Source: Nonlabens spongiae
GTDB taxonomy: Bacteria > Bacteroidota > Bacteroidia > Flavobacteriales > Flavobacteriaceae
Direction of reading: 5' to 3'
DNA length: 64,000 nt
NCBI RefSeq assembly: GCF_002117125.1
Contig: NZ_CP019344.1
Span: forward strand, 3,093,501-3,157,500
This document shows, in pieces, positions 1 to 64,000 of the stretch (the stretch's first letter is position 1; the number at the start of each line of letters is the position of its first letter). The position numbers and the translations under genes were made by a program. The notes beneath the pieces were generated by a model. It had not been told where the DNA came from and did not search any database. It worked only from the letters and a program-made list of their open reading frames with translations.

Positions 1-2828
1 CTTTGACTACGACTATTTGTTCACCTTTTCCTACGGACAGATCTTTTGTGAATTTTACTGCTTTTGATCTAGCGCCTGGGGATGTATTACTTGCTTATGA
101 TGGTGATAGTGCAAATGCGCCATTTATTGGAGCATACGGTTCTTTTTTAGCCCCCTCTTTAATCGAAGCATCATTAAGTAATACTTCAGGTTGCTTAACA
201 TTTGTTTTTACCTCTAATGCTGTGAGTCAAACAGCAGCGGGATGGGAGGCGACTATAGGATGTATCGATTCTTGTCAGACAATTGAAAGTCAGGTAACAG
301 TTACCCCTGCGCCTAGTGTGGATGGAGTTGTAAGAATTTGTCAAGGAGATACAGTGACAGTAAACGGGACACCTGTATTTCCATCTGCGGGTACTCCTAC
401 TGAAGAAATACAATTGCCTGACGGTTCAGTGATCTCTGGAAACAGTGCAACTCAAACGATACAAGATCCTGGAGTTTATATTTTTGATTACATCGTTACT
501 GATCCTTTGACTGGATGTAGAGATCGAACTATTGAAGATGTCGTGGTTCTAGTTTCTACCACCCCTGATTTTACGGGTACTGAAGCAGATAGTGAAATTG
601 TCTGTTTTGGTGATCAAGTGGACATTACCGCAATGGTAGAGACGCAACAATTTGCTGCTCAAATTGCACCACCAGTTTCAGGAGCAACCTTTCTACCAGA
701 TTCCGCTGGTTCTATTTATACAACCCCTATTACAGTAAATGGTTTCAACCCTGGTCAAACATTTAATGCAGCAACTGATCTGCAATCTGTTTATATTAAT
801 ATGGAGCACTCTTTTATGGGTGATTTAGATATTATTCTCAGAGCTCCAAACGGTGTAGAGGTATTCCTGATGGAATATCCTAATGGTGGGGGAGCTACAT
901 GGCTAGGTGAAGCTATTGATGTAACTCCAGTAACTAATGCGCCTGGAGTAGGTTATACATATACCTTTACCGAAGTTGGCGCAGGAACTCAGACGCTGGC
1001 TCAAGCTGGTCAAGCTTTGCCTGGAGCTGTCCCAGTCCCAGAGGGCGATTATTTACCAGAAGACCCTTTTGCAGATTTTATCGGTTCTGATTTGAATGGA
1101 GACTGGGAAATTGTTGTTATCGATAATTTATCTCTAGACAATGGATGGGTATTTGAATGGGGACTCAATTTTAACCCTAATATTATTCCACCTAACGATC
1201 GTACGTACGAGCCTCAGGAAGTTACTACAACGTGGCTCCCTAATCCTGACATTGTAAGTACTAGCACTGACGGCACCGTTATAACGGTAGCGCCATCTGT
1301 TGTAGGTCAAAACTGTTATGATCTTGAATTTAGTGATGACTTTGGATGTACTTATTTTGAAACGGTTTGCGTCGAAATGGTAGAAGAGATCATTACTGCA
1401 ACACCTGCTGATATCGAAGTTTGTGCATCACTCGGAAATACGAATGTGAATCTTAATCCTCAAGGTACGATTGCATTAAATAATCTTGCTGTACTTGACT
1501 ATAGAATTAGATACTATACAGACAGAACAGAGGCTGAGAATGGTGCCGCTACTAATATTACGAACACGAGTTCTTATCCCGTTACTGCAGATACTGAGAT
1601 TTTTATCAGAGTTGAAAATGCAAGATCAGGATGTTTTGAAATTGAGTCATTCATGATTGATTTCTCTGATATCGTTGCAAACCCTGTCGCCGACTTGACT
1701 GAGTGCGATGCTTTCCCTTTTGATGATAGCGACGGTTTTGATCTTACTCAAGAGGAATCTACTCTTTTAGGTCCTAATCTTGATCCTACCACAGTAGACA
1801 TTCTTTATTACTTGAGCGCTTCCGCAGCTCAAGCTGGAGTTCCAGGAACTGAAATATCAAATCCTACTAACTATGATTCAACTTCAGATGAGATCTTTGT
1901 AAGAGTTCAGGATAGTGCAAATCCTGGATGTTTTGATACTACCAGTTTCAATTTAATCGTAACACCATTAGCGCCTACCACCGCAGTAGCTGATGTTGAA
2001 GAGTGTGACACATTCCCATTTGACTTGACTACAGATTTTGACTTAGGTGTTAATGAAGGTTTGATTTTGAATGGTCGTGATGCGAATAATTTTACATTTC
2101 AATATTACACATCAGAGGCTGATGCACTTGCAAATGCTGGTGAGATCCCAGTAAATTACGAGGGAGATGATATGGAGCAAATTTTTGTAGTTCTTACTGA
2201 AACTGCAACGGGTTGTGCAGAGGTGTATACCTTCAACTTAACTACTCTTGATGCACCGCCTATAGGTGTAGCTCCAGATTTATCTGAATGTGATGAAGCA
2301 CCATTTGATCTAAGACTTGAGTTTGATTTGAGCCAACAAGATGATGCGATTAGAGGTGGATTATCTCCTACTGACTACTCTGTTGGTTATTACACTTCTG
2401 AATCAAATGCGTTCAATGACGTTGATCAATTGCCTACTAATTATGAAGCTGCCGATGGTGAGATCATTTATGCAGCACTAACAGATCTTTCTACAGGTTG
2501 TGTCAATGTATCTTCATTTAGCATAACAGTGGAAGAATGTGAGGTCATTTTCCCTGAAGGCTTTACACCTAATAACGATGGAATTAATGACACTTTTGAA
2601 ATCCCAAACATTCAGCAGTATGCAAATTTCAGTCTCAAAGTATTTAATAGATACGGGACTATGGTTTATGAAACATCTGCTTCTAATTACGTAGAATTTG
2701 ACGGTGTTCCTAACTCCGGGTTGAATTCTGGAGATGGACTATTGCCCGTAGGAACTTATTTCTACACCATGGAATTTAATGACGGCCAAACTCAAGATAT
2801 CGCGAGTTGGTTATACATTAACTACTAA
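1..2828 (+). CDS. Large secreted adhesin-like protein with T9SS type B sorting domain (5' truncated)
   Basis: The frame is open at the left edge, so the N-terminus and signal peptide lie outside the window; about 941 residues are visible. In order they show a CUB-like domain (about 1-95, ending in a Cys-rich stretch), a PKD/Ig-like stretch, a proprotein-convertase P-domain-like jelly roll (about 210-395, with MGDLDIILRAPNG and GDWEIVVIDN), then about four tandem modules of roughly 90 residues. Three of these modules begin with an ECD motif and contain a YYTS or YYLS strand. The last 90 residues (from PEGFTPNNDGINDTF to the end) match the gliding-motility-associated C-terminal (CHU_C, type B) sorting domain. 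By family knowledge such proteins pass the outer membrane through the type IX system and are released or anchored on the surface. The ligand is unknown. A hairpin terminator follows at once. Confidence 0.9.
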   Translation, partial: LTTTICSPFPTDRSFVNFTAFDLAPGDVLLAYDGDSANAPFIGAYGSFLAPSLIEASLSNTSGCLTFVFTSNAVSQTAAGWEATIGCIDSCQTIESQVTVTPAPSVDGVVRICQGDTVTVNGTPVFPSAGTPTEEIQLPDGSVISGNSATQTIQDPGVYIFDYIVTDPLTGCRDRTIEDVVVLVSTTPDFTGTEADSEIVCFGDQVDITAMVETQQFAAQIAPPVSGATFLPDSAGSIYTTPITVNGFNPGQTFNAATDLQSVYINMEHSFMGDLDIILRAPNGVEVFLMEYPNGGGATWLGEAIDVTPVTNAPGVGYTYTFTEVGAGTQTLAQAGQALPGAVPVPEGDYLPEDPFADFIGSDLNGDWEIVVIDNLSLDNGWVFEWGLNFNPNIIPPNDRTYEPQEVTTTWLPNPDIVSTSTDGTVITVAPSVVGQNCYDLEFSDDFGCTYFETVCVEMVEEIITATPADIEVCASLGNTNVNLNPQGTIALNNLAVLDYRIRYYTDRTEAENGAATNITNTSSYPVTADTEIFIRVENARSGCFEIESFMIDFSDIVANPVADLTECDAFPFDDSDGFDLTQEESTLLGPNLDPTTVDILYYLSASAAQAGVPGTEISNPTNYDSTSDEIFVRVQDSANPGCFDTTSFNLIVTPLAPTTAVADVEECDTFPFDLTTDFDLGVNEGLILNGRDANNFTFQYYTSEADALANAGEIPVNYEGDDMEQIFVVLTETATGCAEVYTFNLTTLDAPPIGVAPDLSECDEAPFDLRLEFDLSQQDDAIRGGLSPTDYSVGYYTSESNAFNDVDQLPTNYEAADGEIIYAALTDLSTGCVNVSSFSITVEECEVIFPEGFTPNNDGINDTFEIPNIQQYANFSLKVFNRYGTMVYETSASNYVEFDGVPNSGLNSGDGLLPVGTYFYTMEFNDGQTQDIASWLYINY

Positions 2829-2849
2829 TAAATTCATGTTGAAATAAAG

Positions 2850-2880
2850 AAGGCTTCCCAAACGGGAAGCCTTTTTTATT
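2850..2880 (+). terminator. Rho-independent terminator (probably bidirectional)
   Basis: A perfect 10-bp stem (AAGGCTTCCC / GGGAAGCCTT) with a 4-base AAAC loop is followed by a T-rich run. It sits between the convergent T9SS gene and corA. Confidence 0.85.
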
Positions 2881-2904
2881 TTACTTGTTTGATTCAATAC
2901 TGAT

Positions 2905-3981
2905 TTAAAGCCATTTTTTCCATTTGAAAAAGGCGATAAGAACCACAGCTATAAATCCGTTAATGATCCAGAAATAAGCATAACCATGTTCCCAAGTCAA
3001 CTCTGGAATATGCTGAAAATTCATCCCATAAATTCCAGCTACAAAAGTCATAGGAATAAACATGGTAGAAACTACGGTCAATACCTGCATTACTTGATTC
3101 ATTTTGTGGCTCACGCTTGAGAGGTACATATCACGTAATCCAGCATTAATCTCTCTAAAAGACTCTAAAGTTTCGATGATTTGAATACAATGGTCATAGG
3201 CATCTTGAAGAAAGGCGTGGGTTTTCGATTCTATGAGACTGCTGTCTTCTTTTAATAATCTACTTATGGATTCTCTTAACGGGTAAATCGCGCGCCTGAG
3301 ATCTAAAAGCAATCTCTTATTGTGCTGGGCCTGGTTAAGGGAATCCTTTTTAGGGTCGTCAAAGATCTCGTCCTCGAGCTCATCCAGATAGTCTCCTATT
3401 TGTTCCATTACTATAAAATAATGGTCTATTATGCTGTCGATTAGAGCGTAAAATAAATAGTCTTGCTTGACCTTTCTAATTCTTCCTTTGCTATTTTCTA
3501 AGCGATCACGTACGTTTTCAAATACATCGCCAGTCTTCTCTTGAAAAGTAATCACCGCATCAGAGGTCAATATAATACTGACCTGCTCTGATTTTAATTC
3601 TTGGCTGTCGCGGTCATAAGAGATCATCTTAATGCATTGATAAATATAATCTCCATAGAATTCAGTCTTAGGTCTCTGTGTAGTATTGGCAATATCTTCG
3701 AGCAATAATAGATGTAAATGAAATCGCTTACCTACCTGCTCTAGAATATCCGTATCATGAACTCCATCAATATTAAACCAGTAGTGCAAGTCAGGATTTA
3801 GTTGCCCCTGCTTAATATTTTCAAGCTTTTCATATTCCTTTTCATTATAAATTATCGTTTCGGTCTCTACTGGTCCAGAACGTTCTTCCCCTACGTAACT
3901 TATCGTCCCAGGTGGGGTAAATACATTTTGAACAGCCTTAGGAGTAGCCCTGCGCCGCAGTCGGGATAAAGGGTTTTTCAT
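2905..3981 (-). CDS. corA: Magnesium/cobalt transporter CorA
   Basis: 358 residues, the usual CorA length. A long acidic, helical cytoplasmic domain precedes two C-terminal membrane segments (about 297-317 and 335-352). Between them sits the diagnostic YGMNF signature (GMN at about 319-321) that forms the periplasmic selectivity loop. By family knowledge it forms a pentameric Mg2+ channel in the inner membrane. It ends next to the shared terminator of the upstream T9SS gene and lies 15 bases downstream of uvrA on the same strand, so the two may be cotranscribed. A second Mg2+ transporter of another family (mgtE) is at 29.9 kb. Confidence 0.93.
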   Translation of the reverse strand: MKNPLSRLRRRATPKAVQNVFTPPGTISYVGEERSGPVETETIIYNEKEYEKLENIKQGQLNPDLHYWFNIDGVHDTDILEQVGKRFHLHLLLLEDIANTTQRPKTEFYGDYIYQCIKMISYDRDSQELKSEQVSIILTSDAVITFQEKTGDVFENVRDRLENSKGRIRKVKQDYLFYALIDSIIDHYFIVMEQIGDYLDELEDEIFDDPKKDSLNQAQHNKRLLLDLRRAIYPLRESISRLLKEDSSLIESKTHAFLQDAYDHCIQIIETLESFREINAGLRDMYLSSVSHKMNQVMQVLTVVSTMFIPMTFVAGIYGMNFQHIPELTWEHGYAYFWIINGFIAVVLIAFFKWKKWL

Positions 3982-3996
3982 GAAACAAAGTTTCTT

Positions 3997-6810
3997 CTAA
4001 GATAGTTTTTCTGCGATAAATGGTGCTGTAAAGCTTTGCTCGACTTGTGCAACCTCCTCCGGTGTGCCACTTGCGATGAGATGGCCACCTAGTTTCCCGC
4101 CTTCAGTTCCTAGATCAATTATATAATCAGCACATTTAACAAGGTCCATATTATGCTCAATAACGATTATGGAATGACCATTTTCAATGAGTGCATTAAA
4201 ACTACTCAAGAGTTTATTGATATCGTGGAAATGAAGACCGGTGGTAGGTTCATCAAATATAAACAAGGTCTTATCTGGCGTGTCTCCTTTTACTAAGAAA
4301 CTAGCCAATTTGATCCTTTGCGCTTCTCCACCAGACAATGTAGAGGAACTCTGGCCTAAGGTTACATAGCCCAGCCCCACATCTTGAAGTGGTTTCAGTT
4401 TTCTGATAATCTTGTTTTCCTTATGCTTCTGGAAAAACTCCATCGCATCGTTAATGGTCAGACTGAGTATGTCGTAAATATTGTGATCGTGAAACTTGAC
4501 TTCCAGAATTTCTTTCTTAAAGCGCTTACCCTGGCAGGTCTCACATAAGAGGGTAACATCAGCCATGAACTGCATCTCAATAGTGACCTCGCCCTCGCCC
4601 TTACAAGTCTCACACCTTCCTCCATCTACATTGAAACTAAAATGCTTTGCTTTATAATTTCTGATTTTAGAGATCTTCTGTTGTGCAAAAAGATTTCTGA
4701 TATCGTCATAAGCTTTGACATAAGTGACCGGATTGGATCTTGAGCTTTTACCTATGGGATTCTGGTCAATAAATTCTACAGACTTTAAATTCTCAAATTT
4801 TCCATTCAGTGACGTAAACTGCCCGGCCTTTTTGCCGTAGCCACCCAGCGACTTCAAAACTGCTGGATATAGAATATCTTTTACCAATGTCGATTTTCCA
4901 CTCCCTGAGACTCCCGTGATCATGGTCAGAACACCCAGCGGGAAACGCACATCAATATTCTTAAGATTGTTTTGACGTGCGCCCTTAATGTCTATATAAT
5001 ACTTATGCTTTCTACGCTTTCGCGGAAGCGGAATCTCCATAGACCCATTTAAATATTGAGCAGTTAATGAGTCTGAAGCTAGTATTTCACCCAGTGATCC
5101 AGCTGCTACGACTTCACCACCGTGTGTTCCCGCCTTAGGGCCTATGTCGATGATGGTATCTGCTGCCTGCATGATTTCCTCGTCATGCTCCACAACAATG
5201 ACCGTGTTGCCTAGATCCCGTAGATTTTTCAAGACTTTGATAAGTCTCGCCGTATCGCGAGGGTGTAAACCTATGCTGGGCTCGTCAAGGATGTACATAC
5301 TTCCCACTAGACTACTCCCCAGTGAAGTGGCTAGGTTGATACGCTGCGATTCACCTCCAGAAAGAGTGTTTGATTTGCGATTAAGAGTAAGGTAATTGAG
5401 TCCTACATCATTCAGGAACGATAATCTGCTGTTGATTTCAATAAGGAGACGGTGCGCGATTTTGGCATCATTTTCATCAAGTTTTAAGTCTGCAAAAAAT
5501 GGGGTGAGTTCACTAATAGGCAACATAACCAGCTCCGATATAGTAGTCCCGGCAATTTTTACGTAATCTGCTTCCTTGCGCAGGCGCGTTCCCCCACAAA
5601 GATTACATCTGGTCTTTCCTCGATAGCGAGAAAGCATGACGCGGTTTTGAATTTTGTAAGCTTTCGCTTCAAGCTCCTCAAAAAAGGCATCTAATCCATC
5701 AAAGTATTTATTTCCAGTCCAGACCAGTTTCTGTTGCTGGGCAGTCAATTCAAACCAAGGTCTGTGAATAGGAAAATCAAATTTATCGGCATGTTTGATC
5801 AACTGATTTTTATAGTAGGACATGCTCTCACCACGCCAAGGAAAAATGGCTTCTTCATAGATGCTGAGTCCTGTATTGGGAATGACTAGATCTTCATCAA
5901 TTCCTATCACATCGCCGTAGCCTTCACATTTAGGGCAGGCACCATAAGGATTATTGAAACTAAAAAGATGGGGATTGGGTTCTAGAAATTCCATCCCGTC
6001 CAGTTCAAACTTATTGCTGAACTCACGAGTGGCTGATCCGTCCAAGTGCTCAATAAAAGCTAAACCTTTACCTTCAAAAAAGGCTGTGTCGATCGCATCG
6101 GCTAGGCGGTTGTAAAAATCTTCTCCGTCACGTTTTATGATTCTGTCAACGACAAGACGGACCTGATCTGAATCTTTGATTTTGAGTTCCTCATCATCGA
6201 AACGCTTTACATCATCATTTACCTTAATTCTAGTATATCCCTGCTGCAACAGGACCTCTAGTTGTTCAGAAGTCTTTCTCTTACCTTTTACAATCAAGGG
6301 GGTGGTCAGTAACAATCGAGCACCTTCTTCCTGTTCCTTAATGTAGTTGACCACATCGGTAACCGTATCTTTTTTTACCAAATCACCGGAAACGGGAGAG
6401 TAGGTTTTGCCTATCCTGGCAAAAAGTAATTTCAAATAATCATAGATCTCAGTGGTTGTTCCCACCGTTGATCTGGGATTGGTACTGTTGACTTTTTGTT
6501 CAATGGCTATCGCAGGAGCAATACCTTTAATGTACTCTACCTTTGGTTTGTTCAGTCTGCCTAGGAATTGTCTGGCATAAGACGATAGACTTTCAACATA
6601 GCGACGTTGTCCTTCAGCGTAAAGAGTGTCAAAGGCAAGGGAAGATTTACCGCTGCCTGATAAGCCTGTAATTACCACTAGCTGATTACGAGGTATAACG
6701 GCATTTAGATTTTTGAGATTGTGAAGCGCAGCTCCTTTAATTAGAATGTTTTTCTTGGGACTAAGTACATCAATATCTTCAAAAATCATAGAGGTTCCAT
6801 TTAAGCGCAA
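3997..6810 (-). CDS. uvrA: Excinuclease ABC subunit A
   Basis: 937 residues, typical for UvrA, the damage-sensing ATPase of nucleotide excision repair. The first P-loop (GLSGSGKSS, about 49-57) and the second (GVSGSGKST) are present, as are both ABC signatures (LSGGESQR and LSGGEAQR). The CxxC pairs of the zinc modules (CPKCEGYG, CNLCGGTR, CETCKGEG, CETCQGKR) are visible. Met1 or Met8 (codon at 6789) could both be the start. A near-copy of the window's 16-bp palindrome (one mismatch) lies inside the gene at 5015-5030, where it encodes LPRKR in a linker before the second ATPase half. Confidence 0.96.
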   Translation of the reverse strand: MRLNGTSMIFEDIDVLSPKKNILIKGAALHNLKNLNAVIPRNQLVVITGLSGSGKSSLAFDTLYAEGQRRYVESLSSYARQFLGRLNKPKVEYIKGIAPAIAIEQKVNSTNPRSTVGTTTEIYDYLKLLFARIGKTYSPVSGDLVKKDTVTDVVNYIKEQEEGARLLLTTPLIVKGKRKTSEQLEVLLQQGYTRIKVNDDVKRFDDEELKIKDSDQVRLVVDRIIKRDGEDFYNRLADAIDTAFFEGKGLAFIEHLDGSATREFSNKFELDGMEFLEPNPHLFSFNNPYGACPKCEGYGDVIGIDEDLVIPNTGLSIYEEAIFPWRGESMSYYKNQLIKHADKFDFPIHRPWFELTAQQQKLVWTGNKYFDGLDAFFEELEAKAYKIQNRVMLSRYRGKTRCNLCGGTRLRKEADYVKIAGTTISELVMLPISELTPFFADLKLDENDAKIAHRLLIEINSRLSFLNDVGLNYLTLNRKSNTLSGGESQRINLATSLGSSLVGSMYILDEPSIGLHPRDTARLIKVLKNLRDLGNTVIVVEHDEEIMQAADTIIDIGPKAGTHGGEVVAAGSLGEILASDSLTAQYLNGSMEIPLPRKRRKHKYYIDIKGARQNNLKNIDVRFPLGVLTMITGVSGSGKSTLVKDILYPAVLKSLGGYGKKAGQFTSLNGKFENLKSVEFIDQNPIGKSSRSNPVTYVKAYDDIRNLFAQQKISKIRNYKAKHFSFNVDGGRCETCKGEGEVTIEMQFMADVTLLCETCQGKRFKKEILEVKFHDHNIYDILSLTINDAMEFFQKHKENKIIRKLKPLQDVGLGYVTLGQSSSTLSGGEAQRIKLASFLVKGDTPDKTLFIFDEPTTGLHFHDINKLLSSFNALIENGHSIIVIEHNMDLVKCADYIIDLGTEGGKLGGHLIASGTPEEVAQVEQSFTAPFIAEKLS
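5015..5030. repeat. Palindromic repeat copy, 1 mismatch, inside uvrA
   Basis: CGCTTTCGCGGAAGCG differs from the 16-bp consensus by one base. It encodes PRKR on the minus strand. Confidence 0.7.
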
Positions 6811-6993
6811 TCCACAAAGATAAAACGCGCGTAACCCGTATAATCTTAGTTACATCTATATAATTGTTAAAACTTCGAGGATTATTTTGTTCATTTGGAA
6901 TAAATGTTGTTATATTTAACCCGTTAAAAATTTCAAAAAATTCGTTTATAGTAACAACTCTACTCTAAAAGATCTATTTAATTCCAATTAACC

Positions 6994-7004
6994 AAGGAGA
7001 AGGG
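6994..7004 (+). promoter_or_regulatory. Unusually strong SD-like sequence before the sigma factor
   Basis: AAGGAGAAGGG is a clear Shine-Dalgarno-like run, rare in this window. It is 13 bases before a TTG codon (7018) and 22 bases before the ATG (7027). If it is used, it would favour the TTG; otherwise it is incidental. Confidence 0.4.
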
Positions 7005-7026
7005 TAGGTCATTCAAGTTGCTATTT

Positions 7027-7611
7027 ATGAAAAATGAAATGATTAAGGATGCTGCGCTGGTTAGTCAGTATCTAGATGGTAGTGAGTCTGCACTAGAAAC
7101 GCTTATCTACAGACACAAACAACGTATTTACAGTTTTATTTTCTCAAAGGTCCACGATCGTGACGTTACTGAAGATATTTTTCAGGACTGCTTTATTAAA
7201 GTGATCAAAACTTTGAAAAAGGGAAAATATAATGAAGAAGGAAAGTTCTTGCCCTGGGTAATGCGTATCGCACATAACCTTGTCATCGATCATTTTAGAC
7301 GTAATAAGCGCATGCCTAAATTCCAATCGCGCAATGACTTTGACATCTTCGACGTTATAAGTGATGGAGATTTAAGCAAGGAAGATGATATGATACTGGA
7401 TCAAGTTCACAAAGACGTGAAAAATTTGATCGACGAGTTGCCAGAGGATCAGAAAGAAGTTCTCACTATGAGAATTTATAAGGAAATGAGTTTTAAGGAA
7501 ATCGCTGAAGCGACAGACGTAAGCATCAATACAGCTTTAGGAAGAATGCGTTACGCCCTTATCAATATGAGAAAGGTGATTGATAAAAATAACATAATTC
7601 TTACCAGGTAG
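7027..7611 (+). CDS. RNA polymerase sigma factor, sigma-70/ECF family
   Basis: About 194 residues, ECF-sized. Region 2 is clear (LIYRHKQRIYSFIFSKVHD, then DIFQDCFIKV and the FLPWVMRIAHNLVIDHFRR segment), and so is the region 4 helix-turn-helix (LPEDQKEVLTMRIYKEMSFK followed by EIAEATDVSINTALGRMRYA). I chose the ATG at 7027; an in-frame TTG at 7018 is possible and lies better placed behind an SD-like run. No anti-sigma gene is adjacent; the next open frame is a 49-residue ORF. By family knowledge it directs transcription of a stress or envelope regulon; the signal cannot be told from the sequence. Confidence 0.92.
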   Translation: MKNEMIKDAALVSQYLDGSESALETLIYRHKQRIYSFIFSKVHDRDVTEDIFQDCFIKVIKTLKKGKYNEEGKFLPWVMRIAHNLVIDHFRRNKRMPKFQSRNDFDIFDVISDGDLSKEDDMILDQVHKDVKNLIDELPEDQKEVLTMRIYKEMSFKEIAEATDVSINTALGRMRYALINMRKVIDKNNIILTR

Positions 7612-7673
7612 TTCATTAGGATACAATAACCTGAGAGAGATGCCGTTATTAACATTAAATAACACTTTCCGAT

Positions 7674-7823
7674 ATGGCAAAACTCTACGATCCTAAACCA
7701 CTTTCTAAACAAGTGAATCCTTTGCAACCCAAGGAAACTACCATACGTAATATTATGGCGTTTTCCGCATCTTATAGTGTGACAAAATACAAGAATATAT
7801 GTTTTGACACCTTTAAAAATTGA
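7674..7823 (+). CDS. Small 49-residue basic protein, unknown function
   Basis: An ATG-started frame of 49 codons begins 62 bases after the sigma factor and ends 22 bases before a strong terminator. The product starts MAKLYDPKPLSKQVNP and is Lys- and Pro-rich in its first half, with no membrane segment or Cys pair. Gene-like spacing, sensible codon use and the terminator favour a real gene. I recall similar short MAKLY-type proteins in other Flavobacteriaceae but could not check. It could be a partner or regulator of the sigma factor; that is only inference from position. Confidence 0.6.
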   Translation: MAKLYDPKPLSKQVNPLQPKETTIRNIMAFSASYSVTKYKNICFDTFKN

Positions 7824-7845
7824 TTGATAACCTTTTAAATTTGAC

Positions 7846-7873
7846 AATGCCGCGATGAATCGCGGCATTTTTT
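7846..7873 (+). terminator. Rho-independent terminator
   Basis: A perfect 10-bp stem (AATGCCGCGA / TCGCGGCATT) with loop TGAA is followed by a T run. It lies between the small ORF and convergent nth. Confidence 0.88.
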
Positions 7874-7900
7874 GTATTCAGCTAGTAAATAAAAATTACC

Positions 7901-8593
7901 TTATTTTTTTGAAGAGAGAATTTGATTATTTCGCTTTCGCGAAAGCGTTTTGTAGTAATCGTTCAGTACTGATTTTCTTCCCACCGTACTTGTTATAACA
8001 TCTTTGTTGAGATCCCAGCCTCGAGCAGGGCTGTATTCCCGACCATACCATATGATCTGTAGGTGCAAATCATTCCATTTGTGTTCTGGAAACAACCGTT
8101 TTGCGTCCCGCTCCGTTTGAACCACATTCTTACCGTTTGACAGATTCCAGCGGTACATAAGTCTATGAATGTGAGTGTCTACTGGAAATGCTGGTATCCC
8201 AAAAGCTTGAGACAAAACTACCGCAGCAGTTTTATGTCCCACAGCGGGCAACTCCTCGAGTTCCTCGTAGGTTTGAGGGACTGATCCATTGTGTCTCTCA
8301 ATCAGGATTTTTGACAATCCATGAATTCCCTTAGACTTCATGGGAGATAATCCCACTGGTTTGATGATTTCCCTTATCTCTTCAACACTTAACTTCACCA
8401 TGTCGTAGGGGTTGTCCGCTTTCGCGAAAAGTAACGGCGTGATCTGGTTCACACGTACATCAGTACTCTGTGCACTCATAAGTACTGCAATCAGTAAGGT
8501 GTAGGGATCTTTATGGTCTAAAGGAACAGGAATAGATGGATACAGTTCTTCCAGCTTATTTATGATAAATTCAACCTTTTCTGATTTGAGCAT
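7901..8593 (-). CDS. nth: Endonuclease III-like DNA glycosylase lacking the Fe-S cysteines
   Basis: 230 residues. The helix-hairpin-helix (ELPAVGHKTAAVV) carries the catalytic Lys121, and VDTHIHR carries the catalytic Asp139, so the bifunctional glycosylase/AP-lyase site of base excision repair is intact. The C-terminal 4Fe-4S loop normally has four Cys; here the region reads WYGREYSPARGWD and the whole protein has no cysteine. Cluster loss is known in some Nth relatives, so this is probably a cluster-free enzyme and not a broken one. Two palindromic repeat copies lie within the gene, coding FAKA near residue 57 and LSRKR near residue 218, the latter just before the stop. Confidence 0.93.
   Translation of the reverse strand: MLKSEKVEFIINKLEELYPSIPVPLDHKDPYTLLIAVLMSAQSTDVRVNQITPLLFAKADNPYDMVKLSVEEIREIIKPVGLSPMKSKGIHGLSKILIERHNGSVPQTYEELEELPAVGHKTAAVVLSQAFGIPAFPVDTHIHRLMYRWNLSNGKNVVQTERDAKRLFPEHKWNDLHLQIIWYGREYSPARGWDLNKDVITSTVGRKSVLNDYYKTLSRKRNNQILSSKK
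7932..7947. repeat. Palindromic repeat copy (perfect), 3' end of nth
   Basis: Perfect CGCTTTCGCGAAAGCG. It is read as LSRKR at the Nth C-terminus. Confidence 0.85.
8417..8430. repeat. Palindromic repeat copy (partial), inside nth
   Basis: CGCTTTCGCGAAAA keeps the first 13 bases of the consensus. It is read as FAKA in Nth. Confidence 0.6.
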
Positions 8594-8627
8594 AACTAAT
8601 TTTATAGTGTAATTAAAATGTATTTAA

Positions 8628-9077
8628 ATGACAAGCTTAAAAGCAGGCGATAAAGCCCCAGATTTCTCAATTCCCAATCAAGACGGAGATACCATCTCAC
8701 TAGCCGATTTCAAAGGTAAAAAGTTAGTATTGTTTTTCTATCCTAAGGCAAGTACTCCCGGTTGTACCGCAGAGGCGTGTAATCTTAGAGATAACGTTGA
8801 GCAATTTAAAGCTAAGGGCTATGAAATACTAGGTGCAAGCGCAGATAGCCAAAAAAGACAATCCAACTTTAAAAACAAATATGAACTTCCATATGATTTA
8901 CTTGCTGATGAGGATCACCAGTTATTAAATGCATATCAAGTCTGGGGGCCTAAAAAATTTATGGGCCGTGAATATGACGGAATCCACCGCACCACATTTG
9001 TTATCGATGAAAATGGAATTATAGAAGAGGTGATTCAAAAGGTAAAAACTAAGGATCACGCTGCTCAGATCTTATAG
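8628..9077 (+). CDS. bcp: Thiol peroxidase/peroxiredoxin, BCP family
   Basis: 149 residues with the AhpC/TSA fold. The active site YPKASTPGCTAEACNLRD places the peroxidatic Cys at 46 and the resolving Cys at 51, the five-residue spacing of the BCP type. By family knowledge it reduces H2O2 and organic or lipid hydroperoxides in the cytoplasm using thioredoxin. It is divergent from nth (34 bases apart), so the two share a promoter region. Its stop codon overlaps by 6 bases the 3' end of the convergent next gene. Confidence 0.95.
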   Translation: MTSLKAGDKAPDFSIPNQDGDTISLADFKGKKLVLFFYPKASTPGCTAEACNLRDNVEQFKAKGYEILGASADSQKRQSNFKNKYELPYDLLADEDHQLLNAYQVWGPKKFMGREYDGIHRTTFVIDENGIIEEVIQKVKTKDHAAQIL

Positions 9078-10550
9078 AGGAGCATCCTCTTCGTGATATT
9101 CTTCCTCATCTTCTAGTTGAGTCTCACACCCGAATAGGTTGTGGGACTCAATCAATTCTGGAATACCTTCTGGCACCATATCTTTCCAACCCTCTTCGCC
9201 ATTTTCAATCATTCTGAGAACCTCACGAGAGAAAATATGTAAAATTTCAGAATCATAATCTTCTAGATCCTTGAGTTTACCATTGTATTTGAAGAACTTG
9301 TAAAGCTCTTTCATACGTGGATGCACCTTTAGGTTTTCACTAGTCGTAAGTTCTCCTGTTTCAGGATCTTTAAGTGGGTATAGGTAAACTCTCAGATCTT
9401 TAAAGAATAATTTTCCAAACGCTTCAAGAATCCCTCCACTTAGGTGCGTGTAATATTTTGTGTCAAAAACATCAATAAGGTTATTGACCCCCATTACGAG
9501 ACCTATTCGCTCCTTAGTATAATTATTCAGATACTCAACCAGTCGATAATACTCTTTGAAATTAGAAATCATCACCGTCTGTCCTAATGAACAAAGCAGT
9601 TCAGCTCTATGCAAGAAATCTTCTTCATCAATCTCCCCACTAGCGCGCAGATTAGAAAGCGTGATTTCAAAAAGTGTCTCTAGTTTTTCTTCCTTGACTG
9701 TACCTGATTTTAAAAATCTGCGACGAGCAGTTTCATACATGTCCATGTTTACCTTAGTTACTGGTCTAAAGCTACCTCTTAGAGCAAGGACATTTTTCTT
9801 ATAAAGGATCTTTGCACTCAGAATATTATTCCCATCTGGACCAAACATTACCGCCTCGGTCATACCGTTTTTGATCAACTGAAGACTCATCAAACGATTG
9901 TCCACATCTTTGAAGATAGGACCTTCAAAATTGATCATATCAATCTCGATCTTATCCTTGTCGATATGATCATATAAATATTGGAGCAATTTTTTAGGTT
10001 GATCGTGTTTGTAAAAGGCACCGTAAATAAGATTAGTACCTAATATTCCTAAGGTATTTTGCTGCAATCGAGCATCACGTTCTTTGAACCTAACATGTAA
10101 TACAATTTCAGAAAACTCTTCTTCTGGATTGACCTGAAAGCGTATACCTAGCCATCCATGCCCCATGTAACGTTTGGCAAAATCAATGGTTGCGACTGTA
10201 TTTGCGTAGGTAAAGAATAGTTTGGTCGGGTGTTTCTCTCGAGATAGGCGCTCTTCAATAAGACCCATTTCGTACTGAAGCATTTTTCTCAATCTTGCTT
10301 CAGTGACATAACGACCGTCATCCTGAATGCCATAAACGGCGTCAGAGAAATCTTTGTCGTATGCGCTCATCGCTTTGGCTATGGTTCCAGAAGCTCCTCC
10401 AGCTCTAAAAAAGTTCCGAACAGTTTCTTGTCCTGCACCTATCTCTGCAAATGTGCCGTAGATGTTCTGGTTCAGGTTGATACGTAAAGCTTTGTTTTTA
10501 ATAGAAGGGACAGACTCAAAATCGTGATCGCCTAATAGACTTATACCCAT
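9072..10550 (-). CDS. Conserved protein of unknown function, 492 aa
   Basis: I chose the ATG at 10550, giving MGISLLGDHDF; the open frame runs 49 codons further but would cover the start of the divergent MBL gene at 10633. No signal peptide or membrane segment is seen. It has a conserved-looking N-terminal block (NKALRINLNQNIYGTFAEIG, then a Gly-rich FRAGGASGTIAKAMSAYDKD), and ends in an acidic tail. The density of motif-like stretches (YGIQDDGRYVTE, MLQYEMGLIEERLSR) suggests an enzyme. I recall such Bacteroidota proteins under misleading names including TonB-dependent receptor, for which nothing here supports a barrel. Function unknown. Confidence 0.8.
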   Translation of the reverse strand: MGISLLGDHDFESVPSIKNKALRINLNQNIYGTFAEIGAGQETVRNFFRAGGASGTIAKAMSAYDKDFSDAVYGIQDDGRYVTEARLRKMLQYEMGLIEERLSREKHPTKLFFTYANTVATIDFAKRYMGHGWLGIRFQVNPEEEFSEIVLHVRFKERDARLQQNTLGILGTNLIYGAFYKHDQPKKLLQYLYDHIDKDKIEIDMINFEGPIFKDVDNRLMSLQLIKNGMTEAVMFGPDGNNILSAKILYKKNVLALRGSFRPVTKVNMDMYETARRRFLKSGTVKEEKLETLFEITLSNLRASGEIDEEDFLHRAELLCSLGQTVMISNFKEYYRLVEYLNNYTKERIGLVMGVNNLIDVFDTKYYTHLSGGILEAFGKLFFKDLRVYLYPLKDPETGELTTSENLKVHPRMKELYKFFKYNGKLKDLEDYDSEILHIFSREVLRMIENGEEGWKDMVPEGIPELIESHNLFGCETQLEDEEEYHEEDAPL

Positions 10551-10632
10551 GAGAATAATTTGAACGGTGTATACAAAGGTAAATAACCGCCTAGCCACAT
10601 GAAAAATTATCAATACTTTTAACCTAAGATTT

Positions 10633-11406
10633 ATGGAGCTGGAATTTACTTTTTTAGGTACAGGTACATCACAGGGTATTCCCATAATAGGAAGCAATCA
10701 TCCAGTATGTTTAAGCGCTGATCCTAAGGATAAAAGACTTCGGGTAAGTGGACTTATCAAAATAAACGGAGTCAACATCGTCATTGATTGTGGTCCAGAT
10801 TTCAGACAACAAATGCTTAGTAATCACGTCGATCGTTTAGACGCTGTGCTATTTACCCATGAGCATGCTGATCATACTGCCGGTCTTGATGATTTAAGAC
10901 CATTTTATTTTAGGCAAGGAGATCTGGATTGCTATATGACAGAGCGTGTGAAAAAATCTCTTGAAGAGCGATTCCAGTACATTTTTACCACTGTTGATAA
11001 ATATCCGGGTGTAGCAAATCTAGATGTACATGTTTTTGATGAAGATCCTTTTCAAGTGGGAGATGTACAAATAATTCCCATAGAAGCAGATCACGGCTAT
11101 CTACCTGTTCACGGTTTTAGAATTGCGGATTTTGCTTACATGACAGATGTAAAGAAGATTCCATCCTACTCCATGAAAAGACTTAGGGGTCTAGACGTTC
11201 TGGTAATCAATGCTCTTAGAGAAGAAGCTCACAACAGCCATCTTAATCTTGAGGAAGCATTAGAACTTGTAAGCAGGCTCAAGCCTAAACGTACTTACTT
11301 TACACACATTAGTCACCATTTAGGGTTTCATCAAGAAGTACAGGAAAGACTACCTGAAAATATCTATCTCGCATACGATAACTTAAAAATCACATCACCT
11401 AATTGA
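10633..11406 (+). CDS. MBL-fold metallo-hydrolase, PhnP/lactamase_B_2-like
   Basis: 257 residues. The metal-binding motif THEHADH sits at 75-81 (HxHxDH), with further ligand-like His near VLINALREEAHNSH and FTHISHHLGFH at the C-terminus. The N-terminus LGTGTSQGIPIIG matches the PhnP-like phosphodiesterase/RNase Z-related branch of the superfamily. By family it is probably a Mn2+- or Zn2+-dependent phosphodiesterase in the cytoplasm, with unknown substrate; no phn genes are nearby. The next gene starts one base after its stop codon, so the two form an operon. Confidence 0.9.
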   Translation: MELEFTFLGTGTSQGIPIIGSNHPVCLSADPKDKRLRVSGLIKINGVNIVIDCGPDFRQQMLSNHVDRLDAVLFTHEHADHTAGLDDLRPFYFRQGDLDCYMTERVKKSLEERFQYIFTTVDKYPGVANLDVHVFDEDPFQVGDVQIIPIEADHGYLPVHGFRIADFAYMTDVKKIPSYSMKRLRGLDVLVINALREEAHNSHLNLEEALELVSRLKPKRTYFTHISHHLGFHQEVQERLPENIYLAYDNLKITSPN

Positions 11407-11407
11407 T

Positions 11408-11911
11408 ATGAGAAAACATTTATATCTCTACTTATTCATTTTTGCTTCATTAATAGCTCTTGTATTTTACATTAATGGGAGAAAATATCAAGAAAAACTA
11501 GAGCAGCAAGTTGCAGAACTCCGAGAAGATATTGAAGAGAATAAACAACAATCTGGATCGACAGAAAGTTCATTACCTACAACTGGCGTGGAGCATCCAT
11601 TCACACTAGCCTTCAACCCAGAAGCTGAGGAATACTTATATGATATGGATCTAACCACTCAAGAAGTAGAGCAGCAGGTAATGGATAAATTGCTGGAGCT
11701 TAATCTCAATGAGGGCGGTAACCCACTTATTCCTTACACCGGCGCGGGTCGCGGTTTCCAGATCAGCAATTCGTTTTTAGTCAATCACAAATGGGTTCTT
11801 GTGAATTTTTACGATGGCGATCAGTGGGGCGAGGCCATGATTCAGTATGATATCGATGCAGATAAAAATGTAGAGTTGAGTACGATTAAAGCTTTACTAT
11901 ATCTCAATTAA
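11408..11911 (+). CDS. Hypothetical membrane-anchored protein
   Basis: 167 residues. An uncleaved signal-anchor (about 5-22, YLYLFIFASLIALVFYI) is followed by a charged, probably coiled-coil stretch (about 28-50) and a small globular domain of about 110 residues with no motif I recognise. It follows the MBL hydrolase by one base and is translated from the same message, so a joint role is possible. Its 3' end is only 4 bases from the convergent esterase gene. Probably inner-membrane with the C-terminal domain in the periplasm. Confidence 0.8.
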   Translation: MRKHLYLYLFIFASLIALVFYINGRKYQEKLEQQVAELREDIEENKQQSGSTESSLPTTGVEHPFTLAFNPEAEEYLYDMDLTTQEVEQQVMDKLLELNLNEGGNPLIPYTGAGRGFQISNSFLVNHKWVLVNFYDGDQWGEAMIQYDIDADKNVELSTIKALLYLN

Positions 11912-11915
11912 ATAC

Positions 11916-12587
11916 CTAAATGCGCTCCTCCAGCCACTTTTTCATGTCATAGAAGTTGTCTCTCGCAACGCCATGACCCGCAGGATAATCTTTAAAAACA
12001 TAATCGGCGCGGGCTTCGTCCATGAGTGGAATGGCCTTTTTTGCCCAGTCAAAAGGTATCACTTGATCCATGGTTCCGTGACTTATGAAGTAGTTTGTGG
12101 GGTTCTCGCTTTCGCGAAAGCGTGCATTCAACCCTGCTCTGTCCTCAACAAGATCTTCGTTCACATAACCACTCATCGCAACTACGTTTTTGAACAAATT
12201 GGGATCTGAAAGACTCAAAGCGTAGGAGAGTATCGCACCCTGACTGAAACCGAGAATGTTCAAATTTTCAGGATCGATATCATAGGCAGTTTTGAGCTCA
12301 TCAACAAATGTTCTAATAAGCTGCATGCTCTTGCGAGCTTGATCCAAATCACTGAACTTACCACCAGCTGCATCAAAATTAATCGCATACCAAGCAGCTC
12401 CATAAGGCGGCAGGTCGTAAGGCGCTCTGGCGCTCACAATAAATATACCCTCATCCAGCTCTGGTGAGAAGGAAAAAAGATCATCCTCATTACTGCCGTA
12501 TCCATGCAATAGCAGGAGCAAAGGCGCGTTTTCTTGATTTGCAGGTCTTATACGATGTTGTAAACTTAAATTATTCGTGTCTGTCAT
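11916..12587 (-). CDS. Alpha/beta hydrolase, phospholipase/carboxylesterase family
   Basis: 223 residues. The nucleophile elbow GFSQG places Ser115; Asp174 (in GTMDQVIPFD) and His205 (in PAGHGVARD) complete the triad, and LLLLHGYGSNEDD holds the oxyanion hole. This matches the EstB/YpfH-like small carboxylesterases of the cytoplasm; the substrate is unknown. Its start overlaps the stop of the DUF4870 gene by 4 bases, so it is the last gene of a minus-strand operon running from the BatA-like gene. A perfect palindromic repeat in the reading frame encodes RFRES at about 156-160, between the elbow and the acid, in what is likely a surface loop. Confidence 0.93.
   Translation of the reverse strand: MTDTNNLSLQHRIRPANQENAPLLLLLHGYGSNEDDLFSFSPELDEGIFIVSARAPYDLPPYGAAWYAINFDAAGGKFSDLDQARKSMQLIRTFVDELKTAYDIDPENLNILGFSQGAILSYALSLSDPNLFKNVVAMSGYVNEDLVEDRAGLNARFRESENPTNYFISHGTMDQVIPFDWAKKAIPLMDEARADYVFKDYPAGHGVARDNFYDMKKWLEERI
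12107..12122. repeat. Palindromic repeat copy (perfect), inside esterase gene
   Basis: Perfect 16-bp copy, read as RFRES. Confidence 0.85.
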
Positions 12588-12934
12588 TTTATGAAACTAA
12601 ACCATTTTTGAAATGCCGCACCCACCACTGGTAATTCATCTTTTTGATTGCGTACCACGCTCATGAGCCCTAGCATTGCCATGATAACCACTAGAAAGAT
12701 GATCACAAAGGCTAACCAATAGGCATTATCAGGAATTACTCCAGCAAAAATGCTCAAAAATAGGGCGATACAAGCAATACCTAGCATCTGTCTTATGTGG
12801 AAGGATACAAACTCGTTGTTACGATCATTGTTAAGAATGACGGCTACTCCCAGAACTGCTATGAATAATATGAAATGTATAAACAAGAGCAGCGAACTCA
12901 AATAAGCCAGCATAGCGATATTTTTATCTTTCAT
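12584..12934 (-). CDS. DUF4870/Tic20-like small membrane protein
   Basis: 116 residues with three or four hydrophobic segments and the FVSFHIRQMLGIA motif typical of DUF4870 proteins, in which a short amphipathic segment with a conserved His precedes a membrane helix. Inner-membrane protein of unknown function. It begins 2 bases downstream of the dihydroorotase-like gene and overlaps the esterase gene by 4 bases, so all belong to one transcript. Confidence 0.85.
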   Translation of the reverse strand: MKDKNIAMLAYLSSLLLFIHFILFIAVLGVAVILNNDRNNEFVSFHIRQMLGIACIALFLSIFAGVIPDNAYWLAFVIIFLVVIMAMLGLMSVVRNQKDELPVVGAAFQKWFSFIK

Positions 12935-12936
12935 GA

Positions 12937-14187
12937 TTAAAAATTGAATTGTGAAGCCTTGCCATTTATCGTTCCCAGAACTTTTCCTTTACACTGAAGT
13001 CCTATAGCCGCCGCATTTTTAGACTCAGAAAGAATGTTCTTTTTCTCAAACTTATAATTGGTTTCTGGATCAAATAAGGTTATGACCGCCTTGCTGTTTT
13101 CTCTTATTTCTGAACGTGCGATTCCATAAACGCTGTATGCGCTGGTGAGCAAATCGATCGTTTTTTCTAAACCTAGCTTTTCATTACTCAGTCCAAAAAC
13201 GCTTTCTAAACCTATGCTACCCGCAGTAGCTTGGTCAAACTCCACATCTTTATGCTCAATATTGAGCGGTATGTGGTCGCTCGTAACCATATCAATCGTG
13301 CCATCTGAAATAAAATCCTTGAATTTTGAAACAGATTTTTTACTTCTCAACGGCGGCAGCAACTTATAATTAGTGTTGAAGTCTTCTAATGCTGAACTGT
13401 CTAATACCAAATGATGTGCAGAGATCGAGCAAGTGATTTTTAATCCTTGAGCTTTTGCATTTCTAATAAGTTCTAGCGACTCAATCGTACTGATGGTAGG
13501 TATGTGAAGATGCGCGTTTGTATAACGAGCGATTTCAATATCACGTGCCACTTGTAACGATTCCGCCAGAGCAGGTTGCGATTTGATACCCAAATGTATG
13601 GTCGTAGAATCTTCATTTACCATTCCCTGACCCGCAATAGCATTATGTACAGGATAGGAATGTACAATTCCATCGAAGCTTTTTGTGTATTGAAGCGCAA
13701 TCTTAAGCAAATTTGCGTTTAAGATGCTCTTTTTGAAATCGTAGAAACCTGCACAACCCGCCTCATGCATATCAAACAGTTCTGCGAGATGTTCTCCATC
13801 TTGATTTAAGGTAAGGCTGCCTAATGGATGAACATCAACCAGTTTGTTTTTATATAGACTTTTTAAAGATCTAATTCCAGCGGCATTCTCTGGGTTGGGC
13901 TGGTTATTTGCATTAAGCAAAATGCTGGTAAATCCGCTTTTTGAGGCTGTCGCCAATCCATTTTTTATAGACTGACGCTCTTCATGACCCGGCGCTCCAA
14001 AACTCACACTGCTGTCTATCCAGCCTATACTCACATGTAGATTCTCATGCTCTATGATTTGAGCATCCTCAGCAGATAAATTATTGCCGATTTCTTTAAT
14101 GATTCCCTGATCTATTAAAATGTCTTTTTTGCTATTATGATGATCAGATGCGGAATCAACGATGTGTGCATTTTTGAGAAGGATCAT
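12937..14187 (-). CDS. Dihydroorotase-like protein lacking the HxH metal motif
   Basis: 416 residues, full amidohydrolase length and order. In active dihydroorotase a DxHxHxxxPG motif gives two of the zinc ligands; here the matching site (about 58-67) reads DSSVSFGAPG, with both His replaced by Ser. Other ligand positions persist: His176 in IVHSYP, a His in AHLHIPT near 226-228, and Asp304 in TSDHIPL. So the binuclear site is incomplete, and this is likely a non-catalytic paralogue or an enzyme with altered chemistry, despite the usual dihydroorotase label. It overlaps the BatA-like gene by 4 bases and lies in an operon with no pyrimidine genes. Confidence 0.88.
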   Translation of the reverse strand: MILLKNAHIVDSASDHHNSKKDILIDQGIIKEIGNNLSAEDAQIIEHENLHVSIGWIDSSVSFGAPGHEERQSIKNGLATASKSGFTSILLNANNQPNPENAAGIRSLKSLYKNKLVDVHPLGSLTLNQDGEHLAELFDMHEAGCAGFYDFKKSILNANLLKIALQYTKSFDGIVHSYPVHNAIAGQGMVNEDSTTIHLGIKSQPALAESLQVARDIEIARYTNAHLHIPTISTIESLELIRNAKAQGLKITCSISAHHLVLDSSALEDFNTNYKLLPPLRSKKSVSKFKDFISDGTIDMVTSDHIPLNIEHKDVEFDQATAGSIGLESVFGLSNEKLGLEKTIDLLTSAYSVYGIARSEIRENSKAVITLFDPETNYKFEKKNILSESKNAAAIGLQCKGKVLGTINGKASQFNF

Positions 14188-16064
14188 TTCAGGTATTTTA
14201 AAATCAGGATTTCACAAATTAAGAAAAATAATGCTCCATACAGAAACCAGCGCCAGAGCGTAGTCACCTCTTCACTGGCTGCAATTTCAGTAAAGACTTC
14301 TTCTAGGTTGTTTGCTGTATTTCCGCCTAGTTGATTGTCTGAGAGGTACCTCAGCTCATTTTCAGACCTAGGATAGTTGAATGCGAGCTGTGAGACCGTG
14401 TTTTCTTCATGTATTACCTCAATAACTCCGTCATCTAGGATATCATCTTCAGTGTTGATCTGCACGTAATTAGGGTAGCTGCGCTGTCTAGGAATCAGCT
14501 CGTTATTATCAAGTTTAAATTTTACCACACCATCATCTTTTATGGAATAGGGTATCGCAATTTCTGATGGAACTCCTGTTTGAAAGTACAGTTTGGGAAG
14601 TGGCAAACTACTCATAGCCATATTATAAAAGACAGGTACGATGAGTGGCGAACTTTGAAAGTTTGTATTTTCAACATTTAGCGGTGCGGTAAAGACAAAT
14701 GTATTGCCGGCTTCATATAGAAACTCGCTGCCGTCTGCATATTCTAGGATCGCATTACCCGCACTGACCCTTGCCGATTTTTGAACGCTGGGATATTGAA
14801 AATTACTTACCCTTTTATTGAAAACATCGCTCATGACGGGATGGTCGTAATTGATACGAGTGATGTTTTTTTCTAATTCAACCATTTGAAAATTACGGGT
14901 CAGTCCACCTGTGACACCATTTTCGTTTGGAATAAAAATAATCTTACCGCCATTTGAAGTAAAAGCGTTGAGCTCACGTTTCAAAGATGCCGGTATGGTT
15001 TCCAATTCATTTAAAACTACTAGATTCTGATCCTTGATCAGGTTGTAATTCAGGTCTTTCAATCGATAGGCGGCATATTCAAATGGTCGGCCTTTAAAAA
15101 TTCTATTTATAAAACCGCTTTCTGCACCGTTTATGGATAGGACTTTGATCTGACTGGAAGTATCATAAGCCAGGTAAAATTCATTGTCAAATTTGAGTCC
15201 GTTGTCAGTTATGCTCACTTTAGCGTTAAGACCTTCATCAGCTTCTACGTCAAAAACAGCTTCACCTTCTTGATCTTCTAAAGTCACGCTCGTCTTAGCC
15301 AGCAATAGATTTTTGTTGAACAATGAAACAGTTACCGGTTGCTCAAGGTCATAATTTGAAGAAATAGTCACTCCCAGTTGAACAGAACTATTGACACGCT
15401 TTTTTACAAAAACACTATCGATACTTAAGTTGTTAGTCTCCTGCGGCACATAACGAACCATTTTGAGATCACCGGTGAAGGTTGAGTCAGCTACCGCGCC
15501 ATTCAATCGCTGAAAATCGCTCAATAGGATCAAACGCACGGCATCACTGTTTGCCAAAGTTCCGGCTTTGAGCTTCACTTGGGATAAGCTGTAAGATTCA
15601 CTGGTATGACCTAATTTCAAAATCTGATTGGTCAGGCTTTGTCTCGTCTCATACCTAAAAACTTGATCGTTTGTGAAAACTGTGACTTCTCGATCTGCGT
15701 CTAGCGATGATAGCAGATCGGTCACTGCGACGTTGAGCAAAGTTCCCTCGCTGCCCTGGGTCTGCATCGAGAAGCTATTGTCAAGATAAATGATAGTCTC
15801 TGTTTGCTCGCTATTTTGATCTTCTGCAGGCAGGAAAGGTTGCGCAAATGCAAGAACCAGACAAGTGACGACTAATAATCGCGCGAGAAGGGATAGCCAT
15901 TTTTTGAGCTGGCGGCTCTTTCGGGTTTGGCTGATGAGCGGTTTGAGGAAGGCAACATTAGTAAACTCTCTTTTTTTAAACCTACGTAACTGAAAAAGGT
16001 GAACTATAATCGGTACGATCAGAAAGAATAATCCGTAAAGTAGGTGCGGGTGTTTAAAAACCAT
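14184..16064 (-). CDS. BatA-like protein with vWA domain, membrane-bound
   Basis: 626 residues. The N-terminus (HPHLLYGLFFLIVPIIVHLF, then a basic run RRFKKREFTN) is the BatA N-terminal membrane domain. A second helix lies at about 58-78, and a von Willebrand A domain starts with IIYLDNSFSM, whose DxSxS is the MIDAS metal site. A long extracytoplasmic region follows, with a final membrane helix close to the C-terminus. Proteins of this type occur in Bat (aerotolerance) loci, but no MoxR ATPase is adjacent here. It is the first gene of the minus-strand run down to the esterase. Confidence 0.9.
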   Translation of the reverse strand: MVFKHPHLLYGLFFLIVPIIVHLFQLRRFKKREFTNVAFLKPLISQTRKSRQLKKWLSLLARLLVVTCLVLAFAQPFLPAEDQNSEQTETIIYLDNSFSMQTQGSEGTLLNVAVTDLLSSLDADREVTVFTNDQVFRYETRQSLTNQILKLGHTSESYSLSQVKLKAGTLANSDAVRLILLSDFQRLNGAVADSTFTGDLKMVRYVPQETNNLSIDSVFVKKRVNSSVQLGVTISSNYDLEQPVTVSLFNKNLLLAKTSVTLEDQEGEAVFDVEADEGLNAKVSITDNGLKFDNEFYLAYDTSSQIKVLSINGAESGFINRIFKGRPFEYAAYRLKDLNYNLIKDQNLVVLNELETIPASLKRELNAFTSNGGKIIFIPNENGVTGGLTRNFQMVELEKNITRINYDHPVMSDVFNKRVSNFQYPSVQKSARVSAGNAILEYADGSEFLYEAGNTFVFTAPLNVENTNFQSSPLIVPVFYNMAMSSLPLPKLYFQTGVPSEIAIPYSIKDDGVVKFKLDNNELIPRQRSYPNYVQINTEDDILDDGVIEVIHEENTVSQLAFNYPRSENELRYLSDNQLGGNTANNLEEVFTEIAASEEVTTLWRWFLYGALFFLICEILILKYLK

Positions 16065-16138
16065 TCAAAAGATCACTTTGCCAAAGATAGTAGAGTTCGC
16101 CAGCCTAAACAAGATGACAGACGTATCTTCAACGATCA

Positions 16139-16909
16139 TTACAACTCTCTAAATGCACCTAATCCGAAAAGTGCAAAATCATATTTTACGGGATCTTCAG
16201 GATCCATTTTCCGCAGTTGCTTGTCCAGTTCAGCGACGGCCTTTGCGTCGTTTTGTTTGCGTTTGAGCAACTTCAATTTACGCGCGATGTTACCGGTATG
16301 TACATCCAGCGGTAAAGAAAGCGCTGAAGCCGGGATGCTGTCCCAAATCCCAAAATCCACACCCGCAAGATCTTTCCTCACCATCCATCGCAAAAACATG
16401 TTGATGCGTTTTGCGCTGCTCCCCTTCAGCGGATCGCTCACGTGTTTCTGCGTGCGTTTCTCGTGATCAATTTCAAAGAACAGCTGTTTAAAACTCGAGA
16501 TGCCTGCCTGTAGGTCGCTGTTGTTTGAATGGTACGCTTTCGCGAAAGCGGACTCCAGACCAGCATGGTTCTTATAAATGTTTTGTAGGGCTCGCATAAA
16601 AGTTCGACAATCCTGAGCGTTGAACGTGCGGTGCACAAAGCCTTCAAACCGATCCAGATCTGTAGGCTCGTGGTTCTTGATGAAGTCTGCCGGTGCGTGA
16701 TCCATGAGTTCCATCCATTTGTGGGCGTTGTTGATGATGGATTTGCGGTTGCCCCAAGAAATCGTGGCGATCAAAAAGCCCGAGATCTCAATATCTTCCT
16801 TGCTGGTAAATAGGTGCGGGATCTGAATGGGATCATGGGGGATAAAGTCTGGCACGTTGTACTGCAGCACCTTTGCGTCGAGAAATTCCTTGAGTTCGGC
16901 TTTTTTCAA
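16139..16909 (-). CDS. TIGR02757 family protein
   Basis: 256 residues, the family's usual length. The N-terminal block (KVLQYNVPDFIPHDPIQIPH), the SWGNRKSI motif and the HTGNIARKLKLLKRKQND segment are characteristic. Sequence hints (helical, a DVHTG motif like VDTH of the HhH glycosylases) make a DNA-repair-like fold plausible, but no function is established to my knowledge. A perfect palindromic repeat in the gene encodes AFAKA near residue 121. About 75 bases separate it from the BatA-like gene. Confidence 0.88.
   Translation of the reverse strand: MKKAELKEFLDAKVLQYNVPDFIPHDPIQIPHLFTSKEDIEISGFLIATISWGNRKSIINNAHKWMELMDHAPADFIKNHEPTDLDRFEGFVHRTFNAQDCRTFMRALQNIYKNHAGLESAFAKAYHSNNSDLQAGISSFKQLFFEIDHEKRTQKHVSDPLKGSSAKRINMFLRWMVRKDLAGVDFGIWDSIPASALSLPLDVHTGNIARKLKLLKRKQNDAKAVAELDKQLRKMDPEDPVKYDFALFGLGAFREL
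16535..16550. repeat. Palindromic repeat copy (perfect), inside TIGR02757 gene
   Basis: Perfect 16-bp copy, read as AFAKA. Confidence 0.85.
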
Positions 16910-16947
16910 GAGATCATTTTTGCATTACTGAACAATTCCCATGCCGA

Positions 16948-17355
16948 TCATTTCTTCTTCAAATGCTCCTCAATATCACTGATATGATAGCCTAGCGCTT
17001 TGGTCGATATTTGAATTTCTTTAATGAGCAAAGCGAGTGAAATGATCAATAACAAAAGTGCAATACCAAAAATATAAATGGAGGCTTCTTGCTGCTCGAT
17101 GTAGATCAAAAACATGGTTAGTACGCACAACAGGAGACTGGAAATACCAAAAATTTGCATGTAGCGCGTCAAGTCCAGTCGGGACCTCAAATTCTGAATC
17201 TGTCTCAGCAAAGTCGGATCGTGGTTTTCTTTGTACCTACCGTGTAGATTCCTGATTACAGAAGCGTAAGCAAGAAACCTATTGGTATAAGCAAGCATGA
17301 TCAGAGAAATGGCTGAGAAAAGTAGGGTAGGAGTGGTGAGGGTTAGTTCTTTCAT
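16948..17355 (-). CDS. DUF2721 membrane protein
   Basis: 135 residues. An N-terminal hydrophobic segment is followed by a charged stretch (RFLAYASVIRNLHGRYKENH) and two strongly hydrophobic helices (about 70-88 and 92-110), the DUF2721 pattern. Inner membrane, unknown function. It lies between the LolD-like ATPase and the TIGR02757 gene, both on the same strand with gaps of 25 and 38 bases. Confidence 0.85.
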   Translation of the reverse strand: MKELTLTTPTLLFSAISLIMLAYTNRFLAYASVIRNLHGRYKENHDPTLLRQIQNLRSRLDLTRYMQIFGISSLLLCVLTMFLIYIEQQEASIYIFGIALLLLIISLALLIKEIQISTKALGYHISDIEEHLKKK

Positions 17356-17380
17356 ACCTTGATTTTAAATCTGAATTTAT

Positions 17381-18043
17381 TCAGTTTACTATTAGTCCAT
17401 CTACCATGGTAAGCTTGCGATCTGCCAGCTCTGCCAGCTCGTGATTGTGGGTTACAATAACAAAGGTTTGATTAAATTCTTCTCTGAGTTTAAAGATGAG
17501 GTTGTGCAGGTCATCTGCGGTATTGCTATCGAGATTTCCCGTGGGCTCATCTGCATAGATCACGCTGGGGTTGTTAATTAAAGATCTAGCCACGGCTACT
17601 CGCTGTTGCTCACCTCCTGAAAGTTCGCCGGGTTTGTGGTTATGTCTGTGGGATAGGCTCAAGATCTCAAGCAGCTCTTTGGCGCGTTTTTCCGCTTCTT
17701 GTTTTTTAGTTCCTTTGATAAATGCCGGGATACAAACGTTTTCAAGCGCGGTAAATTCTGGTAACAATTGATGAAACTGAAAAATAAAACCCAGTGATTC
17801 ATTTCTGAAACGGCTGAGTTGTTTCTGATTCAATTTATTGATATCTGTCCCATTGATGTTGAGGACTGTATTTGGATTTTTATCGGCTTGTTCGAGTGTT
17901 CCTAAAATATGTAGTAAAGTGGTTTTACCGGCGCCAGAGCTTCCTACGATGCTTACAACTTCACCCTTTTTTATCTCTAGGTCTACACCTTTGAGAACCT
18001 GAAGTTCATCAAAAGATTTAAAGACATTTCTTGCAATAATCAT
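17381..18043 (-). CDS. lolD: ABC transporter ATP-binding protein, LolD-like
   Basis: 220 residues, a stand-alone ATPase. Walker A GSSGAGKT (34-41), Q-loop in [12 protein letters not shown], signature LSGGEQQR (141-148), Walker B VIYADEP and the D-loop GNLD, and H-loop VTHNHELA are all intact. The MacB/LolD subfamily pattern fits lipoprotein release from the inner membrane, but no permease gene (LolCE) is adjacent, so the partner must be encoded elsewhere. The symbol is by similarity only; other type VII ABC exporters use near-identical ATPases. Confidence 0.88.
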
Positions 18044-18093
18044 AAGTCAAATGTACCACTAATCCATTTGCGTTAAACAGTATTGCCGAGTTT

Positions 18094-20556
18094 TTAAGAA
18101 TTACTGCTGAACCATGATCTCGCCTGATTCACATCGAGAAAGTAGGTGATGCGTAACGAGAAATTATGGCGTATGGGGTTGTCAAACAAGTTGCTCACAC
18201 TGTCTACGTAACTAATCTGCCCTTGTTTATCAAAGTTGTTTGCAGCGTTGCGATATAAAAAAGTCGCTTCACTTCCCGGTGCAAACCTCCAGCGGTAAGA
18301 GAAATCTAGATTCCAGACATTGAAATTTGCATCTGGATTTTCATCGTCCTGTAGAGCAAAATCACTTTCTGTGGTAGTACCATCATTTGTGAGCTCCTCA
18401 AATTCACGACTGAAATTTGCCCTAGACCAATTGTTCCTAAACGAAAGGCTCAGCGCATGTCTGTTATTGAAATTGTAGGTTCCACTGATGCGATTCTCTA
18501 CTGTATGAGTGTTTCTCAAGCTGAGTATGCTGTTACTCCCATCATCAGTCCTGGTGACGTAACTCAGACGATTATTGTTTTTACGCCACTGATAAGTATA
18601 GACTAATAAAAACTCATCACTGAATCGATACCTAGGTGACAAGCGATAGTCATAACTTGTTTCAGGATCGTCGATACGTGAGAAGTAGCCAGCACGGGCA
18701 TCGATAGCAAATTTTTTCCTATAGTCACTAGAGATGAAGCCTCCCATATAATAACTGGGCGCGTAGCGCACGACTTGTCCTGGGATGCGTGATTCAAACT
18801 GATCTTTTTGCTCTGTATTATATTGAAAATCTCCACCAAAACTAAATCGTTCCACTGTCGCAAAAAATGGGTTCAGCGTGATGTCTGATCCAGTGTGAAA
18901 ACTAGGTGTTAACGCACGGCGGTGTCTCACCCTTAGCTCAATTTCATAGTAATTGAAGATGCCTTGCTGGGTTTGTTGCAAATAACTCAAATCAGATGCC
19001 AGAGTAAGATAATTAGTCTGGAATTGACGCCCTAAATCATTCGGATTATAAGAATCACCCACCCAGAATGCGCCTAAACGTGGTCGCCACTTACCAGTTG
19101 TTCTGCGCCATTGAGCCTCGCCGGCATAACCAGTTTCTGTACCGTCTGGGGTGAAACGGTTGCTCATTTGCAAAAGACCTCGATAATTATCACTGGCCTT
19201 TTTATTATTATGATTAAGTTCGAGTGCAGTGACATTTGCATCAGTAAAAGAACCGTTGCGCAATGTGCTCGCATTTGATAAGGCGATAGACGAGTTGTTA
19301 CCGTACTGCTGATCTAGTACCAGCATGTTATAGTTTGTCAATGGTTCAGTGAGTACATTTCTAGTAGCTCCACTTTCAGAATTTCTTATGGTGGCTTCTG
19401 TGCGTTCTGTGATTGCATTTAGGACACCTATTCCTAGGCCTCCGTCAGTTCTTCCTGTAAATTTCAAAGCGTTGAGTAAATTGGCTGTAGAAGGATTGTC
19501 TATAATGTCTTCATTATCCAGCGTTTCGATACGTCCCGCACCGGTGGGAGTCTGGCCTATACGGCGTGAGAAGAAAATATCTCCCTTACTAAAAAGGTCT
19601 GCACCCTCTATAAAAAATGCGCGGTTCTCCCCAAAAGTTTGCTCAAATGGACCTAAATTCAATTCAACTCGATCAAAAGCTACCTGCCCAAAGTCAGGGA
19701 TCAGTGTCGCATCAAGGGTAAATGCGTCACTTATCCCATATTTCAAGTCCATTCCAGCTGAAAATGTGAGTTCTTCTTCACCGTCAAATACATTATAAAC
19801 TACCTGGCTAAAAGGATAAAGGTTTAAACGAAGTGGTGGATCAATATTTTCAACACCAGTAAGCAGTGCATCGTACTGCGTTTGATTTCCCGTAGTGATG
19901 TCTATAAAATTGTAGGAATAATCTTCGTTGAGGTGACGTATCCTACGTACTACTTGAAAACTCCAGTCCTGAACTTCATTTTCCGGGAACCTCAAAGTTC
20001 TATAAGGGATTTCCATCTCAACATACCAGCCGTTTTCATCTATGGTTGATTCTGAAAGGAATACTACATTGAAACTAAAATCTTGGCGGTCACCCTCTAC
20101 GATAGCATCACCTAGGGCATTTCCAGAAGTAGCAAAGAAACGGGTCTGATTGATCTGATTGTTGTAGGTGTTGATATGGAATTCAAAGAGATCTGCCTGT
20201 ACAAAGACGTTGTCACGTTGGGAGAACTGTCTTAAAATGCGCTCCGGCTCATTATCATACATATAACCTGCGACATAAAGAGCGTTATCATCGTAGGCAA
20301 TTTTTACTTTGGTTTTATGAGTGTCTCGTTCCGGTTCACCGTTGCGAGGTTCACGCATGACAAAGTTTTTGGCGACCGGTATCTTGTTCCAGAATGCTTC
20401 AAAAGGTTTACCATCAATTACAGGACTTGTAGCGACTCTTGTTGCTGAGTATACCTTACGTTTTATTAATAGTGTGCTGTCTTCTTGTTGTAGGTTCGCT
20501 TTCGCGAAAGCGATATTAAAAAGTACTAATAAAAAGGAAAATAACTGTCGATTCAT
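18094..20556 (-). CDS. Outer-membrane protein with CBM9-like domain and DUF5916 barrel
   Basis: 820 residues. A signal peptide (about 1-20) leads to a carbohydrate-binding family 9-like sandwich (about 38-230, with SPVIDGKPFEAFW and DDNALYVAGYMYDNEPERI), then a DUF5916 region of amphipathic strands rich in aromatic residues to the C-terminus, the look of an outer-membrane beta barrel (EQTFGENRAFFIEG is a typical motif). Unknown substrate; the CBM9 module suggests glycan contact. A perfect palindromic repeat overlaps the coding sequence for the signal peptide and is read as IAFAKA right at the predicted cleavage site. Confidence 0.9.
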   Translation of the reverse strand: MNRQLFSFLLVLFNIAFAKANLQQEDSTLLIKRKVYSATRVATSPVIDGKPFEAFWNKIPVAKNFVMREPRNGEPERDTHKTKVKIAYDDNALYVAGYMYDNEPERILRQFSQRDNVFVQADLFEFHINTYNNQINQTRFFATSGNALGDAIVEGDRQDFSFNVVFLSESTIDENGWYVEMEIPYRTLRFPENEVQDWSFQVVRRIRHLNEDYSYNFIDITTGNQTQYDALLTGVENIDPPLRLNLYPFSQVVYNVFDGEEELTFSAGMDLKYGISDAFTLDATLIPDFGQVAFDRVELNLGPFEQTFGENRAFFIEGADLFSKGDIFFSRRIGQTPTGAGRIETLDNEDIIDNPSTANLLNALKFTGRTDGGLGIGVLNAITERTEATIRNSESGATRNVLTEPLTNYNMLVLDQQYGNNSSIALSNASTLRNGSFTDANVTALELNHNNKKASDNYRGLLQMSNRFTPDGTETGYAGEAQWRRTTGKWRPRLGAFWVGDSYNPNDLGRQFQTNYLTLASDLSYLQQTQQGIFNYYEIELRVRHRRALTPSFHTGSDITLNPFFATVERFSFGGDFQYNTEQKDQFESRIPGQVVRYAPSYYMGGFISSDYRKKFAIDARAGYFSRIDDPETSYDYRLSPRYRFSDEFLLVYTYQWRKNNNRLSYVTRTDDGSNSILSLRNTHTVENRISGTYNFNNRHALSLSFRNNWSRANFSREFEELTNDGTTTESDFALQDDENPDANFNVWNLDFSYRWRFAPGSEATFLYRNAANNFDKQGQISYVDSVSNLFDNPIRHNFSLRITYFLDVNQARSWFSSNS
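20497..20512. repeat. Palindromic repeat copy (perfect) in the signal peptide of the DUF5916 gene
   Basis: Perfect 16-bp copy, read as AFAKA, where it supplies the end of the signal peptide. Confidence 0.85.
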
Positions 20557-20669
20557 TCTTAAACTGAGAATTTTGTAAAACTAATTTGGTTAACAAAGCT
20601 TTTTGTCTAAATGCGTGTTAAGAAAAAGAACTTCACAAAACGCTGAACTAACTTGCGCTTAAAAAGAAG

Positions 20670-21200
20670 ATGGAGAGAGCGATTTTTGCAGGCGGATGTT
20701 TCTGGTGTACAGAAGCTGTGTTTCAACGTGTAAAAGGTGTCGAGAAAGTAACTTCTGGTTTTTGTGGAGGGAATATCAAGAACCCACCCTACAGAGAAGT
20801 TGTGCAAGGACGCACCGGACATGCCGAGGCGGTTGAGGTTCTGTACGATAAGGAAAAAGTAAGCTTCCAGCAATTGATGGAGGTTTTTATGGCAACTCAC
20901 GATCCTACTACCCTCAATCGACAAGGTTATGATGTGGGAACGCATTACCGCAGTGCTATTTTTACTCTAAATGATGAACAACAAAATCAGGCAGAGAGTT
21001 TTGTCCAAAAGTTAGGTGAGAGCGGCGCTTTTCAAGATCCTATCGTGACAGAAATCAAAAGAGCCACTGACTTTTATCCTGCGGAACAGGAACATTACGA
21101 CTACTATAACAAACATAGAAGTCAAGGCTACTGTCAGGTGATTATTGATCCCAAAGTCAAAAAGTTGATGACCCAGTTTCCAGAAATTGCTCAAGAGTAA
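20670..21200 (+). CDS. msrA: Peptide-methionine (S)-S-oxide reductase MsrA
   Basis: 176 residues, normal size. The active site AGGCFWCTEAVF puts the catalytic Cys at 10; the following TSGFCGG and the GHAEAVEV strand are diagnostic, and YPAEQEHYDYYNKH carries the substrate-binding residues. It repairs methionine-S-sulfoxide in proteins using thioredoxin. It starts 113 bases from the divergent DUF5916 gene. No MsrB is fused or adjacent. Confidence 0.95.
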   Translation: MERAIFAGGCFWCTEAVFQRVKGVEKVTSGFCGGNIKNPPYREVVQGRTGHAEAVEVLYDKEKVSFQQLMEVFMATHDPTTLNRQGYDVGTHYRSAIFTLNDEQQNQAESFVQKLGESGAFQDPIVTEIKRATDFYPAEQEHYDYYNKHRSQGYCQVIIDPKVKKLMTQFPEIAQE

Positions 21201-21213
21201 TTGGGATCCATTA

Positions 21214-21906
21214 TTAAGGATAGACTCTCACATCAGTAAGCGGTATTTCTAAACCATAGACTTCTCTTTTTTCTGGTAGCATAAAGCCGGCAGTGGTCTC
21301 GTACCAGCCTTTCCAATTTGCCTTAACGCCATCAAGCGGTATAATTTGCACCCACATCTTGAAGGATTCAGGAAGGTAATTCTCATCCAGTTTCCAGACA
21401 TAGACATCGCCGGGAGTAGTTCCTCCAGTGGTATAGCGCACTAGTAATTCATTTTCTGAAATAAATTCCAGTTCAGTTCCGGCATCTTTCACTTTATAAG
21501 GGGCTATGAGCCAAAAGCTATCATTATTAAAGTTGCTTAAAGCATAGTCTAGATATTCTTGTTTATCTCCAGAATCTACAATATTACCTTTATAGAACAC
21601 TGTACTCTCTTGTGGAAAATTTAAATCTAGAACTACTCGTGTGTCCTCCCATTTAACGCTTACAATATTGTTCTGAGGTTGCCAGTTGTATTCATTTACA
21701 CCTCTGAATGTCCAAGTGATACTATCTGCATTCTTAATTTGTTCAGCATGTAGCGCTTCCAGAAGTTTATCTGCTAGAGCTACTGCTTTTTCTCCCTTTG
21801 TACCCACCGGTACGTCTTCATTAAAAGCTATTTTCAGGCCGATTATGGCCACTAAAATCAATAATAAAAGTATTCCTACAATTTTAAAAAATCGCTTCAT
21901 TTTCAC
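21214..21906 (-). CDS. Hypothetical membrane-anchored protein, distant paralogue of the gene at 57.8 kb
   Basis: 230 residues. A basic start and one long helix (about 6-26, ILLLLILVAIIGLKIAF) form a signal anchor; the rest is a beta-rich periplasmic domain. The segment SFWLIAPYKV, then LLVRYTTGGTTPGDVY, parallels VYWLLPYFKT and QVQYTGDGGYTPGDRY of the lipoprotein at 57814-58482, so the two share a fold. No function is known to me; a LolA-like or lipid-binding sandwich is possible. It converges on msrA with 13 bases between. Confidence 0.82.
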   Translation of the reverse strand: MKMKRFFKIVGILLLLILVAIIGLKIAFNEDVPVGTKGEKAVALADKLLEALHAEQIKNADSITWTFRGVNEYNWQPQNNIVSVKWEDTRVVLDLNFPQESTVFYKGNIVDSGDKQEYLDYALSNFNNDSFWLIAPYKVKDAGTELEFISENELLVRYTTGGTTPGDVYVWKLDENYLPESFKMWVQIIPLDGVKANWKGWYETTAGFMLPEKREVYGLEIPLTDVRVYP

Positions 21907-22043
21907 TCAGTTTGATGGCAAAGGTAAGTTTACGAAAGCTCTGCTAACAAAGCGAGCAGACCTATTCCTCAGCATTTTATGAATAGTATAGGAAATTCAG
22001 ATACGCTAAAATTAATTTTCAGGGCTAACTTGCGCCTCTGTAT

Positions 22044-22901
22044 ATGGGAAAGTTATCTTTTATTCTGATTGTTCTGATGTCGGTTGTTTCTATGTCTCAG
22101 AACACCACCCACTTCTCACTAGACTTGGATCAAAATCAAGATCGCACGCTATGGCAGGATTTCACCTATGATATGGGAAACGTTTTTCTAGGAACGGGCT
22201 ACGCATACACGAGACCACTTTACTGGCAGGGGGATGATTTTTTGAGATTTGGTGCTGTGGCTGGAGCTACGTACGGACTATACATGCTAGATACTAATAT
22301 TGAGAGGAGTTTCAAGAAACACAAAAACGATGTTCCTAATATACTTTTAGATTACGGCTGGTACGCTGGAAGCCCTCAAAATAATTATGGATTAACGGGA
22401 GCAGTATATCTTACTGGCTTATTTACCAAAAATGAAAAATTAAGGCGTACGGGAGTTTTAATGATATCATCTGCGACCGCAACTGGATTTTTTCAACAGT
22501 TTTTGAAATCTGCCACGGGAAGAGCGAGGCCAGGAGCTGAACTCGGTAAGAACCACTTCAGACCCTTTGGCGGTAGTGTGGCTTATCGATCCTTCCCATC
22601 AGGACATGCCGTGCTATCGTTTACACAGGCTCATTCTATTGCCAAACAGTTTAAAAGTTGGTGGGTTAAAGCGCCTATTTATGCCGTAGGTGCCATACCT
22701 GGGTTGAGCCGTATTTATACTGATGCTCACTGGGCGAGCGATGTGTTTCTGAGTTGGGCGATGAGTTACTTTATGGTAGAGGCTATAGACATTTACCTCG
22801 ATAAAAAGTATAAGGAAAAGTATAATGATAGTCCCAGAAAAAAATCCAGTCTAGATTTATCATTTTCTTTAACGACTGTAGGTGTGAGATATACTTTTTA
22901 G
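22044..22901 (+). CDS. PAP2-family phosphatase, membrane/periplasmic
   Basis: 285 residues with a signal peptide (about 1-18). The three acid-phosphatase motifs are present: KSATGRARP, then FPSGHAVLS with the PSGH His, then SRIYTDAHWASD with the catalytic His and the Asp. By family it removes phosphate from lipid phosphates such as undecaprenyl pyrophosphate or phosphatidate; the substrate cannot be told. The C-terminal strand ending VRYTF has an aromatic end like an outer-membrane protein, which is unusual for PAP2 and suggests a barrel-like tail. Confidence 0.9.
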   Translation: MGKLSFILIVLMSVVSMSQNTTHFSLDLDQNQDRTLWQDFTYDMGNVFLGTGYAYTRPLYWQGDDFLRFGAVAGATYGLYMLDTNIERSFKKHKNDVPNILLDYGWYAGSPQNNYGLTGAVYLTGLFTKNEKLRRTGVLMISSATATGFFQQFLKSATGRARPGAELGKNHFRPFGGSVAYRSFPSGHAVLSFTQAHSIAKQFKSWWVKAPIYAVGAIPGLSRIYTDAHWASDVFLSWAMSYFMVEAIDIYLDKKYKEKYNDSPRKKSSLDLSFSLTTVGVRYTF

Positions 22902-22919
22902 TGAAAAAAAGCAAAAATA

Positions 22920-22955
22920 AACTACTCAGAACGGTATGGGTCGTTCTGAGTAGTT
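22920..22955 (-). terminator. Rho-independent terminator of ppa
   Basis: A 14-bp perfect stem (AACTACTCAGAACG / CGTTCTGAGTAGTT, 8-base loop) has a T-rich tract on the minus strand, so it ends ppa; it also sits 19 bases behind the PAP2 stop. Confidence 0.85.
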
Positions 22956-22962
22956 GAAAAGA

Positions 22963-23499
22963 TTATTTTTTGAACTTAACTTTATAGTCCTCGATCGCTT
23001 GGTTTACGATCTCGATGGCCTTGTCGCGACCCTGGAAATCTTCCACGTCCACAGTTTTGTTCTCTAGTTTTTTATAGTCTTCAAAGAAATTGCGCATTTC
23101 CTTTTTCCAGTATTCTGGGAGCTCGCTCACATCGTTAAAATGCGCTACGCTCATATCATTTGCAGCTACCGCGATGATTTTATCATCCATCTCGCCACCG
23201 TCCATCATTTGCATAACACCTATAACTTTTGCATCTACGAGACACATGGGAACAATCTCGATTTGAGATAAAACTAAAATGTCTAGTGGATCTTGATCGT
23301 CACAGTAGGTACGCGGTATAAAACCATAATTTGTAGGGTAGTACATGGAAGAATAGATCACTCTATCAAGTATCAACATTCCAGATTCCTTGTCTAGTTC
23401 GTATTTCGCACGAGTATTTTTAGGGATCTCTATACAGGCCGTTACAGTTTCCGGTGCATTCTCACCGTAACTCACATGGTGCCATGGATTTTTTTTCAT
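22963..23499 (-). CDS. ppa: Soluble inorganic pyrophosphatase, family I
   Basis: 178 residues. The active-site block [20 protein letters not shown] has the Asp triad (DxDPxD). It splits cytoplasmic PPi to drive biosynthesis; a membrane-bound, ion-pumping pyrophosphatase is encoded at 54 kb, so this organism carries both types within 31 kb. Upstream a palindromic repeat lies 41 bases before the start. Confidence 0.95.
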
Positions 23500-23539
23500 G
23501 ATATTTTTTTAAAACGGGCTGCAAAAGTAATATGGTTTT

Positions 23540-23555
23540 CGCTTTCGCGAAAGCG
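23540..23555. repeat. Palindromic repeat copy (perfect), intergenic upstream of ppa
   Basis: Perfect 16-bp copy in the ppa upstream region. Confidence 0.85.
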
Positions 23556-23673
23556 TAATCACAACAATCATAGTCTACTATACCAACTATATCTACTGAT
23601 TTAGATTTCAAAAGAAGGCGTTAAAGTGTATGCCCAAGTTCAAGACTATAGGTTTAAGCATTAATTTTATGCG

Positions 23674-24822
23674 ATGATGCAACAAGAACGGAGAGGTTTC
23701 AGGTTTGAGTTTTATGATCCAAAGGAAAAGGATCCATTTGATAAGTTGTTTGATATTTTCAAAGAACTGATTACCCATACTTCAGGGGATTTTGACGAAG
23801 CAATAAACTGGCTCAGGGAACTTGACAAAGAATATAAGCTCACTACTCCTGACTATACCGTCGATGACTTTATTGAAGATCTCAAACAACGTGGATACAT
23901 AAGGGAGGAGTTTGATCCAGAATCAGGTCAGGATGGAGATGGATCAGGAGATCAAAGCGGTAGGTTTAGTATTACCGCAAAGACGGAGCAGCTGCTTAGA
24001 AAACATGCGCTGGAGCAAATCTTTGGTAACATGAGAAAAAGCGGAGCCGGAAATCACAAGACGGGCAAACTAGGTGAGGGCGATGCGCATTCTGGCGATT
24101 TTAGATCCTATCGTTTTGGAGATGGACTGGATCGCATTTCAATGACTGAAAGCTTGCGCAATGCTCAGATCAATCATGGAATGGGGAACTTCAACCTTAC
24201 TGAAGATGACCTGGTAGTAGAAGACACACGTTTCAAAGCGCAGATGAGTACGGTGCTTATGATCGATATTTCCCATAGCATGATATTATATGGAGAGGAT
24301 CGCATCACACCCGCCAAAAAAGTGGCCATGGCTCTCGCAGAATTGATTACCACCAGATATCCTAAGGATACGCTGGATATTTTGGTTTTTGGGAACGATG
24401 CTTGGACTATACAAATTGCAGATCTACCTTATTTAAAAGTGGGACCTTATCATACCAATACCGTAGCAGGCTTGCAGCTGGCGATGGACCTATTGCGCAG
24501 GAAGCGTAATACCAACAAGCAGATCTTTATGATCACCGACGGGAAACCTAGTTGTCTTAGACTTAAAGATGGGCGGTATTATAAAAACTCAAACGGACTC
24601 GATGAGTACATTGTCGAGAAATGTTATACAATGGCTGCTCAAGCAAGGCGATTACATATTCCTATAACCACGTTCATGATTGCAAATGATCCCTATCTAC
24701 AACAATTTGTGGATGAATTTACAGAAGCAAATCAGGGTAAGGCATTTTACACAGGTCTCAAAGGTCTGGGAGAGATGATCTTTAGAGACTATGATGCTAA
24801 TCGTCGTAGAAGAATCAAATAG
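23674..24822 (+). CDS. vWA domain protein
   Basis: 382 residues. An acidic N-terminal region (RFEFYDPKEKDPFDKLFDIF) precedes a Gly-rich linker (QDGDGSGDQSG near 90). The vWA domain starts at about 195 with TVLMIDISHSM (MIDAS DxSxS) and includes MITDGKPSC. There is no signal peptide, so it is cytoplasmic. Proteins of this type usually sit beside a MoxR AAA+ ATPase with which they act as a chaperone-like pair; no ATPase is adjacent here. An additional ATG precedes Met2, so the exact start is uncertain by one codon. Confidence 0.9.
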   Translation: MMQQERRGFRFEFYDPKEKDPFDKLFDIFKELITHTSGDFDEAINWLRELDKEYKLTTPDYTVDDFIEDLKQRGYIREEFDPESGQDGDGSGDQSGRFSITAKTEQLLRKHALEQIFGNMRKSGAGNHKTGKLGEGDAHSGDFRSYRFGDGLDRISMTESLRNAQINHGMGNFNLTEDDLVVEDTRFKAQMSTVLMIDISHSMILYGEDRITPAKKVAMALAELITTRYPKDTLDILVFGNDAWTIQIADLPYLKVGPYHTNTVAGLQLAMDLLRRKRNTNKQIFMITDGKPSCLRLKDGRYYKNSNGLDEYIVEKCYTMAAQARRLHIPITTFMIANDPYLQQFVDEFTEANQGKAFYTGLKGLGEMIFRDYDANRRRRIK

Positions 24823-24947
24823 TGCTTGATTGAGAAATTAGAAGTAATGTTGTGTCAATTGTCTTCTAAGATTATTGGTTAATCGATTATAAACCTTTAA
24901 ATGAACGATAAATTCACCTACAAATGAACCCGTGATCATGAAATCTA

Positions 24948-24955
24948 TATATTTG
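24948..24955 (+). promoter_or_regulatory. Possible -7 promoter element of the following OMP gene
   Basis: TATATTTG matches the Bacteroidota TAnnTTTG -7 element and lies 23 bases before the start codon. No clear -33 TTTG is seen. Confidence 0.4.
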
Positions 24956-24978
24956 TCTATTAAGTTTAAAACTTGATC

Positions 24979-25602
24979 ATGAAGCAAATCTACTTGTGTC
25001 TTACGTTGCTATTGTGTGCAAGCCAATTTTCAAAAGCTCAAAACAATATTGATGATGCTAATTTTGATGACTCTATCAAATACAGCATTTTTTACGGTTT
25101 GAATTATTCTTTCCTTGAAAATTACGGGAATGATGGATTCAAGGGAGAGCGTTCTGGTTATAACGCAGGTGCGCTTGCTGAGATGCCGTTTGCAAATAAG
25201 TGGTCGTTTGAAGCCTCTCTGTTTTTTTCAGTAGTGGGAGAGCAGCCTATAGTTGATGATAGGGTTGTGGCAAGATTTAGAACTTACACCATCAACTTAC
25301 CGGTACAGTTTAAGTTTTATCCAGGGAAAAACAAAAGTCTCAGTTTCCACATCGGGCCTCAGTTGAGTTACAATTTTGAACCTAAAATATTTGAGAACCA
25401 GAATCAAGATTTTAGAACGCTGGAAGATGTTGTAAATACTGGATTTGATGGAACTGCCGGGTTTGGCTATAAATTACCTGGCTTCGGTTTATTTATTAAA
25501 GGTACATTCAGCTATGGATTTGCAGATATTTTTGTAAACCAAGATATTTATACTTCTGAGCGTTTCAAAGTGATCCGAATAGATATAGGATACCAATTCT
25601 AA
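24979..25602 (+). CDS. Outer-membrane beta-barrel protein (PorT/OMP_b-brl family)
   Basis: About 207 residues from the ATG at 24979; a TTG two codons earlier is less likely. A signal peptide (MKQIYLCLTLLLCASQFSKA) ends after a small-residue site. Alternating-hydrophobicity strands and a final aromatic (IDIGYQF) mark an 8-strand barrel. Unknown function. It stands alone, between the vWA gene and the MFS gene 35 bases further. Confidence 0.85.
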   Translation: MKQIYLCLTLLLCASQFSKAQNNIDDANFDDSIKYSIFYGLNYSFLENYGNDGFKGERSGYNAGALAEMPFANKWSFEASLFFSVVGEQPIVDDRVVARFRTYTINLPVQFKFYPGKNKSLSFHIGPQLSYNFEPKIFENQNQDFRTLEDVVNTGFDGTAGFGYKLPGFGLFIKGTFSYGFADIFVNQDIYTSERFKVIRIDIGYQF

Positions 25603-25637
25603 TTTTTTTCATGCAATTACCTTTCTGATAAATCCAG

Positions 25638-26981
25638 ATGACTGAAATATTCAAGAAAGGTTCTAAAAAGGTTATTAATGCCTGGGCATTTTATGACTGG
25701 GCTAATAGTGTTTACTCGCTGGTTATAAGCAGCGCGATATTCCCATTATTTTACTCTGCAATAAGTAAAGATGCCTTTGAAAATGGTAACGTTCCTGATG
25801 TACTAGCTGACTTCAATAATGAGTCCATTATAATTATAGTCTCTGCGATAGGCTTTATAATTGTAAGCATACTGTCGCCTATACTCTCTGGTGTGGCAGA
25901 TTATAGTGGGAAAAAGAAAACATTTCTCAAGCTCTTTTGCTATCTGGGTAGTTTTAGCTGTATAGGTCTAGCTTTTTTTAGTTTTGACTATTTATACTTG
26001 AGCTTAGTCATTTATGTACTGGCGCTCATTGGTTTTTGGGGTAGTCTGGTTTTTTATAATTCATTTCTGCCAGATATAGCACACCCAGATCAACAAGATG
26101 GTGTAAGTGCTCTGGGCTTCTCCATGGGATATATAGGTAGCGTTCTATTGCTTGCTCTTTGCTTGGGTCTCATTATGTCTGGGATCTGGCCAGAGGAAGG
26201 CTTTTTTCCCTATAGTCCCATCCTAGAATTAGACGCTGTTCAGTTTTCTTTCATTTTAGTAGGAATCTGGTGGATGGGATTTGCGCAATATACTTATGCA
26301 TACTTACCTGAGGGAGTTTCAAAAGATCGTACGGGAGTAAAGAGTATTTGGACCAGCGGTTTCAAAGAATTAGGTAAAGTTTACAAACAGTTGATGCAAA
26401 ACCTGAGTATGAAGAAATACCTAAGTGCTTTTTTCATCTACAGCATGGCGGTTCAAACGGTTATGTATGTAGCTACGTACTTCGGTACTGAGGAGGTGGT
26501 CTGGGAAGGTATTGACCAGACTTTTGGCCTTATTGGAAGCATTCTCCTCATTCAATTAGTAGCTATTCTAGGAGCCTGGCTGGCAAGCTTGCTTTCTAAG
26601 CAGATCGGTAATATCAAAACACTCATCGTTATCAATGTAGTATGGATGCTGATCTGTGTTTACGGTTATTTTGTGATAACACCCATTCAATTTTTCATCA
26701 CTGCTGGATTTGTAGGGCTGGTAATGGGATCCATTCAGTCGCTCTCCAGAAGTACTTATTCAAAAATGCTCCCTGAAACCACAGATACGACCAGCTTCTT
26801 CAGTTTTTACGATGTTGCAGAAAAAATAGGCATTGTCATCGGTATGCTGTTGTTTGCAATAGTTGGTGAAATCACGGGAAGCATGCGCGGCCCTATTTTA
26901 TTTTTGATCGTATTCTTCATCATAGGAGTAATTATACTTTCCACCATTCCTACTTTAAAAGTCAATAAGGAATCTGAATAG
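25638..26981 (+). CDS. MFS transporter, UMF1/Atg22 family
   Basis: 447 residues, 12 hydrophobic segments. The N-terminus INAWAFYDWANSVYSLVI is diagnostic of the UMF1 (vacuole effluxer Atg22-like) family, and a loop with KKKTFLKLFCYLGSF follows helix 2. Bacterial members are inner-membrane and of unknown substrate. It starts 35 bases after the OMP gene in the same direction. Confidence 0.9.
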   Translation: MTEIFKKGSKKVINAWAFYDWANSVYSLVISSAIFPLFYSAISKDAFENGNVPDVLADFNNESIIIIVSAIGFIIVSILSPILSGVADYSGKKKTFLKLFCYLGSFSCIGLAFFSFDYLYLSLVIYVLALIGFWGSLVFYNSFLPDIAHPDQQDGVSALGFSMGYIGSVLLLALCLGLIMSGIWPEEGFFPYSPILELDAVQFSFILVGIWWMGFAQYTYAYLPEGVSKDRTGVKSIWTSGFKELGKVYKQLMQNLSMKKYLSAFFIYSMAVQTVMYVATYFGTEEVVWEGIDQTFGLIGSILLIQLVAILGAWLASLLSKQIGNIKTLIVINVVWMLICVYGYFVITPIQFFITAGFVGLVMGSIQSLSRSTYSKMLPETTDTTSFFSFYDVAEKIGIVIGMLLFAIVGEITGSMRGPILFLIVFFIIGVIILSTIPTLKVNKESE

Positions 26982-26995
26982 CGAGTTTTAAGTCT

Positions 26996-27011
26996 CGCTT
27001 TCGCGAAAGCG
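26996..27011. repeat. Palindromic repeat copy (perfect), between convergent genes
   Basis: Perfect 16-bp copy in the 47-base gap between the convergent MFS gene and the next gene. Confidence 0.85.
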
Positions 27012-27028
27012 TATTCAAAATAAACCTC

Positions 27029-27442
27029 TTATAGCTCCACCGTCCTTCTTTCAAGGAGTTGAATATTGCTGATCAACCGTTCCCTGACCAGATTCATCAT
27101 GCGTTTGTTAAGTGCGCTAGAGTTCTGGATGTAGGTTTCATATTCAGCCAGGGTGAATTGACCTATGATAATGCCTTTAAGGCTGTTTCTAAACTTTTGA
27201 TCACGGTTTACCGCATTCTCGATGTAGTCGATTCTTTTTGGGGCAGTAAGACCATGGAAAACATTCTTGTGCTTGCGGATGTAATTTCTGAAAACTTCGA
27301 TCAATAAGTCGTTTTGAAGCTTAACGATAGGTCGTAAAGTCTGATTTTGAAAGCGCTCCTCACTACTCATTTTCTCATGGATGAGCATGCCTGGAATTTC
27401 AGGTCTTAGAGCTACTAGGTATTCATCTCGATTTTTCATCAC
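27029..27442 (-). CDS. Conserved hypothetical protein, 137 aa
   Basis: 137 residues, mostly helical and charged, without signal or membrane segment. It has an E-rich N-terminus (MSSEERFQNQTLRPIVKLQN) and a C-terminal coiled-coil-like stretch (NLVRERLISNIQLLERR). I do not recognise a family. It is monocistronic, facing away from the divergent mpl-like gene 218 bases upstream. Function unknown. Confidence 0.75.
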   Translation of the reverse strand: MMKNRDEYLVALRPEIPGMLIHEKMSSEERFQNQTLRPIVKLQNDLLIEVFRNYIRKHKNVFHGLTAPKRIDYIENAVNRDQKFRNSLKGIIIGQFTLAEYETYIQNSSALNKRMMNLVRERLISNIQLLERRTVEL

Positions 27443-27660
27443 GGCAGTTTTGTCTAAATTACAATTCTGTTTTGTCTATAAGGGTCGTGCTTGAAACGGC
27501 TTCTTAACAGGATTGTTAACAGCAAGCCGATTATTAAGGCTATTATCAACAATGAGGTCGACGCATTATATAGTTTTCAACTTAAACTTAGATTTATACT
27601 ACAGCTAATTGTTAAACTTAATCTAGTTGATTGCCTATTTTTACATCTTAAACACAGAAT

Positions 27661-29019
27661 ATGCGCGTACATTTCATCGCGATAGGCGGTAGCGCCATGC
27701 ATAATCTTGCACTGGCACTTCATCATAAGGGTTATAGAGTAAGCGGCAGCGACGACACCATTTTTGAACCCAGTAAATCGAGACTGGAACGGCAGGGTTT
27801 GTTGCCTGAAGAATATGGCTGGTTTCCAGAAAAGTTGACGGAAGATCTAGATGCGGTAATCTTGGGTATGCACGCAAAACCTGATAACCCTGAATTGTTG
27901 AAGGCTCAGGAGCTTGGTCTGAAAATCTATTCCTATCCAGAGTACCTTTACGAGCAATCAAAAGAAAAAACCAGAGTCGTCATAGGTGGTTCTCACGGCA
28001 AGACCACTATAACCAGTATGGTACTGCACGTTTTACACTATCACGGTCACGAGGTCGACTATATGGTAGGTGCCCAACTGGAAGGCTTTGATACGATGGT
28101 TCACTTAACTGATGAAAATGAGTTTATCATCCTCGAGGGAGATGAATATCTTTCCAGTCCTATAGACCGTCGTCCTAAATTCCATTTGTACAAGCCTAAT
28201 ATTGCTCTTATTTCCGGAATTGCTTGGGATCATATTAACGTATTCCCTACCTGGGAAAATTATGTGTATCAGTTTGAAGTTTTCGTAGATAAGATGAAAA
28301 ATGGGAGTATACTGGTTTATAATGAAGATGATCCCACTGTCAAAGAAATCGCTGAAAATGCCACCCAACCCACGAGAAAACATCCATATACTATACCTGA
28401 GCACGAAATCATAGATGGGATAACCTATCTAGAAACACCTGAAGGCTCAATGCCGGTAGAGGTTTTTGGTAAACATAATTTGAGTAATCTTGCTGGTGCA
28501 AAGTGGATCTGCCAGCACATGGGAGTAGATGAAGAAGATTTTTATGAGGCCATAGCAAGTTTCAAAGGAGCGTCTAAAAGACTTGAAAAAATAGCTTATG
28601 ACAGTGACACGGTAATCTTTAAGGATTTTGCCCACTCACCAAGCAAAGTAAAAGCAACAACTGCTGCAGTCAAAAATCAATATCAAAATCGCAAACTCAT
28701 TGCTTGTCTGGAACTGCACACGTACTCCAGCCTCAATCCTGAATTTTTAAAAGAATATGAAGGCGCATTAAACCAAGCTGATGAAGCTGTCGTTTTTTAC
28801 AGTCCAGATGCGGTAGCGATAAAAAAGCTAGATCCTGTAAGTGAATCTCAGATAAAAGATGCTTTTCAACATACGGACTTGATCGTTATGACCGATCCTA
28901 AAGAATTTAAAAACTGGTTGTTTCAGCAAGGTCTAGAAAACAAAACGGTTTTGCTTATGAGCAGCGGTAACTACGGTGGTCTTGATTTTGATGAGGTCAA
29001 AAATTTAATAGCAAAATAA
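27661..29019 (+). CDS. mpl: Mur ligase, Mpl-like (UDP-MurNAc:tripeptide ligase)
   Basis: 452 residues. The N-terminal nucleotide-binding part ([20 protein letters not shown]) and the P-loop GGSHGKTT are those of MurC/Mpl. The length and the central [13 protein letters not shown] segment fit the Mpl branch, which in peptidoglycan recycling attaches recovered tripeptide to UDP-MurNAc. The alternative is a MurC. I rate Mpl as more likely because no other dcw cell-wall genes are near. ksgA follows after 11 bases, so the genes are cotranscribed. Confidence 0.85.
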
Positions 29020-29030
29020 AGTCTCGCAAT

Positions 29031-29873
29031 TTGTCAAAATACAAACACAAACACTCAAAAAAATCGTTTGATAAAGGCGTTCAGGCAAAGAAACATCTAG
29101 GTCAGCATTTCCTCAAAGATGAAGGCGTGGCGTTGCGTATCGCAGACTGTTTGAGTTATAAAGGTTATGATCAGGTACTTGAAATAGGTCCCGGTACAGG
29201 TGTTTTGACAAAGCACGTTTTGCGCAAAAATATCAAGGTCACTGCGATGGAACTGGATAGTGAGTCTGTCGTTTATTTGAAACACAGTTTCGGGCTAGAG
29301 CATCCCAAGATCGTTAGCCCAAAGACTTTTGAGGTGATAGAAGCTGACTTCCTTAAAGAAGATCTTTCTGAAATCTATGGAGATCGAAGTTTTGCGATTA
29401 TAGGCAACTTCCCCTACAATATTAGTACGCAAATTGTTTTTAAGGCGCTGGAATATAGAGACCAGGTCATTGAATTCGGTGGTATGTTTCAAAAAGAGGT
29501 TGCTCAACGCATTTGTGCACCACATGGTTCAAAAACCTATGGAATTCTATCTGTTTTGTCTCAAGCTTACTATGACGCTGAATATTTGTTCACCGTAAAA
29601 CCTGGAGTGTTTAATCCACCGCCCAAGGTGGATAGTGGAGTGTTACTGCTTTCGCGAAAGCAAGACTACAACAATCTACCCTGCTCTTATCAAACGCTAA
29701 GCAGAGTTGTAAAACTAGCCTTTCAACAAAGGCGTAAAACTTTACGTAATTCATTGAAATCGCTTAATCTGCCTGATGGATTGCGGGAAGACAAAATTTT
29801 TGATTTAAGACCAGAACAAATTAGTGTTGAAGACTTTATTGGGTTAGCTGCGCGCATAGAGAAACTATCCTGA
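29031..29873 (+). CDS. ksgA: 16S rRNA dimethyladenosine transferase (RsmA/KsgA)
   Basis: 280 residues with a TTG start; no nearer in-frame ATG leaves the conserved N-terminus [12 protein letters not shown] intact. The SAM motif [12 protein letters not shown] and the catalytic motif [11 protein letters not shown] (NFPY in place of NLPY) are present. It dimethylates two adjacent adenines near the 3' end of 16S rRNA, a late ribosome assembly step. A near-perfect palindromic repeat lies inside the gene (29647-29662), read as LSRK. Confidence 0.92.
29647..29662. repeat. Palindromic repeat copy (TGCTTTCGCGAAAGCA), inside ksgA
   Basis: The inner 14 bases match the consensus; the outermost C:G pair is replaced by T:A, so it stays palindromic. 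Confidence 0.75.
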
Positions 29874-29915
29874 AGTATCATTCTTGATTTAAATATAATT
29901 CCTAGGTCTAAATAC

Positions 29916-29923
29916 TATATTTG
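29916..29923 (+). promoter_or_regulatory. Possible -7 element of mgtE
   Basis: TATATTTG fits the TAnnTTTG consensus, 18 bases before the mgtE start. No well-spaced -33 element is seen. Confidence 0.45.
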
Positions 29924-29941
29924 TAGCTAAGCCCAGTCGTC

Positions 29942-31291
29942 ATGCAGTTTGCTATATCAGAAGATTTTCTTGACAAAATAATAGGTTTGATTGAGCGCGA
30001 GGATCGTGCCGAGCTCACGATTATTTTGCAAGATCTTCACTTTGCTGATATCGCTGAGATCATAGACGAGCTCAATCTTGAACAGGCAGTCTTCTTAGTT
30101 AAGTTACTGGATTCTGAAAAAACATCTGAAGCTCTTATGGAGCTGGATGAAGATCAGCGAGACCGTGTACTTAATGCACTCAGTCCTAAAGAAATTGCTG
30201 GAGAGTTAGGTGAGATGGATACTGATGATGCCGCAGATATTCTTAATGACCTTCCTGATGACGTTGCACAAGAAGTCATCAACCAGATGGAAGATGAGCA
30301 GCACATCGAGGATATCGTGGACTTGTTGCGCTATGATGAGAACAGCGCAGGTGGTCTCATGGCAAAAGAATTGGTTAAAGTCAATGAGAACTGGACAGTC
30401 ACTGGCTGTGTAAGTGAAATGCGCGCACAAGCTGAAAATGTGACCCGTGTCCATTCCATTTATGTAGTCGATAATGGCAATAAACTAAAAGGGAGGTTGT
30501 CGCTCAAAGATTTACTTACCAGTAGCGAGAGTACACCCATTAAAGAAGTTTATATACCTAAAGTAGATAAGGTAAATGTTAATACCACGGGTGAAGAGGT
30601 TGCTCGTATCATGCGTAAATACGATCTAGAGGCCATTCCAGTGGTTGATGAACTGGATCGTCTAGTAGGTCGTATAACCATTGATGACATAGTAGATTTC
30701 ATTACTGAAGAGGCAGAAAAAGATTACCAGCTCGCCTCTGGTATATCACAAGATGTTGAGGCAAATGATAGTATTTGGGATTTGACTAAGGCGCGATTAC
30801 CCTGGCTCGTTCTTGGACTAGTGGGTGGAATAGGGGCTGCCGCCATCATGGGGAGGTTTGAACACATGATTGCAGAGCATGCCATACTATTTCTGTTTAC
30901 ACCACTTATTGCGGCCATGGCGGGCAATGTAGGTGTACAATCCAGTGCTATTATCGTTCAGGGTATTGCAAATGATGATTTAAAGGGAAGTATAGGGAAT
31001 CGACTATTGAAAGAGGTGCTGCTAGCCATGCTTAATGGCTTTATCCTAGCGATCTTACTATTTGCCTACACGTTCATTACAGAGGGTGGGATTCTCACCG
31101 CTTCAGCCATTTCTGTATCTTTGTTTGCGGTAATTATTGTTGCGGGTCTCATTGGAACTTTTGTACCACTTTTTTTGCATAAGCGTGGAATTGATCCAGC
31201 TTTGGCAACGGGACCATTTATAACGACCAGCAATGACATTTTTGGAATTTTGATTTATTTTATGATCGCTAAGACGATTATAGGCATTTAA
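29942..31291 (+). CDS. mgtE: Magnesium transporter MgtE
   Basis: 449 residues, full length. An acidic superhelical N-domain (DTDDAADILNDLPDDV), a pair of CBS domains (about 130-255, with LKGRLSLKDLLT and RLVGRITIDDIVDFI) and five membrane helices carrying the pore (AAMAGNVGVQSSAIIVQG) are in order. Family knowledge: dimeric Mg2+ channel gated by cytoplasmic Mg2+ bound between the N and CBS domains. Both MgtE and CorA are encoded here. Confidence 0.95.
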   Translation: MQFAISEDFLDKIIGLIEREDRAELTIILQDLHFADIAEIIDELNLEQAVFLVKLLDSEKTSEALMELDEDQRDRVLNALSPKEIAGELGEMDTDDAADILNDLPDDVAQEVINQMEDEQHIEDIVDLLRYDENSAGGLMAKELVKVNENWTVTGCVSEMRAQAENVTRVHSIYVVDNGNKLKGRLSLKDLLTSSESTPIKEVYIPKVDKVNVNTTGEEVARIMRKYDLEAIPVVDELDRLVGRITIDDIVDFITEEAEKDYQLASGISQDVEANDSIWDLTKARLPWLVLGLVGGIGAAAIMGRFEHMIAEHAILFLFTPLIAAMAGNVGVQSSAIIVQGIANDDLKGSIGNRLLKEVLLAMLNGFILAILLFAYTFITEGGILTASAISVSLFAVIIVAGLIGTFVPLFLHKRGIDPALATGPFITTSNDIFGILIYFMIAKTIIGI

Positions 31292-31308
31292 AGTGTGGAT
31301 GAATCTTG

Positions 31309-31324
31309 CGCTTTCGCGAAAGCG
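31309..31324. repeat. Palindromic repeat copy (perfect), downstream of mgtE
   Basis: Perfect 16-bp copy in the intergenic region, 18 bases after the mgtE stop. Confidence 0.85.
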
Positions 31325-31420
31325 GAATTATCTAAGATTACTGAGAGATTAAGATCCCTTTAAAGCTAAAAAGTCTAGTCAACACAAATCAGTATTCATG
31401 AATTCCAATATTGTAAGAAA

Positions 31421-31894
31421 ATGAAGGCAGCCGGAGTTAGAGAACTGAGAAAAGAACTGGAGTACCGCAGTCAAGAAGATCTAGTGAAAATCATCCTGCG
31501 CCTATCGCGTTTTAAAAAGGAGAATAAAGAGCTTCTTACTTATTTGCTTTTTGAGGCAGAGGATGAGCAGCATTACATAGAAGGTGTCAAATCCCATATT
31601 TCACAATCACTCGAGACGATCAATACATCTAATTTGCATCGTGCTAAAAAGGCTGTGCGTAAAGTGTTGCGAGAGACTAAAAAGTTCATTCGGTACTCTG
31701 GAGATAAGGAAACCGAGGTGCAATTACTCTTGCATTTTTGTACTGAAATGATTGATCAACATCAAAAATTATTGCGTAGTAAAGTATTGAGGGATTTAAT
31801 AGAGCGTCAAAAGTTATTGATCAAAGTACGCATTTCAACACTTCACGAAGATCTACGGTTTGATTATACCCGCGAGTTGAACTTAATGGATTAA
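31421..31894 (+). CDS. Conserved hypothetical helical protein, 157 aa
   Basis: 157 residues, almost all predicted helix and highly charged (RELRKELEYRSQEDLVKIIL; KAVRKVLRETKKFIRYSG). No signal or membrane segment. I recognise no family. It is isolated from the neighbours by about 130 bases upstream and 80 downstream. Function unknown. Confidence 0.75.
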   Translation: MKAAGVRELRKELEYRSQEDLVKIILRLSRFKKENKELLTYLLFEAEDEQHYIEGVKSHISQSLETINTSNLHRAKKAVRKVLRETKKFIRYSGDKETEVQLLLHFCTEMIDQHQKLLRSKVLRDLIERQKLLIKVRISTLHEDLRFDYTRELNLMD

Positions 31895-31909
31895 GAATTT
31901 TTCGCAAAA

Positions 31910-31938
31910 GAGGCCTCCAGGGGGTTAAGGGAGCATTG
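31910..31938. repeat. GC-rich intergenic repeat, copy A
   Basis: GAGGCCTCCAGGGGGTTAAG resembles the elements at 61048 and 61197 (shared core CCTTCAGGGGGTT). Confidence 0.4.
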
Positions 31939-31947
31939 ACCTTTAAG

Positions 31948-31977
31948 CTTAAACTTAATCTTAATCTTATACTTCTT
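31948..31977. repeat. Short tandem hexamer CTTAAT run
   Basis: Five imperfect units in a row (CTTAAA, CTTAAT, CTTAAT, CTTATA, CTTCTT) reach the 3' end of the next gene. Confidence 0.55.
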
Positions 31978-32174
31978 CAGCCTTCTTGCTGCTCATTAAT
32001 CTTCAAACTGATCAACATAATTCCAGAAAGGACACTTACACATAGAGCTGCTACGATACTAATCACTGCGACCTGACTTTCTCCAACTAAGAGATTAGCA
32101 AAATTCAATTTTGTGGCATTAAAAACAATGCTCAAAATTGATAATACAAGTATGATGTAATAAACAATCTTCAT
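31977..32174 (-). CDS. Small two-helix membrane protein
   Basis: 65 residues with two hydrophobic segments (about 4-20 and 35-56). Its start codon overlaps the stop of marC by one base (TAATG), so it is translationally coupled to it. Inner membrane. Function unknown, possibly a MarC accessory by position only. Confidence 0.6.
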   Translation of the reverse strand: MKIVYYIILVLSILSIVFNATKLNFANLLVGESQVAVISIVAALCVSVLSGIMLISLKINEQQEG

Positions 32175-32776
32175 TAAAATAGTTCTTTAATATTAGTCGC
32201 AAAAAGTTTGACAGCTATCGCTAGCAAGATAACACCAAAGATTTTTCTCACTACACCTATACCTTGTTTACCTAGAACTTTCTCGATGCGGCCGGAATTT
32301 TTCAGCACAATAAAAACAAATACGATGTTGAAGATAATAGCCAGGATGATGTTGATCGCAGCATATTCTGAACGTAGAGAAAGAACAGAAGTCAAAGTTC
32401 CTGCTCCAGCAATCAAAGGAAAAGCTATAGGAATGATGGCGGCAGTTTCTGGAGCGTCATCTTTATAGAGTTGCACTCCTAGAATCATCTCAAGGGCAAT
32501 GAAAAAAATGATGAATGCACCTGCCACGGCAAAACTATTCACATCAATACCGATAAGTTTGAGCATGCTCTCACCTACAAACATGAATACGATCATAAGG
32601 ATACCTGCGACAATACTAGCTTTCTCACTCTGAATATGCCCCACTTTGCGCCTTAAATCAACTATAATAGGGATGCTGCCTATAATGTCTATTACGGCAA
32701 ATAAGATCATAGTAGCTGTAAAGATCTCTTTAAAACTGATCGCTGCAAAAAAGTCATAAAATCCAGAAAAATCCAT
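32174..32776 (-). CDS. MarC/YhgN-family membrane protein
   Basis: 200 residues, six hydrophobic helices. The N-terminal DIIGSIPIIVDLRR motif and FPLIAGAGTLTSVLSL are hallmarks of the family. Inner membrane, unknown transport role; family members are often mislabelled as multidrug or antibiotic transporters. The small 65-residue gene is coupled downstream. Confidence 0.88.
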   Translation of the reverse strand: MDFSGFYDFFAAISFKEIFTATMILFAVIDIIGSIPIIVDLRRKVGHIQSEKASIVAGILMIVFMFVGESMLKLIGIDVNSFAVAGAFIIFFIALEMILGVQLYKDDAPETAAIIPIAFPLIAGAGTLTSVLSLRSEYAAINIILAIIFNIVFVFIVLKNSGRIEKVLGKQGIGVVRKIFGVILLAIAVKLFATNIKELF

Positions 32777-32869
32777 AACCCTTGGTTTTCAGGGCGCAAA
32801 AGTACTTCTATTTTAAGGATAGGTATGTTTACATTATGGTTAAATATTTAAGAAGATTGCTTGACTAAC

Positions 32870-33034
32870 CTACCACACCATTTTGTAAAGCTCAGCATCA
32901 CTTTGAGCCTCATCTTCACCCAGTTTTATAGCCGCTGCTTCGCTGCTTAGATAAAATACCTGTTTGCCTTTTTTATCTTTGTAGGCGTAAGGGATAGCTT
33001 CTACTTGAGCACCGTTCTTGATGGGTAATTCATA
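32870..33034 (-). pseudogene. Truncated 3' copy of the lipoprotein gene at 35.6-36.5 kb
   Basis: An open frame of 73 codons (32870-33091) ends with about 55 residues nearly identical to the last 55 of the lipoprotein encoded at 35618-36532: NYELPIKNGAQVEAIPYAY versus KYELPLKNGAQVEAITYAY, then the shared tail DEAQSDAELYKMVW. Homology starts at YELP; the 19 residues before it do not match, so the start is not the natural one. This is the remnant of a duplication, with the T9SS gene at 33259-35607 between the two copies. Codon changes (AAA/ATT versus CAA/CTG) show the split is not very recent. Confidence 0.8.
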
Positions 33035-33258
33035 ATTTGACGTGATTAGATTATCGCGATATAGTGCAACTTGGAGTGTTAATTCATTCATGTATTCTAG
33101 GAATAGAAATACCTCTTAAATTTTTTATGTGAAAAATAAGGTACTAAAGTCCGAAACATGTTGTTTTTAGTTTTCTAAGATGTATAATTGAAATCCTGAG
33201 CGATTGCACTATTACATTGTTCCTGTTTTAGAAATAAACTCGTTGTTTTAAAGGATTT

Positions 33259-35607
33259 ATGAATAGATATTTGTTTTTAATCATACTGTTGCAAACCATT
33301 TCATCATTAGCTCAAAATGAAGCTAACATTTGGTACTTCGGGCAAAATGCTGGCCTTGATTTTAATGGTGGAGTTCCCGTCCCAATAGATGATGGACAAT
33401 TAAATACTAATGAAGGTTGCTCAAGTATTTCAGATGAGAATGGTGATTTGTTGTTTTATTCAGATGGAATAACGGTTTGGGATCGTAACCATTTACCGAT
33501 GCCTAACGGTTCTAATTTGTTAGGAAGTCCTTCAGCCACTCAATCTGGCTTAATTGTTCCTCTGCCAAACTCAACGACTATTTACTACATTTTCACTTTG
33601 GATAACGTAGCCAATGACAACGGGTTGCGATATAGTGTTATAGATATGAGTTTAAATAATGGTTTGGGAGATGTGACTAATGAGAAAAATATATTGCTCA
33701 TTACTCCCATTAAAGAAAGTATAACTGCTGTTAACCAAGCAAACGGTAATGATGTTTGGGTGGTGACTCACGGCATGTTTAATGATGAGTTTTATTCGTT
33801 TTCAATTACCGATCTTGGAATAGATACTAATCCTGTAGTTAGTGCTATAGGACATACACCTACTAATAATCTTGAAGCCATAGGAGGTATTAAGCTCTCT
33901 CCGAATGGGAGTAAAATTGCAATTGGGTATGCAAACAGCGCTATTTTTGAGCTTGGAAACTTTGATATTAGCACTGGTCGGGTTTCTGAAATTATTACAT
34001 TTGATAGATTTGCCACGTCACCGGTACCCAATAATTATGCATATGCATTTGAATTCTCTCCAAATAATAAATTGTTATATCTTAACAATAACAATTTAGG
34101 ATTATTCCAATATTCTATACAGAACTTTACAGAAACGGAAATCCTAAATACTGAAGTACCTATAAGTCTAAATTTAAGCTTAGGACCTGGAAGTGGATTG
34201 TTTTACGGTCAACTTCAACTGGGTCCGGACGGAAGAATATATAGTGCGATTTCTGCGAGATCCAGTCTAAGCGTTATCAACAATCCGAATGAAGTTGGAA
34301 TGCTATGTGATTTTCAACTAGACGCTGTAAGGCTTGCTCCCGGAACTCAAAGCAATCAAGGTCTCCCACCGTTTATCACCACCTATTTTTTTACTACCAT
34401 TAATGTGGAAAATGTCTGTGTAGGTGATTCCACTTTAATTTCTTTAAATACTCAAAGGGATGCTTTACAAGTAGAATGGGATTTTGGGGATGGAAGCACT
34501 GGAACAGGGGTCGATGTAAGTCATAGCTATTCACAAGAGGGCAACTATGTTATTACAGCTGAGGTTTTTATCAATTCTCAAACTTTTACATTTAGCAGAA
34601 CAATTTCTGTAGGTACGACCCCCACAGCAACAACACCTCCAGATATTGAAGCCTGTGATGACAATGGCTCTGGTCTGGCCCTATTTGATTTAACCAGTAA
34701 TGACTCATTTATATTAAACGGTCAGGACCCCAACGCTCATCGAATTACATACTATGAAAATAGATCGGATCTCGATAATGGGTTGTCTATTATTGAACCA
34801 GATTTATTTATGAATACTCAGGCTCAGACTACGCAGAGGATTTTTGCCCGTGTTCAAAACACTATGGGAGATTCTCAGTGTACTCAAACAACCAGTTTTG
34901 AAATTAAAGTCAGACAAAGTCCAGAAACTGGAATGATTGAACCTATTACTTTATGTCCTGATGAATCCATTCAGTTGACGGTAAGTTCATCATTTGATAG
35001 GATAGAATGGTCAAATGGATCCAGAGGACCATCCATAGAAGTCAACGAGCCTGGAAGTTATACCGCAGTGGTAATAAATGACTATAACACGATTAGCTGC
35101 AACACAGAAGTGACATATGAAGTTATAGAGCCTGAGTTGGTGGATTCATTTGAGGTGCTTGTTGAAAATTGGTCTATAAACAATAATTCAATTGAGGTTG
35201 TAATTCCTGATCAAGACGACTATGAATTTGCTGTAAATTTCGGGCCTTTTCAAGATTCGCCGATTTTTGAAAATCTTAGGGCAGGTGTTTATGAGGTATT
35301 GGTACGAAGCAAATATGATTGTGCTGAACTCTCTCAACTAGTGAACGTATCCACCTTTCCAGGGTTTTTTACTCCCAATGATGATGGTTACAATGACATC
35401 TGGAATGTAAACAACCCTAATCCGGATGAAGATTTACAAATTTTCATCTTTGATCGCTATGGGAAATTTCTTGTTGAGATTAATTCTAACGGAATAGGGT
35501 GGGATGGTAACCTTAACGGACAGCCTCTGCCTGCATCAGATTATTGGTTTAGAACGGTACTTACAAGTGGAAGAGAATATAGGGGGCATTTTACTTTAAA
35601 ACGGTAA
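33259..35607 (+). CDS. Secreted protein with PKD domain and T9SS type B sorting domain
   Basis: 782 residues. Signal peptide MNRYLFLIILLQTISSLAQN, then a beta-propeller-like region (about 20-375, with repeated motifs such as SSISDENGDLLFYSDG and GGIKLSPNGSKIAIGY). A PKD domain (about 395-450, WDFGDGSTGTGVDVSHSYSQ) follows, then one Ig-like module similar to those of the gene at the left edge. The C-terminus from GFFTPNDDGYNDIWNV is the CHU_C type B sorting domain. By family knowledge it is exported by the T9SS to the cell surface or medium. The two flanking copies of one lipoprotein gene suggest it was carried in with a duplication. Confidence 0.92.
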   Translation: MNRYLFLIILLQTISSLAQNEANIWYFGQNAGLDFNGGVPVPIDDGQLNTNEGCSSISDENGDLLFYSDGITVWDRNHLPMPNGSNLLGSPSATQSGLIVPLPNSTTIYYIFTLDNVANDNGLRYSVIDMSLNNGLGDVTNEKNILLITPIKESITAVNQANGNDVWVVTHGMFNDEFYSFSITDLGIDTNPVVSAIGHTPTNNLEAIGGIKLSPNGSKIAIGYANSAIFELGNFDISTGRVSEIITFDRFATSPVPNNYAYAFEFSPNNKLLYLNNNNLGLFQYSIQNFTETEILNTEVPISLNLSLGPGSGLFYGQLQLGPDGRIYSAISARSSLSVINNPNEVGMLCDFQLDAVRLAPGTQSNQGLPPFITTYFFTTINVENVCVGDSTLISLNTQRDALQVEWDFGDGSTGTGVDVSHSYSQEGNYVITAEVFINSQTFTFSRTISVGTTPTATTPPDIEACDDNGSGLALFDLTSNDSFILNGQDPNAHRITYYENRSDLDNGLSIIEPDLFMNTQAQTTQRIFARVQNTMGDSQCTQTTSFEIKVRQSPETGMIEPITLCPDESIQLTVSSSFDRIEWSNGSRGPSIEVNEPGSYTAVVINDYNTISCNTEVTYEVIEPELVDSFEVLVENWSINNNSIEVVIPDQDDYEFAVNFGPFQDSPIFENLRAGVYEVLVRSKYDCAELSQLVNVSTFPGFFTPNDDGYNDIWNVNNPNPDEDLQIFIFDRYGKFLVEINSNGIGWDGNLNGQPLPASDYWFRTVLTSGREYRGHFTLKR

Positions 35608-35617
35608 CAGGATAAAC

Positions 35618-36532
35618 TTACCAAACCATCTTGTAAAGCTCAGCATCACTTTGAGCTTCATCTTCACCTAACTGAATGGCAGCTGCCTCACTGCTGAGGT
35701 AATACACTTGTCTACCGTTATTTTCTGTGTAGGCGTACGTTATAGCTTCTACCTGAGCGCCATTTTTTAGGGGTAATTCATACTTTTCGCCAAACTCAAA
35801 ACCCCCATTCTTATCTACCACTTTTACCACAAACGGTATCAAATTAGAACTATAGCCACACAAAACAATGGTGTCTTGACGATCAAAAGTGGCTCCTGTA
35901 ATTAATCCTTTAATAGGATGGCTGGTGATTCTTTCGGCTTGTTGTTTTGAACTATTCTTATTGATGCGATAAACGACGGTTGAAAGTTCTTTCCAGTCTT
36001 TAGAGAATACAAACAAATAATCGCCTACCGAAACTAGGGACTCTGCGTCGTATGGATGACGTTGCTCGTTTTTTTCAAAGATTGTTTGATCAGGATATTC
36101 AATATGCATTTTAGAAACATCAGCATCTTGATTGCCCAAGGATTCAAGTAGAGTCTTATAAATAGTCAAATCTCTACGATCTCCATAATTATTTCCTATA
36201 TCGGCGATGTATAGATACTTCTCGTCGCGGCATATATCCTCCCAATCGATAGCTTTCATCTTATTAAATTGGGTTTGCCTAATGCCGTTGCCTAAAGTGT
36301 CTAGAAAATAAATACGCGGTAGATCCCCACTATCGTTGTGGGTTATAATTTCACCGTCGAGGTATTCTAGGCCTGAGGTTTCTGTGTATTTCTTGTTGAG
36401 AATGGTTATCTTTTCAAATGCGAAAGGCAAACTGGATTGATCTGATTTTTCCGAGGTCTGAGATATAACTTTTGCGTTTCTGCATCCTACTAGAAAAATT
36501 ACACTTACTAGAATGGTGAAAAATGGTTTCAT
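35618..36532 (-). CDS. Lipoprotein, beta-propeller-like, unknown function
   Basis: 304 residues. Lipobox FLVGC ends a short signal peptide (about 1-16), so it is lipid-anchored. The main part has propeller-like strands (ETSGLEYLDGEIITHNDSGD and YLYIADIGNNYGDRRDL). The last 55 residues are duplicated in the remnant at 32870-33034. It is convergent with the T9SS gene; their stop codons are 10 bases apart. Substrate and role are not evident; a Ca2+-dependent hydrolase-like propeller is one possibility. Confidence 0.85.
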   Translation of the reverse strand: MKPFFTILVSVIFLVGCRNAKVISQTSEKSDQSSLPFAFEKITILNKKYTETSGLEYLDGEIITHNDSGDLPRIYFLDTLGNGIRQTQFNKMKAIDWEDICRDEKYLYIADIGNNYGDRRDLTIYKTLLESLGNQDADVSKMHIEYPDQTIFEKNEQRHPYDAESLVSVGDYLFVFSKDWKELSTVVYRINKNSSKQQAERITSHPIKGLITGATFDRQDTIVLCGYSSNLIPFVVKVVDKNGGFEFGEKYELPLKNGAQVEAITYAYTENNGRQVYYLSSEAAAIQLGEDEAQSDAELYKMVW

Positions 36533-36870
36533 ATTGCTAAGATGCGAAATGAGCTTGGAAATTGTATTTTCGAAAAGTTAAGTTGTTAAATATGTTGCTT
36601 AGAACGAATTTAGTGGAGCGGTCGAGAAGTATAATTGATCTCGATATCAAAAAGTTCTCGATACAATTTCTCGTTGCCTCGAAATCACTCGAACTGACAA
36701 CACTATGATTTTACATTTTAGCTGGCTTTTCTCAAGTGTCACTTCGATTAAATTTTACCGCGACGATATGAGCGGTTAAATTTGTACCCAGACGTAATAA
36801 GCACCTCGATACTAATGGTTATCGATACAATTTTCTCTAGCTTAGCTCGATAAATCACTATAACTTGCAC
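36533..36870. repeat. Intergenic region with degenerate TCTCGATA repeats and a hairpin
   Basis: No gene is supported in this stretch. Two similar segments in direct orientation (36640-36702 and 36803-36867) share CTCGATA, CGATACAATTTTCTC and a CTCGA(A/T)AAATCACT core. Between them is a near-perfect 12-bp inverted repeat (36750-36761 and 36772-36783). This looks like a decayed intergenic repeat element; similar TCTCGATACAATTT-type repeats are familiar from flavobacterial genomes. Confidence 0.5.
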
Positions 36871-36900
36871 AAAAAAACCACCCTCAAAATGAGAGTGGTT
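36871..36900 (-). terminator. Rho-independent terminator of rpsB-tsf
   Basis: On the minus strand a 10-bp stem with one mismatch (AACCACTCTC / GAGGGTGGTT, 5-base loop) is followed by a run of seven T. It lies 25 bases after the tsf stop. Confidence 0.8.
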
Positions 36901-36924
36901 CCTAAAATGTATTGCTGTTAAGAA

Positions 36925-37887
36925 TTAAGCGAGGCTTACTCTCTTAAATCCTACTACGTCAGCATTTTTTGAGTCTACATACTCAGCGACCGTTTTCTTA
37001 TCGTCCATGATGAAGTTTTGGTCAAGCAAAGCTTGTTCTTTATCAAGAGAAGAGTTGTCTGCGATGTAACGATCAATCTTTCCAGGAATGATGCGATCCC
37101 AGATTTTTTCTGGTTTACCTTCATCGGCAAGTTCTTTTTCAAATCTCGCTTTCGCGGAAGCGATAGCATCATCAGTCAACTGTGATCTAGAGATAAACTC
37201 TGGTACGTTTTTAAGAGGTTTGCCCAAACGTCCCAACTCGATATTATCTTTCTCGATAGCAGCGATACGAGCCTCAGTCTCAGCTTGTACATATGCTGGG
37301 TCAAAATCTTTGTAAGAAAGGGTAGTGGCACCCATAGAAGCAACCTGCATTGAAACAGATTTTGCCACTTCTTCTTGATTCTCGCTATTTGTAGAAAGAC
37401 CAGTTAAAGCACCGATTTTGTTACCGTGTACATAACCGCCTACAAATGGTGCCTCTAATACTTCAAAACCACCTATCTCAAGTTTTTCACCTATTACTCC
37501 AGTCTGCTCAGTAAGCTTTTCTTCAACCGTCATATCACCTAGTGATGCAGAAAGAAGTTCTTCTTTAGAGTTGCACTCGATAGCTTTATCACCTATCTGG
37601 TTTGCAAGCTCTACATAAGAGTCATTCTTTGCAACGAAGTCAGTCTCACAGTTCAGAGAGAAAACAACACCTCTCGTGTTATCATCATTGATCTTTGCAA
37701 CAACAACACCCTCAGCAGTCTCACGGTCAGCACGCTTAGCAGCTACCTTTTGACCTTTTTTTCTAAGGATCTCGATTGCTTTATCAAAATCACCTTCAGC
37801 TTCTACGAGGGCTTTTTTACAGTCCATCATACCAGCACCGGTGGTCTTTCTCAATTTACCTACGTCAGCAGCAGATATTTTAGCCAT
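36925..37887 (-). CDS. tsf: Translation elongation factor Ts
   Basis: 320 residues. The N-terminal UBA-like helix bundle (KISAADVGKLRKTTGAGMMD) and the EF-Tu-contacting motif TDFVAKN are present. It catalyses GDP/GTP exchange on EF-Tu. It is 37 bases after rpsB in the standard rpsB-tsf operon. Near residue 246 a one-mismatch palindromic repeat copy encodes ASAKA. Confidence 0.97.
   Translation of the reverse strand: MAKISAADVGKLRKTTGAGMMDCKKALVEAEGDFDKAIEILRKKGQKVAAKRADRETAEGVVVAKINDDNTRGVVFSLNCETDFVAKNDSYVELANQIGDKAIECNSKEELLSASLGDMTVEEKLTEQTGVIGEKLEIGGFEVLEAPFVGGYVHGNKIGALTGLSTNSENQEEVAKSVSMQVASMGATTLSYKDFDPAYVQAETEARIAAIEKDNIELGRLGKPLKNVPEFISRSQLTDDAIASAKARFEKELADEGKPEKIWDRIIPGKIDRYIADNSSLDKEQALLDQNFIMDDKKTVAEYVDSKNADVVGFKRVSLA
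37147..37162. repeat. Palindromic repeat copy, 1 mismatch, inside tsf
   Basis: CGCTTTCGCGGAAGCG, read as ASAKA. Confidence 0.7.
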
Positions 37888-37923
37888 TTTTATATGTTTT
37901 AGTCTAGCTGTGCTAGGGGTTAT

Positions 37924-38703
37924 TTATTCTTCTTCGTCTTTAGATTCAGCAGTCTTCTTAGCTTTCTTTTCAGCTTTATCTTTAGAAGATTGTTCATCAT
38001 CATTTTTAGAACTCTTACGCTCTTGGTGACCTTCGATGATGGCATCAGTAGCCGCCTTCACAATAATATCGATAGACTTGCTCGCATCATCATTTGATGG
38101 GATCACAAAGTCGATCTCACGAGGGTTAGAGTTAGTGTCAGCCATTGCAAAAATTGGAATACCCAATTTCATAGCTTCTTTTACTGCAATGTGCTCACGT
38201 ACTGTGTCCACGATGAAAAGAGCTGCAGGCATGCGAGTCATGTCAGAGATAGAACCAAGGTTTTTCTCTAGCTTAGCTCTCATACGGTCTACTTGAAGAC
38301 GTTCTTTCTTAGAAAGTGTCTCGTAACGACCGTCCTTCTTCATGCGATCAACCATAGCCATTTTCTTAACGGCTTTACGGATGGTTACAAAGTTAGTAAG
38401 CATACCACCTGGCCATCTTTCTGTGATGTAAGGCATGTTAGCATTACCAGCGTGCTCTGCTACGATATCTTTTGCTTGCTTCTTAGTAGCAACAAAAAGG
38501 ACCTTGCGACCAGAAGCAGCAATCTTGCGCAATGCATTTTTTGCTTCTTCAAGCTTTGCAGCTGTTTTGTAAAGATTAATGATGTGGATCCCGTTACGCT
38601 CCATGTAGATGTACGGAGCCATGTTAGGGTCCCATTTACGGGTAAGGTGACCAAAGTGCACCCCTGCGTCAAGAAGACTCTTGACTTCTGTGTTATTTGC
38701 CAT
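37924..38703 (-). CDS. rpsB: 30S ribosomal protein S2
   Basis: 259 residues from the ATG at 38703, which gives MANNTEVKSLLDAGVHFGHL; ten extra codons upstream are out of line with the family. The conserved LDAGVHFGHL, KRWD-like WNPNM and the VDTVREHIAVKEA and DTNSNPREIDFVIP motifs are clear. The C-terminus is extended and highly charged (KSSKNDDEQSSKDKAEKKAK). tsf follows in the same operon. Confidence 0.97.
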   Translation of the reverse strand: MANNTEVKSLLDAGVHFGHLTRKWDPNMAPYIYMERNGIHIINLYKTAAKLEEAKNALRKIAASGRKVLFVATKKQAKDIVAEHAGNANMPYITERWPGGMLTNFVTIRKAVKKMAMVDRMKKDGRYETLSKKERLQVDRMRAKLEKNLGSISDMTRMPAALFIVDTVREHIAVKEAMKLGIPIFAMADTNSNPREIDFVIPSNDDASKSIDIIVKAATDAIIEGHQERKSSKNDDEQSSKDKAEKKAKKTAESKDEEE

Positions 38704-38846
38704 GTTTAATAGTTTACGTTCTGTCGATAGCAATAATCAAGTGGTTGCAACGCTCTCGCGCTGCGCGCCTTAATCATTTAGATGCTAAACTAGCTCTGGT
38801 GGCAACCAGGCGTGACAGCAAATTAAAAAAATATAAAAAAGAACAA

Positions 38847-38876
38847 ATCCCGATCAATGTGTGAAATGATCGGGAT
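38847..38876 (-). terminator. Rho-independent terminator after rplM-rpsI
   Basis: A 10-bp perfect stem (ATCCCGATCA / TGATCGGGAT) with a T-rich stretch beyond it on the minus strand. It ends the rplM-rpsI unit and separates it from rpsB-tsf. Confidence 0.75.
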
Positions 38877-38885
38877 GAAAATTGT

Positions 38886-39272
38886 TTAACGTTTAGAGAA
38901 CTGGAATTTCTTCCTTGCTTTCTTCTGACCAAATTTCTTACGCTCGACCATTCTTGGGTCACGAGTCATAAGACCTTCTGGTTTTAATGCTTTGCGATTC
39001 TCTTCATCAAGCTCTACAAGAGCTCTTGAGATCGCAAGTCTTACAGCTTCTGCCTGACCCGTAATACCACCACCATTTACGTTGATGCTTACATCATAGT
39101 TACCCATGGTTTCCGTAAGCTGGAAAGGTTGAGTTACCTTATACTGCAATACACCAGTGGTAAAGTAGTCTTTAAGATCTTTCTTGTTAACCGTTACATC
39201 TCCTTTACCTTCAGAAAGATAAATTCTGGCTACGGCTGTTTTTCTACGTCCTATTTTGTGTAAGGTATCCAT
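38886..39272 (-). CDS. rpsI: 30S ribosomal protein S9
   Basis: 128 residues ending in the conserved basic tail RKKFQFSKR that reaches the P site. The KIGRRKTAVARIYL start and the NGGGITGQAEAVRLAISRAL motif are diagnostic. It starts one base after rplM. Confidence 0.97.
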   Translation of the reverse strand: MDTLHKIGRRKTAVARIYLSEGKGDVTVNKKDLKDYFTTGVLQYKVTQPFQLTETMGNYDVSINVNGGGITGQAEAVRLAISRALVELDEENRKALKPEGLMTRDPRMVERKKFGQKKARKKFQFSKR

Positions 39273-39273
39273 A

Positions 39274-39729
39274 TTACTTTACCTCGTTAAGATTAATAGT
39301 TCTAGGCTGTTGTGCTTCTTGATCATGTTCTAATCCCACATAAACCTTTAAGTTACGATAGATCGCACTTCCAAGTTTGTTCTTTGGCAACATCCCTTTA
39401 ATGGCATTTTCAACCACTCTTGCTGGATCTTTGTCATAAAGCTCCTGAGCAGTAAGACTACGCTGACCACCAGGATAACCTGTATGTCTTAAGTAGGTCT
39501 TGTCGTTCCACTTGTTACCACTCAACTTGATCTTCTCAGCGTTGATGATTATGACGTTGTCACCACAGTCTACGTGAGGAGTGTAGTTAGTCTTGTACTT
39601 TCCTCTCAAAAACTTGGCAGCGATAGATGCCATACGTCCCAAAGGCTGGTCAGCCGCATCAATCAATACCCATTCCTTGGATACTGTCGCGCTGTTTGCT
39701 GATACCGTTTTATAACTTAAAGTATTCAC
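39274..39729 (-). CDS. rplM: 50S ribosomal protein L13
   Basis: 151 residues with the L13 motifs KEWVLIDAADQPLGRMAS and HTGYPGG, and the GMLPKNKLGSAIYRNLKVY block. First gene of the rplM-rpsI operon. Confidence 0.97.
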   Translation of the reverse strand: MNTLSYKTVSANSATVSKEWVLIDAADQPLGRMASIAAKFLRGKYKTNYTPHVDCGDNVIIINAEKIKLSGNKWNDKTYLRHTGYPGGQRSLTAQELYDKDPARVVENAIKGMLPKNKLGSAIYRNLKVYVGLEHDQEAQQPRTINLNEVK

Positions 39730-39898
39730 CTTGAAATAATTTTATTGCGTGTTCAGATTTTAGATGCTAAAATCGGGCTGCAAATGTAATCTTTTTAATT
39801 TGATTGACAAGTAACTGCGTTTTTTTTATCAAAGTATTTAAAGGCATATTTTAAAATAGAGACGCCGTTCTCAACAATTGATTTGTGATTTGTGAAGT

Positions 39899-39920
39899 TC
39901 TCGCTTTCGCGAAAGCGAGA
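39899..39920. repeat. Palindromic repeat copy (perfect, extended to 22 bp)
   Basis: The 16-bp consensus is flanked by a further TCT/AGA, giving TCTCGCTTTCGCGAAAGCGA plus GA. It lies between rplM and the DUF427 gene. Confidence 0.85.
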
Positions 39921-39937
39921 TAAACACTCACTTTATG

Positions 39938-40219
39938 CTACTCTTTAACCTCAACACCTTTCCAAAAGGCAACGTAATCTTTAATTTCCTCGGCCGCATG
40001 CTTTGGGTCTGGATAATACCAAGCCGCGTCTTTACTTTCCTTTCCATCTACGGTGATGTGATAATAGCTGGCAATGCCCTTCCATGGGCATTTTGTGTGC
40101 GTATTGCTTTCAGAAAAGTAATTTTCTTTGATACTACTTGCCGGAAAGTAGTGATTCTTTTCAATTACGATGGTGTCATCGCTTTCTGCAATTACTTGAT
40201 TGTTATAAATAGCTTTCAT
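39938..40219 (-). CDS. DUF427 domain protein
   Basis: 93 residues, the full domain: an N-terminal VIAESDDTIVIEKNHYFP strand, the CPWKGIASYYH motif and AAWYYPDPKHAAEEI are DUF427 signatures. Such a compact all-beta fold occurs alone or fused to other domains; enzymatic role unproven. It starts 6 bases after egtD and is the third gene of the ergothioneine-type operon, which suggests a role in the same metabolism. Confidence 0.88.
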   Translation of the reverse strand: MKAIYNNQVIAESDDTIVIEKNHYFPASSIKENYFSESNTHTKCPWKGIASYYHITVDGKESKDAAWYYPDPKHAAEEIKDYVAFWKGVEVKE

Positions 40220-40225
40220 TAGGCT

Positions 40226-41194
40226 TTATCGATTTTTACTGGTAAAGGTGTAATTTTTAAAAAGCTTCTGATCATCTTCATAGATGCTCGAGATCTCAAG
40301 CCCTGCCTCACTGGCTAACCAATCCACCACCTCGTCATCATATTTTTGAGAGACTTCTGTATGGATGGTTTCCCATTTCTTGAATTCTACTTTAAGGTCG
40401 AGATCTTTAATGTGTACCTTACAGGGTTCAGTAGCAAGTAAAAAACTCTTAGCGGTACCGGTTTCTGGATCGTAGGATTCCCAGTGGTCAAAGTCATTTA
40501 CGGGAAAATCTGCTGACATCTCCTTATTGAGTCTATGCAATAAATTGCGGTTGAACTCCTGAGTAACCCCAGTTTTATCGGCATAGGCGTTCTGGATGAC
40601 AATAGGGTCCTTTTTCTGGTCAAAGCCCATAAACAAAGAGTCTTGGGGAGACATAAGCTCTCTTATCTGATTCAAAAAATCAATCGCTTCAGGGTGTTTA
40701 AGATTGCCTATATTAGATCCCAGGACCAATATGAGCTTAGGTCGTTTATTATATCGCGCCAGGTCTTTCAAAACATTAAAATATAACCCTTGTTCACCCT
40801 GAACATCCATTTCTGGCCACTTTTTCTTGAGAGATTTAGTTAATTCATCAATACTGTGCTTGCTTATATCAATAGGTATATACGTGAATTCTACTTGATC
40901 CTTGTGCAGCTGTTCCAGTAATAACTTTGTTTTCTTACCATCTCCAGCACCCAATTCTATTAAGTCAAAACCACCGTTTACCTCAAACTTGCTGCTGATG
41001 TCTTTTTTATACTTATCGATGATGTTGTATTCAGCATTAGTTAGATAGTATTCTGGTAGGTTCATGATCTGCTGAAAAAGTTCATCACCGCGATCGTCAT
41101 AAATATATTTTGAACTTAAGTACTTAGGATAAGAGGTGAGACCTTCTCTCACGTGATCTTTGAATTCTTGAATAAAGCTTTCTTGTTTGGTCAT
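40226..41194 (-). CDS. egtD: L-histidine N-alpha-trimethyltransferase EgtD
   Basis: 322 residues. The DRGDELFQQIMNLPEYYLTN segment, the SAM motif LIELGAGDGKKT and YIPIDISKHSI and LGSNIGNL motifs are those of EgtD. It converts histidine to hercynine with three SAM, the first step of ergothioneine synthesis in the cytoplasm. It lies between egtB (59 bases upstream) and DUF427. Confidence 0.93.
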   Translation of the reverse strand: MTKQESFIQEFKDHVREGLTSYPKYLSSKYIYDDRGDELFQQIMNLPEYYLTNAEYNIIDKYKKDISSKFEVNGGFDLIELGAGDGKKTKLLLEQLHKDQVEFTYIPIDISKHSIDELTKSLKKKWPEMDVQGEQGLYFNVLKDLARYNKRPKLILVLGSNIGNLKHPEAIDFLNQIRELMSPQDSLFMGFDQKKDPIVIQNAYADKTGVTQEFNRNLLHRLNKEMSADFPVNDFDHWESYDPETGTAKSFLLATEPCKVHIKDLDLKVEFKKWETIHTEVSQKYDDEVVDWLASEAGLEISSIYEDDQKLFKNYTFTSKNR

Positions 41195-41253
41195 GCCAAT
41201 TGCGTGATTGGGGTTAGGGTTAAATAGAATTGATTCTTAACTGAAAAGTAGAT

Positions 41254-42429
41254 TTATAGAGATTTTGCGAGTCTAAGTCCAGTAAATTGCCATCTAAGAT
41301 AAGAATGAAAGAAATTACGGTAGGTTTTTCGCACATGATGGTCGGGAGTTGCGATGGAACTACCACGCAATACTTTTTGATTTACCATAAATTTTCCATT
41401 GTACTCACCCAGCGCTCCGTCTGGTTTTGAATAGTTGGGGTAGGGTAGGTAGGCGCTCTCCGTCCATTCCCACCTCTTGCCGTAGTCAAATTTTGACGAG
41501 GCGACTTCCCACTCAAATTCTGTAGGCAAGCGCATACCTTTCCATTGTGCAAAGGCAAAAGCCTCGTAGTATGAAATGTGGGTCACGGTCGCGTTTGGGT
41601 CGATTGCCTTTGCACCGCCTAGCAGGTATTGTTTCCAGACACCATTTTCCTGGAACCAATACATGGGATGCTGAATATCGTTCTTCTTAACCCAGTCCCA
41701 GCCCTCAGTATGCCATAACAATACGTTAGCATAGCCACCGTCATTAATGAACTCCAGCCACTCTCCATTGGTCACCAATTTGTTTGCAATTGCGTAGGGT
41801 TCTAAAAATACACGATGCCTGGGTAGCTCATTATCATAACAAAAATCCTCGCAGTCGTGGCCTATGTGATAGATACCATCTTTTATCGAGATAAATTCAG
41901 TTTTGCTGTTTTCAATAAACTCCTCACTTTCCACTTCACCATAAACTGGTAACAGTGGATTATTCCCGAGAATATATTTAATATCAGTAAGTAACAATTC
42001 TTGATGCTGCTTCTCGTGATGAATTCCTATTTCAAGGATGTGTCGATTATCTTCATCGAGGTGGTTTTTGCAAAATTCCTTCATCGCCTCTGTGACATGC
42101 TGGCGGTAGGCATAAACCTCCTTGACGCTGGGCCGGCTTAGGTTACCTCTATCGGTTCTTACCACACGTTTTCCCACGCTCTCATAATAGCTGTTGAATA
42201 CATACGCATATTCAGGATGGTAGCGTTTGTAGCCCGGTATAAAAGCGTCGAGCAAGAACTCTTCAAAAAACCACGTGGTATGACCCAGGTGCCATTTGGG
42301 TGGCGATACATCCACAATGGGTTGTACCACATAATCTTCCGTTTGTAAAGGTTGACACATTTCCTCGGTACGGGATCGTGTAGACAGGAAAAGTTCGCAG
42401 AGTTGAGCTGTAGGAATCATTCTCATCAA
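41254..42429 (-). CDS. egtB: Hercynine sulfoxide synthase EgtB
   Basis: 391 residues: an N-terminal DinB-like domain with the iron-binding His motifs (KWHLGHTTWFFEE and IHHEKQHQELL), then an FGE-sulfatase-like domain (PRHRVFLEPYAIANKLVTNG, GMRLPTEFEWEVA, and FHSYLRWQFTGLRLAKS at the end). EgtB joins a thiol (cysteine or gamma-glutamylcysteine) to hercynine with O2. Neither EgtC nor EgtA is nearby, so use of cysteine directly is plausible. The final C-S lyase is not in the window. Confidence 0.92.
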   Translation of the reverse strand: MMRMIPTAQLCELFLSTRSRTEEMCQPLQTEDYVVQPIVDVSPPKWHLGHTTWFFEEFLLDAFIPGYKRYHPEYAYVFNSYYESVGKRVVRTDRGNLSRPSVKEVYAYRQHVTEAMKEFCKNHLDEDNRHILEIGIHHEKQHQELLLTDIKYILGNNPLLPVYGEVESEEFIENSKTEFISIKDGIYHIGHDCEDFCYDNELPRHRVFLEPYAIANKLVTNGEWLEFINDGGYANVLLWHTEGWDWVKKNDIQHPMYWFQENGVWKQYLLGGAKAIDPNATVTHISYYEAFAFAQWKGMRLPTEFEWEVASSKFDYGKRWEWTESAYLPYPNYSKPDGALGEYNGKFMVNQKVLRGSSIATPDHHVRKTYRNFFHSYLRWQFTGLRLAKSL

Positions 42430-42452
42430 ATGTAGGATGAAAAATAGAATTC

Positions 42453-42468
42453 CGCTTTCGCGAAAGCG
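42453..42468. repeat. Palindromic repeat copy (perfect), between TonB-like gene and egtB
   Basis: Perfect copy in the intergenic gap upstream of egtB. Confidence 0.85.
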
Positions 42469-42490
42469 TTAACATAAACCTAAACCAGCT

Positions 42491-43342
42491 CTAGTGTCTC
42501 TCGCCGCCGTATCTAATACTATATTTTAATTGAAAAGATAGTCGTAGAGGAACGGGTGAACCATCGCTTCCTACTGCTGGCTCTATTTCTGGAAGTGTTT
42601 TAATGACGCGCTCCACCTCTTCACGGATTTTCTCATGTTTGTTTACCACCTTCACATCAGCTGGACGTCCCGAAGGGTCTACGGTAAGATAAATATGAAT
42701 GTTGAGTACGCTCTCTTGTACGCCAGGCAAATTGGCAATGCGGTCATCCATATTTTCTACTATGTAATCCATTATGGATTGTTGCAAGCACTGAGCAAGT
42801 TTTGAATTATCAGAGCCTTTGCAGCCGGGATATACGGCCACCTTTGTAATTTCTAATTCTGATCCGCCCATTAAATCACTTATCTCCTCAGAGGAGAGCG
42901 GTCGGTAAAAAACATTCTTAACCTCGTCGCCGTCCAAAATGAGTTCATAGCGTAGCACGGATCTGAAACTAGACGATACTCCATAATTCTGAACGTCTTT
43001 TGGCATATTCATACGTGGCAATGTAAGGTTTGCCATATCCAGTGCATCCAGCGAGGCAGACTCGCCTTTGGTATGGACAAAATTCCCATCTTCATCAAAC
43101 AACAGGTTAAGACCTATATAACAGTATATCTTGCCATCAACCTGCTCCATGGGTTCAAAATAATCTTTAGGTAGATTTTGAAGATAAAATTGCGCAAGCT
43201 TATTATTCATACAGCGCGCTTTATTCTTTGCTCTGATACAGCCCGGATAGACTAAGTCAGCGTAAACCGTGTTCTCAAAAATCTGAGACTGAGTGGTCAT
43301 TGAAAATAAAGCTAATGTGATGGCAAGTAAAGTTTGTTTCAT
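42491..43342 (-). CDS. Secreted protein with two TonB-C-like domains
   Basis: 283 residues. Signal peptide (about 1-19, ending TQSQ) and two similar halves, each opening with a VYPGC/VYPGCKG motif near a Cys-containing KLAQC or MNNKLAQ stretch and ending in a strand-rich part (IHIYLTVDPSGRPADVKVV; EIEPAVGSDGSPVPLRLSF) like the C-terminal domain of TonB. No membrane helix besides the signal, so it is not a canonical energy transducer. Role unknown. Confidence 0.82.
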   Translation of the reverse strand: MKQTLLAITLALFSMTTQSQIFENTVYADLVYPGCIRAKNKARCMNNKLAQFYLQNLPKDYFEPMEQVDGKIYCYIGLNLLFDEDGNFVHTKGESASLDALDMANLTLPRMNMPKDVQNYGVSSSFRSVLRYELILDGDEVKNVFYRPLSSEEISDLMGGSELEITKVAVYPGCKGSDNSKLAQCLQQSIMDYIVENMDDRIANLPGVQESVLNIHIYLTVDPSGRPADVKVVNKHEKIREEVERVIKTLPEIEPAVGSDGSPVPLRLSFQLKYSIRYGGERH

Positions 43343-43377
43343 TGTCTTATAGTTTGGGCAAGGGTTTTATTTTTTAT

Positions 43378-43393
43378 TGCTTTCGCGAAAGCG
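43378..43393. repeat. Palindromic repeat copy (15 of 16 bases), intergenic
   Basis: TGCTTTCGCGAAAGCG, one outer base changed. Confidence 0.75.
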
Positions 43394-43416
43394 TAAATAA
43401 CTAACCTTAATAAAAA

Positions 43417-44067
43417 CTAAGGTCGATTTTCAAAATCTTTGTCAAATTCTCGATTGTAGTCAGAAGTTACCGGCTTCTCTTTTCTCTTCTGAATAAAATA
43501 AATGATCAGTACAACCACTGATGCTAGAACGCCAAAGATGATAAAGGTGATGATCCCACGCGCTGTGCTGAAGAAATTATGGGTACGCTCCTGCTTTTGT
43601 TGCTCGGCATTACGCAGCTTTTCATTCTCTTGAAAAATAGAATCCTGTTTTTTCTTGGTCTTTTTTATTTCAAGATTGATTGCTGTGTTTTTGGGAGCGA
43701 AATTTCGTTCTCGCGCCTCGCTCAAGGAAATACTGAGAGGGATACCCTGCCGGTGTTTAGTAAGTGGTAGAACAGTAAATTCTCCCTGTTTTGGAAAAAT
43801 CGCTCTCCTGCCGTTGTGTTGCTGGCGGTATAACAGCGAGTCTGACTGTTCATCACGTACCTCGATCATAAAATAATGAACATTGCGATGTGCTTTCCAC
43901 CGCAGTTCTATTTCTGATCAAGTCTCTAACTCTTTAATGTTTAAATCCCTTACATATAGACGCTTAGCAACAGGCAGTGAGGTGGTGTCTATTTCATAGT
44001 TAGCATACTCTTGTGCATTAAGCACAGAGGTGAGGGCTAACCAGCAAGTGGTAATGGTGAATTTTAG
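43417..44067 (-). pseudogene. Broken gene for a signal-peptide and one-helix membrane protein
   Basis: The open part (43417-43869) gives 150 residues with one C-terminal helix (about 107-129) and a basic tail. Read in the same frame upstream, the minus strand gives a plausible signal peptide (LKFTITTCWLALTSVLNAQ) and further secreted-like sequence, then a TGA at 43918-43920, then IELRWKAHRNVHYFMIEVRD, which joins into one domain. At the 5' end the expected start is CTA; I find no ATG, GTG or TTG upstream before thyA's stop. So both start and reading frame are damaged, or there are sequencing errors. The fibronectin-like look suggests a surface protein. thyA is the next gene upstream. Confidence 0.7.
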
Positions 44068-44104
44068 GGTTGAGATGGGTAAATGGTTTGGGTTGTAAAA
44101 TGTT

Positions 44105-44929
44105 TTATACTGCTACGATTCCTTTTATCGCTGGGTGTGGATTGTAGTTCTCAAGGGTAAAATCTTCATAACTGAATGAAAAAATGTCTTTAACTTCTGG
44201 ATTGATACGCATTTCTGGGAGTGGTCTACAATCTCTGGTTAATTGTAGCTTCACCTGATCCATCAAATTATTATAAATATGCACATCGCCGAAGGTATGA
44301 ATGAAATCTCCAGGCTCAAAACCACAAACCTGAGCCATCATCATGGTCAGTAAAGCATAGCTTGCAATGTTGAAAGGGACGCCTAAGAAAACATCTGCGC
44401 TGCGCTGGTAGAGCTGACAACTCAATTTGCCATTTGCTACATAAAATTGGAAAAACGCATGGCAAGGTGGTAATGCAGCTTTGCCTTCAGCAACATTTTG
44501 AGAAAAACTTTTATTTGTATCAGGCATCACGCTGGGATTCCAAGCGGTCACCATCATGCGGCGGCTGTTTGGATTATTTTTGAGTGTTTCTACCACTTCT
44601 TTGATCTGATCGATTCCCTCGCTGTTCCAGTTGCGCCATTGATGACCGTAAACGGGACCTAAGTCACCATGTTCATCTGCCCACTCGTTCCAGATACGTA
44701 CTTTATTCTCTTGAAGGTACTTTATGTTTGTATTGCCTTTCAATAACCACAAAAGTTCATAGATAATAGATTTGAGGTGAACTTTTTTTGTTGTGACAAG
44801 GGGGAAGCCTTCAGCGAGGTCGAAACGCATCTGGTGACCGAAAATGCTGCGCGTTCCCGTTCCAGTACGATCTCCCTTATCGACACCTTCATTTATAATA
44901 AGTTTCAGAAGATCATGGTATTGTTGCAT
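44105..44929 (-). CDS. thyA: Thymidylate synthase
   Basis: 274 residues. The catalytic Cys lies in [12 protein letters not shown], and the folate/dUMP block [20 protein letters not shown] and RKVH-like residues fit ThyA. It methylates dUMP using methylenetetrahydrofolate. Monocistronic here; folA (dihydrofolate reductase) is not adjacent. Confidence 0.97.
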
Positions 44930-45527
44930 GCTATCAATTTAGTTTTGAAAAATAAATTCCTGAGGCATTACTTCCAAATCTACCTTCTTTTTAATTCAAT
45001 TAGTTTTCAACTTGGATGAATCTCTTGCATTTCAAGACTCCTGCAGTAGGCACGATTATCTTATTTTAGAAGACTTAATGAAGGATTCTGCCCATGAAAT
45101 GGCACTGTCCATGCTCCCAAAGAAACTGAAAGAGCCTGTGTAAAAGTGTTTGTTCTAAAGATGCTTGATCGCGTAATTTCTGACCTTGACCTACGATAGC
45201 GATCCCTGTCAACTTTTTGGGATTAATGAGCTTATAGATTTCTGGTTTGATATTACAAAAAAGTGGTCTTTTAGAGATGTTAACAATCTTTTTGGTTTTA
45301 TAAAACTCATGGATTTCAGTAAACATCTTCTTGACACTTACGGTATTAATTTAGGCGGGATCATTGAAATCGCTTATTACATAGTTTTCAAAACAGTAAA
45401 TATCCCCTAAAGAGTAATCTAACTTTTTTATGTAGCCAGAGAATTCCAAAGAATTGTTTTATGAAATTGATTAGGTTGCCTCAAAGACAAAAGTGGATCG
45501 AAAAAACCTAATAAGATCTTAAAATTA
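44930..45527. other. About 600 bases with no supported gene
   Basis: Only short frames exist (83 codons minus at 45075-45326; 74 codons plus at 45186-45410). Neither product resembles a family I know. On the plus strand a 74-residue piece (from 45186) and an upstream piece ending KKLKEPV are broken by stops, so this may be a decayed gene. Nothing else is seen. Confidence 0.45.
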
Positions 45528-47217
45528 CTATCCGAATAGCATTCCCGCTATAGTTGCGGTAAGAAGTGCGGCGCAGGTTCCACCTATAAGAGCTTTGATA
45601 CCAAAAGCCGCAAGATTCTTGCGCTGACCTGGAGCTAGAACTCCTATACCTCCTATCTGAATACCGATTGAGGCAAAGTTTGCAAAACCACATAGAGCAT
45701 AAGTGGCAATCACTATTGACTTTTGATTCAATATCTTTCCTGCGACCTTAAGATCCTTTAAAGATCCGTAAGCGATAAATTCATTTAGGATCGTTTTCTC
45801 GCCGAGTAACTGACCTATTAAAACAATATCATCTACCGGTACACCTATAATCCACGCGATAGGGGCAAAGAGGTTACCTAATATATTGAAGAGAAAATGA
45901 GGTGTAACGACCATCTGTATAATCTGTAATAACACCATTTAACCCGGTAGCATCACCTATCAAGTCTCCCAAAAACCAGTTGAATACAGCGATCAATGCC
46001 GTGAATACGAGAAGCATAGCCCCAACGTTTACAGCCAGCTTAAGTCCATCTATGGTACCTTTTGAAATCGCGTCTAGAATATTAGAACCGATTTTATCCT
46101 TAGAAACATTCAAGGATCGATCAACATTCAGTTCTTTAGATTCTGGATAAAGCATTTTTGCAATCACGATCGCTGCAGGGGCACTCATGATTGAGGCCGT
46201 AAGCAAGTGTTTTGTGAAAAGGATTTGTTGAGAGACATCATCGCCTCCTAGAAATCCTATGAAAGCCGCCAGCACTCCACCGGCAATAGTGGCCATACCA
46301 CCTACCATGAGACAAAGCAGTTCTGACTTCGTCATTTTCTCAAGATAGGGCTTGACCACAAGAGGTGCCTCAGTCTGTCCTATAAATATGTTTGCCGCTG
46401 CTGCCAGAGATTCTGCACCACTTAATCGCATGGTTTTGCTCATTACCCAAGCAAACACATAAACTACCTTTTGCAGAATACCTAAATAATAAAGTACTGA
46501 GGTAAATGCAGAGAAGAAGATAATCGTAGGCAGAACCTTGAAAGCAAAAATATATCCTATGGAAGAGGTGTCGTCAATTAAACTACCGAATAGAAATTCA
46601 GCACCTGCCTCGCTCGTATTCAAAAAGGCTACGATTCCTTCAGAGATTCCTTCAAAAATACTGGCTATAAATCCTACTTTGAGTACGCCTAAAGCAAATA
46701 CTATCTGCAGGGATAATCCCACGGCAACCAGTTTCCAATCGATGTTTTTCCGGTCTTTGCTTAGTAGAAATGCAAAAGCTAATATGAATGCTACTCCTAT
46801 TAGTCCACGATAAAAACTTTCAAAACTAAAACCTAAATTCTCTGAGATCGCGACATTGGTATTTTTCACAATGCTGGTCTTAACCAGGTTGTAAGATCCT
46901 AACTGACCGTCTAGAGCTAGCCGATCTTGATCCAGTCCTAGATCAAATTGATACACTTGATTCTCATTAGAAGATGGAAATAATGCTAAAAAGTTATTTT
47001 GAAGCATAAACTTTCCCTGTTGATTCAAACTATCAGTAGATGCGTATAGTTTATAATTTTGATTTGTAAAAACTAGACTATCAACATTGAACTCAGCCTG
47101 TGACCTCTCTTCAATGATCCATGTCCCTTGAAGATCAATTATTTCTTGTGCGACTAGAGAGTCACTATTGCTAAAAATGAAAAAGCAGAAAAATAGAAAT
47201 TTGAAATAGGTATTCAT
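45528..47217 (-). pseudogene. Concentrative nucleoside transporter (NupC family), frameshifted
   Basis: Two overlapping frames (45874-47217 and 45528-45938) encode one protein. The first has a signal peptide, a periplasmic beta-rich N-domain (about 25-120), then the CNT core (GQTEAPLVVKPYLEKMT, MSAPAAIVIAKMLYPES). It stops soon after TDGRYTSFSLQYI. The second frame continues with LGNLFAPIAWIIGVP through IATYALCGFANFASIGIQIG to the end. The switch lies at a short AT run (plus strand 45880-45888); adding two bases there restores a continuous frame. It is either an inactivated gene or a sequencing slip. If intact it would import nucleosides with Na+ or H+. Confidence 0.85.
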
Positions 47218-47227
47218 GAGTCTAGAA

Positions 47228-47836
47228 CTATCGTTTTGAAATCTCGTCCCTCAATCTTGCGGCCAGTTCGTAATTCTCGTTATTCACGGCATCCTCTAGC
47301 ATCTCATTGAGTTCCTTGATTCCATATTTGGAATAATCTGTAGCTCCAGATTCTTTTATAAGATCATCGATAAGCTCGTCCTCATCATCAACATCAACAG
47401 CCTCTAATTTTTTATCAGGGGTAATTTGCTGCTGGATACCTGCTTCTTCAAGAATATTCTCGTATGTAAAAACAGGTGCCTTGAAACGTACTGCAAGAGC
47501 GATGGCATCACTGGTACGGGCATCAATAATTTCTTCGATTTTGTCTCTCTCACAAATTAGGCTACTATAAAATACTCCATCGACTAATTTATGGATAATC
47601 ACCTGTTTGACTAAAATGTCATACCGCTCTGCAAATGTTTTAAATAAATCATGAGTGAGTGGTCGTGGTGGACTGATCTCTTTCTCTAGAGCGATGGCAA
47701 TGCTTTGTGCTTCAAAAGCTCCTATGACTATAGGTAGCTGTCGGTCACCCCCTACTTCTTTCAGCACTAGCGCGTATGCTCCGTTCTGAGTTTGACTATA
47801 GGAAATGCCTCTTATATTAAGTCTCTTTAGACTCAT
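47228..47836 (-). CDS. Bifunctional nuclease family protein (DUF151) with UVR-like tail
   Basis: 202 residues. The DUF151 core (LVLKEVGGDRQLPIVIGAFE, then RTSDAIALAVRFKAPVFTYE) is followed by an acidic linker and a C-terminal UVR/UvrB-like coiled helix pair (EDAVNNENYELAARLRDEIS). Family members are reported to show nuclease activity; role unclear. It begins 10 bases upstream of the nucleoside transporter, so both are one transcript. Confidence 0.9.
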   Translation of the reverse strand: MSLKRLNIRGISYSQTQNGAYALVLKEVGGDRQLPIVIGAFEAQSIAIALEKEISPPRPLTHDLFKTFAERYDILVKQVIIHKLVDGVFYSSLICERDKIEEIIDARTSDAIALAVRFKAPVFTYENILEEAGIQQQITPDKKLEAVDVDDEDELIDDLIKESGATDYSKYGIKELNEMLEDAVNNENYELAARLRDEISKR

Positions 47837-47859
47837 TTAGTAATGATGGAGTTAAAAAA

Positions 47860-47901
47860 AAGCTGTGCAAAAATGAGGTTTTTCTCTTATTGCACAGCCT
47901 T
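47860..47901 (-). terminator. Rho-independent terminator of etfBA
   Basis: On the minus strand an AAGGCTGTGCAA / TTGCACAGCTT stem encloses about 20 bases and is followed by a T run. It lies between the etfA stop and the nuclease gene start. Confidence 0.75.
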
Positions 47902-47936
47902 AAATCTAAGAATTCTTAACTAAATCTAAATTTGTG

Positions 47937-48905
47937 TTAGGAATTTGAAGCTTTAAAAGCTTTTAATTTTTCTGTCAGAGCAGGAACTACTTCAAATGCA
48001 TCACCTACGACACCGTAATCTGCAGCCTTGAAGAATGGGGCCTCAGGATCAGAATTGATTACGACTTTAGTTTTTGAAGAGTTGATTCCAGCAAGGTGCT
48101 GTATCGCTCCTGAAATACCTATGGCAATATACAAGTTAGATGCCACTGGCTTACCTGTTTGACCTACGTGCTCACTATGCGGTCTCCATCCCATGTCACT
48201 CACTGGTTTAGAGCAAGCGGTCGCTGCACCTAGAACATCAGCGAGTTCTTCCACCATGTTCCAGTTTTCTGGACCTTTGAGTCCACGACCGGCACTTACC
48301 ACGATTTCTGCGTCTGCGATGGTAACTTTATCTGTAGCTTTATCAACCGATTCTACTTTTACTTTAAAATCGCCTTCTTCTATGCTAGGTGCGAAATCCT
48401 TAACTTCACAATCCACTGCGTTTTCTTTAAGACCGTAAGCGTTTTTACTAAGACCTACCAGCTTTCTATCAGTAGTAATTGATGTGTTTGCAAAAGCTTT
48501 ATTAGTGAAAACGTTTCTTTTTACGGTAAATGGATCTGCGCTGGATGGTAATTCCACCACGTTAGATACATAACCTGCATCTAGGTGAACGCTGAGTAAT
48601 GATCCCAAGTAACGCGCATCTGCACTGGAGCTTATAACCACCACCTTCGCATCTTCTGCCTTTGCTGCTTCAGCGATAGCTTTTGCATAGGCACTAGCTG
48701 TGAATTTCTCTAATGCACTATCTGTTACGTTGTGAAGTCTATTTACGCCGTAAGTTCCCAAGTCACCGGCACCTTCTGCATTAAATGCAACGGCGGCAAC
48801 ATCAGTACCCATCATATCTGCAATTCCTTTTGCATAGCTGGCTACTTCATAGGCGGTTTTCTTGAACTTTCCGTTTTCTGATTCTGTATATACTAAAACT
48901 GACAT
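47937..48905 (-). CDS. etfA: Electron transfer flavoprotein, alpha subunit
   Basis: 322 residues. The C-terminal FAD-binding block is clear: VSAGRGLKGPENWNMVEELA, then GQTGKPVASNLYIAIGISGA and INSDPEAPFFKAADYGVVGD. With EtfB it carries electrons from acyl-CoA dehydrogenases to the membrane quinone pool. It follows etfB with a 70-base gap that holds a palindromic repeat. Confidence 0.96.
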   Translation of the reverse strand: MSVLVYTESENGKFKKTAYEVASYAKGIADMMGTDVAAVAFNAEGAGDLGTYGVNRLHNVTDSALEKFTASAYAKAIAEAAKAEDAKVVVISSSADARYLGSLLSVHLDAGYVSNVVELPSSADPFTVKRNVFTNKAFANTSITTDRKLVGLSKNAYGLKENAVDCEVKDFAPSIEEGDFKVKVESVDKATDKVTIADAEIVVSAGRGLKGPENWNMVEELADVLGAATACSKPVSDMGWRPHSEHVGQTGKPVASNLYIAIGISGAIQHLAGINSSKTKVVINSDPEAPFFKAADYGVVGDAFEVVPALTEKLKAFKASNS

Positions 48906-48930
48906 ATTTCTAAAATTTTGTTTGTGGTTT

Positions 48931-48952
48931 TCTCGCTTTCGCGAAAGCGAGA
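48931..48952. repeat. Palindromic repeat copy (perfect, extended to 22 bp), between etfB and etfA
   Basis: The 16-bp consensus at 48934-48949 has an extra TCT/AGA pair of arms. It lies in the coding gap of an operon. Confidence 0.85.
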
Positions 48953-48975
48953 TCTTTTACAATCTACTTATTTGA

Positions 48976-49722
48976 TTAAATAGCTTTTGCCTCGTTGTGA
49001 AGCAAGTCGATGAGTTTATCGAGATTGTCGGCATCTACCAATGTTACTTCTCCCTTTGGTGCTGGTTTCTCAAATGATTGAGTCGCAGTCTCACTATTGC
49101 TATCTACGGCAGCCTTTACGTTCAATGGCTTCTTACGGGCCATCATGATACCACGCATGTTAGGTATACGTAAGTCGCTTTCTTCTACCAGTCCTTTCTG
49201 ACCTCCTATAACTAGTGGTAATGTTGTGCTTACAGTTTCTTTACCGCCGTCTATCTCACGCACTGCAGTGGCTTTATTACCGTCGATTTCTAATGATATA
49301 CAAGTGTTTACAAAGCTTGTGTCAGTCATGGCAGCTACCATACCTGGAACCATACCACCGTTGTAGTCGATTGATTCTCGACCGGCGATCACTAGATCGT
49401 AGCCTCCATCTTTTACCACAGCTGCAAGTTGTTGAGCCACACTATAACTATCTGTAGCTGGCATATCTACTCTTATGGCAGAGTCTGCTCCTATCGCTAG
49501 GGCTTTTCTCAAAGTAGGTTCTACTTCTGGACCACCTACGGTAACCACCTCTACGCTGGCCTGTTGTTTTTCTTTGAACCACATGGCTCTAGTTAAACCA
49601 AACTCATCGTTAGGATTAATGACAAACTGTACACCATTTGTGTCAAACTCCTTATTATCGTTAGTGAAGTTGATCTTTGAGGTAGTATCTGGTACGTGGC
49701 TGATACAAACTAAAATCTTCAT
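48976..49722 (-). CDS. etfB: Electron transfer flavoprotein, beta subunit
   Basis: 248 residues. It has the ETF-beta motifs ILVCISHVPDTTSKINF, INPNDEFGLTRAMWFKEK and AGRESIDYNGGMVPGMVA, and ends with a charged tail. Together with etfA it forms the AMP-binding/FAD electron carrier heterodimer. First gene of the etfBA operon; pdhB is transcribed divergently. Confidence 0.96.
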   Translation of the reverse strand: MKILVCISHVPDTTSKINFTNDNKEFDTNGVQFVINPNDEFGLTRAMWFKEKQQASVEVVTVGGPEVEPTLRKALAIGADSAIRVDMPATDSYSVAQQLAAVVKDGGYDLVIAGRESIDYNGGMVPGMVAAMTDTSFVNTCISLEIDGNKATAVREIDGGKETVSTTLPLVIGGQKGLVEESDLRIPNMRGIMMARKKPLNVKAAVDSNSETATQSFEKPAPKGEVTLVDADNLDKLIDLLHNEAKAI

Positions 49723-50093
49723 ATTTTAAGGTTCTTTTTTTAACAAATTTTCAAACGTTTGCGAAGATAAGCAAATTCACTAAATAAACTATGCGTGCAT
49801 AATAAATTTATTTAGACGGTTTTTGGAATTCTTGACTAGTCAAATAATTGAAACCCCTGATTTGATAAGCATTTATCGCCTAATTATGAATCTTGATTCC
49901 TTTTATCGTTAGTCACTTATTCAGCAAAAACTTGAGGTTATTTTCCTTAAGTTCATCTTCAAAATTCAAGATTGCAATTAGGTAAAAATACCGCTGCCTA
50001 ACCACATTAAGCATTTTATTTTATTAAAAAACTAAGCCTTATAAGTGTGGGGTGTTTTATTTTTGGCTTCTTGAATCTAGACCATAAATAAAT
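49723..50093. other. Divergent intergenic region of etfB and pdhB
   Basis: 371 bases without a gene. It is AT-rich and must hold both promoters. I see no clear operator or RNA structure apart from the pdhB -7 element below. Confidence 0.5.
50058..50065 (+). promoter_or_regulatory. Possible -7 element of pdhB
   Basis: TATTTTTG fits TAnnTTTG and lies 28 bases before the ATG. A -33 box is not clear. Confidence 0.45.
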
Positions 50094-51074
50094 ATGAAAA
50101 CCATACAGTTTAGAGAGGCCATAGCTGAGGCTATGAGCGAGGAGATGCGACGAGATGAGTCGGTTTATCTCATGGGTGAAGAGGTGGCTGAATATAACGG
50201 AGCTTATAAAGCATCTAAAGGAATGCTGGACGAGTTCGGAGCTAAGAGAGTTATAGATACTCCTATTTCTGAGCTGGGTTTTGCTGGTGTTGCGATAGGT
50301 TCTACCATGACGGGCAACCGCCCTATCGTAGAATATATGACTTTCAATTTCTCACTCGTGGGTATTGACCAGATCATTAATAATGCCGCAAAAATTCGCC
50401 AGATGAGTGGTGGGCAGTTAAAATGCCCTATCGTTTTCCGTGGTCCTACAGCAAGTGCTGGACAGCTCGCCGCGACACACTCCCAAGCATTTGAAAGTTG
50501 GTTTGCAAACACACCAGGTCTTAAGGTCATTGTACCTTCAAACCCTTATGATGCAAAAGGCTTGTTGAAGGCTGCCATACGTGATGATGATCCAGTAATT
50601 TTCATGGAATCGGAGCAAATGTATGGTGACAAGGGCGAGGTGCCTGAAGATGAATACGTACTTCCCATAGGCGTTGCCGATGTGAAAAGAGAAGGTAATG
50701 ATGTCACGATTGTTTCTTTTGGTAAAATCATCAAGGAGGCCTACAAAGCTGCCGATGAGCTTGAGAAAGATGGTATCTCTTGTGAAATCATCGACCTGCG
50801 TACCGTACGTCCTTACGATAAGGAGGCTGTTTTAAAGTCGGTAAAGAAGACTAATAGATTGGTAATTCTTGAAGAAGCTTGGCCATTTGGTAACGTTGCT
50901 ACTGAAATCTCTCACATGGTTCAGGCTGAGGCTTTTGATTATCTAGACGCTCCTGTTTATAAGATAAATACTCAAGATACTCCAGCACCATATTCACCAG
51001 TTTTGCTCGAGGAGTGGTTGCCTAACGCTCAAGATGTAGTTGAAGGAGTCAAGAAGGTGATGTATAGAAAATAA
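50094..51074 (+). CDS. pdhB: Pyruvate (2-oxoacid) dehydrogenase E1 component, beta subunit
   Basis: 326 residues. It has the E1-beta motifs GEEVAEYNGAYKASKGMLDE, DTPISELGFAGVAIG and EAWPFGNVATEIS. E1-beta forms the thiamine-diphosphate active site with E1-alpha, and decarboxylates pyruvate to feed the lipoyl E2. The alpha, E2 and E3 genes are not in the window, which is common in Bacteroidota where pdhB stands alone. It could also be a branched-chain E1-beta, though the match favours pyruvate. Confidence 0.93.
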   Translation: MKTIQFREAIAEAMSEEMRRDESVYLMGEEVAEYNGAYKASKGMLDEFGAKRVIDTPISELGFAGVAIGSTMTGNRPIVEYMTFNFSLVGIDQIINNAAKIRQMSGGQLKCPIVFRGPTASAGQLAATHSQAFESWFANTPGLKVIVPSNPYDAKGLLKAAIRDDDPVIFMESEQMYGDKGEVPEDEYVLPIGVADVKREGNDVTIVSFGKIIKEAYKAADELEKDGISCEIIDLRTVRPYDKEAVLKSVKKTNRLVILEEAWPFGNVATEISHMVQAEAFDYLDAPVYKINTQDTPAPYSPVLLEEWLPNAQDVVEGVKKVMYRK

Positions 51075-51104
51075 ACTTAGTTTGTTTATAATAAATGATT
51101 ATAG

Positions 51105-51132
51105 AGCCCGTAACATAGTCGCGGGCTTTTTT
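51105..51132 (+). terminator. Rho-independent terminator of pdhB
   Basis: An AGCCCG / CGGGCT stem is followed directly by six T. It lies 30 bases behind the pdhB stop. Confidence 0.78.
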
Positions 51133-51189
51133 GTGGAACTTTTTTTTATTCTTTTATGTGATTTAATGCCTATGAGATTAGTGATGTTT

Positions 51190-51205
51190 CGCTTTCGCGA
51201 AAGCG
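51190..51205. repeat. Palindromic repeat copy (perfect), intergenic
   Basis: Perfect 16-bp copy between pdhB and the DUF5686 gene. Confidence 0.85.
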
Positions 51206-51319
51206 TACTAATCTATCAAGAGTTCAAGAGCTCCATAATTATTGACCGAAATAACAAATCCATTGGGAAATAAAGATATCTTTCCACTTTGAAGTTTCAA
51301 ACCGAATACCAGCACTTAA

Positions 51320-53806
51320 ATGCGACTTAGAGTTCTTCTACTTTTATTATTATCAGTTTCTCAGATTATCTACTCACAGACTAAGGTGGGTGGTGTGGTT
51401 CAAGATGAATACGGTGAGCCGATAGCTTTTGCAAATGTTTTTTTTCCAAACAGCAGCGATGGAACCATAACCAATGATAATGGCAGATTCTATTTACAGT
51501 CTGACGGTAATTATGACGAGGTCCAGTTTTCATTTGTAGGTTATAAAACCCTAACTGTTCCACTACAAAGTCGCGCGGTGCTGGATATGGATATTGTACT
51601 ACAAAGCGATACAGAGGCTTTGAATGAAGTCGTGGTTTACTCAGGAAAAACATCAAAGAAGAATAATCCAGCTCTCGATATTCTCAGAAAAGTTTGGGAG
51701 AATAGGCGCAAAAATGGCTTGAGCCAGTTCAAGCAATACCAGTACGAGAAATACGAGAAGCTTGAATTTGACATGAATACCATAGATAGTGCAATGATTA
51801 ATTCTAAACTATTTGATGGTATGGAGTTCATTTTTGATTATGCAGATACCAGCGCAGTTACAGGAAAAACCTACCTGCCCATCTTTATCAATGAATCTCT
51901 TTCTACCGTTTACGGAGATAATGAGATGAACAAGGAGAAAGATGTTCTAAAAGCCAATAAAAATAGTGGCTTCTCAAATAACCAAACGATTATCGCCTTT
52001 GTTAAAGACTTATATAATGACATAGATGTTTATGAGCGGCACTTAAAGTTCTTTGATAAGAGTTTTGTGAGTCCCATAGGTAAAGCTGGGATCGATGCTT
52101 ATAATTATGTTTTACGTGACACGGCGCTAGTTGATGGAGTCGAAGCCTATAACATCGTTTATTATCCTAGGCGCAAAGGGGAACTCACCTTCAAAGGGGA
52201 TTTTTGGGTGGCAACGGAGTCTTATGCCATTAAAGAAATCAATCTTCAGGCAACCAAATCTGCCAATATCAACTGGGTCAAGGAAATTTACATTGAGCAG
52301 GAGTATGATGTGCTCAACGACAGTCTTTTCTTAATTACCCGTGATTATTTCATGAGTGATTTTGCTCTAAATAAGAAAGAGGAATCAAAAGGTATTTACG
52401 GAAAGCGTACCACACTATTTGACGATTATCAGTTTGACATTAAAAAAGAAGAAGATTTTTACCGCAGGCGAGTGAACGATTACGATCCTATGATTTATGA
52501 TCGCGATGAAGCTTACTGGGACGAGAACCGTCTTGAGAAATTGAATCAAGATGAGAAGCAAATCTATACCATGCTCGACACCCTCAAGCAAAATAAAAAA
52601 TTCAAACGTCTCTATAACATAGGAACCGTTCTTGCGTCTGGATATTATGAGGTAGATAACTTTGATATAGGACCAGTGTTTTCTGTATTTGGTTATAATG
52701 AAATAGAAAAATGGCGTGTTAGATTAGGTGGAAGAACTTACTTCACGGCAAATGATCCATGGCGTCTAGAAGGTTATATGGCTTATGGTTTTGGTGACAA
52801 TCAATTTAAGTATGGAATCTCTGGTAAATACTTGCTGGATAAACGCAGCCGATTGACCCTGTATGCAGGAAACCGTAGGGATATTGAGCAACTGGCGGCA
52901 AGTCTCACTAATACTAACGACGTTTTGGGACGCAGCTTGGCATCAAGTGCCTTGATCGCTTCAGGGAATAATGATAGGCTTTCATCAATTAATCTATCAA
53001 CTGCAGGGATCAGTTTTGAGCCACTTTACAATTGGGAAATACGACTTAATGGTAGTTACCGCACGATCAAATCGGCAAATCCTACGGGTTTCAGTCTGGA
53101 TTATCGAGTACCGGGAAGTGATGAGATACGTGGCCAGGTGAACCAGTCCATGCTCACGTTAAGCACCACTTATACACCAGGTCGCAAAACTTCTAATTAC
53201 GGAGTGGACCGCACAATTATTAATGATGGCGACTTTCCTATTCTATATGTAAATTATTCTCGAGGAATAGAAGACCTGCTGGGCAGTGATTTCAATTATG
53301 ACCGCGCCCAGTTTTATTATACACATCCATTTAATATAGGTGGATTCGGGAGGCTCACCGCTAGAATAGAAGCTGGGAAAACCTTCGGTCAGGTGCCACT
53401 GGCACTTCTCGATGTCATACCAGGTAACCAGACCTATTTCAATATTTCAGGAGCGTTTAACACCATGAACTTCTACGAGTTTGTAACCGATCAATACACG
53501 ACACTGCACCTCTCTCATAATTTCAACGGGAGATTGTTCTCAAGAATTCCATGGTTGCGCGATTTGAATTTGCGCGAACTTGTAGGTTTGAAAGCAGTTT
53601 ATGGAACCATAAGTGACGAGAATATCGCCATCAACCGCAGCAATCTGGAATACCGCGCACCTACTGATATTTACTGGGAATACAGCGCAGGGATCGGGAA
53701 TATCTTTAAGATTTTACGCCTAGATGTCAACTTTAGAGGGAGCTATAATTATCTTCCCGACGCTAGAAACATAGGGGTGACTGGTAGCTTTGGGTTTAGT
53801 TTCTAA
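51320..53806 (+). CDS. DUF5686 outer-membrane protein with carboxypeptidase-like regulatory domain
   Basis: 828 residues. A signal peptide ends near residue 20, then a carboxypeptidase D regulatory-like domain (about 22-105, GGVVQDEYGEPIAFANVFFP) follows, with a short linker and the DUF5686 region. This is strand-rich, acidic-aromatic and ends with GSFGFSF, like an outer-membrane barrel. Such proteins are thought to be structural or transport parts of the outer membrane; the function is not known. It stands alone as a single gene. Confidence 0.9.
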   Translation: MRLRVLLLLLLSVSQIIYSQTKVGGVVQDEYGEPIAFANVFFPNSSDGTITNDNGRFYLQSDGNYDEVQFSFVGYKTLTVPLQSRAVLDMDIVLQSDTEALNEVVVYSGKTSKKNNPALDILRKVWENRRKNGLSQFKQYQYEKYEKLEFDMNTIDSAMINSKLFDGMEFIFDYADTSAVTGKTYLPIFINESLSTVYGDNEMNKEKDVLKANKNSGFSNNQTIIAFVKDLYNDIDVYERHLKFFDKSFVSPIGKAGIDAYNYVLRDTALVDGVEAYNIVYYPRRKGELTFKGDFWVATESYAIKEINLQATKSANINWVKEIYIEQEYDVLNDSLFLITRDYFMSDFALNKKEESKGIYGKRTTLFDDYQFDIKKEEDFYRRRVNDYDPMIYDRDEAYWDENRLEKLNQDEKQIYTMLDTLKQNKKFKRLYNIGTVLASGYYEVDNFDIGPVFSVFGYNEIEKWRVRLGGRTYFTANDPWRLEGYMAYGFGDNQFKYGISGKYLLDKRSRLTLYAGNRRDIEQLAASLTNTNDVLGRSLASSALIASGNNDRLSSINLSTAGISFEPLYNWEIRLNGSYRTIKSANPTGFSLDYRVPGSDEIRGQVNQSMLTLSTTYTPGRKTSNYGVDRTIINDGDFPILYVNYSRGIEDLLGSDFNYDRAQFYYTHPFNIGGFGRLTARIEAGKTFGQVPLALLDVIPGNQTYFNISGAFNTMNFYEFVTDQYTTLHLSHNFNGRLFSRIPWLRDLNLRELVGLKAVYGTISDENIAINRSNLEYRAPTDIYWEYSAGIGNIFKILRLDVNFRGSYNYLPDARNIGVTGSFGFSF

Positions 53807-53832
53807 AGTTGTATAAGTGATTGGTGTGATTA

Positions 53833-53848
53833 CGCTTTCGCGAAAGCG
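53833..53848. repeat. Palindromic repeat copy (perfect), between DUF5686 gene and hppA
   Basis: Perfect 16-bp copy, 27 bases after the DUF5686 stop. Confidence 0.85.
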
Positions 53849-53997
53849 TAAAACCCATAAATCTTTATCATATTCACAAAGCTTGGTGAGCTTGATTGAG
53901 CAGAAAGCATTAATCAATCTGCTTACAAAACACTATATCGTTTTCTTAACATTAATTTAGTACATTAGCTCAGCTAATTTTTAATCAAATTAATTTT

Positions 53998-56472
53998 ATG
54001 GAAACATATGTAATCTATATGCCGTTAGTGCTTGCACTAGTCGGGCTTATTTATATGACTTTGAAAAAATCATGGGTCATGAAACAGGAGGCGGGAGACG
54101 GAACGATGAAAGAGATCGCCGATCATATTTATAAAGGAGCTCTCGCGTTTCTCAAAGCAGAATATCGTTTACTTACCATATTTGTCGTAATTGTAAGCGT
54201 GTTGCTGGCCATAGTAAGTTTTATCGTGCCCACGACACACTGGTTAATAGTTGTTGCATTCATTTTTGGTGCGGTATTCTCAGCTTACGCGGGTAACATT
54301 GGGATGAAAATTGCCACCAAAACCAATGTCAGAACCACTCAAGCTGCTCGTACATCACTTCCCAAAGCTTTGAAAATATCTTTTGGTGGAGGTACGGTTA
54401 TGGGACTGGGGGTCGCCGGGCTTGCGGTCCTAGGTCTTACTGCTTTCTTCATTTTCTTTTACTGGTATTTCATGGGTAGCTCTTGGGAAGCAGCTGACTA
54501 TGACGGTGTTCTCAAAACTCCTACAGAGTTAATGACGGTTGTGCTGGAAACCCTTGCTGGTTTCTCTCTAGGTGCAGAATCTATTGCACTCTTTGCACGT
54601 GTAGGTGGTGGTATCTACACAAAGGCCGCTGATGTAGGTGCAGACCTTGTTGGAAAAGTAGAAGCAGGAATCCCTGAAGATGATCCACGCAATCCAGCAA
54701 CCATCGCAGATAATGTGGGTGATAATGTAGGTGATGTTGCCGGTATGGGAGCAGACCTTTTTGGTTCTTATGTAGCAACGGTGCTTGCTGCAATGGTCCT
54801 TGGAAATTATGTTATCAGAGATGTCACATCTTTCAATGTCGAAGAGGTAGGAAGTACGAGTTTTGGATTCATGGATAATTTTGGCGGGATAGGTCCCGTT
54901 CTTTTACCTATCGCCATTGCAGGTGTGGGAATCATCATTTCTATTATAGGAACCATGCTTGTGAAAATTAAAAGCAATAGTGCCAAGGAATCTCAAGTCA
55001 TGGGCGCTTTGAATGTGGGTAACTGGACATCGATTGTTTTGGTGGCTATAGCTTGCTATGGATTGTGTATGTGGATGCTTCCAGAATATATGGAGATGAA
55101 ATTCTTTGGTGAAGACGGTAGTGGATATTTAAAAGTTTCTTCACTCAATGTGTTTTTTGCTTCGCTTGTTGGTCTTGTTGTAGGAGCCGTAATTTCTTCG
55201 GTAACCGAATTCTATACGGGACTTGGAAAGAAACCAACGCTTAAAATCGTTCAACAATCATCGACAGGTGCAGGTACTAATATTATTGCTGGTCTCGCAA
55301 CGGGTATGATCTCTACATTTCCATCAGTCATTCTCTTTGCTGGTGCAATTTGGGCATCTTATGCCTTTGCTGGATTTTACGGAGTAGCGCTTGCGGCAAG
55401 TGCAATGATGGCAACGACTGCTATGCAGCTTGCAATTGATGCTTTCGGACCCATTGCAGATAATGCTGGAGGTATAGCAGAAATGAGCGAGCAGGATCCT
55501 ATCGTTAGAGAACGTACGGATATTCTAGATTCAGTAGGTAATACGACCGCTGCCACGGGTAAAGGCTTTGCAATTGCTTCCGCGGCTTTAACTTCTTTAG
55601 CTCTTTTTGCTGCTTACGTCACTTTTACAGGAATTGACGGGATCAACATCTTCAAAGCTCCTGTATTAGCCATGCTTTTTGTTGGTGGCATGGTTCCAGT
55701 TGTATTTAGCGCGCTTGCCATGAATGCCGTAGGTAAAGCGGCCATGCAAATGGTACAGGAAGTAAGAAGGCAATTTAAGGATATACCGGGAATCATGGAA
55801 GGAACCGGTAAACCTGAGTATGATAAATGTGTCGATATCTCAACCAAAGCTTCGCTTAAAGAAATGATGTTACCGGGATTGTTGACTATCGGATTTCCAT
55901 TACTGATAGCTTTCTTGCCCATGGCTTTTGGTATGAACAATCTCGATATCGCAGAAATGCTGGGCGGCTACATGGCTGGTGTTACGGTGAGTGGAGTTCT
56001 TTGGGCAATTTTTCAAAATAATGCTGGTGGAGCTTGGGACAACGCTAAAAAATCTTTTGAGGCCGGAGTTGAAATCAACGGTAAAATGACTTATAAAGGT
56101 AGTGATGCACACAAAGCTGCCGTAACTGGTGATACTGTAGGTGATCCGTTTAAGGACACGTCAGGACCTTCCATGAATATTTTGATCAAACTGACTTGTC
56201 TGATCGGTCTAGTTGTAGCTCCTATTTTGGGAGGTCATGCCGCACACAATTTAACGGCTTCAACTCCGCAAAGTATCATTGAAGTTTCTACGGCAAATGC
56301 AGAGCAAATGATAGAAGTTGATGTTAAAAAAAATATTGACGAAACTACAGGCACGGTTACAGCCTTAGTGACTACTAAATCAAAAATCAACGGAGCTATA
56401 GTTACTAAAACACAAGAGTTTTTTGGAAGTGAGCAAGAGGTTGAGGAGAAAATAGAGGCTTTGAATATTTGA
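53998..56472 (+). CDS. hppA: Membrane-bound, ion-translocating pyrophosphatase (K+-dependent type)
   Basis: 824 residues, about 16 membrane helices. The catalytic loop [20 protein letters not shown], then [20 protein letters not shown], carries the PPi/Mg2+-binding Asp and Lys residues. The segment [16 protein letters not shown] has Ala in the place where K+-independent pumps carry Lys, so this enzyme is the K+-dependent kind, which may pump Na+ or H+. An extra C-terminal tail follows the final helix. It uses PPi energy to energise the inner membrane; soluble ppa is also present. Confidence 0.96.
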
Positions 56473-56491
56473 ATTGAAATCCTCGATAATC

Positions 56492-56530
56492 AAAAAACCT
56501 CCAATTCGGATTACCGAGTTGGAGGTTTTT
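56492..56530. terminator. Bidirectional Rho-independent terminator
   Basis: A long stem with one mismatch (AAAAACCTCCAATTCG / CGAGTTGGAGGTTTTT, loop GATTAC) ends hppA and, on the minus strand, kynU. Confidence 0.87.
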
Positions 56531-56548
56531 CATTTAATAGATCTCGTT

Positions 56549-57811
56549 CTACATCGATTCTTTCAAAATCTCGACAAACTTATAGCAATCTAAAAAGCTA
56601 TTATATAAAGGAACAGGCGCAATCCTTATAACGTCGGGTTCTCGCCAGTCTGCAATCACTCCCTTTTCGGTAATTGTTTCAAATAAACTTTTATCTGCAT
56701 CTTTAACGGCAAGCGAGAGTTGACAGCCTCGGTCTTTTGTTTCAGTAGGAGTGATGATCTCAATGCGATCCCCCTCCATTTCATGCAATAAGTACTCAAG
56801 GTAAGATGTCAAATGAATAGATTTTGCTCTTAGGTTTTCAAAACCAGCCTCCTTAAATATATCGAGACTACTTTTTATTGCTGCCATACTCAAAATAGGC
56901 GGATTGGATAATTGCCAGCCTTCAGCACCGTAGATCGGGTCAAAATCATCACGCATGCCAAAACGGGTTTCTTTATTATGTCCCCACCATCCTGTAAAAC
57001 GAGGTAAGTCCAAATTTTGTGCGTGACGCTCATGAACAAAGCAGCCACCTAAACTTCCCGGGCCTGAATTGAGATACTTATAAGTACACCATACTGCAAA
57101 ATCTGACCCAGAGTCATGTAAGTTTAGCGGAGCGTTACCAGCACCGTGAGCGCAATCAAATCCCACTAGGCAACCTTGCTTATGTCCTAGTTCTGTAATC
57201 TTTTTGAGATTAAAAAATTGACCCGTATAGTAATTAACGGCTCCTATCATTATAAGAGCTATCTCATCACCGTGCTTATTCAAGATTTCTTCTAGATCTG
57301 AAATGCGAGGTGTATGTTCATCTTCTCTAGGTTTCCAGGTGATTAGATCAGTTTCTGGATCACCGCCATGGAATTGAATCTGCGAGGCAACAGCAAATCG
57401 GTCGCTAGGGAAGGCATCTGCCTCAATTAAGATTTTACGTCGTTGACCTTTTGGTTGGTAGAAACTGACCATCAGCAGGTGAAGGTTGGTGGTCAAGGTA
57501 TTCATCACCACGACCTCGTGAGTTTTCGCGCCGACTATTTCTGCGGTAGTTTCTGCAAGGTTTTCGTGATAGGGCATCCAGGGATTCATCGCCTCAAAGT
57601 GTCCTTCCACGCCTAATGTTGCCCAGTCGTCCAGCTCTTGATTGATGTACTCTTTGGTTTGTTTAGGTTGAAGCCCTAGAGAGTTCCCACAGAAATAAAT
57701 ACTTTCTTCTCCATTTTTCTGTTTTGGAATGTGGAAGCTTTCGCGAAAGCGAGATAAATCATCACTCTTATCCAGTTCTAAAGCAAATTCCCTTGTATTC
57801 TTAAACTGCAT
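56549..57811 (-). CDS. kynU: Kynureninase
   Basis: 420 residues, normal for the enzyme. The PLP Lys is in WCTYKYLNSGPG; the substrate block IYFCGNSLGLQPKQTKEY and GWWGHNKETRFGMRDDF are also typical. It cuts kynurenine to anthranilate and alanine in tryptophan degradation or NAD synthesis. It lies 2 bases after the lipoprotein gene on the same strand. A palindromic repeat copy in the N-terminal part encodes SRFRES. Confidence 0.94.
   Translation of the reverse strand: MQFKNTREFALELDKSDDLSRFRESFHIPKQKNGEESIYFCGNSLGLQPKQTKEYINQELDDWATLGVEGHFEAMNPWMPYHENLAETTAEIVGAKTHEVVVMNTLTTNLHLLMVSFYQPKGQRRKILIEADAFPSDRFAVASQIQFHGGDPETDLITWKPREDEHTPRISDLEEILNKHGDEIALIMIGAVNYYTGQFFNLKKITELGHKQGCLVGFDCAHGAGNAPLNLHDSGSDFAVWCTYKYLNSGPGSLGGCFVHERHAQNLDLPRFTGWWGHNKETRFGMRDDFDPIYGAEGWQLSNPPILSMAAIKSSLDIFKEAGFENLRAKSIHLTSYLEYLLHEMEGDRIEIITPTETKDRGCQLSLAVKDADKSLFETITEKGVIADWREPDVIRIAPVPLYNSFLDCYKFVEILKESM
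57736..57751. repeat. Palindromic repeat copy (15 of 16), inside kynU
   Basis: AGCTTTCGCGAAAGCG, read as RFRES. Confidence 0.75.
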
Positions 57812-57813
57812 AT

Positions 57814-58482
57814 TTACTCTTTAAAAATTTCAACATCGGTGAAGAAAATGTTTGTGCTGCCATCAGGAGTCTTGTGATCAAGAGCAATGAGTATATCATT
57901 GACCGTTTGGTAATTTTCAAAACTAGTGGTCATGGCAGGCTGATCAGAACCTGCGGGATAATAATCCCAAGAGGTGATTCTTTTATTCTTATCAAATGTG
58001 AGGTCATAACGATCACCAGGAGTGTAGCCGCCATCGCCCGTGTATTGAACTTGCATGGTTTGATCATTTGGAAAGCTTATGTTAGCACCTTCATCCCATT
58101 GCGTTTTGAAATAGGGTAGGAGCCAGTAGACATCATTTATAAAAGCGCGATCGGTACTAACCGTCAGACTATCTAATTTTTCCGAGCGGTTGTAAACTAC
58201 AGTATCTCCTTTTGAAACAAGAGAGACTTTTTCAGTTTTGGGTTGCCACTTCCATTGTCTAGAACACATTATTGAACCGTTGCGCTCCACGTTAAAAGTA
58301 AAATGCACCTCTTTAACTTTATTCCATTCCTCAATCCCGGCATTTTTTGCAATTGCGTAATCTACGCTCATGGTTTTTTCTGTTTCTTTAGTATCTGTGG
58401 CTTCTCTTTTTGTATCAGCTGTTTTGTCTTTGCAGGCGATCAGCGCAAAAAATGCAAGTAGCAGAAATGTGAATTTTTTCAT
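57814..58482 (-). CDS. Lipoprotein, unknown function, distant paralogue of the gene at 21.2 kb
   Basis: 222 residues. A lipobox (ALIAC) ends the signal peptide, then an acidic linker (DTKREATDTKETEK) leads to a beta-rich domain. The motif VYWLLPYFKTQWDEG and the following MQVQYTGDGGYTPGD segment match the pattern of the anchored protein at 21214-21906. Function unknown; the kynU gene starts 2 bases downstream, so the two share a transcript. Confidence 0.85.
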   Translation of the reverse strand: MKKFTFLLLAFFALIACKDKTADTKREATDTKETEKTMSVDYAIAKNAGIEEWNKVKEVHFTFNVERNGSIMCSRQWKWQPKTEKVSLVSKGDTVVYNRSEKLDSLTVSTDRAFINDVYWLLPYFKTQWDEGANISFPNDQTMQVQYTGDGGYTPGDRYDLTFDKNKRITSWDYYPAGSDQPAMTTSFENYQTVNDILIALDHKTPDGSTNIFFTDVEIFKE

Positions 58483-58577
58483 GACATAATGTTATCCCAC
58501 AAAGATACTAGGTTTATCAAATGGTAAACCTTTCTAAACTCTATGCCAGTCGATTTTTATAAAAGTAGCTTTGCAGC

Positions 58578-59861
58578 GTGGAACAAAAATTTGTACAAAA
58601 AGGATCGTTAAGCAAGAGGCGTAAGTATTCTATCATCATGGTATTAGGGACATTAATTGCCATAGGACCATTTTCTATAGACGCCTATCTACCTGCCTTT
58701 AAGCAGATCGCTGGTGATTTCAATGTTGATACTAGCGATATAGGGTTAACCTTAACCACTTACTTTATAGGTATAGGATTGGGACAACTGGCCTACGGAC
58801 CACTCATGGATCGCTATGGACGGCGCAAACCGCTCATAGTAGGTCTGATTCTGTATATCACCACAAGTATCATGAGTGCATTTGCATGGGATGTGTTGTC
58901 TCTTGCGACATTACGTTTCTTTACCTCACTCGGTGCCTGTGCGGGAATGGTTGCCAGCAAGGCGATAGTCCGTGACTTGTTTGAAAAAGAAGATGTTGCA
59001 GATGTGCTTTCAACTCTCATGCTTATCATGGGAATTGCGCCTATCATTGCGCCTACGATAGGAGGTTTTGTAATCGCAAACTTCCATTGGGACTGGATAT
59101 TTTATGGATTAGCAGCATTTGCATTTTTGATGCTCTTAAATGTTTTGTTTATTCTCCCAGAAAGTTCAAAGCCCAATACAACAACGAGTTTACATCCCGT
59201 TCCCGTGCTTAAAGAGTATTTTGAAATATATCGCAATCACGACTTTTTCCTGTTCTCAACAGCAAGGGGCTTTGTAATAGGGTTGTTGTTAGGCTATGTT
59301 GCGGCTGCCCCTTTTATATTCATGGACTACTTTGGCCTATCTCAAGAACAGTTCGGTTATGTGTTTGGGAGCAATGCGGCGGGACTCATCGCAGGGAGTC
59401 AGGTAAACAGATTGTTTTTGAAAAAGTACACTACTTTTCAGGTAACCTACGTGGTAAGTGTATTATTGGTACTGGTGTCTGGGGCTGGACTACTATTTGC
59501 AAGTATGGGATGGATGGAATTTTGGGTGATCTATCCGCTTCTGTTTGCCATGCTCACGCTCATCGGTTTTCAGAATCCTAACGTAACTGCATTATCCCTT
59601 CAGCCATTTACTAAGAAAGCTGGTAGTGCCAGTGCGTTTGTGGGGGCGATAAGCATGATTTTTGGCTCGTTTGCGAGTTGGTACGTTTCGCATTTTTTGA
59701 AAACTGAACTATTTCCGTTATTTCTGATGCTTGCCTTCTCAGCCATTTTTGCTCATATTGCTGTAGAAGTATATCGTAAGAAGTTTGCTCATGGTTACGC
59801 TTTCGCGAAAGCTTACCTAGAACACCATCAGCACAACGATAAAAGGCAACATTCTAGTTAA
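58578..59861 (+). CDS. Bcr/CflA-type multidrug efflux MFS transporter
   Basis: 427 residues with a GTG start; 12 helices. The helix-1 motif GPFSIDAYLPAFKQIAG and LAYGPLMDRYGRRKPL after helix 2 (MFS motif A) are diagnostic of the Bcr/CflA group, which exports bicyclomycin-like drugs or other small molecules with H+. Substrate unknown. A palindromic repeat copy near the 3' end encodes AFAKAY. Confidence 0.92.
   Translation: MEQKFVQKGSLSKRRKYSIIMVLGTLIAIGPFSIDAYLPAFKQIAGDFNVDTSDIGLTLTTYFIGIGLGQLAYGPLMDRYGRRKPLIVGLILYITTSIMSAFAWDVLSLATLRFFTSLGACAGMVASKAIVRDLFEKEDVADVLSTLMLIMGIAPIIAPTIGGFVIANFHWDWIFYGLAAFAFLMLLNVLFILPESSKPNTTTSLHPVPVLKEYFEIYRNHDFFLFSTARGFVIGLLLGYVAAAPFIFMDYFGLSQEQFGYVFGSNAAGLIAGSQVNRLFLKKYTTFQVTYVVSVLLVLVSGAGLLFASMGWMEFWVIYPLLFAMLTLIGFQNPNVTALSLQPFTKKAGSASAFVGAISMIFGSFASWYVSHFLKTELFPLFLMLAFSAIFAHIAVEVYRKKFAHGYAFAKAYLEHHQHNDKRQHSS
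59799..59814. repeat. Palindromic repeat copy (15 of 16), inside the MFS gene
   Basis: CGCTTTCGCGAAAGCT, read as AFAKA near the MFS C-terminus. Confidence 0.75.
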
Positions 59862-59898
59862 ATCCCTTTGGTGCTAGTTAAAGGTTGAGCTGTTATCT

Positions 59899-59914
59899 CG
59901 CTTTCGCGAAAGCG
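59899..59914. repeat. Palindromic repeat copy (perfect), intergenic
   Basis: Perfect 16-bp copy 85 bases from the preceding one. Confidence 0.85.
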
Positions 59915-59978
59915 AATTAGTTTCACGCTGTAATCAACTAATTTAGAAACTATTCACATCTAAGATTATTAGATCATT

Positions 59979-59999
59979 TATATTTGTCTGTACAAATAT
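59979..59999 (+). promoter_or_regulatory. Pirin promoter with overlapping palindromic operator
   Basis: The -7 match TATATTTG (59979-59986) overlaps a perfect 8-bp inverted repeat, ATATTTGT-CTGT-ACAAATAT (59980-59999), 22 bases before the ATG. A repressor bound there would block RNA polymerase. The regulator is not known. Confidence 0.55.
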
Positions 60000-60020
60000 T
60001 GTTTATGTAAATAAAAACTT

Positions 60021-60740
60021 ATGAAAAAGACCTTATATAGATCAAAAGATAGAGGATATGCAAACCATGGCTGGTTGGAGGCCAAACACTCATTTAGTTT
60101 CGCATCCTGGTTCAATCCAGAAAAAATGAATTTTGGGGTTCTCAGAGTTTTGAACGACGATCGTGTCGCGCCAGGTGCTGGGTTTCCCACGCATCCACAT
60201 GATAATATGGAGATAATTACTATACCGTTGTCTGGTGTTTTGGAACATAAGGACAGTATGGGTAATACTGCTCAAATAAGAACAGGCGAGGTCCAGGTGA
60301 TGAGCGCTGGCACAGGTGTCACTCATTCTGAATATAATGCAAGCGATTCAGAAGATCTCAGACTATTCCAGATATGGATCTTTCCCAATAAGCGTGGTGT
60401 AGAACCTAGATATGATCAGCAATTTATAGCTAAAGACCTGTCAAACGGTTGGCAACAAATAATATCTCCAGACAAAAGTGCAAGTAATATGTGGATACAT
60501 CAGGATGCATGGTTAAGTATGGGGCAAGTAGACCTTGGTAAATCGCTAACTTATAAAAGAAAAGGAAAAGAAACTGGCCTTTATCTCATGGTGATTGAGG
60601 GCGAGGTTAATATGGTAGATGAGAATCTTAAAAAGCGTGACGCCATCGGAATAGATTCTGCCGAGGAGATAACCATTCAAGCTGCAATAAATTCTAAGCT
60701 TTTACTTATTGAAGTACCTATGCAATTACCCCAATACTAA
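60021..60740 (+). CDS. Pirin family protein (YhhW-like)
   Basis: 239 residues, a double cupin. The N-terminal cupin holds the metal ligands in FPTHPHDNMEIITI and EVQVMSAGTGVTHSEYN; the sequence HSFSFASWFNPEKMNFGVLR is the family signature. Related proteins show quercetin dioxygenase activity or act as redox sensors. An overlapping operator-like palindrome precedes it, so expression is probably induced by a signal. Confidence 0.92.
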   Translation: MKKTLYRSKDRGYANHGWLEAKHSFSFASWFNPEKMNFGVLRVLNDDRVAPGAGFPTHPHDNMEIITIPLSGVLEHKDSMGNTAQIRTGEVQVMSAGTGVTHSEYNASDSEDLRLFQIWIFPNKRGVEPRYDQQFIAKDLSNGWQQIISPDKSASNMWIHQDAWLSMGQVDLGKSLTYKRKGKETGLYLMVIEGEVNMVDENLKKRDAIGIDSAEEITIQAAINSKLLLIEVPMQLPQY

Positions 60741-61047
60741 AAACGAACTCAACCAGATCGCAATTCAGTCTTTAGTAATGATCTGAAAACCTAAATTTTC
60801 GATCTGAAAATAGCTACAGTGCTCTTCAAAAGATTTAGGGACTGCAACTCAAGAATTTTCTACTATTATAGAATACCGTTTACCCAAGCATGGTAAGATA
60901 AATCTCTTTTTGTCAATTTACTTCATTAGATATATGTCCTGTGAATAAAAGTCTCCTCGAAAGGGTAGTGAGTGTAATTCAGGAGCTCCTTTTATAAACC
61001 CGCTGCTCCTCCCGCGTTAACATTAAAAATGAATGAGATTTACTAAT

Positions 61048-61072
61048 AGCCCCCTTCGGGGGTTTGGGGGCG
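61048..61072. repeat. GC-rich intergenic repeat, copy B
   Basis: Starts AGCCCCCTTCGGGGGTTTGG; the first half is itself a hairpin. It resembles elements at 31910 and 61197. Confidence 0.45.
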
Positions 61073-61196
61073 TAAAGCGTGGGTGTCTCCAGCTCGAGAC
61101 TCGCCTTCTCTTTGAATCTAGGTTTATCATATATCATCATGACTCATTATTCCAACCATCTTCCTTTCTGGGAAACATAGCACGATGTGCTTCAAA

Positions 61197-61220
61197 GACT
61201 CCTTCAGGGGGTTGAGGGCT
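61197..61220. repeat. GC-rich intergenic repeat, copy C
   Basis: Reads GACTCCTTCAGGGGGTTGAG plus GGCT; same core CCTTCAGGGGGTT. Confidence 0.45.
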
Positions 61221-61414
61221 ACTCTAAAATTGATGACCTGCAAATAATATAGTAGATCATACCCATTCCCAGATTGAAAGCAGTCCAGGGGCTGAATTTT
61301 CACTGTACAGGAATGCGCTGTAAAAAAGTTCGCTTTTTTTTGTGGTCTAAGTATCTAGTTTTTAGAGGGGTGGCTAAAGAAGTCAAAAAAACCTATAATT
61401 ATTTTGCAAAAAGT

Positions 61415-61447
61415 TTTGGTTGGAAAGAAATAGTGTCTGTATATTTG
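61415..61447 (+). promoter_or_regulatory. Likely rRNA operon promoter
   Basis: -33 box TTTG (61415-61418) and -7 box TATATTTG (61440-61447) are spaced 21 bases apart, matching the Bacteroidota sigma-A consensus. It is about 330 bases upstream of 16S and the strongest match seen in the window. Confidence 0.75.
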
Positions 61448-61771
61448 CACCCACTTAGCGAAACAACGATATGTTTTACGAGGCAGAAGTTCACTGGAAG
61501 GCTGGAATATCACAAGGGAAAACAAATTGAATTTTGTCCTTTTTGATTCTGGTTTTACAAGTTCCGGTAGAGGTTCATTGAGATATTGGTTGACAGCACA
61601 GTTCTGAGGATTCCCGTCCTAGATATATAGGCAGGGAAATCTTCAAGGTAAGAACAGCAATAATAAAGAAAGTATATAGAATAGACACGATATGTCGATC
61701 GGGTTGTCGTCATTTGAGGAGGTAGTGGGATCCTGTACAACAGATCTCATTGTTAAAACAAAAGAGACATC

Positions 61772-63298
<1,527 letters not shown>

Positions 63299-63444
63299 TG
63301 GAGTTCCTGAAATAACGGAACCAAGTAGAGAGGGATTCCATTGCCTTTTCCGCGACGCCCGATCGGCGTGTTTATTTTAAAAGCTTTCGATTAAGGAGGC
63401 GCTGTCAATTAAGATCTTGGGTCCGCCACGGGTGGTCCACATAG

Positions 63445-63518
63445 AGTCTCGTAGCTCAGCTGGTTAGAGCGCTACACTGATAATGTAGAGGTCGGCAGTT
63501 CGAGTCTGCCCGAGACTA
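63445..63518 (+). tRNA. tRNA-Ile (anticodon GAT)
   Basis: 74 nt cloverleaf in the 16S-23S spacer. Acceptor AGTCTCG pairs with CGAGACT; the anticodon loop CTGATAA has GAT at 63479-63481; the T loop is TTCGAGT. No encoded CCA. Confidence 0.95.
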
Positions 63519-63526
63519 CTGTTTTA

Positions 63527-63542
63527 CGCTTTCGCGAAAGCC
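63527..63542. repeat. Palindromic repeat copy (15 of 16) between the spacer tRNAs
   Basis: CGCTTTCGCGAAAGCC, inside the transcribed rRNA spacer, 8 bases after tRNA-Ile. Confidence 0.75.
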
Positions 63543-63612
63543 TAAATCGCATAATGTTCATTTATAGAATAAAGGAAATTTTAGAAGTTGGGTAGGTTAA
63601 GGGTAGGGTATA

Positions 63613-63646
63613 CTCATAACTCATAACTAATAACTCATAACTAAAA
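63613..63646. repeat. Tandem heptamer repeat between the spacer tRNAs
   Basis: Units CTCATAA, CTCATAA, CTAATAA, CTCATAA then CTAAAA lie just before tRNA-Ala. Confidence 0.8.
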
Positions 63647-63649
63647 AAT

Positions 63650-63723
63650 GGGGAATTAGCTCAGCTGGCTAGAGCGCCTGCCTTGCACGCAGGAGGTCAT
63701 CGGTTCGACTCCGATATTCTCCA
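63650..63723 (+). tRNA. tRNA-Ala (anticodon TGC)
   Basis: 74 nt cloverleaf. Acceptor GGGGAAT pairs with ATTCTCC with one G-T pair; the anticodon loop CTTGCAC carries TGC (63684-63686). No encoded CCA. Confidence 0.95.
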
Positions 63724-63802
63724 CTATGTCCGACGAAGCCTTGTGCGTAGTTGGATCGTTTCAATTCTAGATTCATAAACATGAATTCTTAATTGAAAAA
63801 AA

Positions 63803-63813
63803 GTTCTTTGACA
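63803..63813 (+). promoter_or_regulatory. BoxA-like antitermination site
   Basis: GTTCTTTGACA resembles boxA and sits in the spacer before 23S. Confidence 0.4.
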
Positions 63814-63840
63814 TACTGAAAAGATCAAAACGAGCGTTTC

Positions 63841-63932
63841 GGATACGTTTACGTATCCGGGACAATAAGAAACAATTTGTAGAGATACAAGAAGGGCGTC
63901 ATATATGATATCGTTGTCATGTATGACCCGGA
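63841..63932 (+). other. Spacer stem-loops upstream of 23S
   Basis: One 8-bp hairpin (GGATACGT-TT-ACGTATCC) and a second stem (GTCATATATGA / TCATGTATGAC, with G-U pairs) lie in the precursor, likely rRNA processing structures. Confidence 0.5.
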
Positions 63933-63937
63933 CATTA

Positions 63938-64000
63938 CAAGCAAAACAAGGGCGTATGGGGGATGCCTAGGCTCTCAGAGGCGATGAAGGACGTGATAAG
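63938..64000 (+). rRNA. rrl: 23S ribosomal RNA (5' end only)
   Basis: GGGCGTATGGGGGATGCCTA and CTCAGAGGCGATGAAGGACG match the universal 23S 5' region. The gene runs off the right edge. The start is an estimate. Confidence 0.93.

Follow-up and report, generated by a model that had tools for sequence, protein, structure and literature searches.

Several described systems bear comparison with the palindrome reported here. REP sequences are clustered, and the dyads of parS, Noc and matS sites are bound by dimers. To our knowledge, no uptake sequence has previously been reported in Bacteroidota, and none has been read as a dyad. In the excerpted account of PMC7811141, AT-rich flanks contribute to uptake in Haemophilus, a relatively even spread of the uptake signal sequence (USS) is expected from uptake-driven drive, and the USS and the DUS of Neisseria are under-represented in newly acquired segments. 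Excerpts of three further sources report a competition assay in which Riemerella columbina favoured DNA of its own over other DNA, with the authors' candidate k-mers left untested (PMC7965970), link the HIP1 palindrome to orphan methyltransferases (PMC4390886), and treat very even spacing as a mark of compaction signals (PMC1939737).

In the main texts of open-access journal papers the string CTTTCGCGAAAG and longer ones were absent, and no description of the palindrome appeared in titles or abstract openings among the matches listed from that literature.

Abundance and taxonomic range of the palindrome

The window, i.e. the whole 64-kb stretch of Nonlabens spongiae DNA analysed here, contains 21 matches to the 16-bp palindrome CGCTTTCGCGAAAGCG at up to three mismatches. 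Thirteen of them are perfect; the eight imperfect copies carry one (six copies), two (one copy) or three mismatches (one copy). Dinucleotide shuffles of the window (n = 100) yielded a mean of 0.13 matches and a maximum of 1. The sequence-only reading of this DNA had described about 21 dispersed copies, and these proved to be real: 20 of its 21 coordinates were exact, and the other (59799) is corrected to 59798. The 22-bp extensions that it had seen at 39899 and 48931 are also present.

The same reading had proposed a count over the complete genome. The 14-bp core GCTTTCGCGAAAGC was found 779 times in the 3.39-Mb genome (one copy per 4.36 kb) versus 0 times for the reversed control, and this excess, like that over the shuffles, bears out the view that selection or an active process is at work. 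Copies extend well beyond the window: each of 20 sampled 20-kb stretches held two to seven 14-mers, and all 23 genomes examined from the source genus (Flavobacteriaceae) carried 288-857 cores. The nearest named relative found was an uncultured Dokdonia. Three of the 236 genera sampled in Flavobacteriaceae were motif-rich, and in a single-gene tree these were interspersed among motif-poor ones. In a phylum-wide sample, none of the 394 genomes other than our own had more than six copies.

In otherwise motif-poor genera, the motif was observed in stretches with metal-efflux-like genes. The clustering of copies in one region of motif-poor genomes had prompted the idea of a parS or oriC function; it was dropped, as eight such stretches (from seven genomes) showed metal-efflux-like genes with the motif inside or beside them.

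An abundant palindrome found both in and between genes could be a methylation- or restriction-associated site in the manner of HIP1. Methyltransferase sites are usually far shorter than 16 bp, however, and a 16-bp centre with additional arms lies far beyond that length; we consider this explanation very unlikely.

Gene context of the copies

Genes of diverse function carry the palindrome in the window. Perfect copies lie close to the 3' end of an endonuclease III-like (nth-like) gene (7932..7947), in a carboxylesterase-like gene (12107..12122, frame RFRES) and in a DUF2400/TIGR02757 gene (16535..16550, frame AFAKA), while a further one (20497..20512) coincides with the start of a DUF5916 gene as called, the start codon of which is uncertain. 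Copies with one mismatch are found inside uvrA (5015..5030), tsf (EF-Ts; 37147..37162, encoding IASAKAR), a kynureninase gene (57736..57751, again in frame RFRES) and, close to its 3' end, a Bcr/CflA-family MFS gene (59798..59813). The copy in rsmA/ksgA (29647..29662) has two mismatches at outer bases, and the nth-like gene harbours a second, degenerate copy with three mismatches (8417..8432).

Perfect intergenic copies are located at 23540..23555, 26996..27011, 31309..31324, 42453..42468 and 59899..59914, before (51190..51205) and after (53833..53848) a DUF5686 gene, and in the 70-bp gap between etfB and etfA (48934..48949). A further perfect copy lies 188 bp upstream of rplM (39902..39917). 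Two others have one mismatch: an intergenic copy at 43378..43393, and one that lies downstream of the 16S rRNA gene, in the spacer from tRNA-Ile to tRNA-Ala (63527..63542).

A 464-kb sample held 112 copies with at most two mismatches, and 71 of these lay inside genes as called. Motif density was 0.18 per kb in genes versus ~0.6 per kb in gaps, an approximately threefold difference. The 37 copies in gaps flanked by genes on both sides were distributed alike over all gap orientations (divergent, 6 in 48; convergent, 6 in 39; tandem, 12 in 87 and 13 in 111). Higher density between genes would suit a transcription terminator or other gene-end signal. The sequence-only reading had already argued that the copies are not restricted to gene ends and so are not just terminators, in agreement with the 71 genic copies, and divergent gaps are occupied at the rate of other gaps.

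Spacing of the copies

Neighbouring copies are typically ~4 kb apart, with a coefficient of variation (CV) of ~0.45-0.6. For the first 100 sites listed the CV was 0.60, falling to 0.42 after removal of the two largest gaps; random points gave 0.99 ± 0.10, and 0 of 20000 such sets was as low as these 100 sites. Under a null model preserving the coding/intergenic mix, the CV was 0.98 and the lowest of 1000 values was 0.73, compared with an observed 0.53. In 269 pooled intervals, the hazard of meeting the next copy was 0.015 per kb below 0.5 kb versus 0.61-0.65 per kb at 5-6.5 kb, i.e. the chance of a next copy within 500 bp was ~40-fold lower. Intervals shorter than 1 kb were absent from five contiguous runs of stretches (0 of 232), and numbered 3 of 18 in an added 60-kb run of genome G299 and 6 of 269 in the pooled set. 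The copies thus repel each other.

Such strong evenness also suits the main rival of the reading preferred below, namely that the palindrome is a genome-wide site bound or cleaved by a chromosome-organising protein (a nucleoid protein, a Noc/MatP-like protein or, as a strong site, a type II topoisomerase), with even spacing shaping the nucleoid or spreading supercoil relaxation. No ori/ter pattern or gradient was seen in the 20 stretches of 20 kb (variance/mean of 14-mer counts 0.57), which weighs against this rival, and also against the segregation signal that the sequence-only reading had listed among its options. Every one of the ~800 sites, those in coding frames included, would have to bring a selective advantage of its own, and a scatter of rich genera among poor ones would be unexpected if the function were a basic structural one. 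Among the proteins examined, which did not include the Noc, ParB and MatP families, there was no candidate. On its side are two motif copies on the 14-kb contig C2, which matched plasmid records with only 1-2% coverage (three records). With the footprint and the junction described below also in its favour, we rate a chromosome-organising function as rather unlikely overall.

A Chi-like or other self-mark, where a recombination or repair nuclease meeting the site protects or activates the DNA, would likewise favour even spacing through a local benefit per site, and the density of Chi in E. coli is similar to one per 4.36 kb. The Chi sites known so far are short and asymmetric and favour one strand, whereas the core found here is 14-16 bp long and self-complementary with symmetric arms, and we regard this alternative as unlikely.

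The extended dyad

The core sits within a dyad of ~50 bp, with arms of ~17 bp that are A/C-rich and G-poor when read outward; the etfB/etfA copy, with its core and ~17 bp on each side, exemplifies its extent (48917..48966). Arm profiles were made for 308 sites and for 235 sites, with orthologues included and the two arms taken together. G accounted for 1-8% at positions +3 to +12 versus a background of 18%, and A reached maxima at +2, +3, +9, +11 and +12. The pattern was the same for genic and intergenic copies, and a single pattern was seen in both arms.

Palindromes extended by at least 3 bp per side numbered 33 of 235 versus 21 with shuffled arms (11 of 2000 shuffles were as high; pooled, orthologues included), a slight excess that would again suit terminators; in our genome alone there was none (9 of 87 versus 8.5). 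No single arm position from +1 to +14 co-varied (z -1.7 to 1.6). In character the extended dyad is closer to a protein footprint than to a hairpin, and the terminator reading, to which we give next to no credence, was rejected. A footprint of ~50 bp around a near-invariant core would fit a chromosome-organising protein as well.

Conservation and origin of the copies

Of the perfect sites aligned between species 95.4% alike, 48 of 49 and 48 of 51 were identical (~47% expected); at 90.3% the figures were 22 of 27 and 22 of 32 (~20% expected). The etfB/etfA gap was occupied in all 21 species of the genus examined, with 18 perfect copies and three with one mismatch, and in all 21 a site was present on one side or both sides of the DUF5686 gene, in the gap before or the gap after it; we do not claim compensatory relocation between these neighbouring gaps. 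Perfect copies were also found 190-248 bp upstream of rplM in three other genomes (G299, G302 and L060, the uncultured Dokdonia), while the copy in G206 has two mismatches.

At one position of etfA, two rich genera encode AFAKA and five poor relatives encode AYADA, AYADV, AYASA or AYAEI; these alternatives align without a gap. In this alignment the motif takes the place of a similar peptide, with no insertion. More generally, differences between compared copies are mainly point substitutions in place.

These findings bear on the idea that a RAYT (Y1) transposase spreads the palindrome as a mobile REP-like element, a reading suggested by a short palindrome in many copies into which other small elements are mobile. 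No match to PF01797 (E <= 0.001) was found in seven of 23 motif-rich genomes searched (G299, G304, G305, G307, G314, G317 and G190); our own genome has nine. The copies differ mainly by substitution and avoid each other, unlike clustered REPs, and the location of most of them inside called genes departs from an extragenic one. This explanation was rejected as highly improbable, and the "active spreading" offered by the sequence-only reading is not supported in the sense of copy-and-insert.

Other small elements are inserted exactly at the core, usually with the junction CGCTTT^CGCG. This junction would match the stagger of 4 nt with which a type II topoisomerase cuts, a coincidence in favour of a chromosome-organising protein. 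Insertion of small elements exactly at the core is not predicted by an uptake function.

The palindrome as a candidate uptake sequence

Our preferred reading, with a probability of roughly one half, is that transmission bias has accumulated an uptake-type recognition sequence with the palindrome as its core; the step at which this bias operates would be DNA uptake or recombination. The likeness to HIP1 and DNA-uptake signals noted in the sequence-only reading was well founded, and an uptake-type function best fits the even spacing, the extended flanks, the permissive frames and the absence of copies from one IS110-flanked island. The latter is a 20-kb stretch, motif-free but for its very edge, flanked by a pair of IS110 transposase genes that are identical to the letter. 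In the 14-mer list, the gap next in size contains two copies with mismatches, and neither of the two proteins scanned there was recognised as the product of a mobile gene.

In the proposed mechanism, a protein handling incoming DNA would bind the ~50-bp dyad, with its near-invariant 14-16-bp centre and G-poor, A/C-rich arms, and uptake or recombination would favour DNA bearing a copy. An allele mutated by a point change to match would then be copied into the population, neighbouring sequence included. Copies would build up wherever they are tolerated, in gene gaps and in peptides that resemble AFAKA or FRES, and would not accumulate further within ~1.5 kb of an existing copy, since the fragment already carries one. 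Such a "one per fragment" rule would account for the even ~4-kb spacing.

ComEC was detected in all 30 genomes searched, motif-poor genomes being equally positive. A receptor was sought in gene clusters near comEC in 12 genomes, and no cluster was common to at least two rich genomes yet missing from poor ones. In our own genome, comEC alone was common with the neighbourhoods of other genomes; sequences in the comEC neighbourhoods examined presumably encode POT transporters and thioredoxin-like, DPP-IV-like and LpxB-like proteins. The predicted lower divergence near sites was assessed by shifts, which were as large as observed in 74 of 2000 cases (one stretch), 1130 of 2000 (another species pair) and 511 of 2000 (a 60-kb replicate declared in advance).

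More tentatively, a single receptor that genera share or have handed to one another might have led transmission bias to write the same 16-mer, spaced at one per fragment, into three or more flavobacterial lineages with motif-poor relatives between them, at times (etfA) in exactly the same codons. This would constitute a palindromic uptake code, although we consider it doubtful in this full form.

If an uptake function is correct, these flavobacteria filter incoming DNA by a genus-level password, and a gene bearing the motif betrays its origin, as the metal-efflux-like stretches in motif-poor genera would do. The palindrome would also offer a direct assay for competence in Bacteroidota and a bait for the receptor. 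If it is instead a chromosome-protein mark, its array is unusual in both density and regularity. Any explanation has to accommodate the spacing rule, the footprint and the origin in place as measured facts. New here are the mutual repulsion of copies, the ~50-bp dyad, the near-invariance of sites, the in-place replacement in etfA and the failure of the RAYT and terminator readings.

Comparison with known systems

The palindrome resembles parS, Noc sites and matS as a dyad of roughly 14-16 bp, but differs in its ~800 sites, in showing no ori/ter pattern and in its core sequence. With REP/BIME elements and their RAYT it shares the form of a short palindrome in many copies; unlike them, it is evenly spaced, often genic and substituted in place, and no Y1 transposase was found in seven rich genomes. 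Like HIP1 of cyanobacteria (GCGATCGC, 0 copies in the 64-kb window), it is a palindrome iterated many times both within and between genes, with certain lineages especially rich in it; unlike HIP1, it is twice as long, has an extended footprint and a spacing rule, and belongs to another phylum.

As in the excerpted description of the USS of Haemophilus and the DUS of Neisseria (PMC7811141), hundreds to thousands of copies of one dominant core occur in genes and gaps, and, as with the USS in that source, AT-rich flanks (which contribute to uptake in the USS) are combined with a relatively even spread; the lower density in coding sequence is likewise expected of uptake sequences. USS and DUS are directional 9-12-mers at about one per 1 kb, whereas the candidate sequence described here has a longer palindromic core with two symmetric arms, recurs once per ~4 kb with stricter spacing, and is found in the phylum Bacteroidota.

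Abundance and spacing of the motif

The sequence-only reading had described about 21 dispersed copies of a 16-bp palindrome in the window. This was borne out: a search allowing three mismatches detected 21 copies of CGCTTTCGCGAAAGCG, including 13 perfect ones, compared with a mean of 0.13 matches in 100 shuffles of the window sequence. Genome-wide, the 3,393,235 bases of the two N. spongiae contigs contain 779 copies of the 14-bp core (one per 4.36 kb) and none of its reversed control. Downstream of the 16S gene, a near-perfect copy (window positions 63527-63542) is located in the tRNA-Ile/tRNA-Ala spacer. The second contig (13,959 bases), possibly a plasmid, carries two perfect copies with the usual arms, 3.4 kb apart (L205:2457 and 5848).

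The copies are evenly spread. Twenty 20-kb stretches, one every 160 kb, contained 2-7 cores each (mean 4.25, variance/mean 0.57). Among the first 100 14-mers listed, the mean gap was 4.2 kb with a coefficient of variation (CV) of 0.60 that fell to 0.42 once the two largest gaps were excluded, while random points gave 0.99 ± 0.10 and none of 20,000 sets was as low. Of these two gaps, the 20-kb one is empty of copies and the 13-kb one contains two imperfect copies (one or two mismatches). In a 464-kb sample at up to two mismatches, the CV was 0.53, whereas a null preserving the proportions of coding and intergenic positions gave 0.98 (minimum 0.73 in 1000 runs). Of the 91 intervals in this sample, 6.6% were shorter than 1 kb, compared with 27% under the null. 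In contiguous runs of the motif-rich genomes G206 (another genus of Flavobacteriaceae) and G299, G307, G316 and G317 (the same genus as N. spongiae), none of 232 intervals was this short (19-24% expected); the count was three of 18 in an extra 60-kb run of G299 and six of 269 in the pooled set. Over these 269 intervals, the hazard of meeting the next copy rose from 0.015 per kb at 0-0.5 kb to 0.61-0.65 per kb at 5-6.5 kb; beyond 6.5 kb it was noisy (0.29-0.80). G190, a motif-rich genome of a third genus, is sparser, with 8 sites found in 100 kb. One 20-kb stretch of the own genome (L266, G000:C1:284100-304099) is copy-free except at its edge; it carries two letter-identical IS110-family transposase genes ∼14 kb apart, with genes for an HTH protein, a TPR protein and a PF00144-family protein between them.

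Position relative to genes and extended footprint

Within the 464-kb sample (up to two mismatches), 71 of the 112 copies were located within called genes and 41 between genes, and so the copies do extend beyond gene ends, as first proposed; these genes were called with a simple model of our own (coding fraction 0.84), in which some starts and small genes will be wrong. The density was 0.18 per kb of gene compared with ∼0.6 per kb of gap, the latter independent of the orientation of the flanking genes. The genic copies were read as AFAKA (45), RFRES (16) or LSRK (10), the peptides encoded in the three frames.

Arm profiles, read outward from the core at 308 sites (orthologues among them), revealed a depletion of G (1-8% at +3 to +12, background 18%) that mostly persisted until ∼+28, an enrichment of A (69% at +2, 66% at +3, 60% at +9, 53% at +11 and 56% at +12), and C at +14 in 43% of arms. 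In the own genome, the profiles of coding and intergenic copies agreed. Similar arms surround the copies in G206, the second contig and L060 (a stretch of an uncultured Dokdonia); those in moved genes and viral contigs are somewhat weaker, and those in G190 weaker still (8 sites). Tested one by one at 235 sites, arm positions +1 to +14 showed no co-variation between the two sides (z from -1.7 to 1.6). Palindromes at least 3 bp longer per side occurred at 33 of these pooled 235 sites, compared with 21 with shuffled arms (11 of 2000 as high), and in the own genome alone at 9 of 87 sites, compared with 8.5 expected; the pooled excess may stem from orthologues and the mixing of species. From these profiles, we read the core and arms as a probable protein footprint of ∼50 bp, not a long hairpin.

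Conservation and origin of the sites

Across 208.7 kb, G299 and G307 share 95.4% identity; the two genomes agree completely at 48 of 49 and 48 of 51 aligned perfect sites, compared with 47% expected had the core drifted like its surroundings. Seven sites carry one mismatch in both genomes, the same one in each case. For G316 and G317 (90.3%), the values were 22 of 27 and 22 of 32 (∼20% expected). Mismatch within the core was 0.2% compared with ∼4.5% nearby in the first pair, and 1.9% compared with ∼9-10% in the second, the core values being biased low by the choice of sites in one species. Close species differ at the sites mostly by single-base changes: G316 and G317 differ by one base at 14 sites, 10 of which vary at the outermost position, and by a 2-bp deletion at one other. 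Across all stretches, the outermost base was mismatched in 56 of 81 one-mismatch copies.

When 21 species were compared in all pairs, 1640 site-by-pair tests gave 436 alignments, and 306 of these had a perfect motif, which persists even with poorly similar flanks, where the motif itself aids the aligner. The etfB/etfA gap contains the motif in all 21 own-genus species examined (18 perfect, three with one mismatch), flanked by proteins 77-88% identical to the own-genome versions. Upstream of rplM, a perfect copy is present in the own genome, G299, G302 and L060, and one with two mismatches in G206; none was found there in G242, G010, G190, five motif-poor relatives or Kordia.

Within etfA, a perfect motif occupies the same codons (ASAFAKAIA) in G206 and G190, whose etfA products are only 71% identical, no nearer to each other than to others. 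The own genome has ASAYAKAIA at this place and five poor relatives AYADA, AYADV, AYASA or AYAEI. As these similar peptides align without gaps, the motif arises by point changes where the peptide nearly fits. The shared site may reflect either convergence or old common descent followed by losses.

Elements inserted into the core

The motif is interrupted in G299 and G307 by small palindromes of 20-21 bp (CCTGCCTGCCGGTCAGGCAGG and variants), the junction being exactly CGCTTTCGCG^AAAGCG in 10 of 11 cases and one base further once. When 220 kb of each genome was scanned loosely, 6 and 5 of these elements were detected, every one within the motif; the few remaining matches are not the element. At three sites plus one more, the motif is uninterrupted in one species and carries the insert in the other. 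Genome-wide, the left junction occurs 30 and 35 times in G299 and G307, 13 times in G305 and 0-2 times in the remaining genomes. Unrelated short elements (24-48 bp) lie at, or within one base of, the same point in G310, G313 and the own genome. Short elements, which belong to more than one family, lie at the stem/loop point of the 16-mer or no more than a base away in L226, L228, L229, L234 and L235 (G299), L237-L239, L244 and L245 (G307), and L210, L224 and L054. In 478 kb of the own genome, the palindrome TCCCGATAGCTATCGGGA (up to three mismatches) abuts a motif half-copy in five of 10 occurrences (L046:4373, L047:3709, L052:6292, L052:16538 and L057:2709). No Y1 transposase was found in G299, G305 or G307. 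The 16-mer is a precise insertion target or a fragile point; something may open the DNA there, or hairpin formation may invite insertion.

Distribution of the motif

All 23 own-genus genomes examined carry 288-857 copies. In a family sample of 299 genomes (236 genera), five were rich: three of the own genus (779, 578 and 664 copies), G190 (408) and G206 (857), the last two being the sole members examined from their genera. Of the rest, 56 had 1-19 copies and 238 none. In a phylum sample of 395 genomes, with 40 of the 394 others from the same family, all except the own genome had at most six copies.

By EF-Ts, the closest named relative among the records kept was the uncultured Dokdonia, whose best segment is 73% identical and which carries the 14-mer 8 times within 21 kb; the other 79 loci kept, some of them short, had no copy at up to two mismatches. 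On a 45-row EF-Ts tree, G206 and this Dokdonia grouped together (support 100/99) and the own genus adjoined them, with the poor genomes G144 and G087 between on branches below the support mark. G190 lay apart from these in another clade, itself marked, close to Salegentibacter and Christiangramia. Explaining the rich label on this tree takes three changes, two of them forced by marked branches; the number of gains or losses is uncertain because the tree represents a single gene.

The exact 16-mer also occurs in 41 stretches of IMG/VR viral contigs (L140-L180), some with several copies; these may be phages of motif-rich hosts or bacterial DNA labelled as viral. In seven poor genomes, eight stretches with clustered copies (L031-L038) have motifs in or beside metal-efflux-like genes, which we take to encode RND and cation-diffusion metal efflux, Fur and P-type ATPase proteins; AFAKA is visible in several of the protein starts. 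Five family-sample genomes each contain a pair of copies exactly 933 bp apart, with both copies in one TolC-like gene in the stretches inspected. We infer that the clusters are DNA moved from motif-rich donors, for which the motif could serve as a donor mark. An early interpretation as parS was therefore dropped.

Proposed mechanism and comparison with known systems

We give about even odds (0.5) to the motif being an uptake-type sequence accumulated by transmission bias. Such a bias would act on the fragment carrying a site, with no advantage to the cell needed, and would account for strict conservation, saturation at one copy per fragment, the use of permissive peptides and the absence from the island flanked by identical IS110 genes. 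If the role were instead structural or regulatory, every one of the ∼800 sites, even those within coding frames, would have to confer its own advantage. ComEC was found in all 30 genomes searched, rich and poor alike, which is compatible with the uptake model and lends it no support. Against the model, the comEC neighbourhoods of 12 genomes yielded no candidate receptor. The model also predicts lower divergence close to sites. At third positions, divergence within 60-600 bp of sites and at 1.5-4 kb from them was 0.103 and 0.121, respectively, for G299/G307 (74 of 2000 circular shifts were as extreme). The corresponding values were 0.235 and 0.233 for G316/G317 (1130 of 2000) and, for a replicate declared in advance but run on a shortened stretch, 0.127 and 0.142 (511 of 2000).

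CTTTCGCGAAAG and longer strings are absent from the 5.39 million open-access papers searched; TTTCGCGAAA alone occurs in ten of them, all unrelated by title. By term search of main texts, a REP survey (PMC12306157) includes Flavobacterium species and names neither Dokdonia nor Nonlabens, and a paper on HIPs (PMC4390886) contains neither "Bacteroidetes" nor "Flavobacteri-". According to PMC8459023, four transformation genes of R. anatipestifer have homologues widely distributed in Flavobacteriaceae. Riemerella columbina preferred its own DNA, with no motif established (PMC7965970). For the Haemophilus USS, PMC7811141 reports that AT-rich flanking sequence contributes, that the motif is scarce both in constrained coding sequence and in recently gained segments, and that drive results in a relatively even spread.
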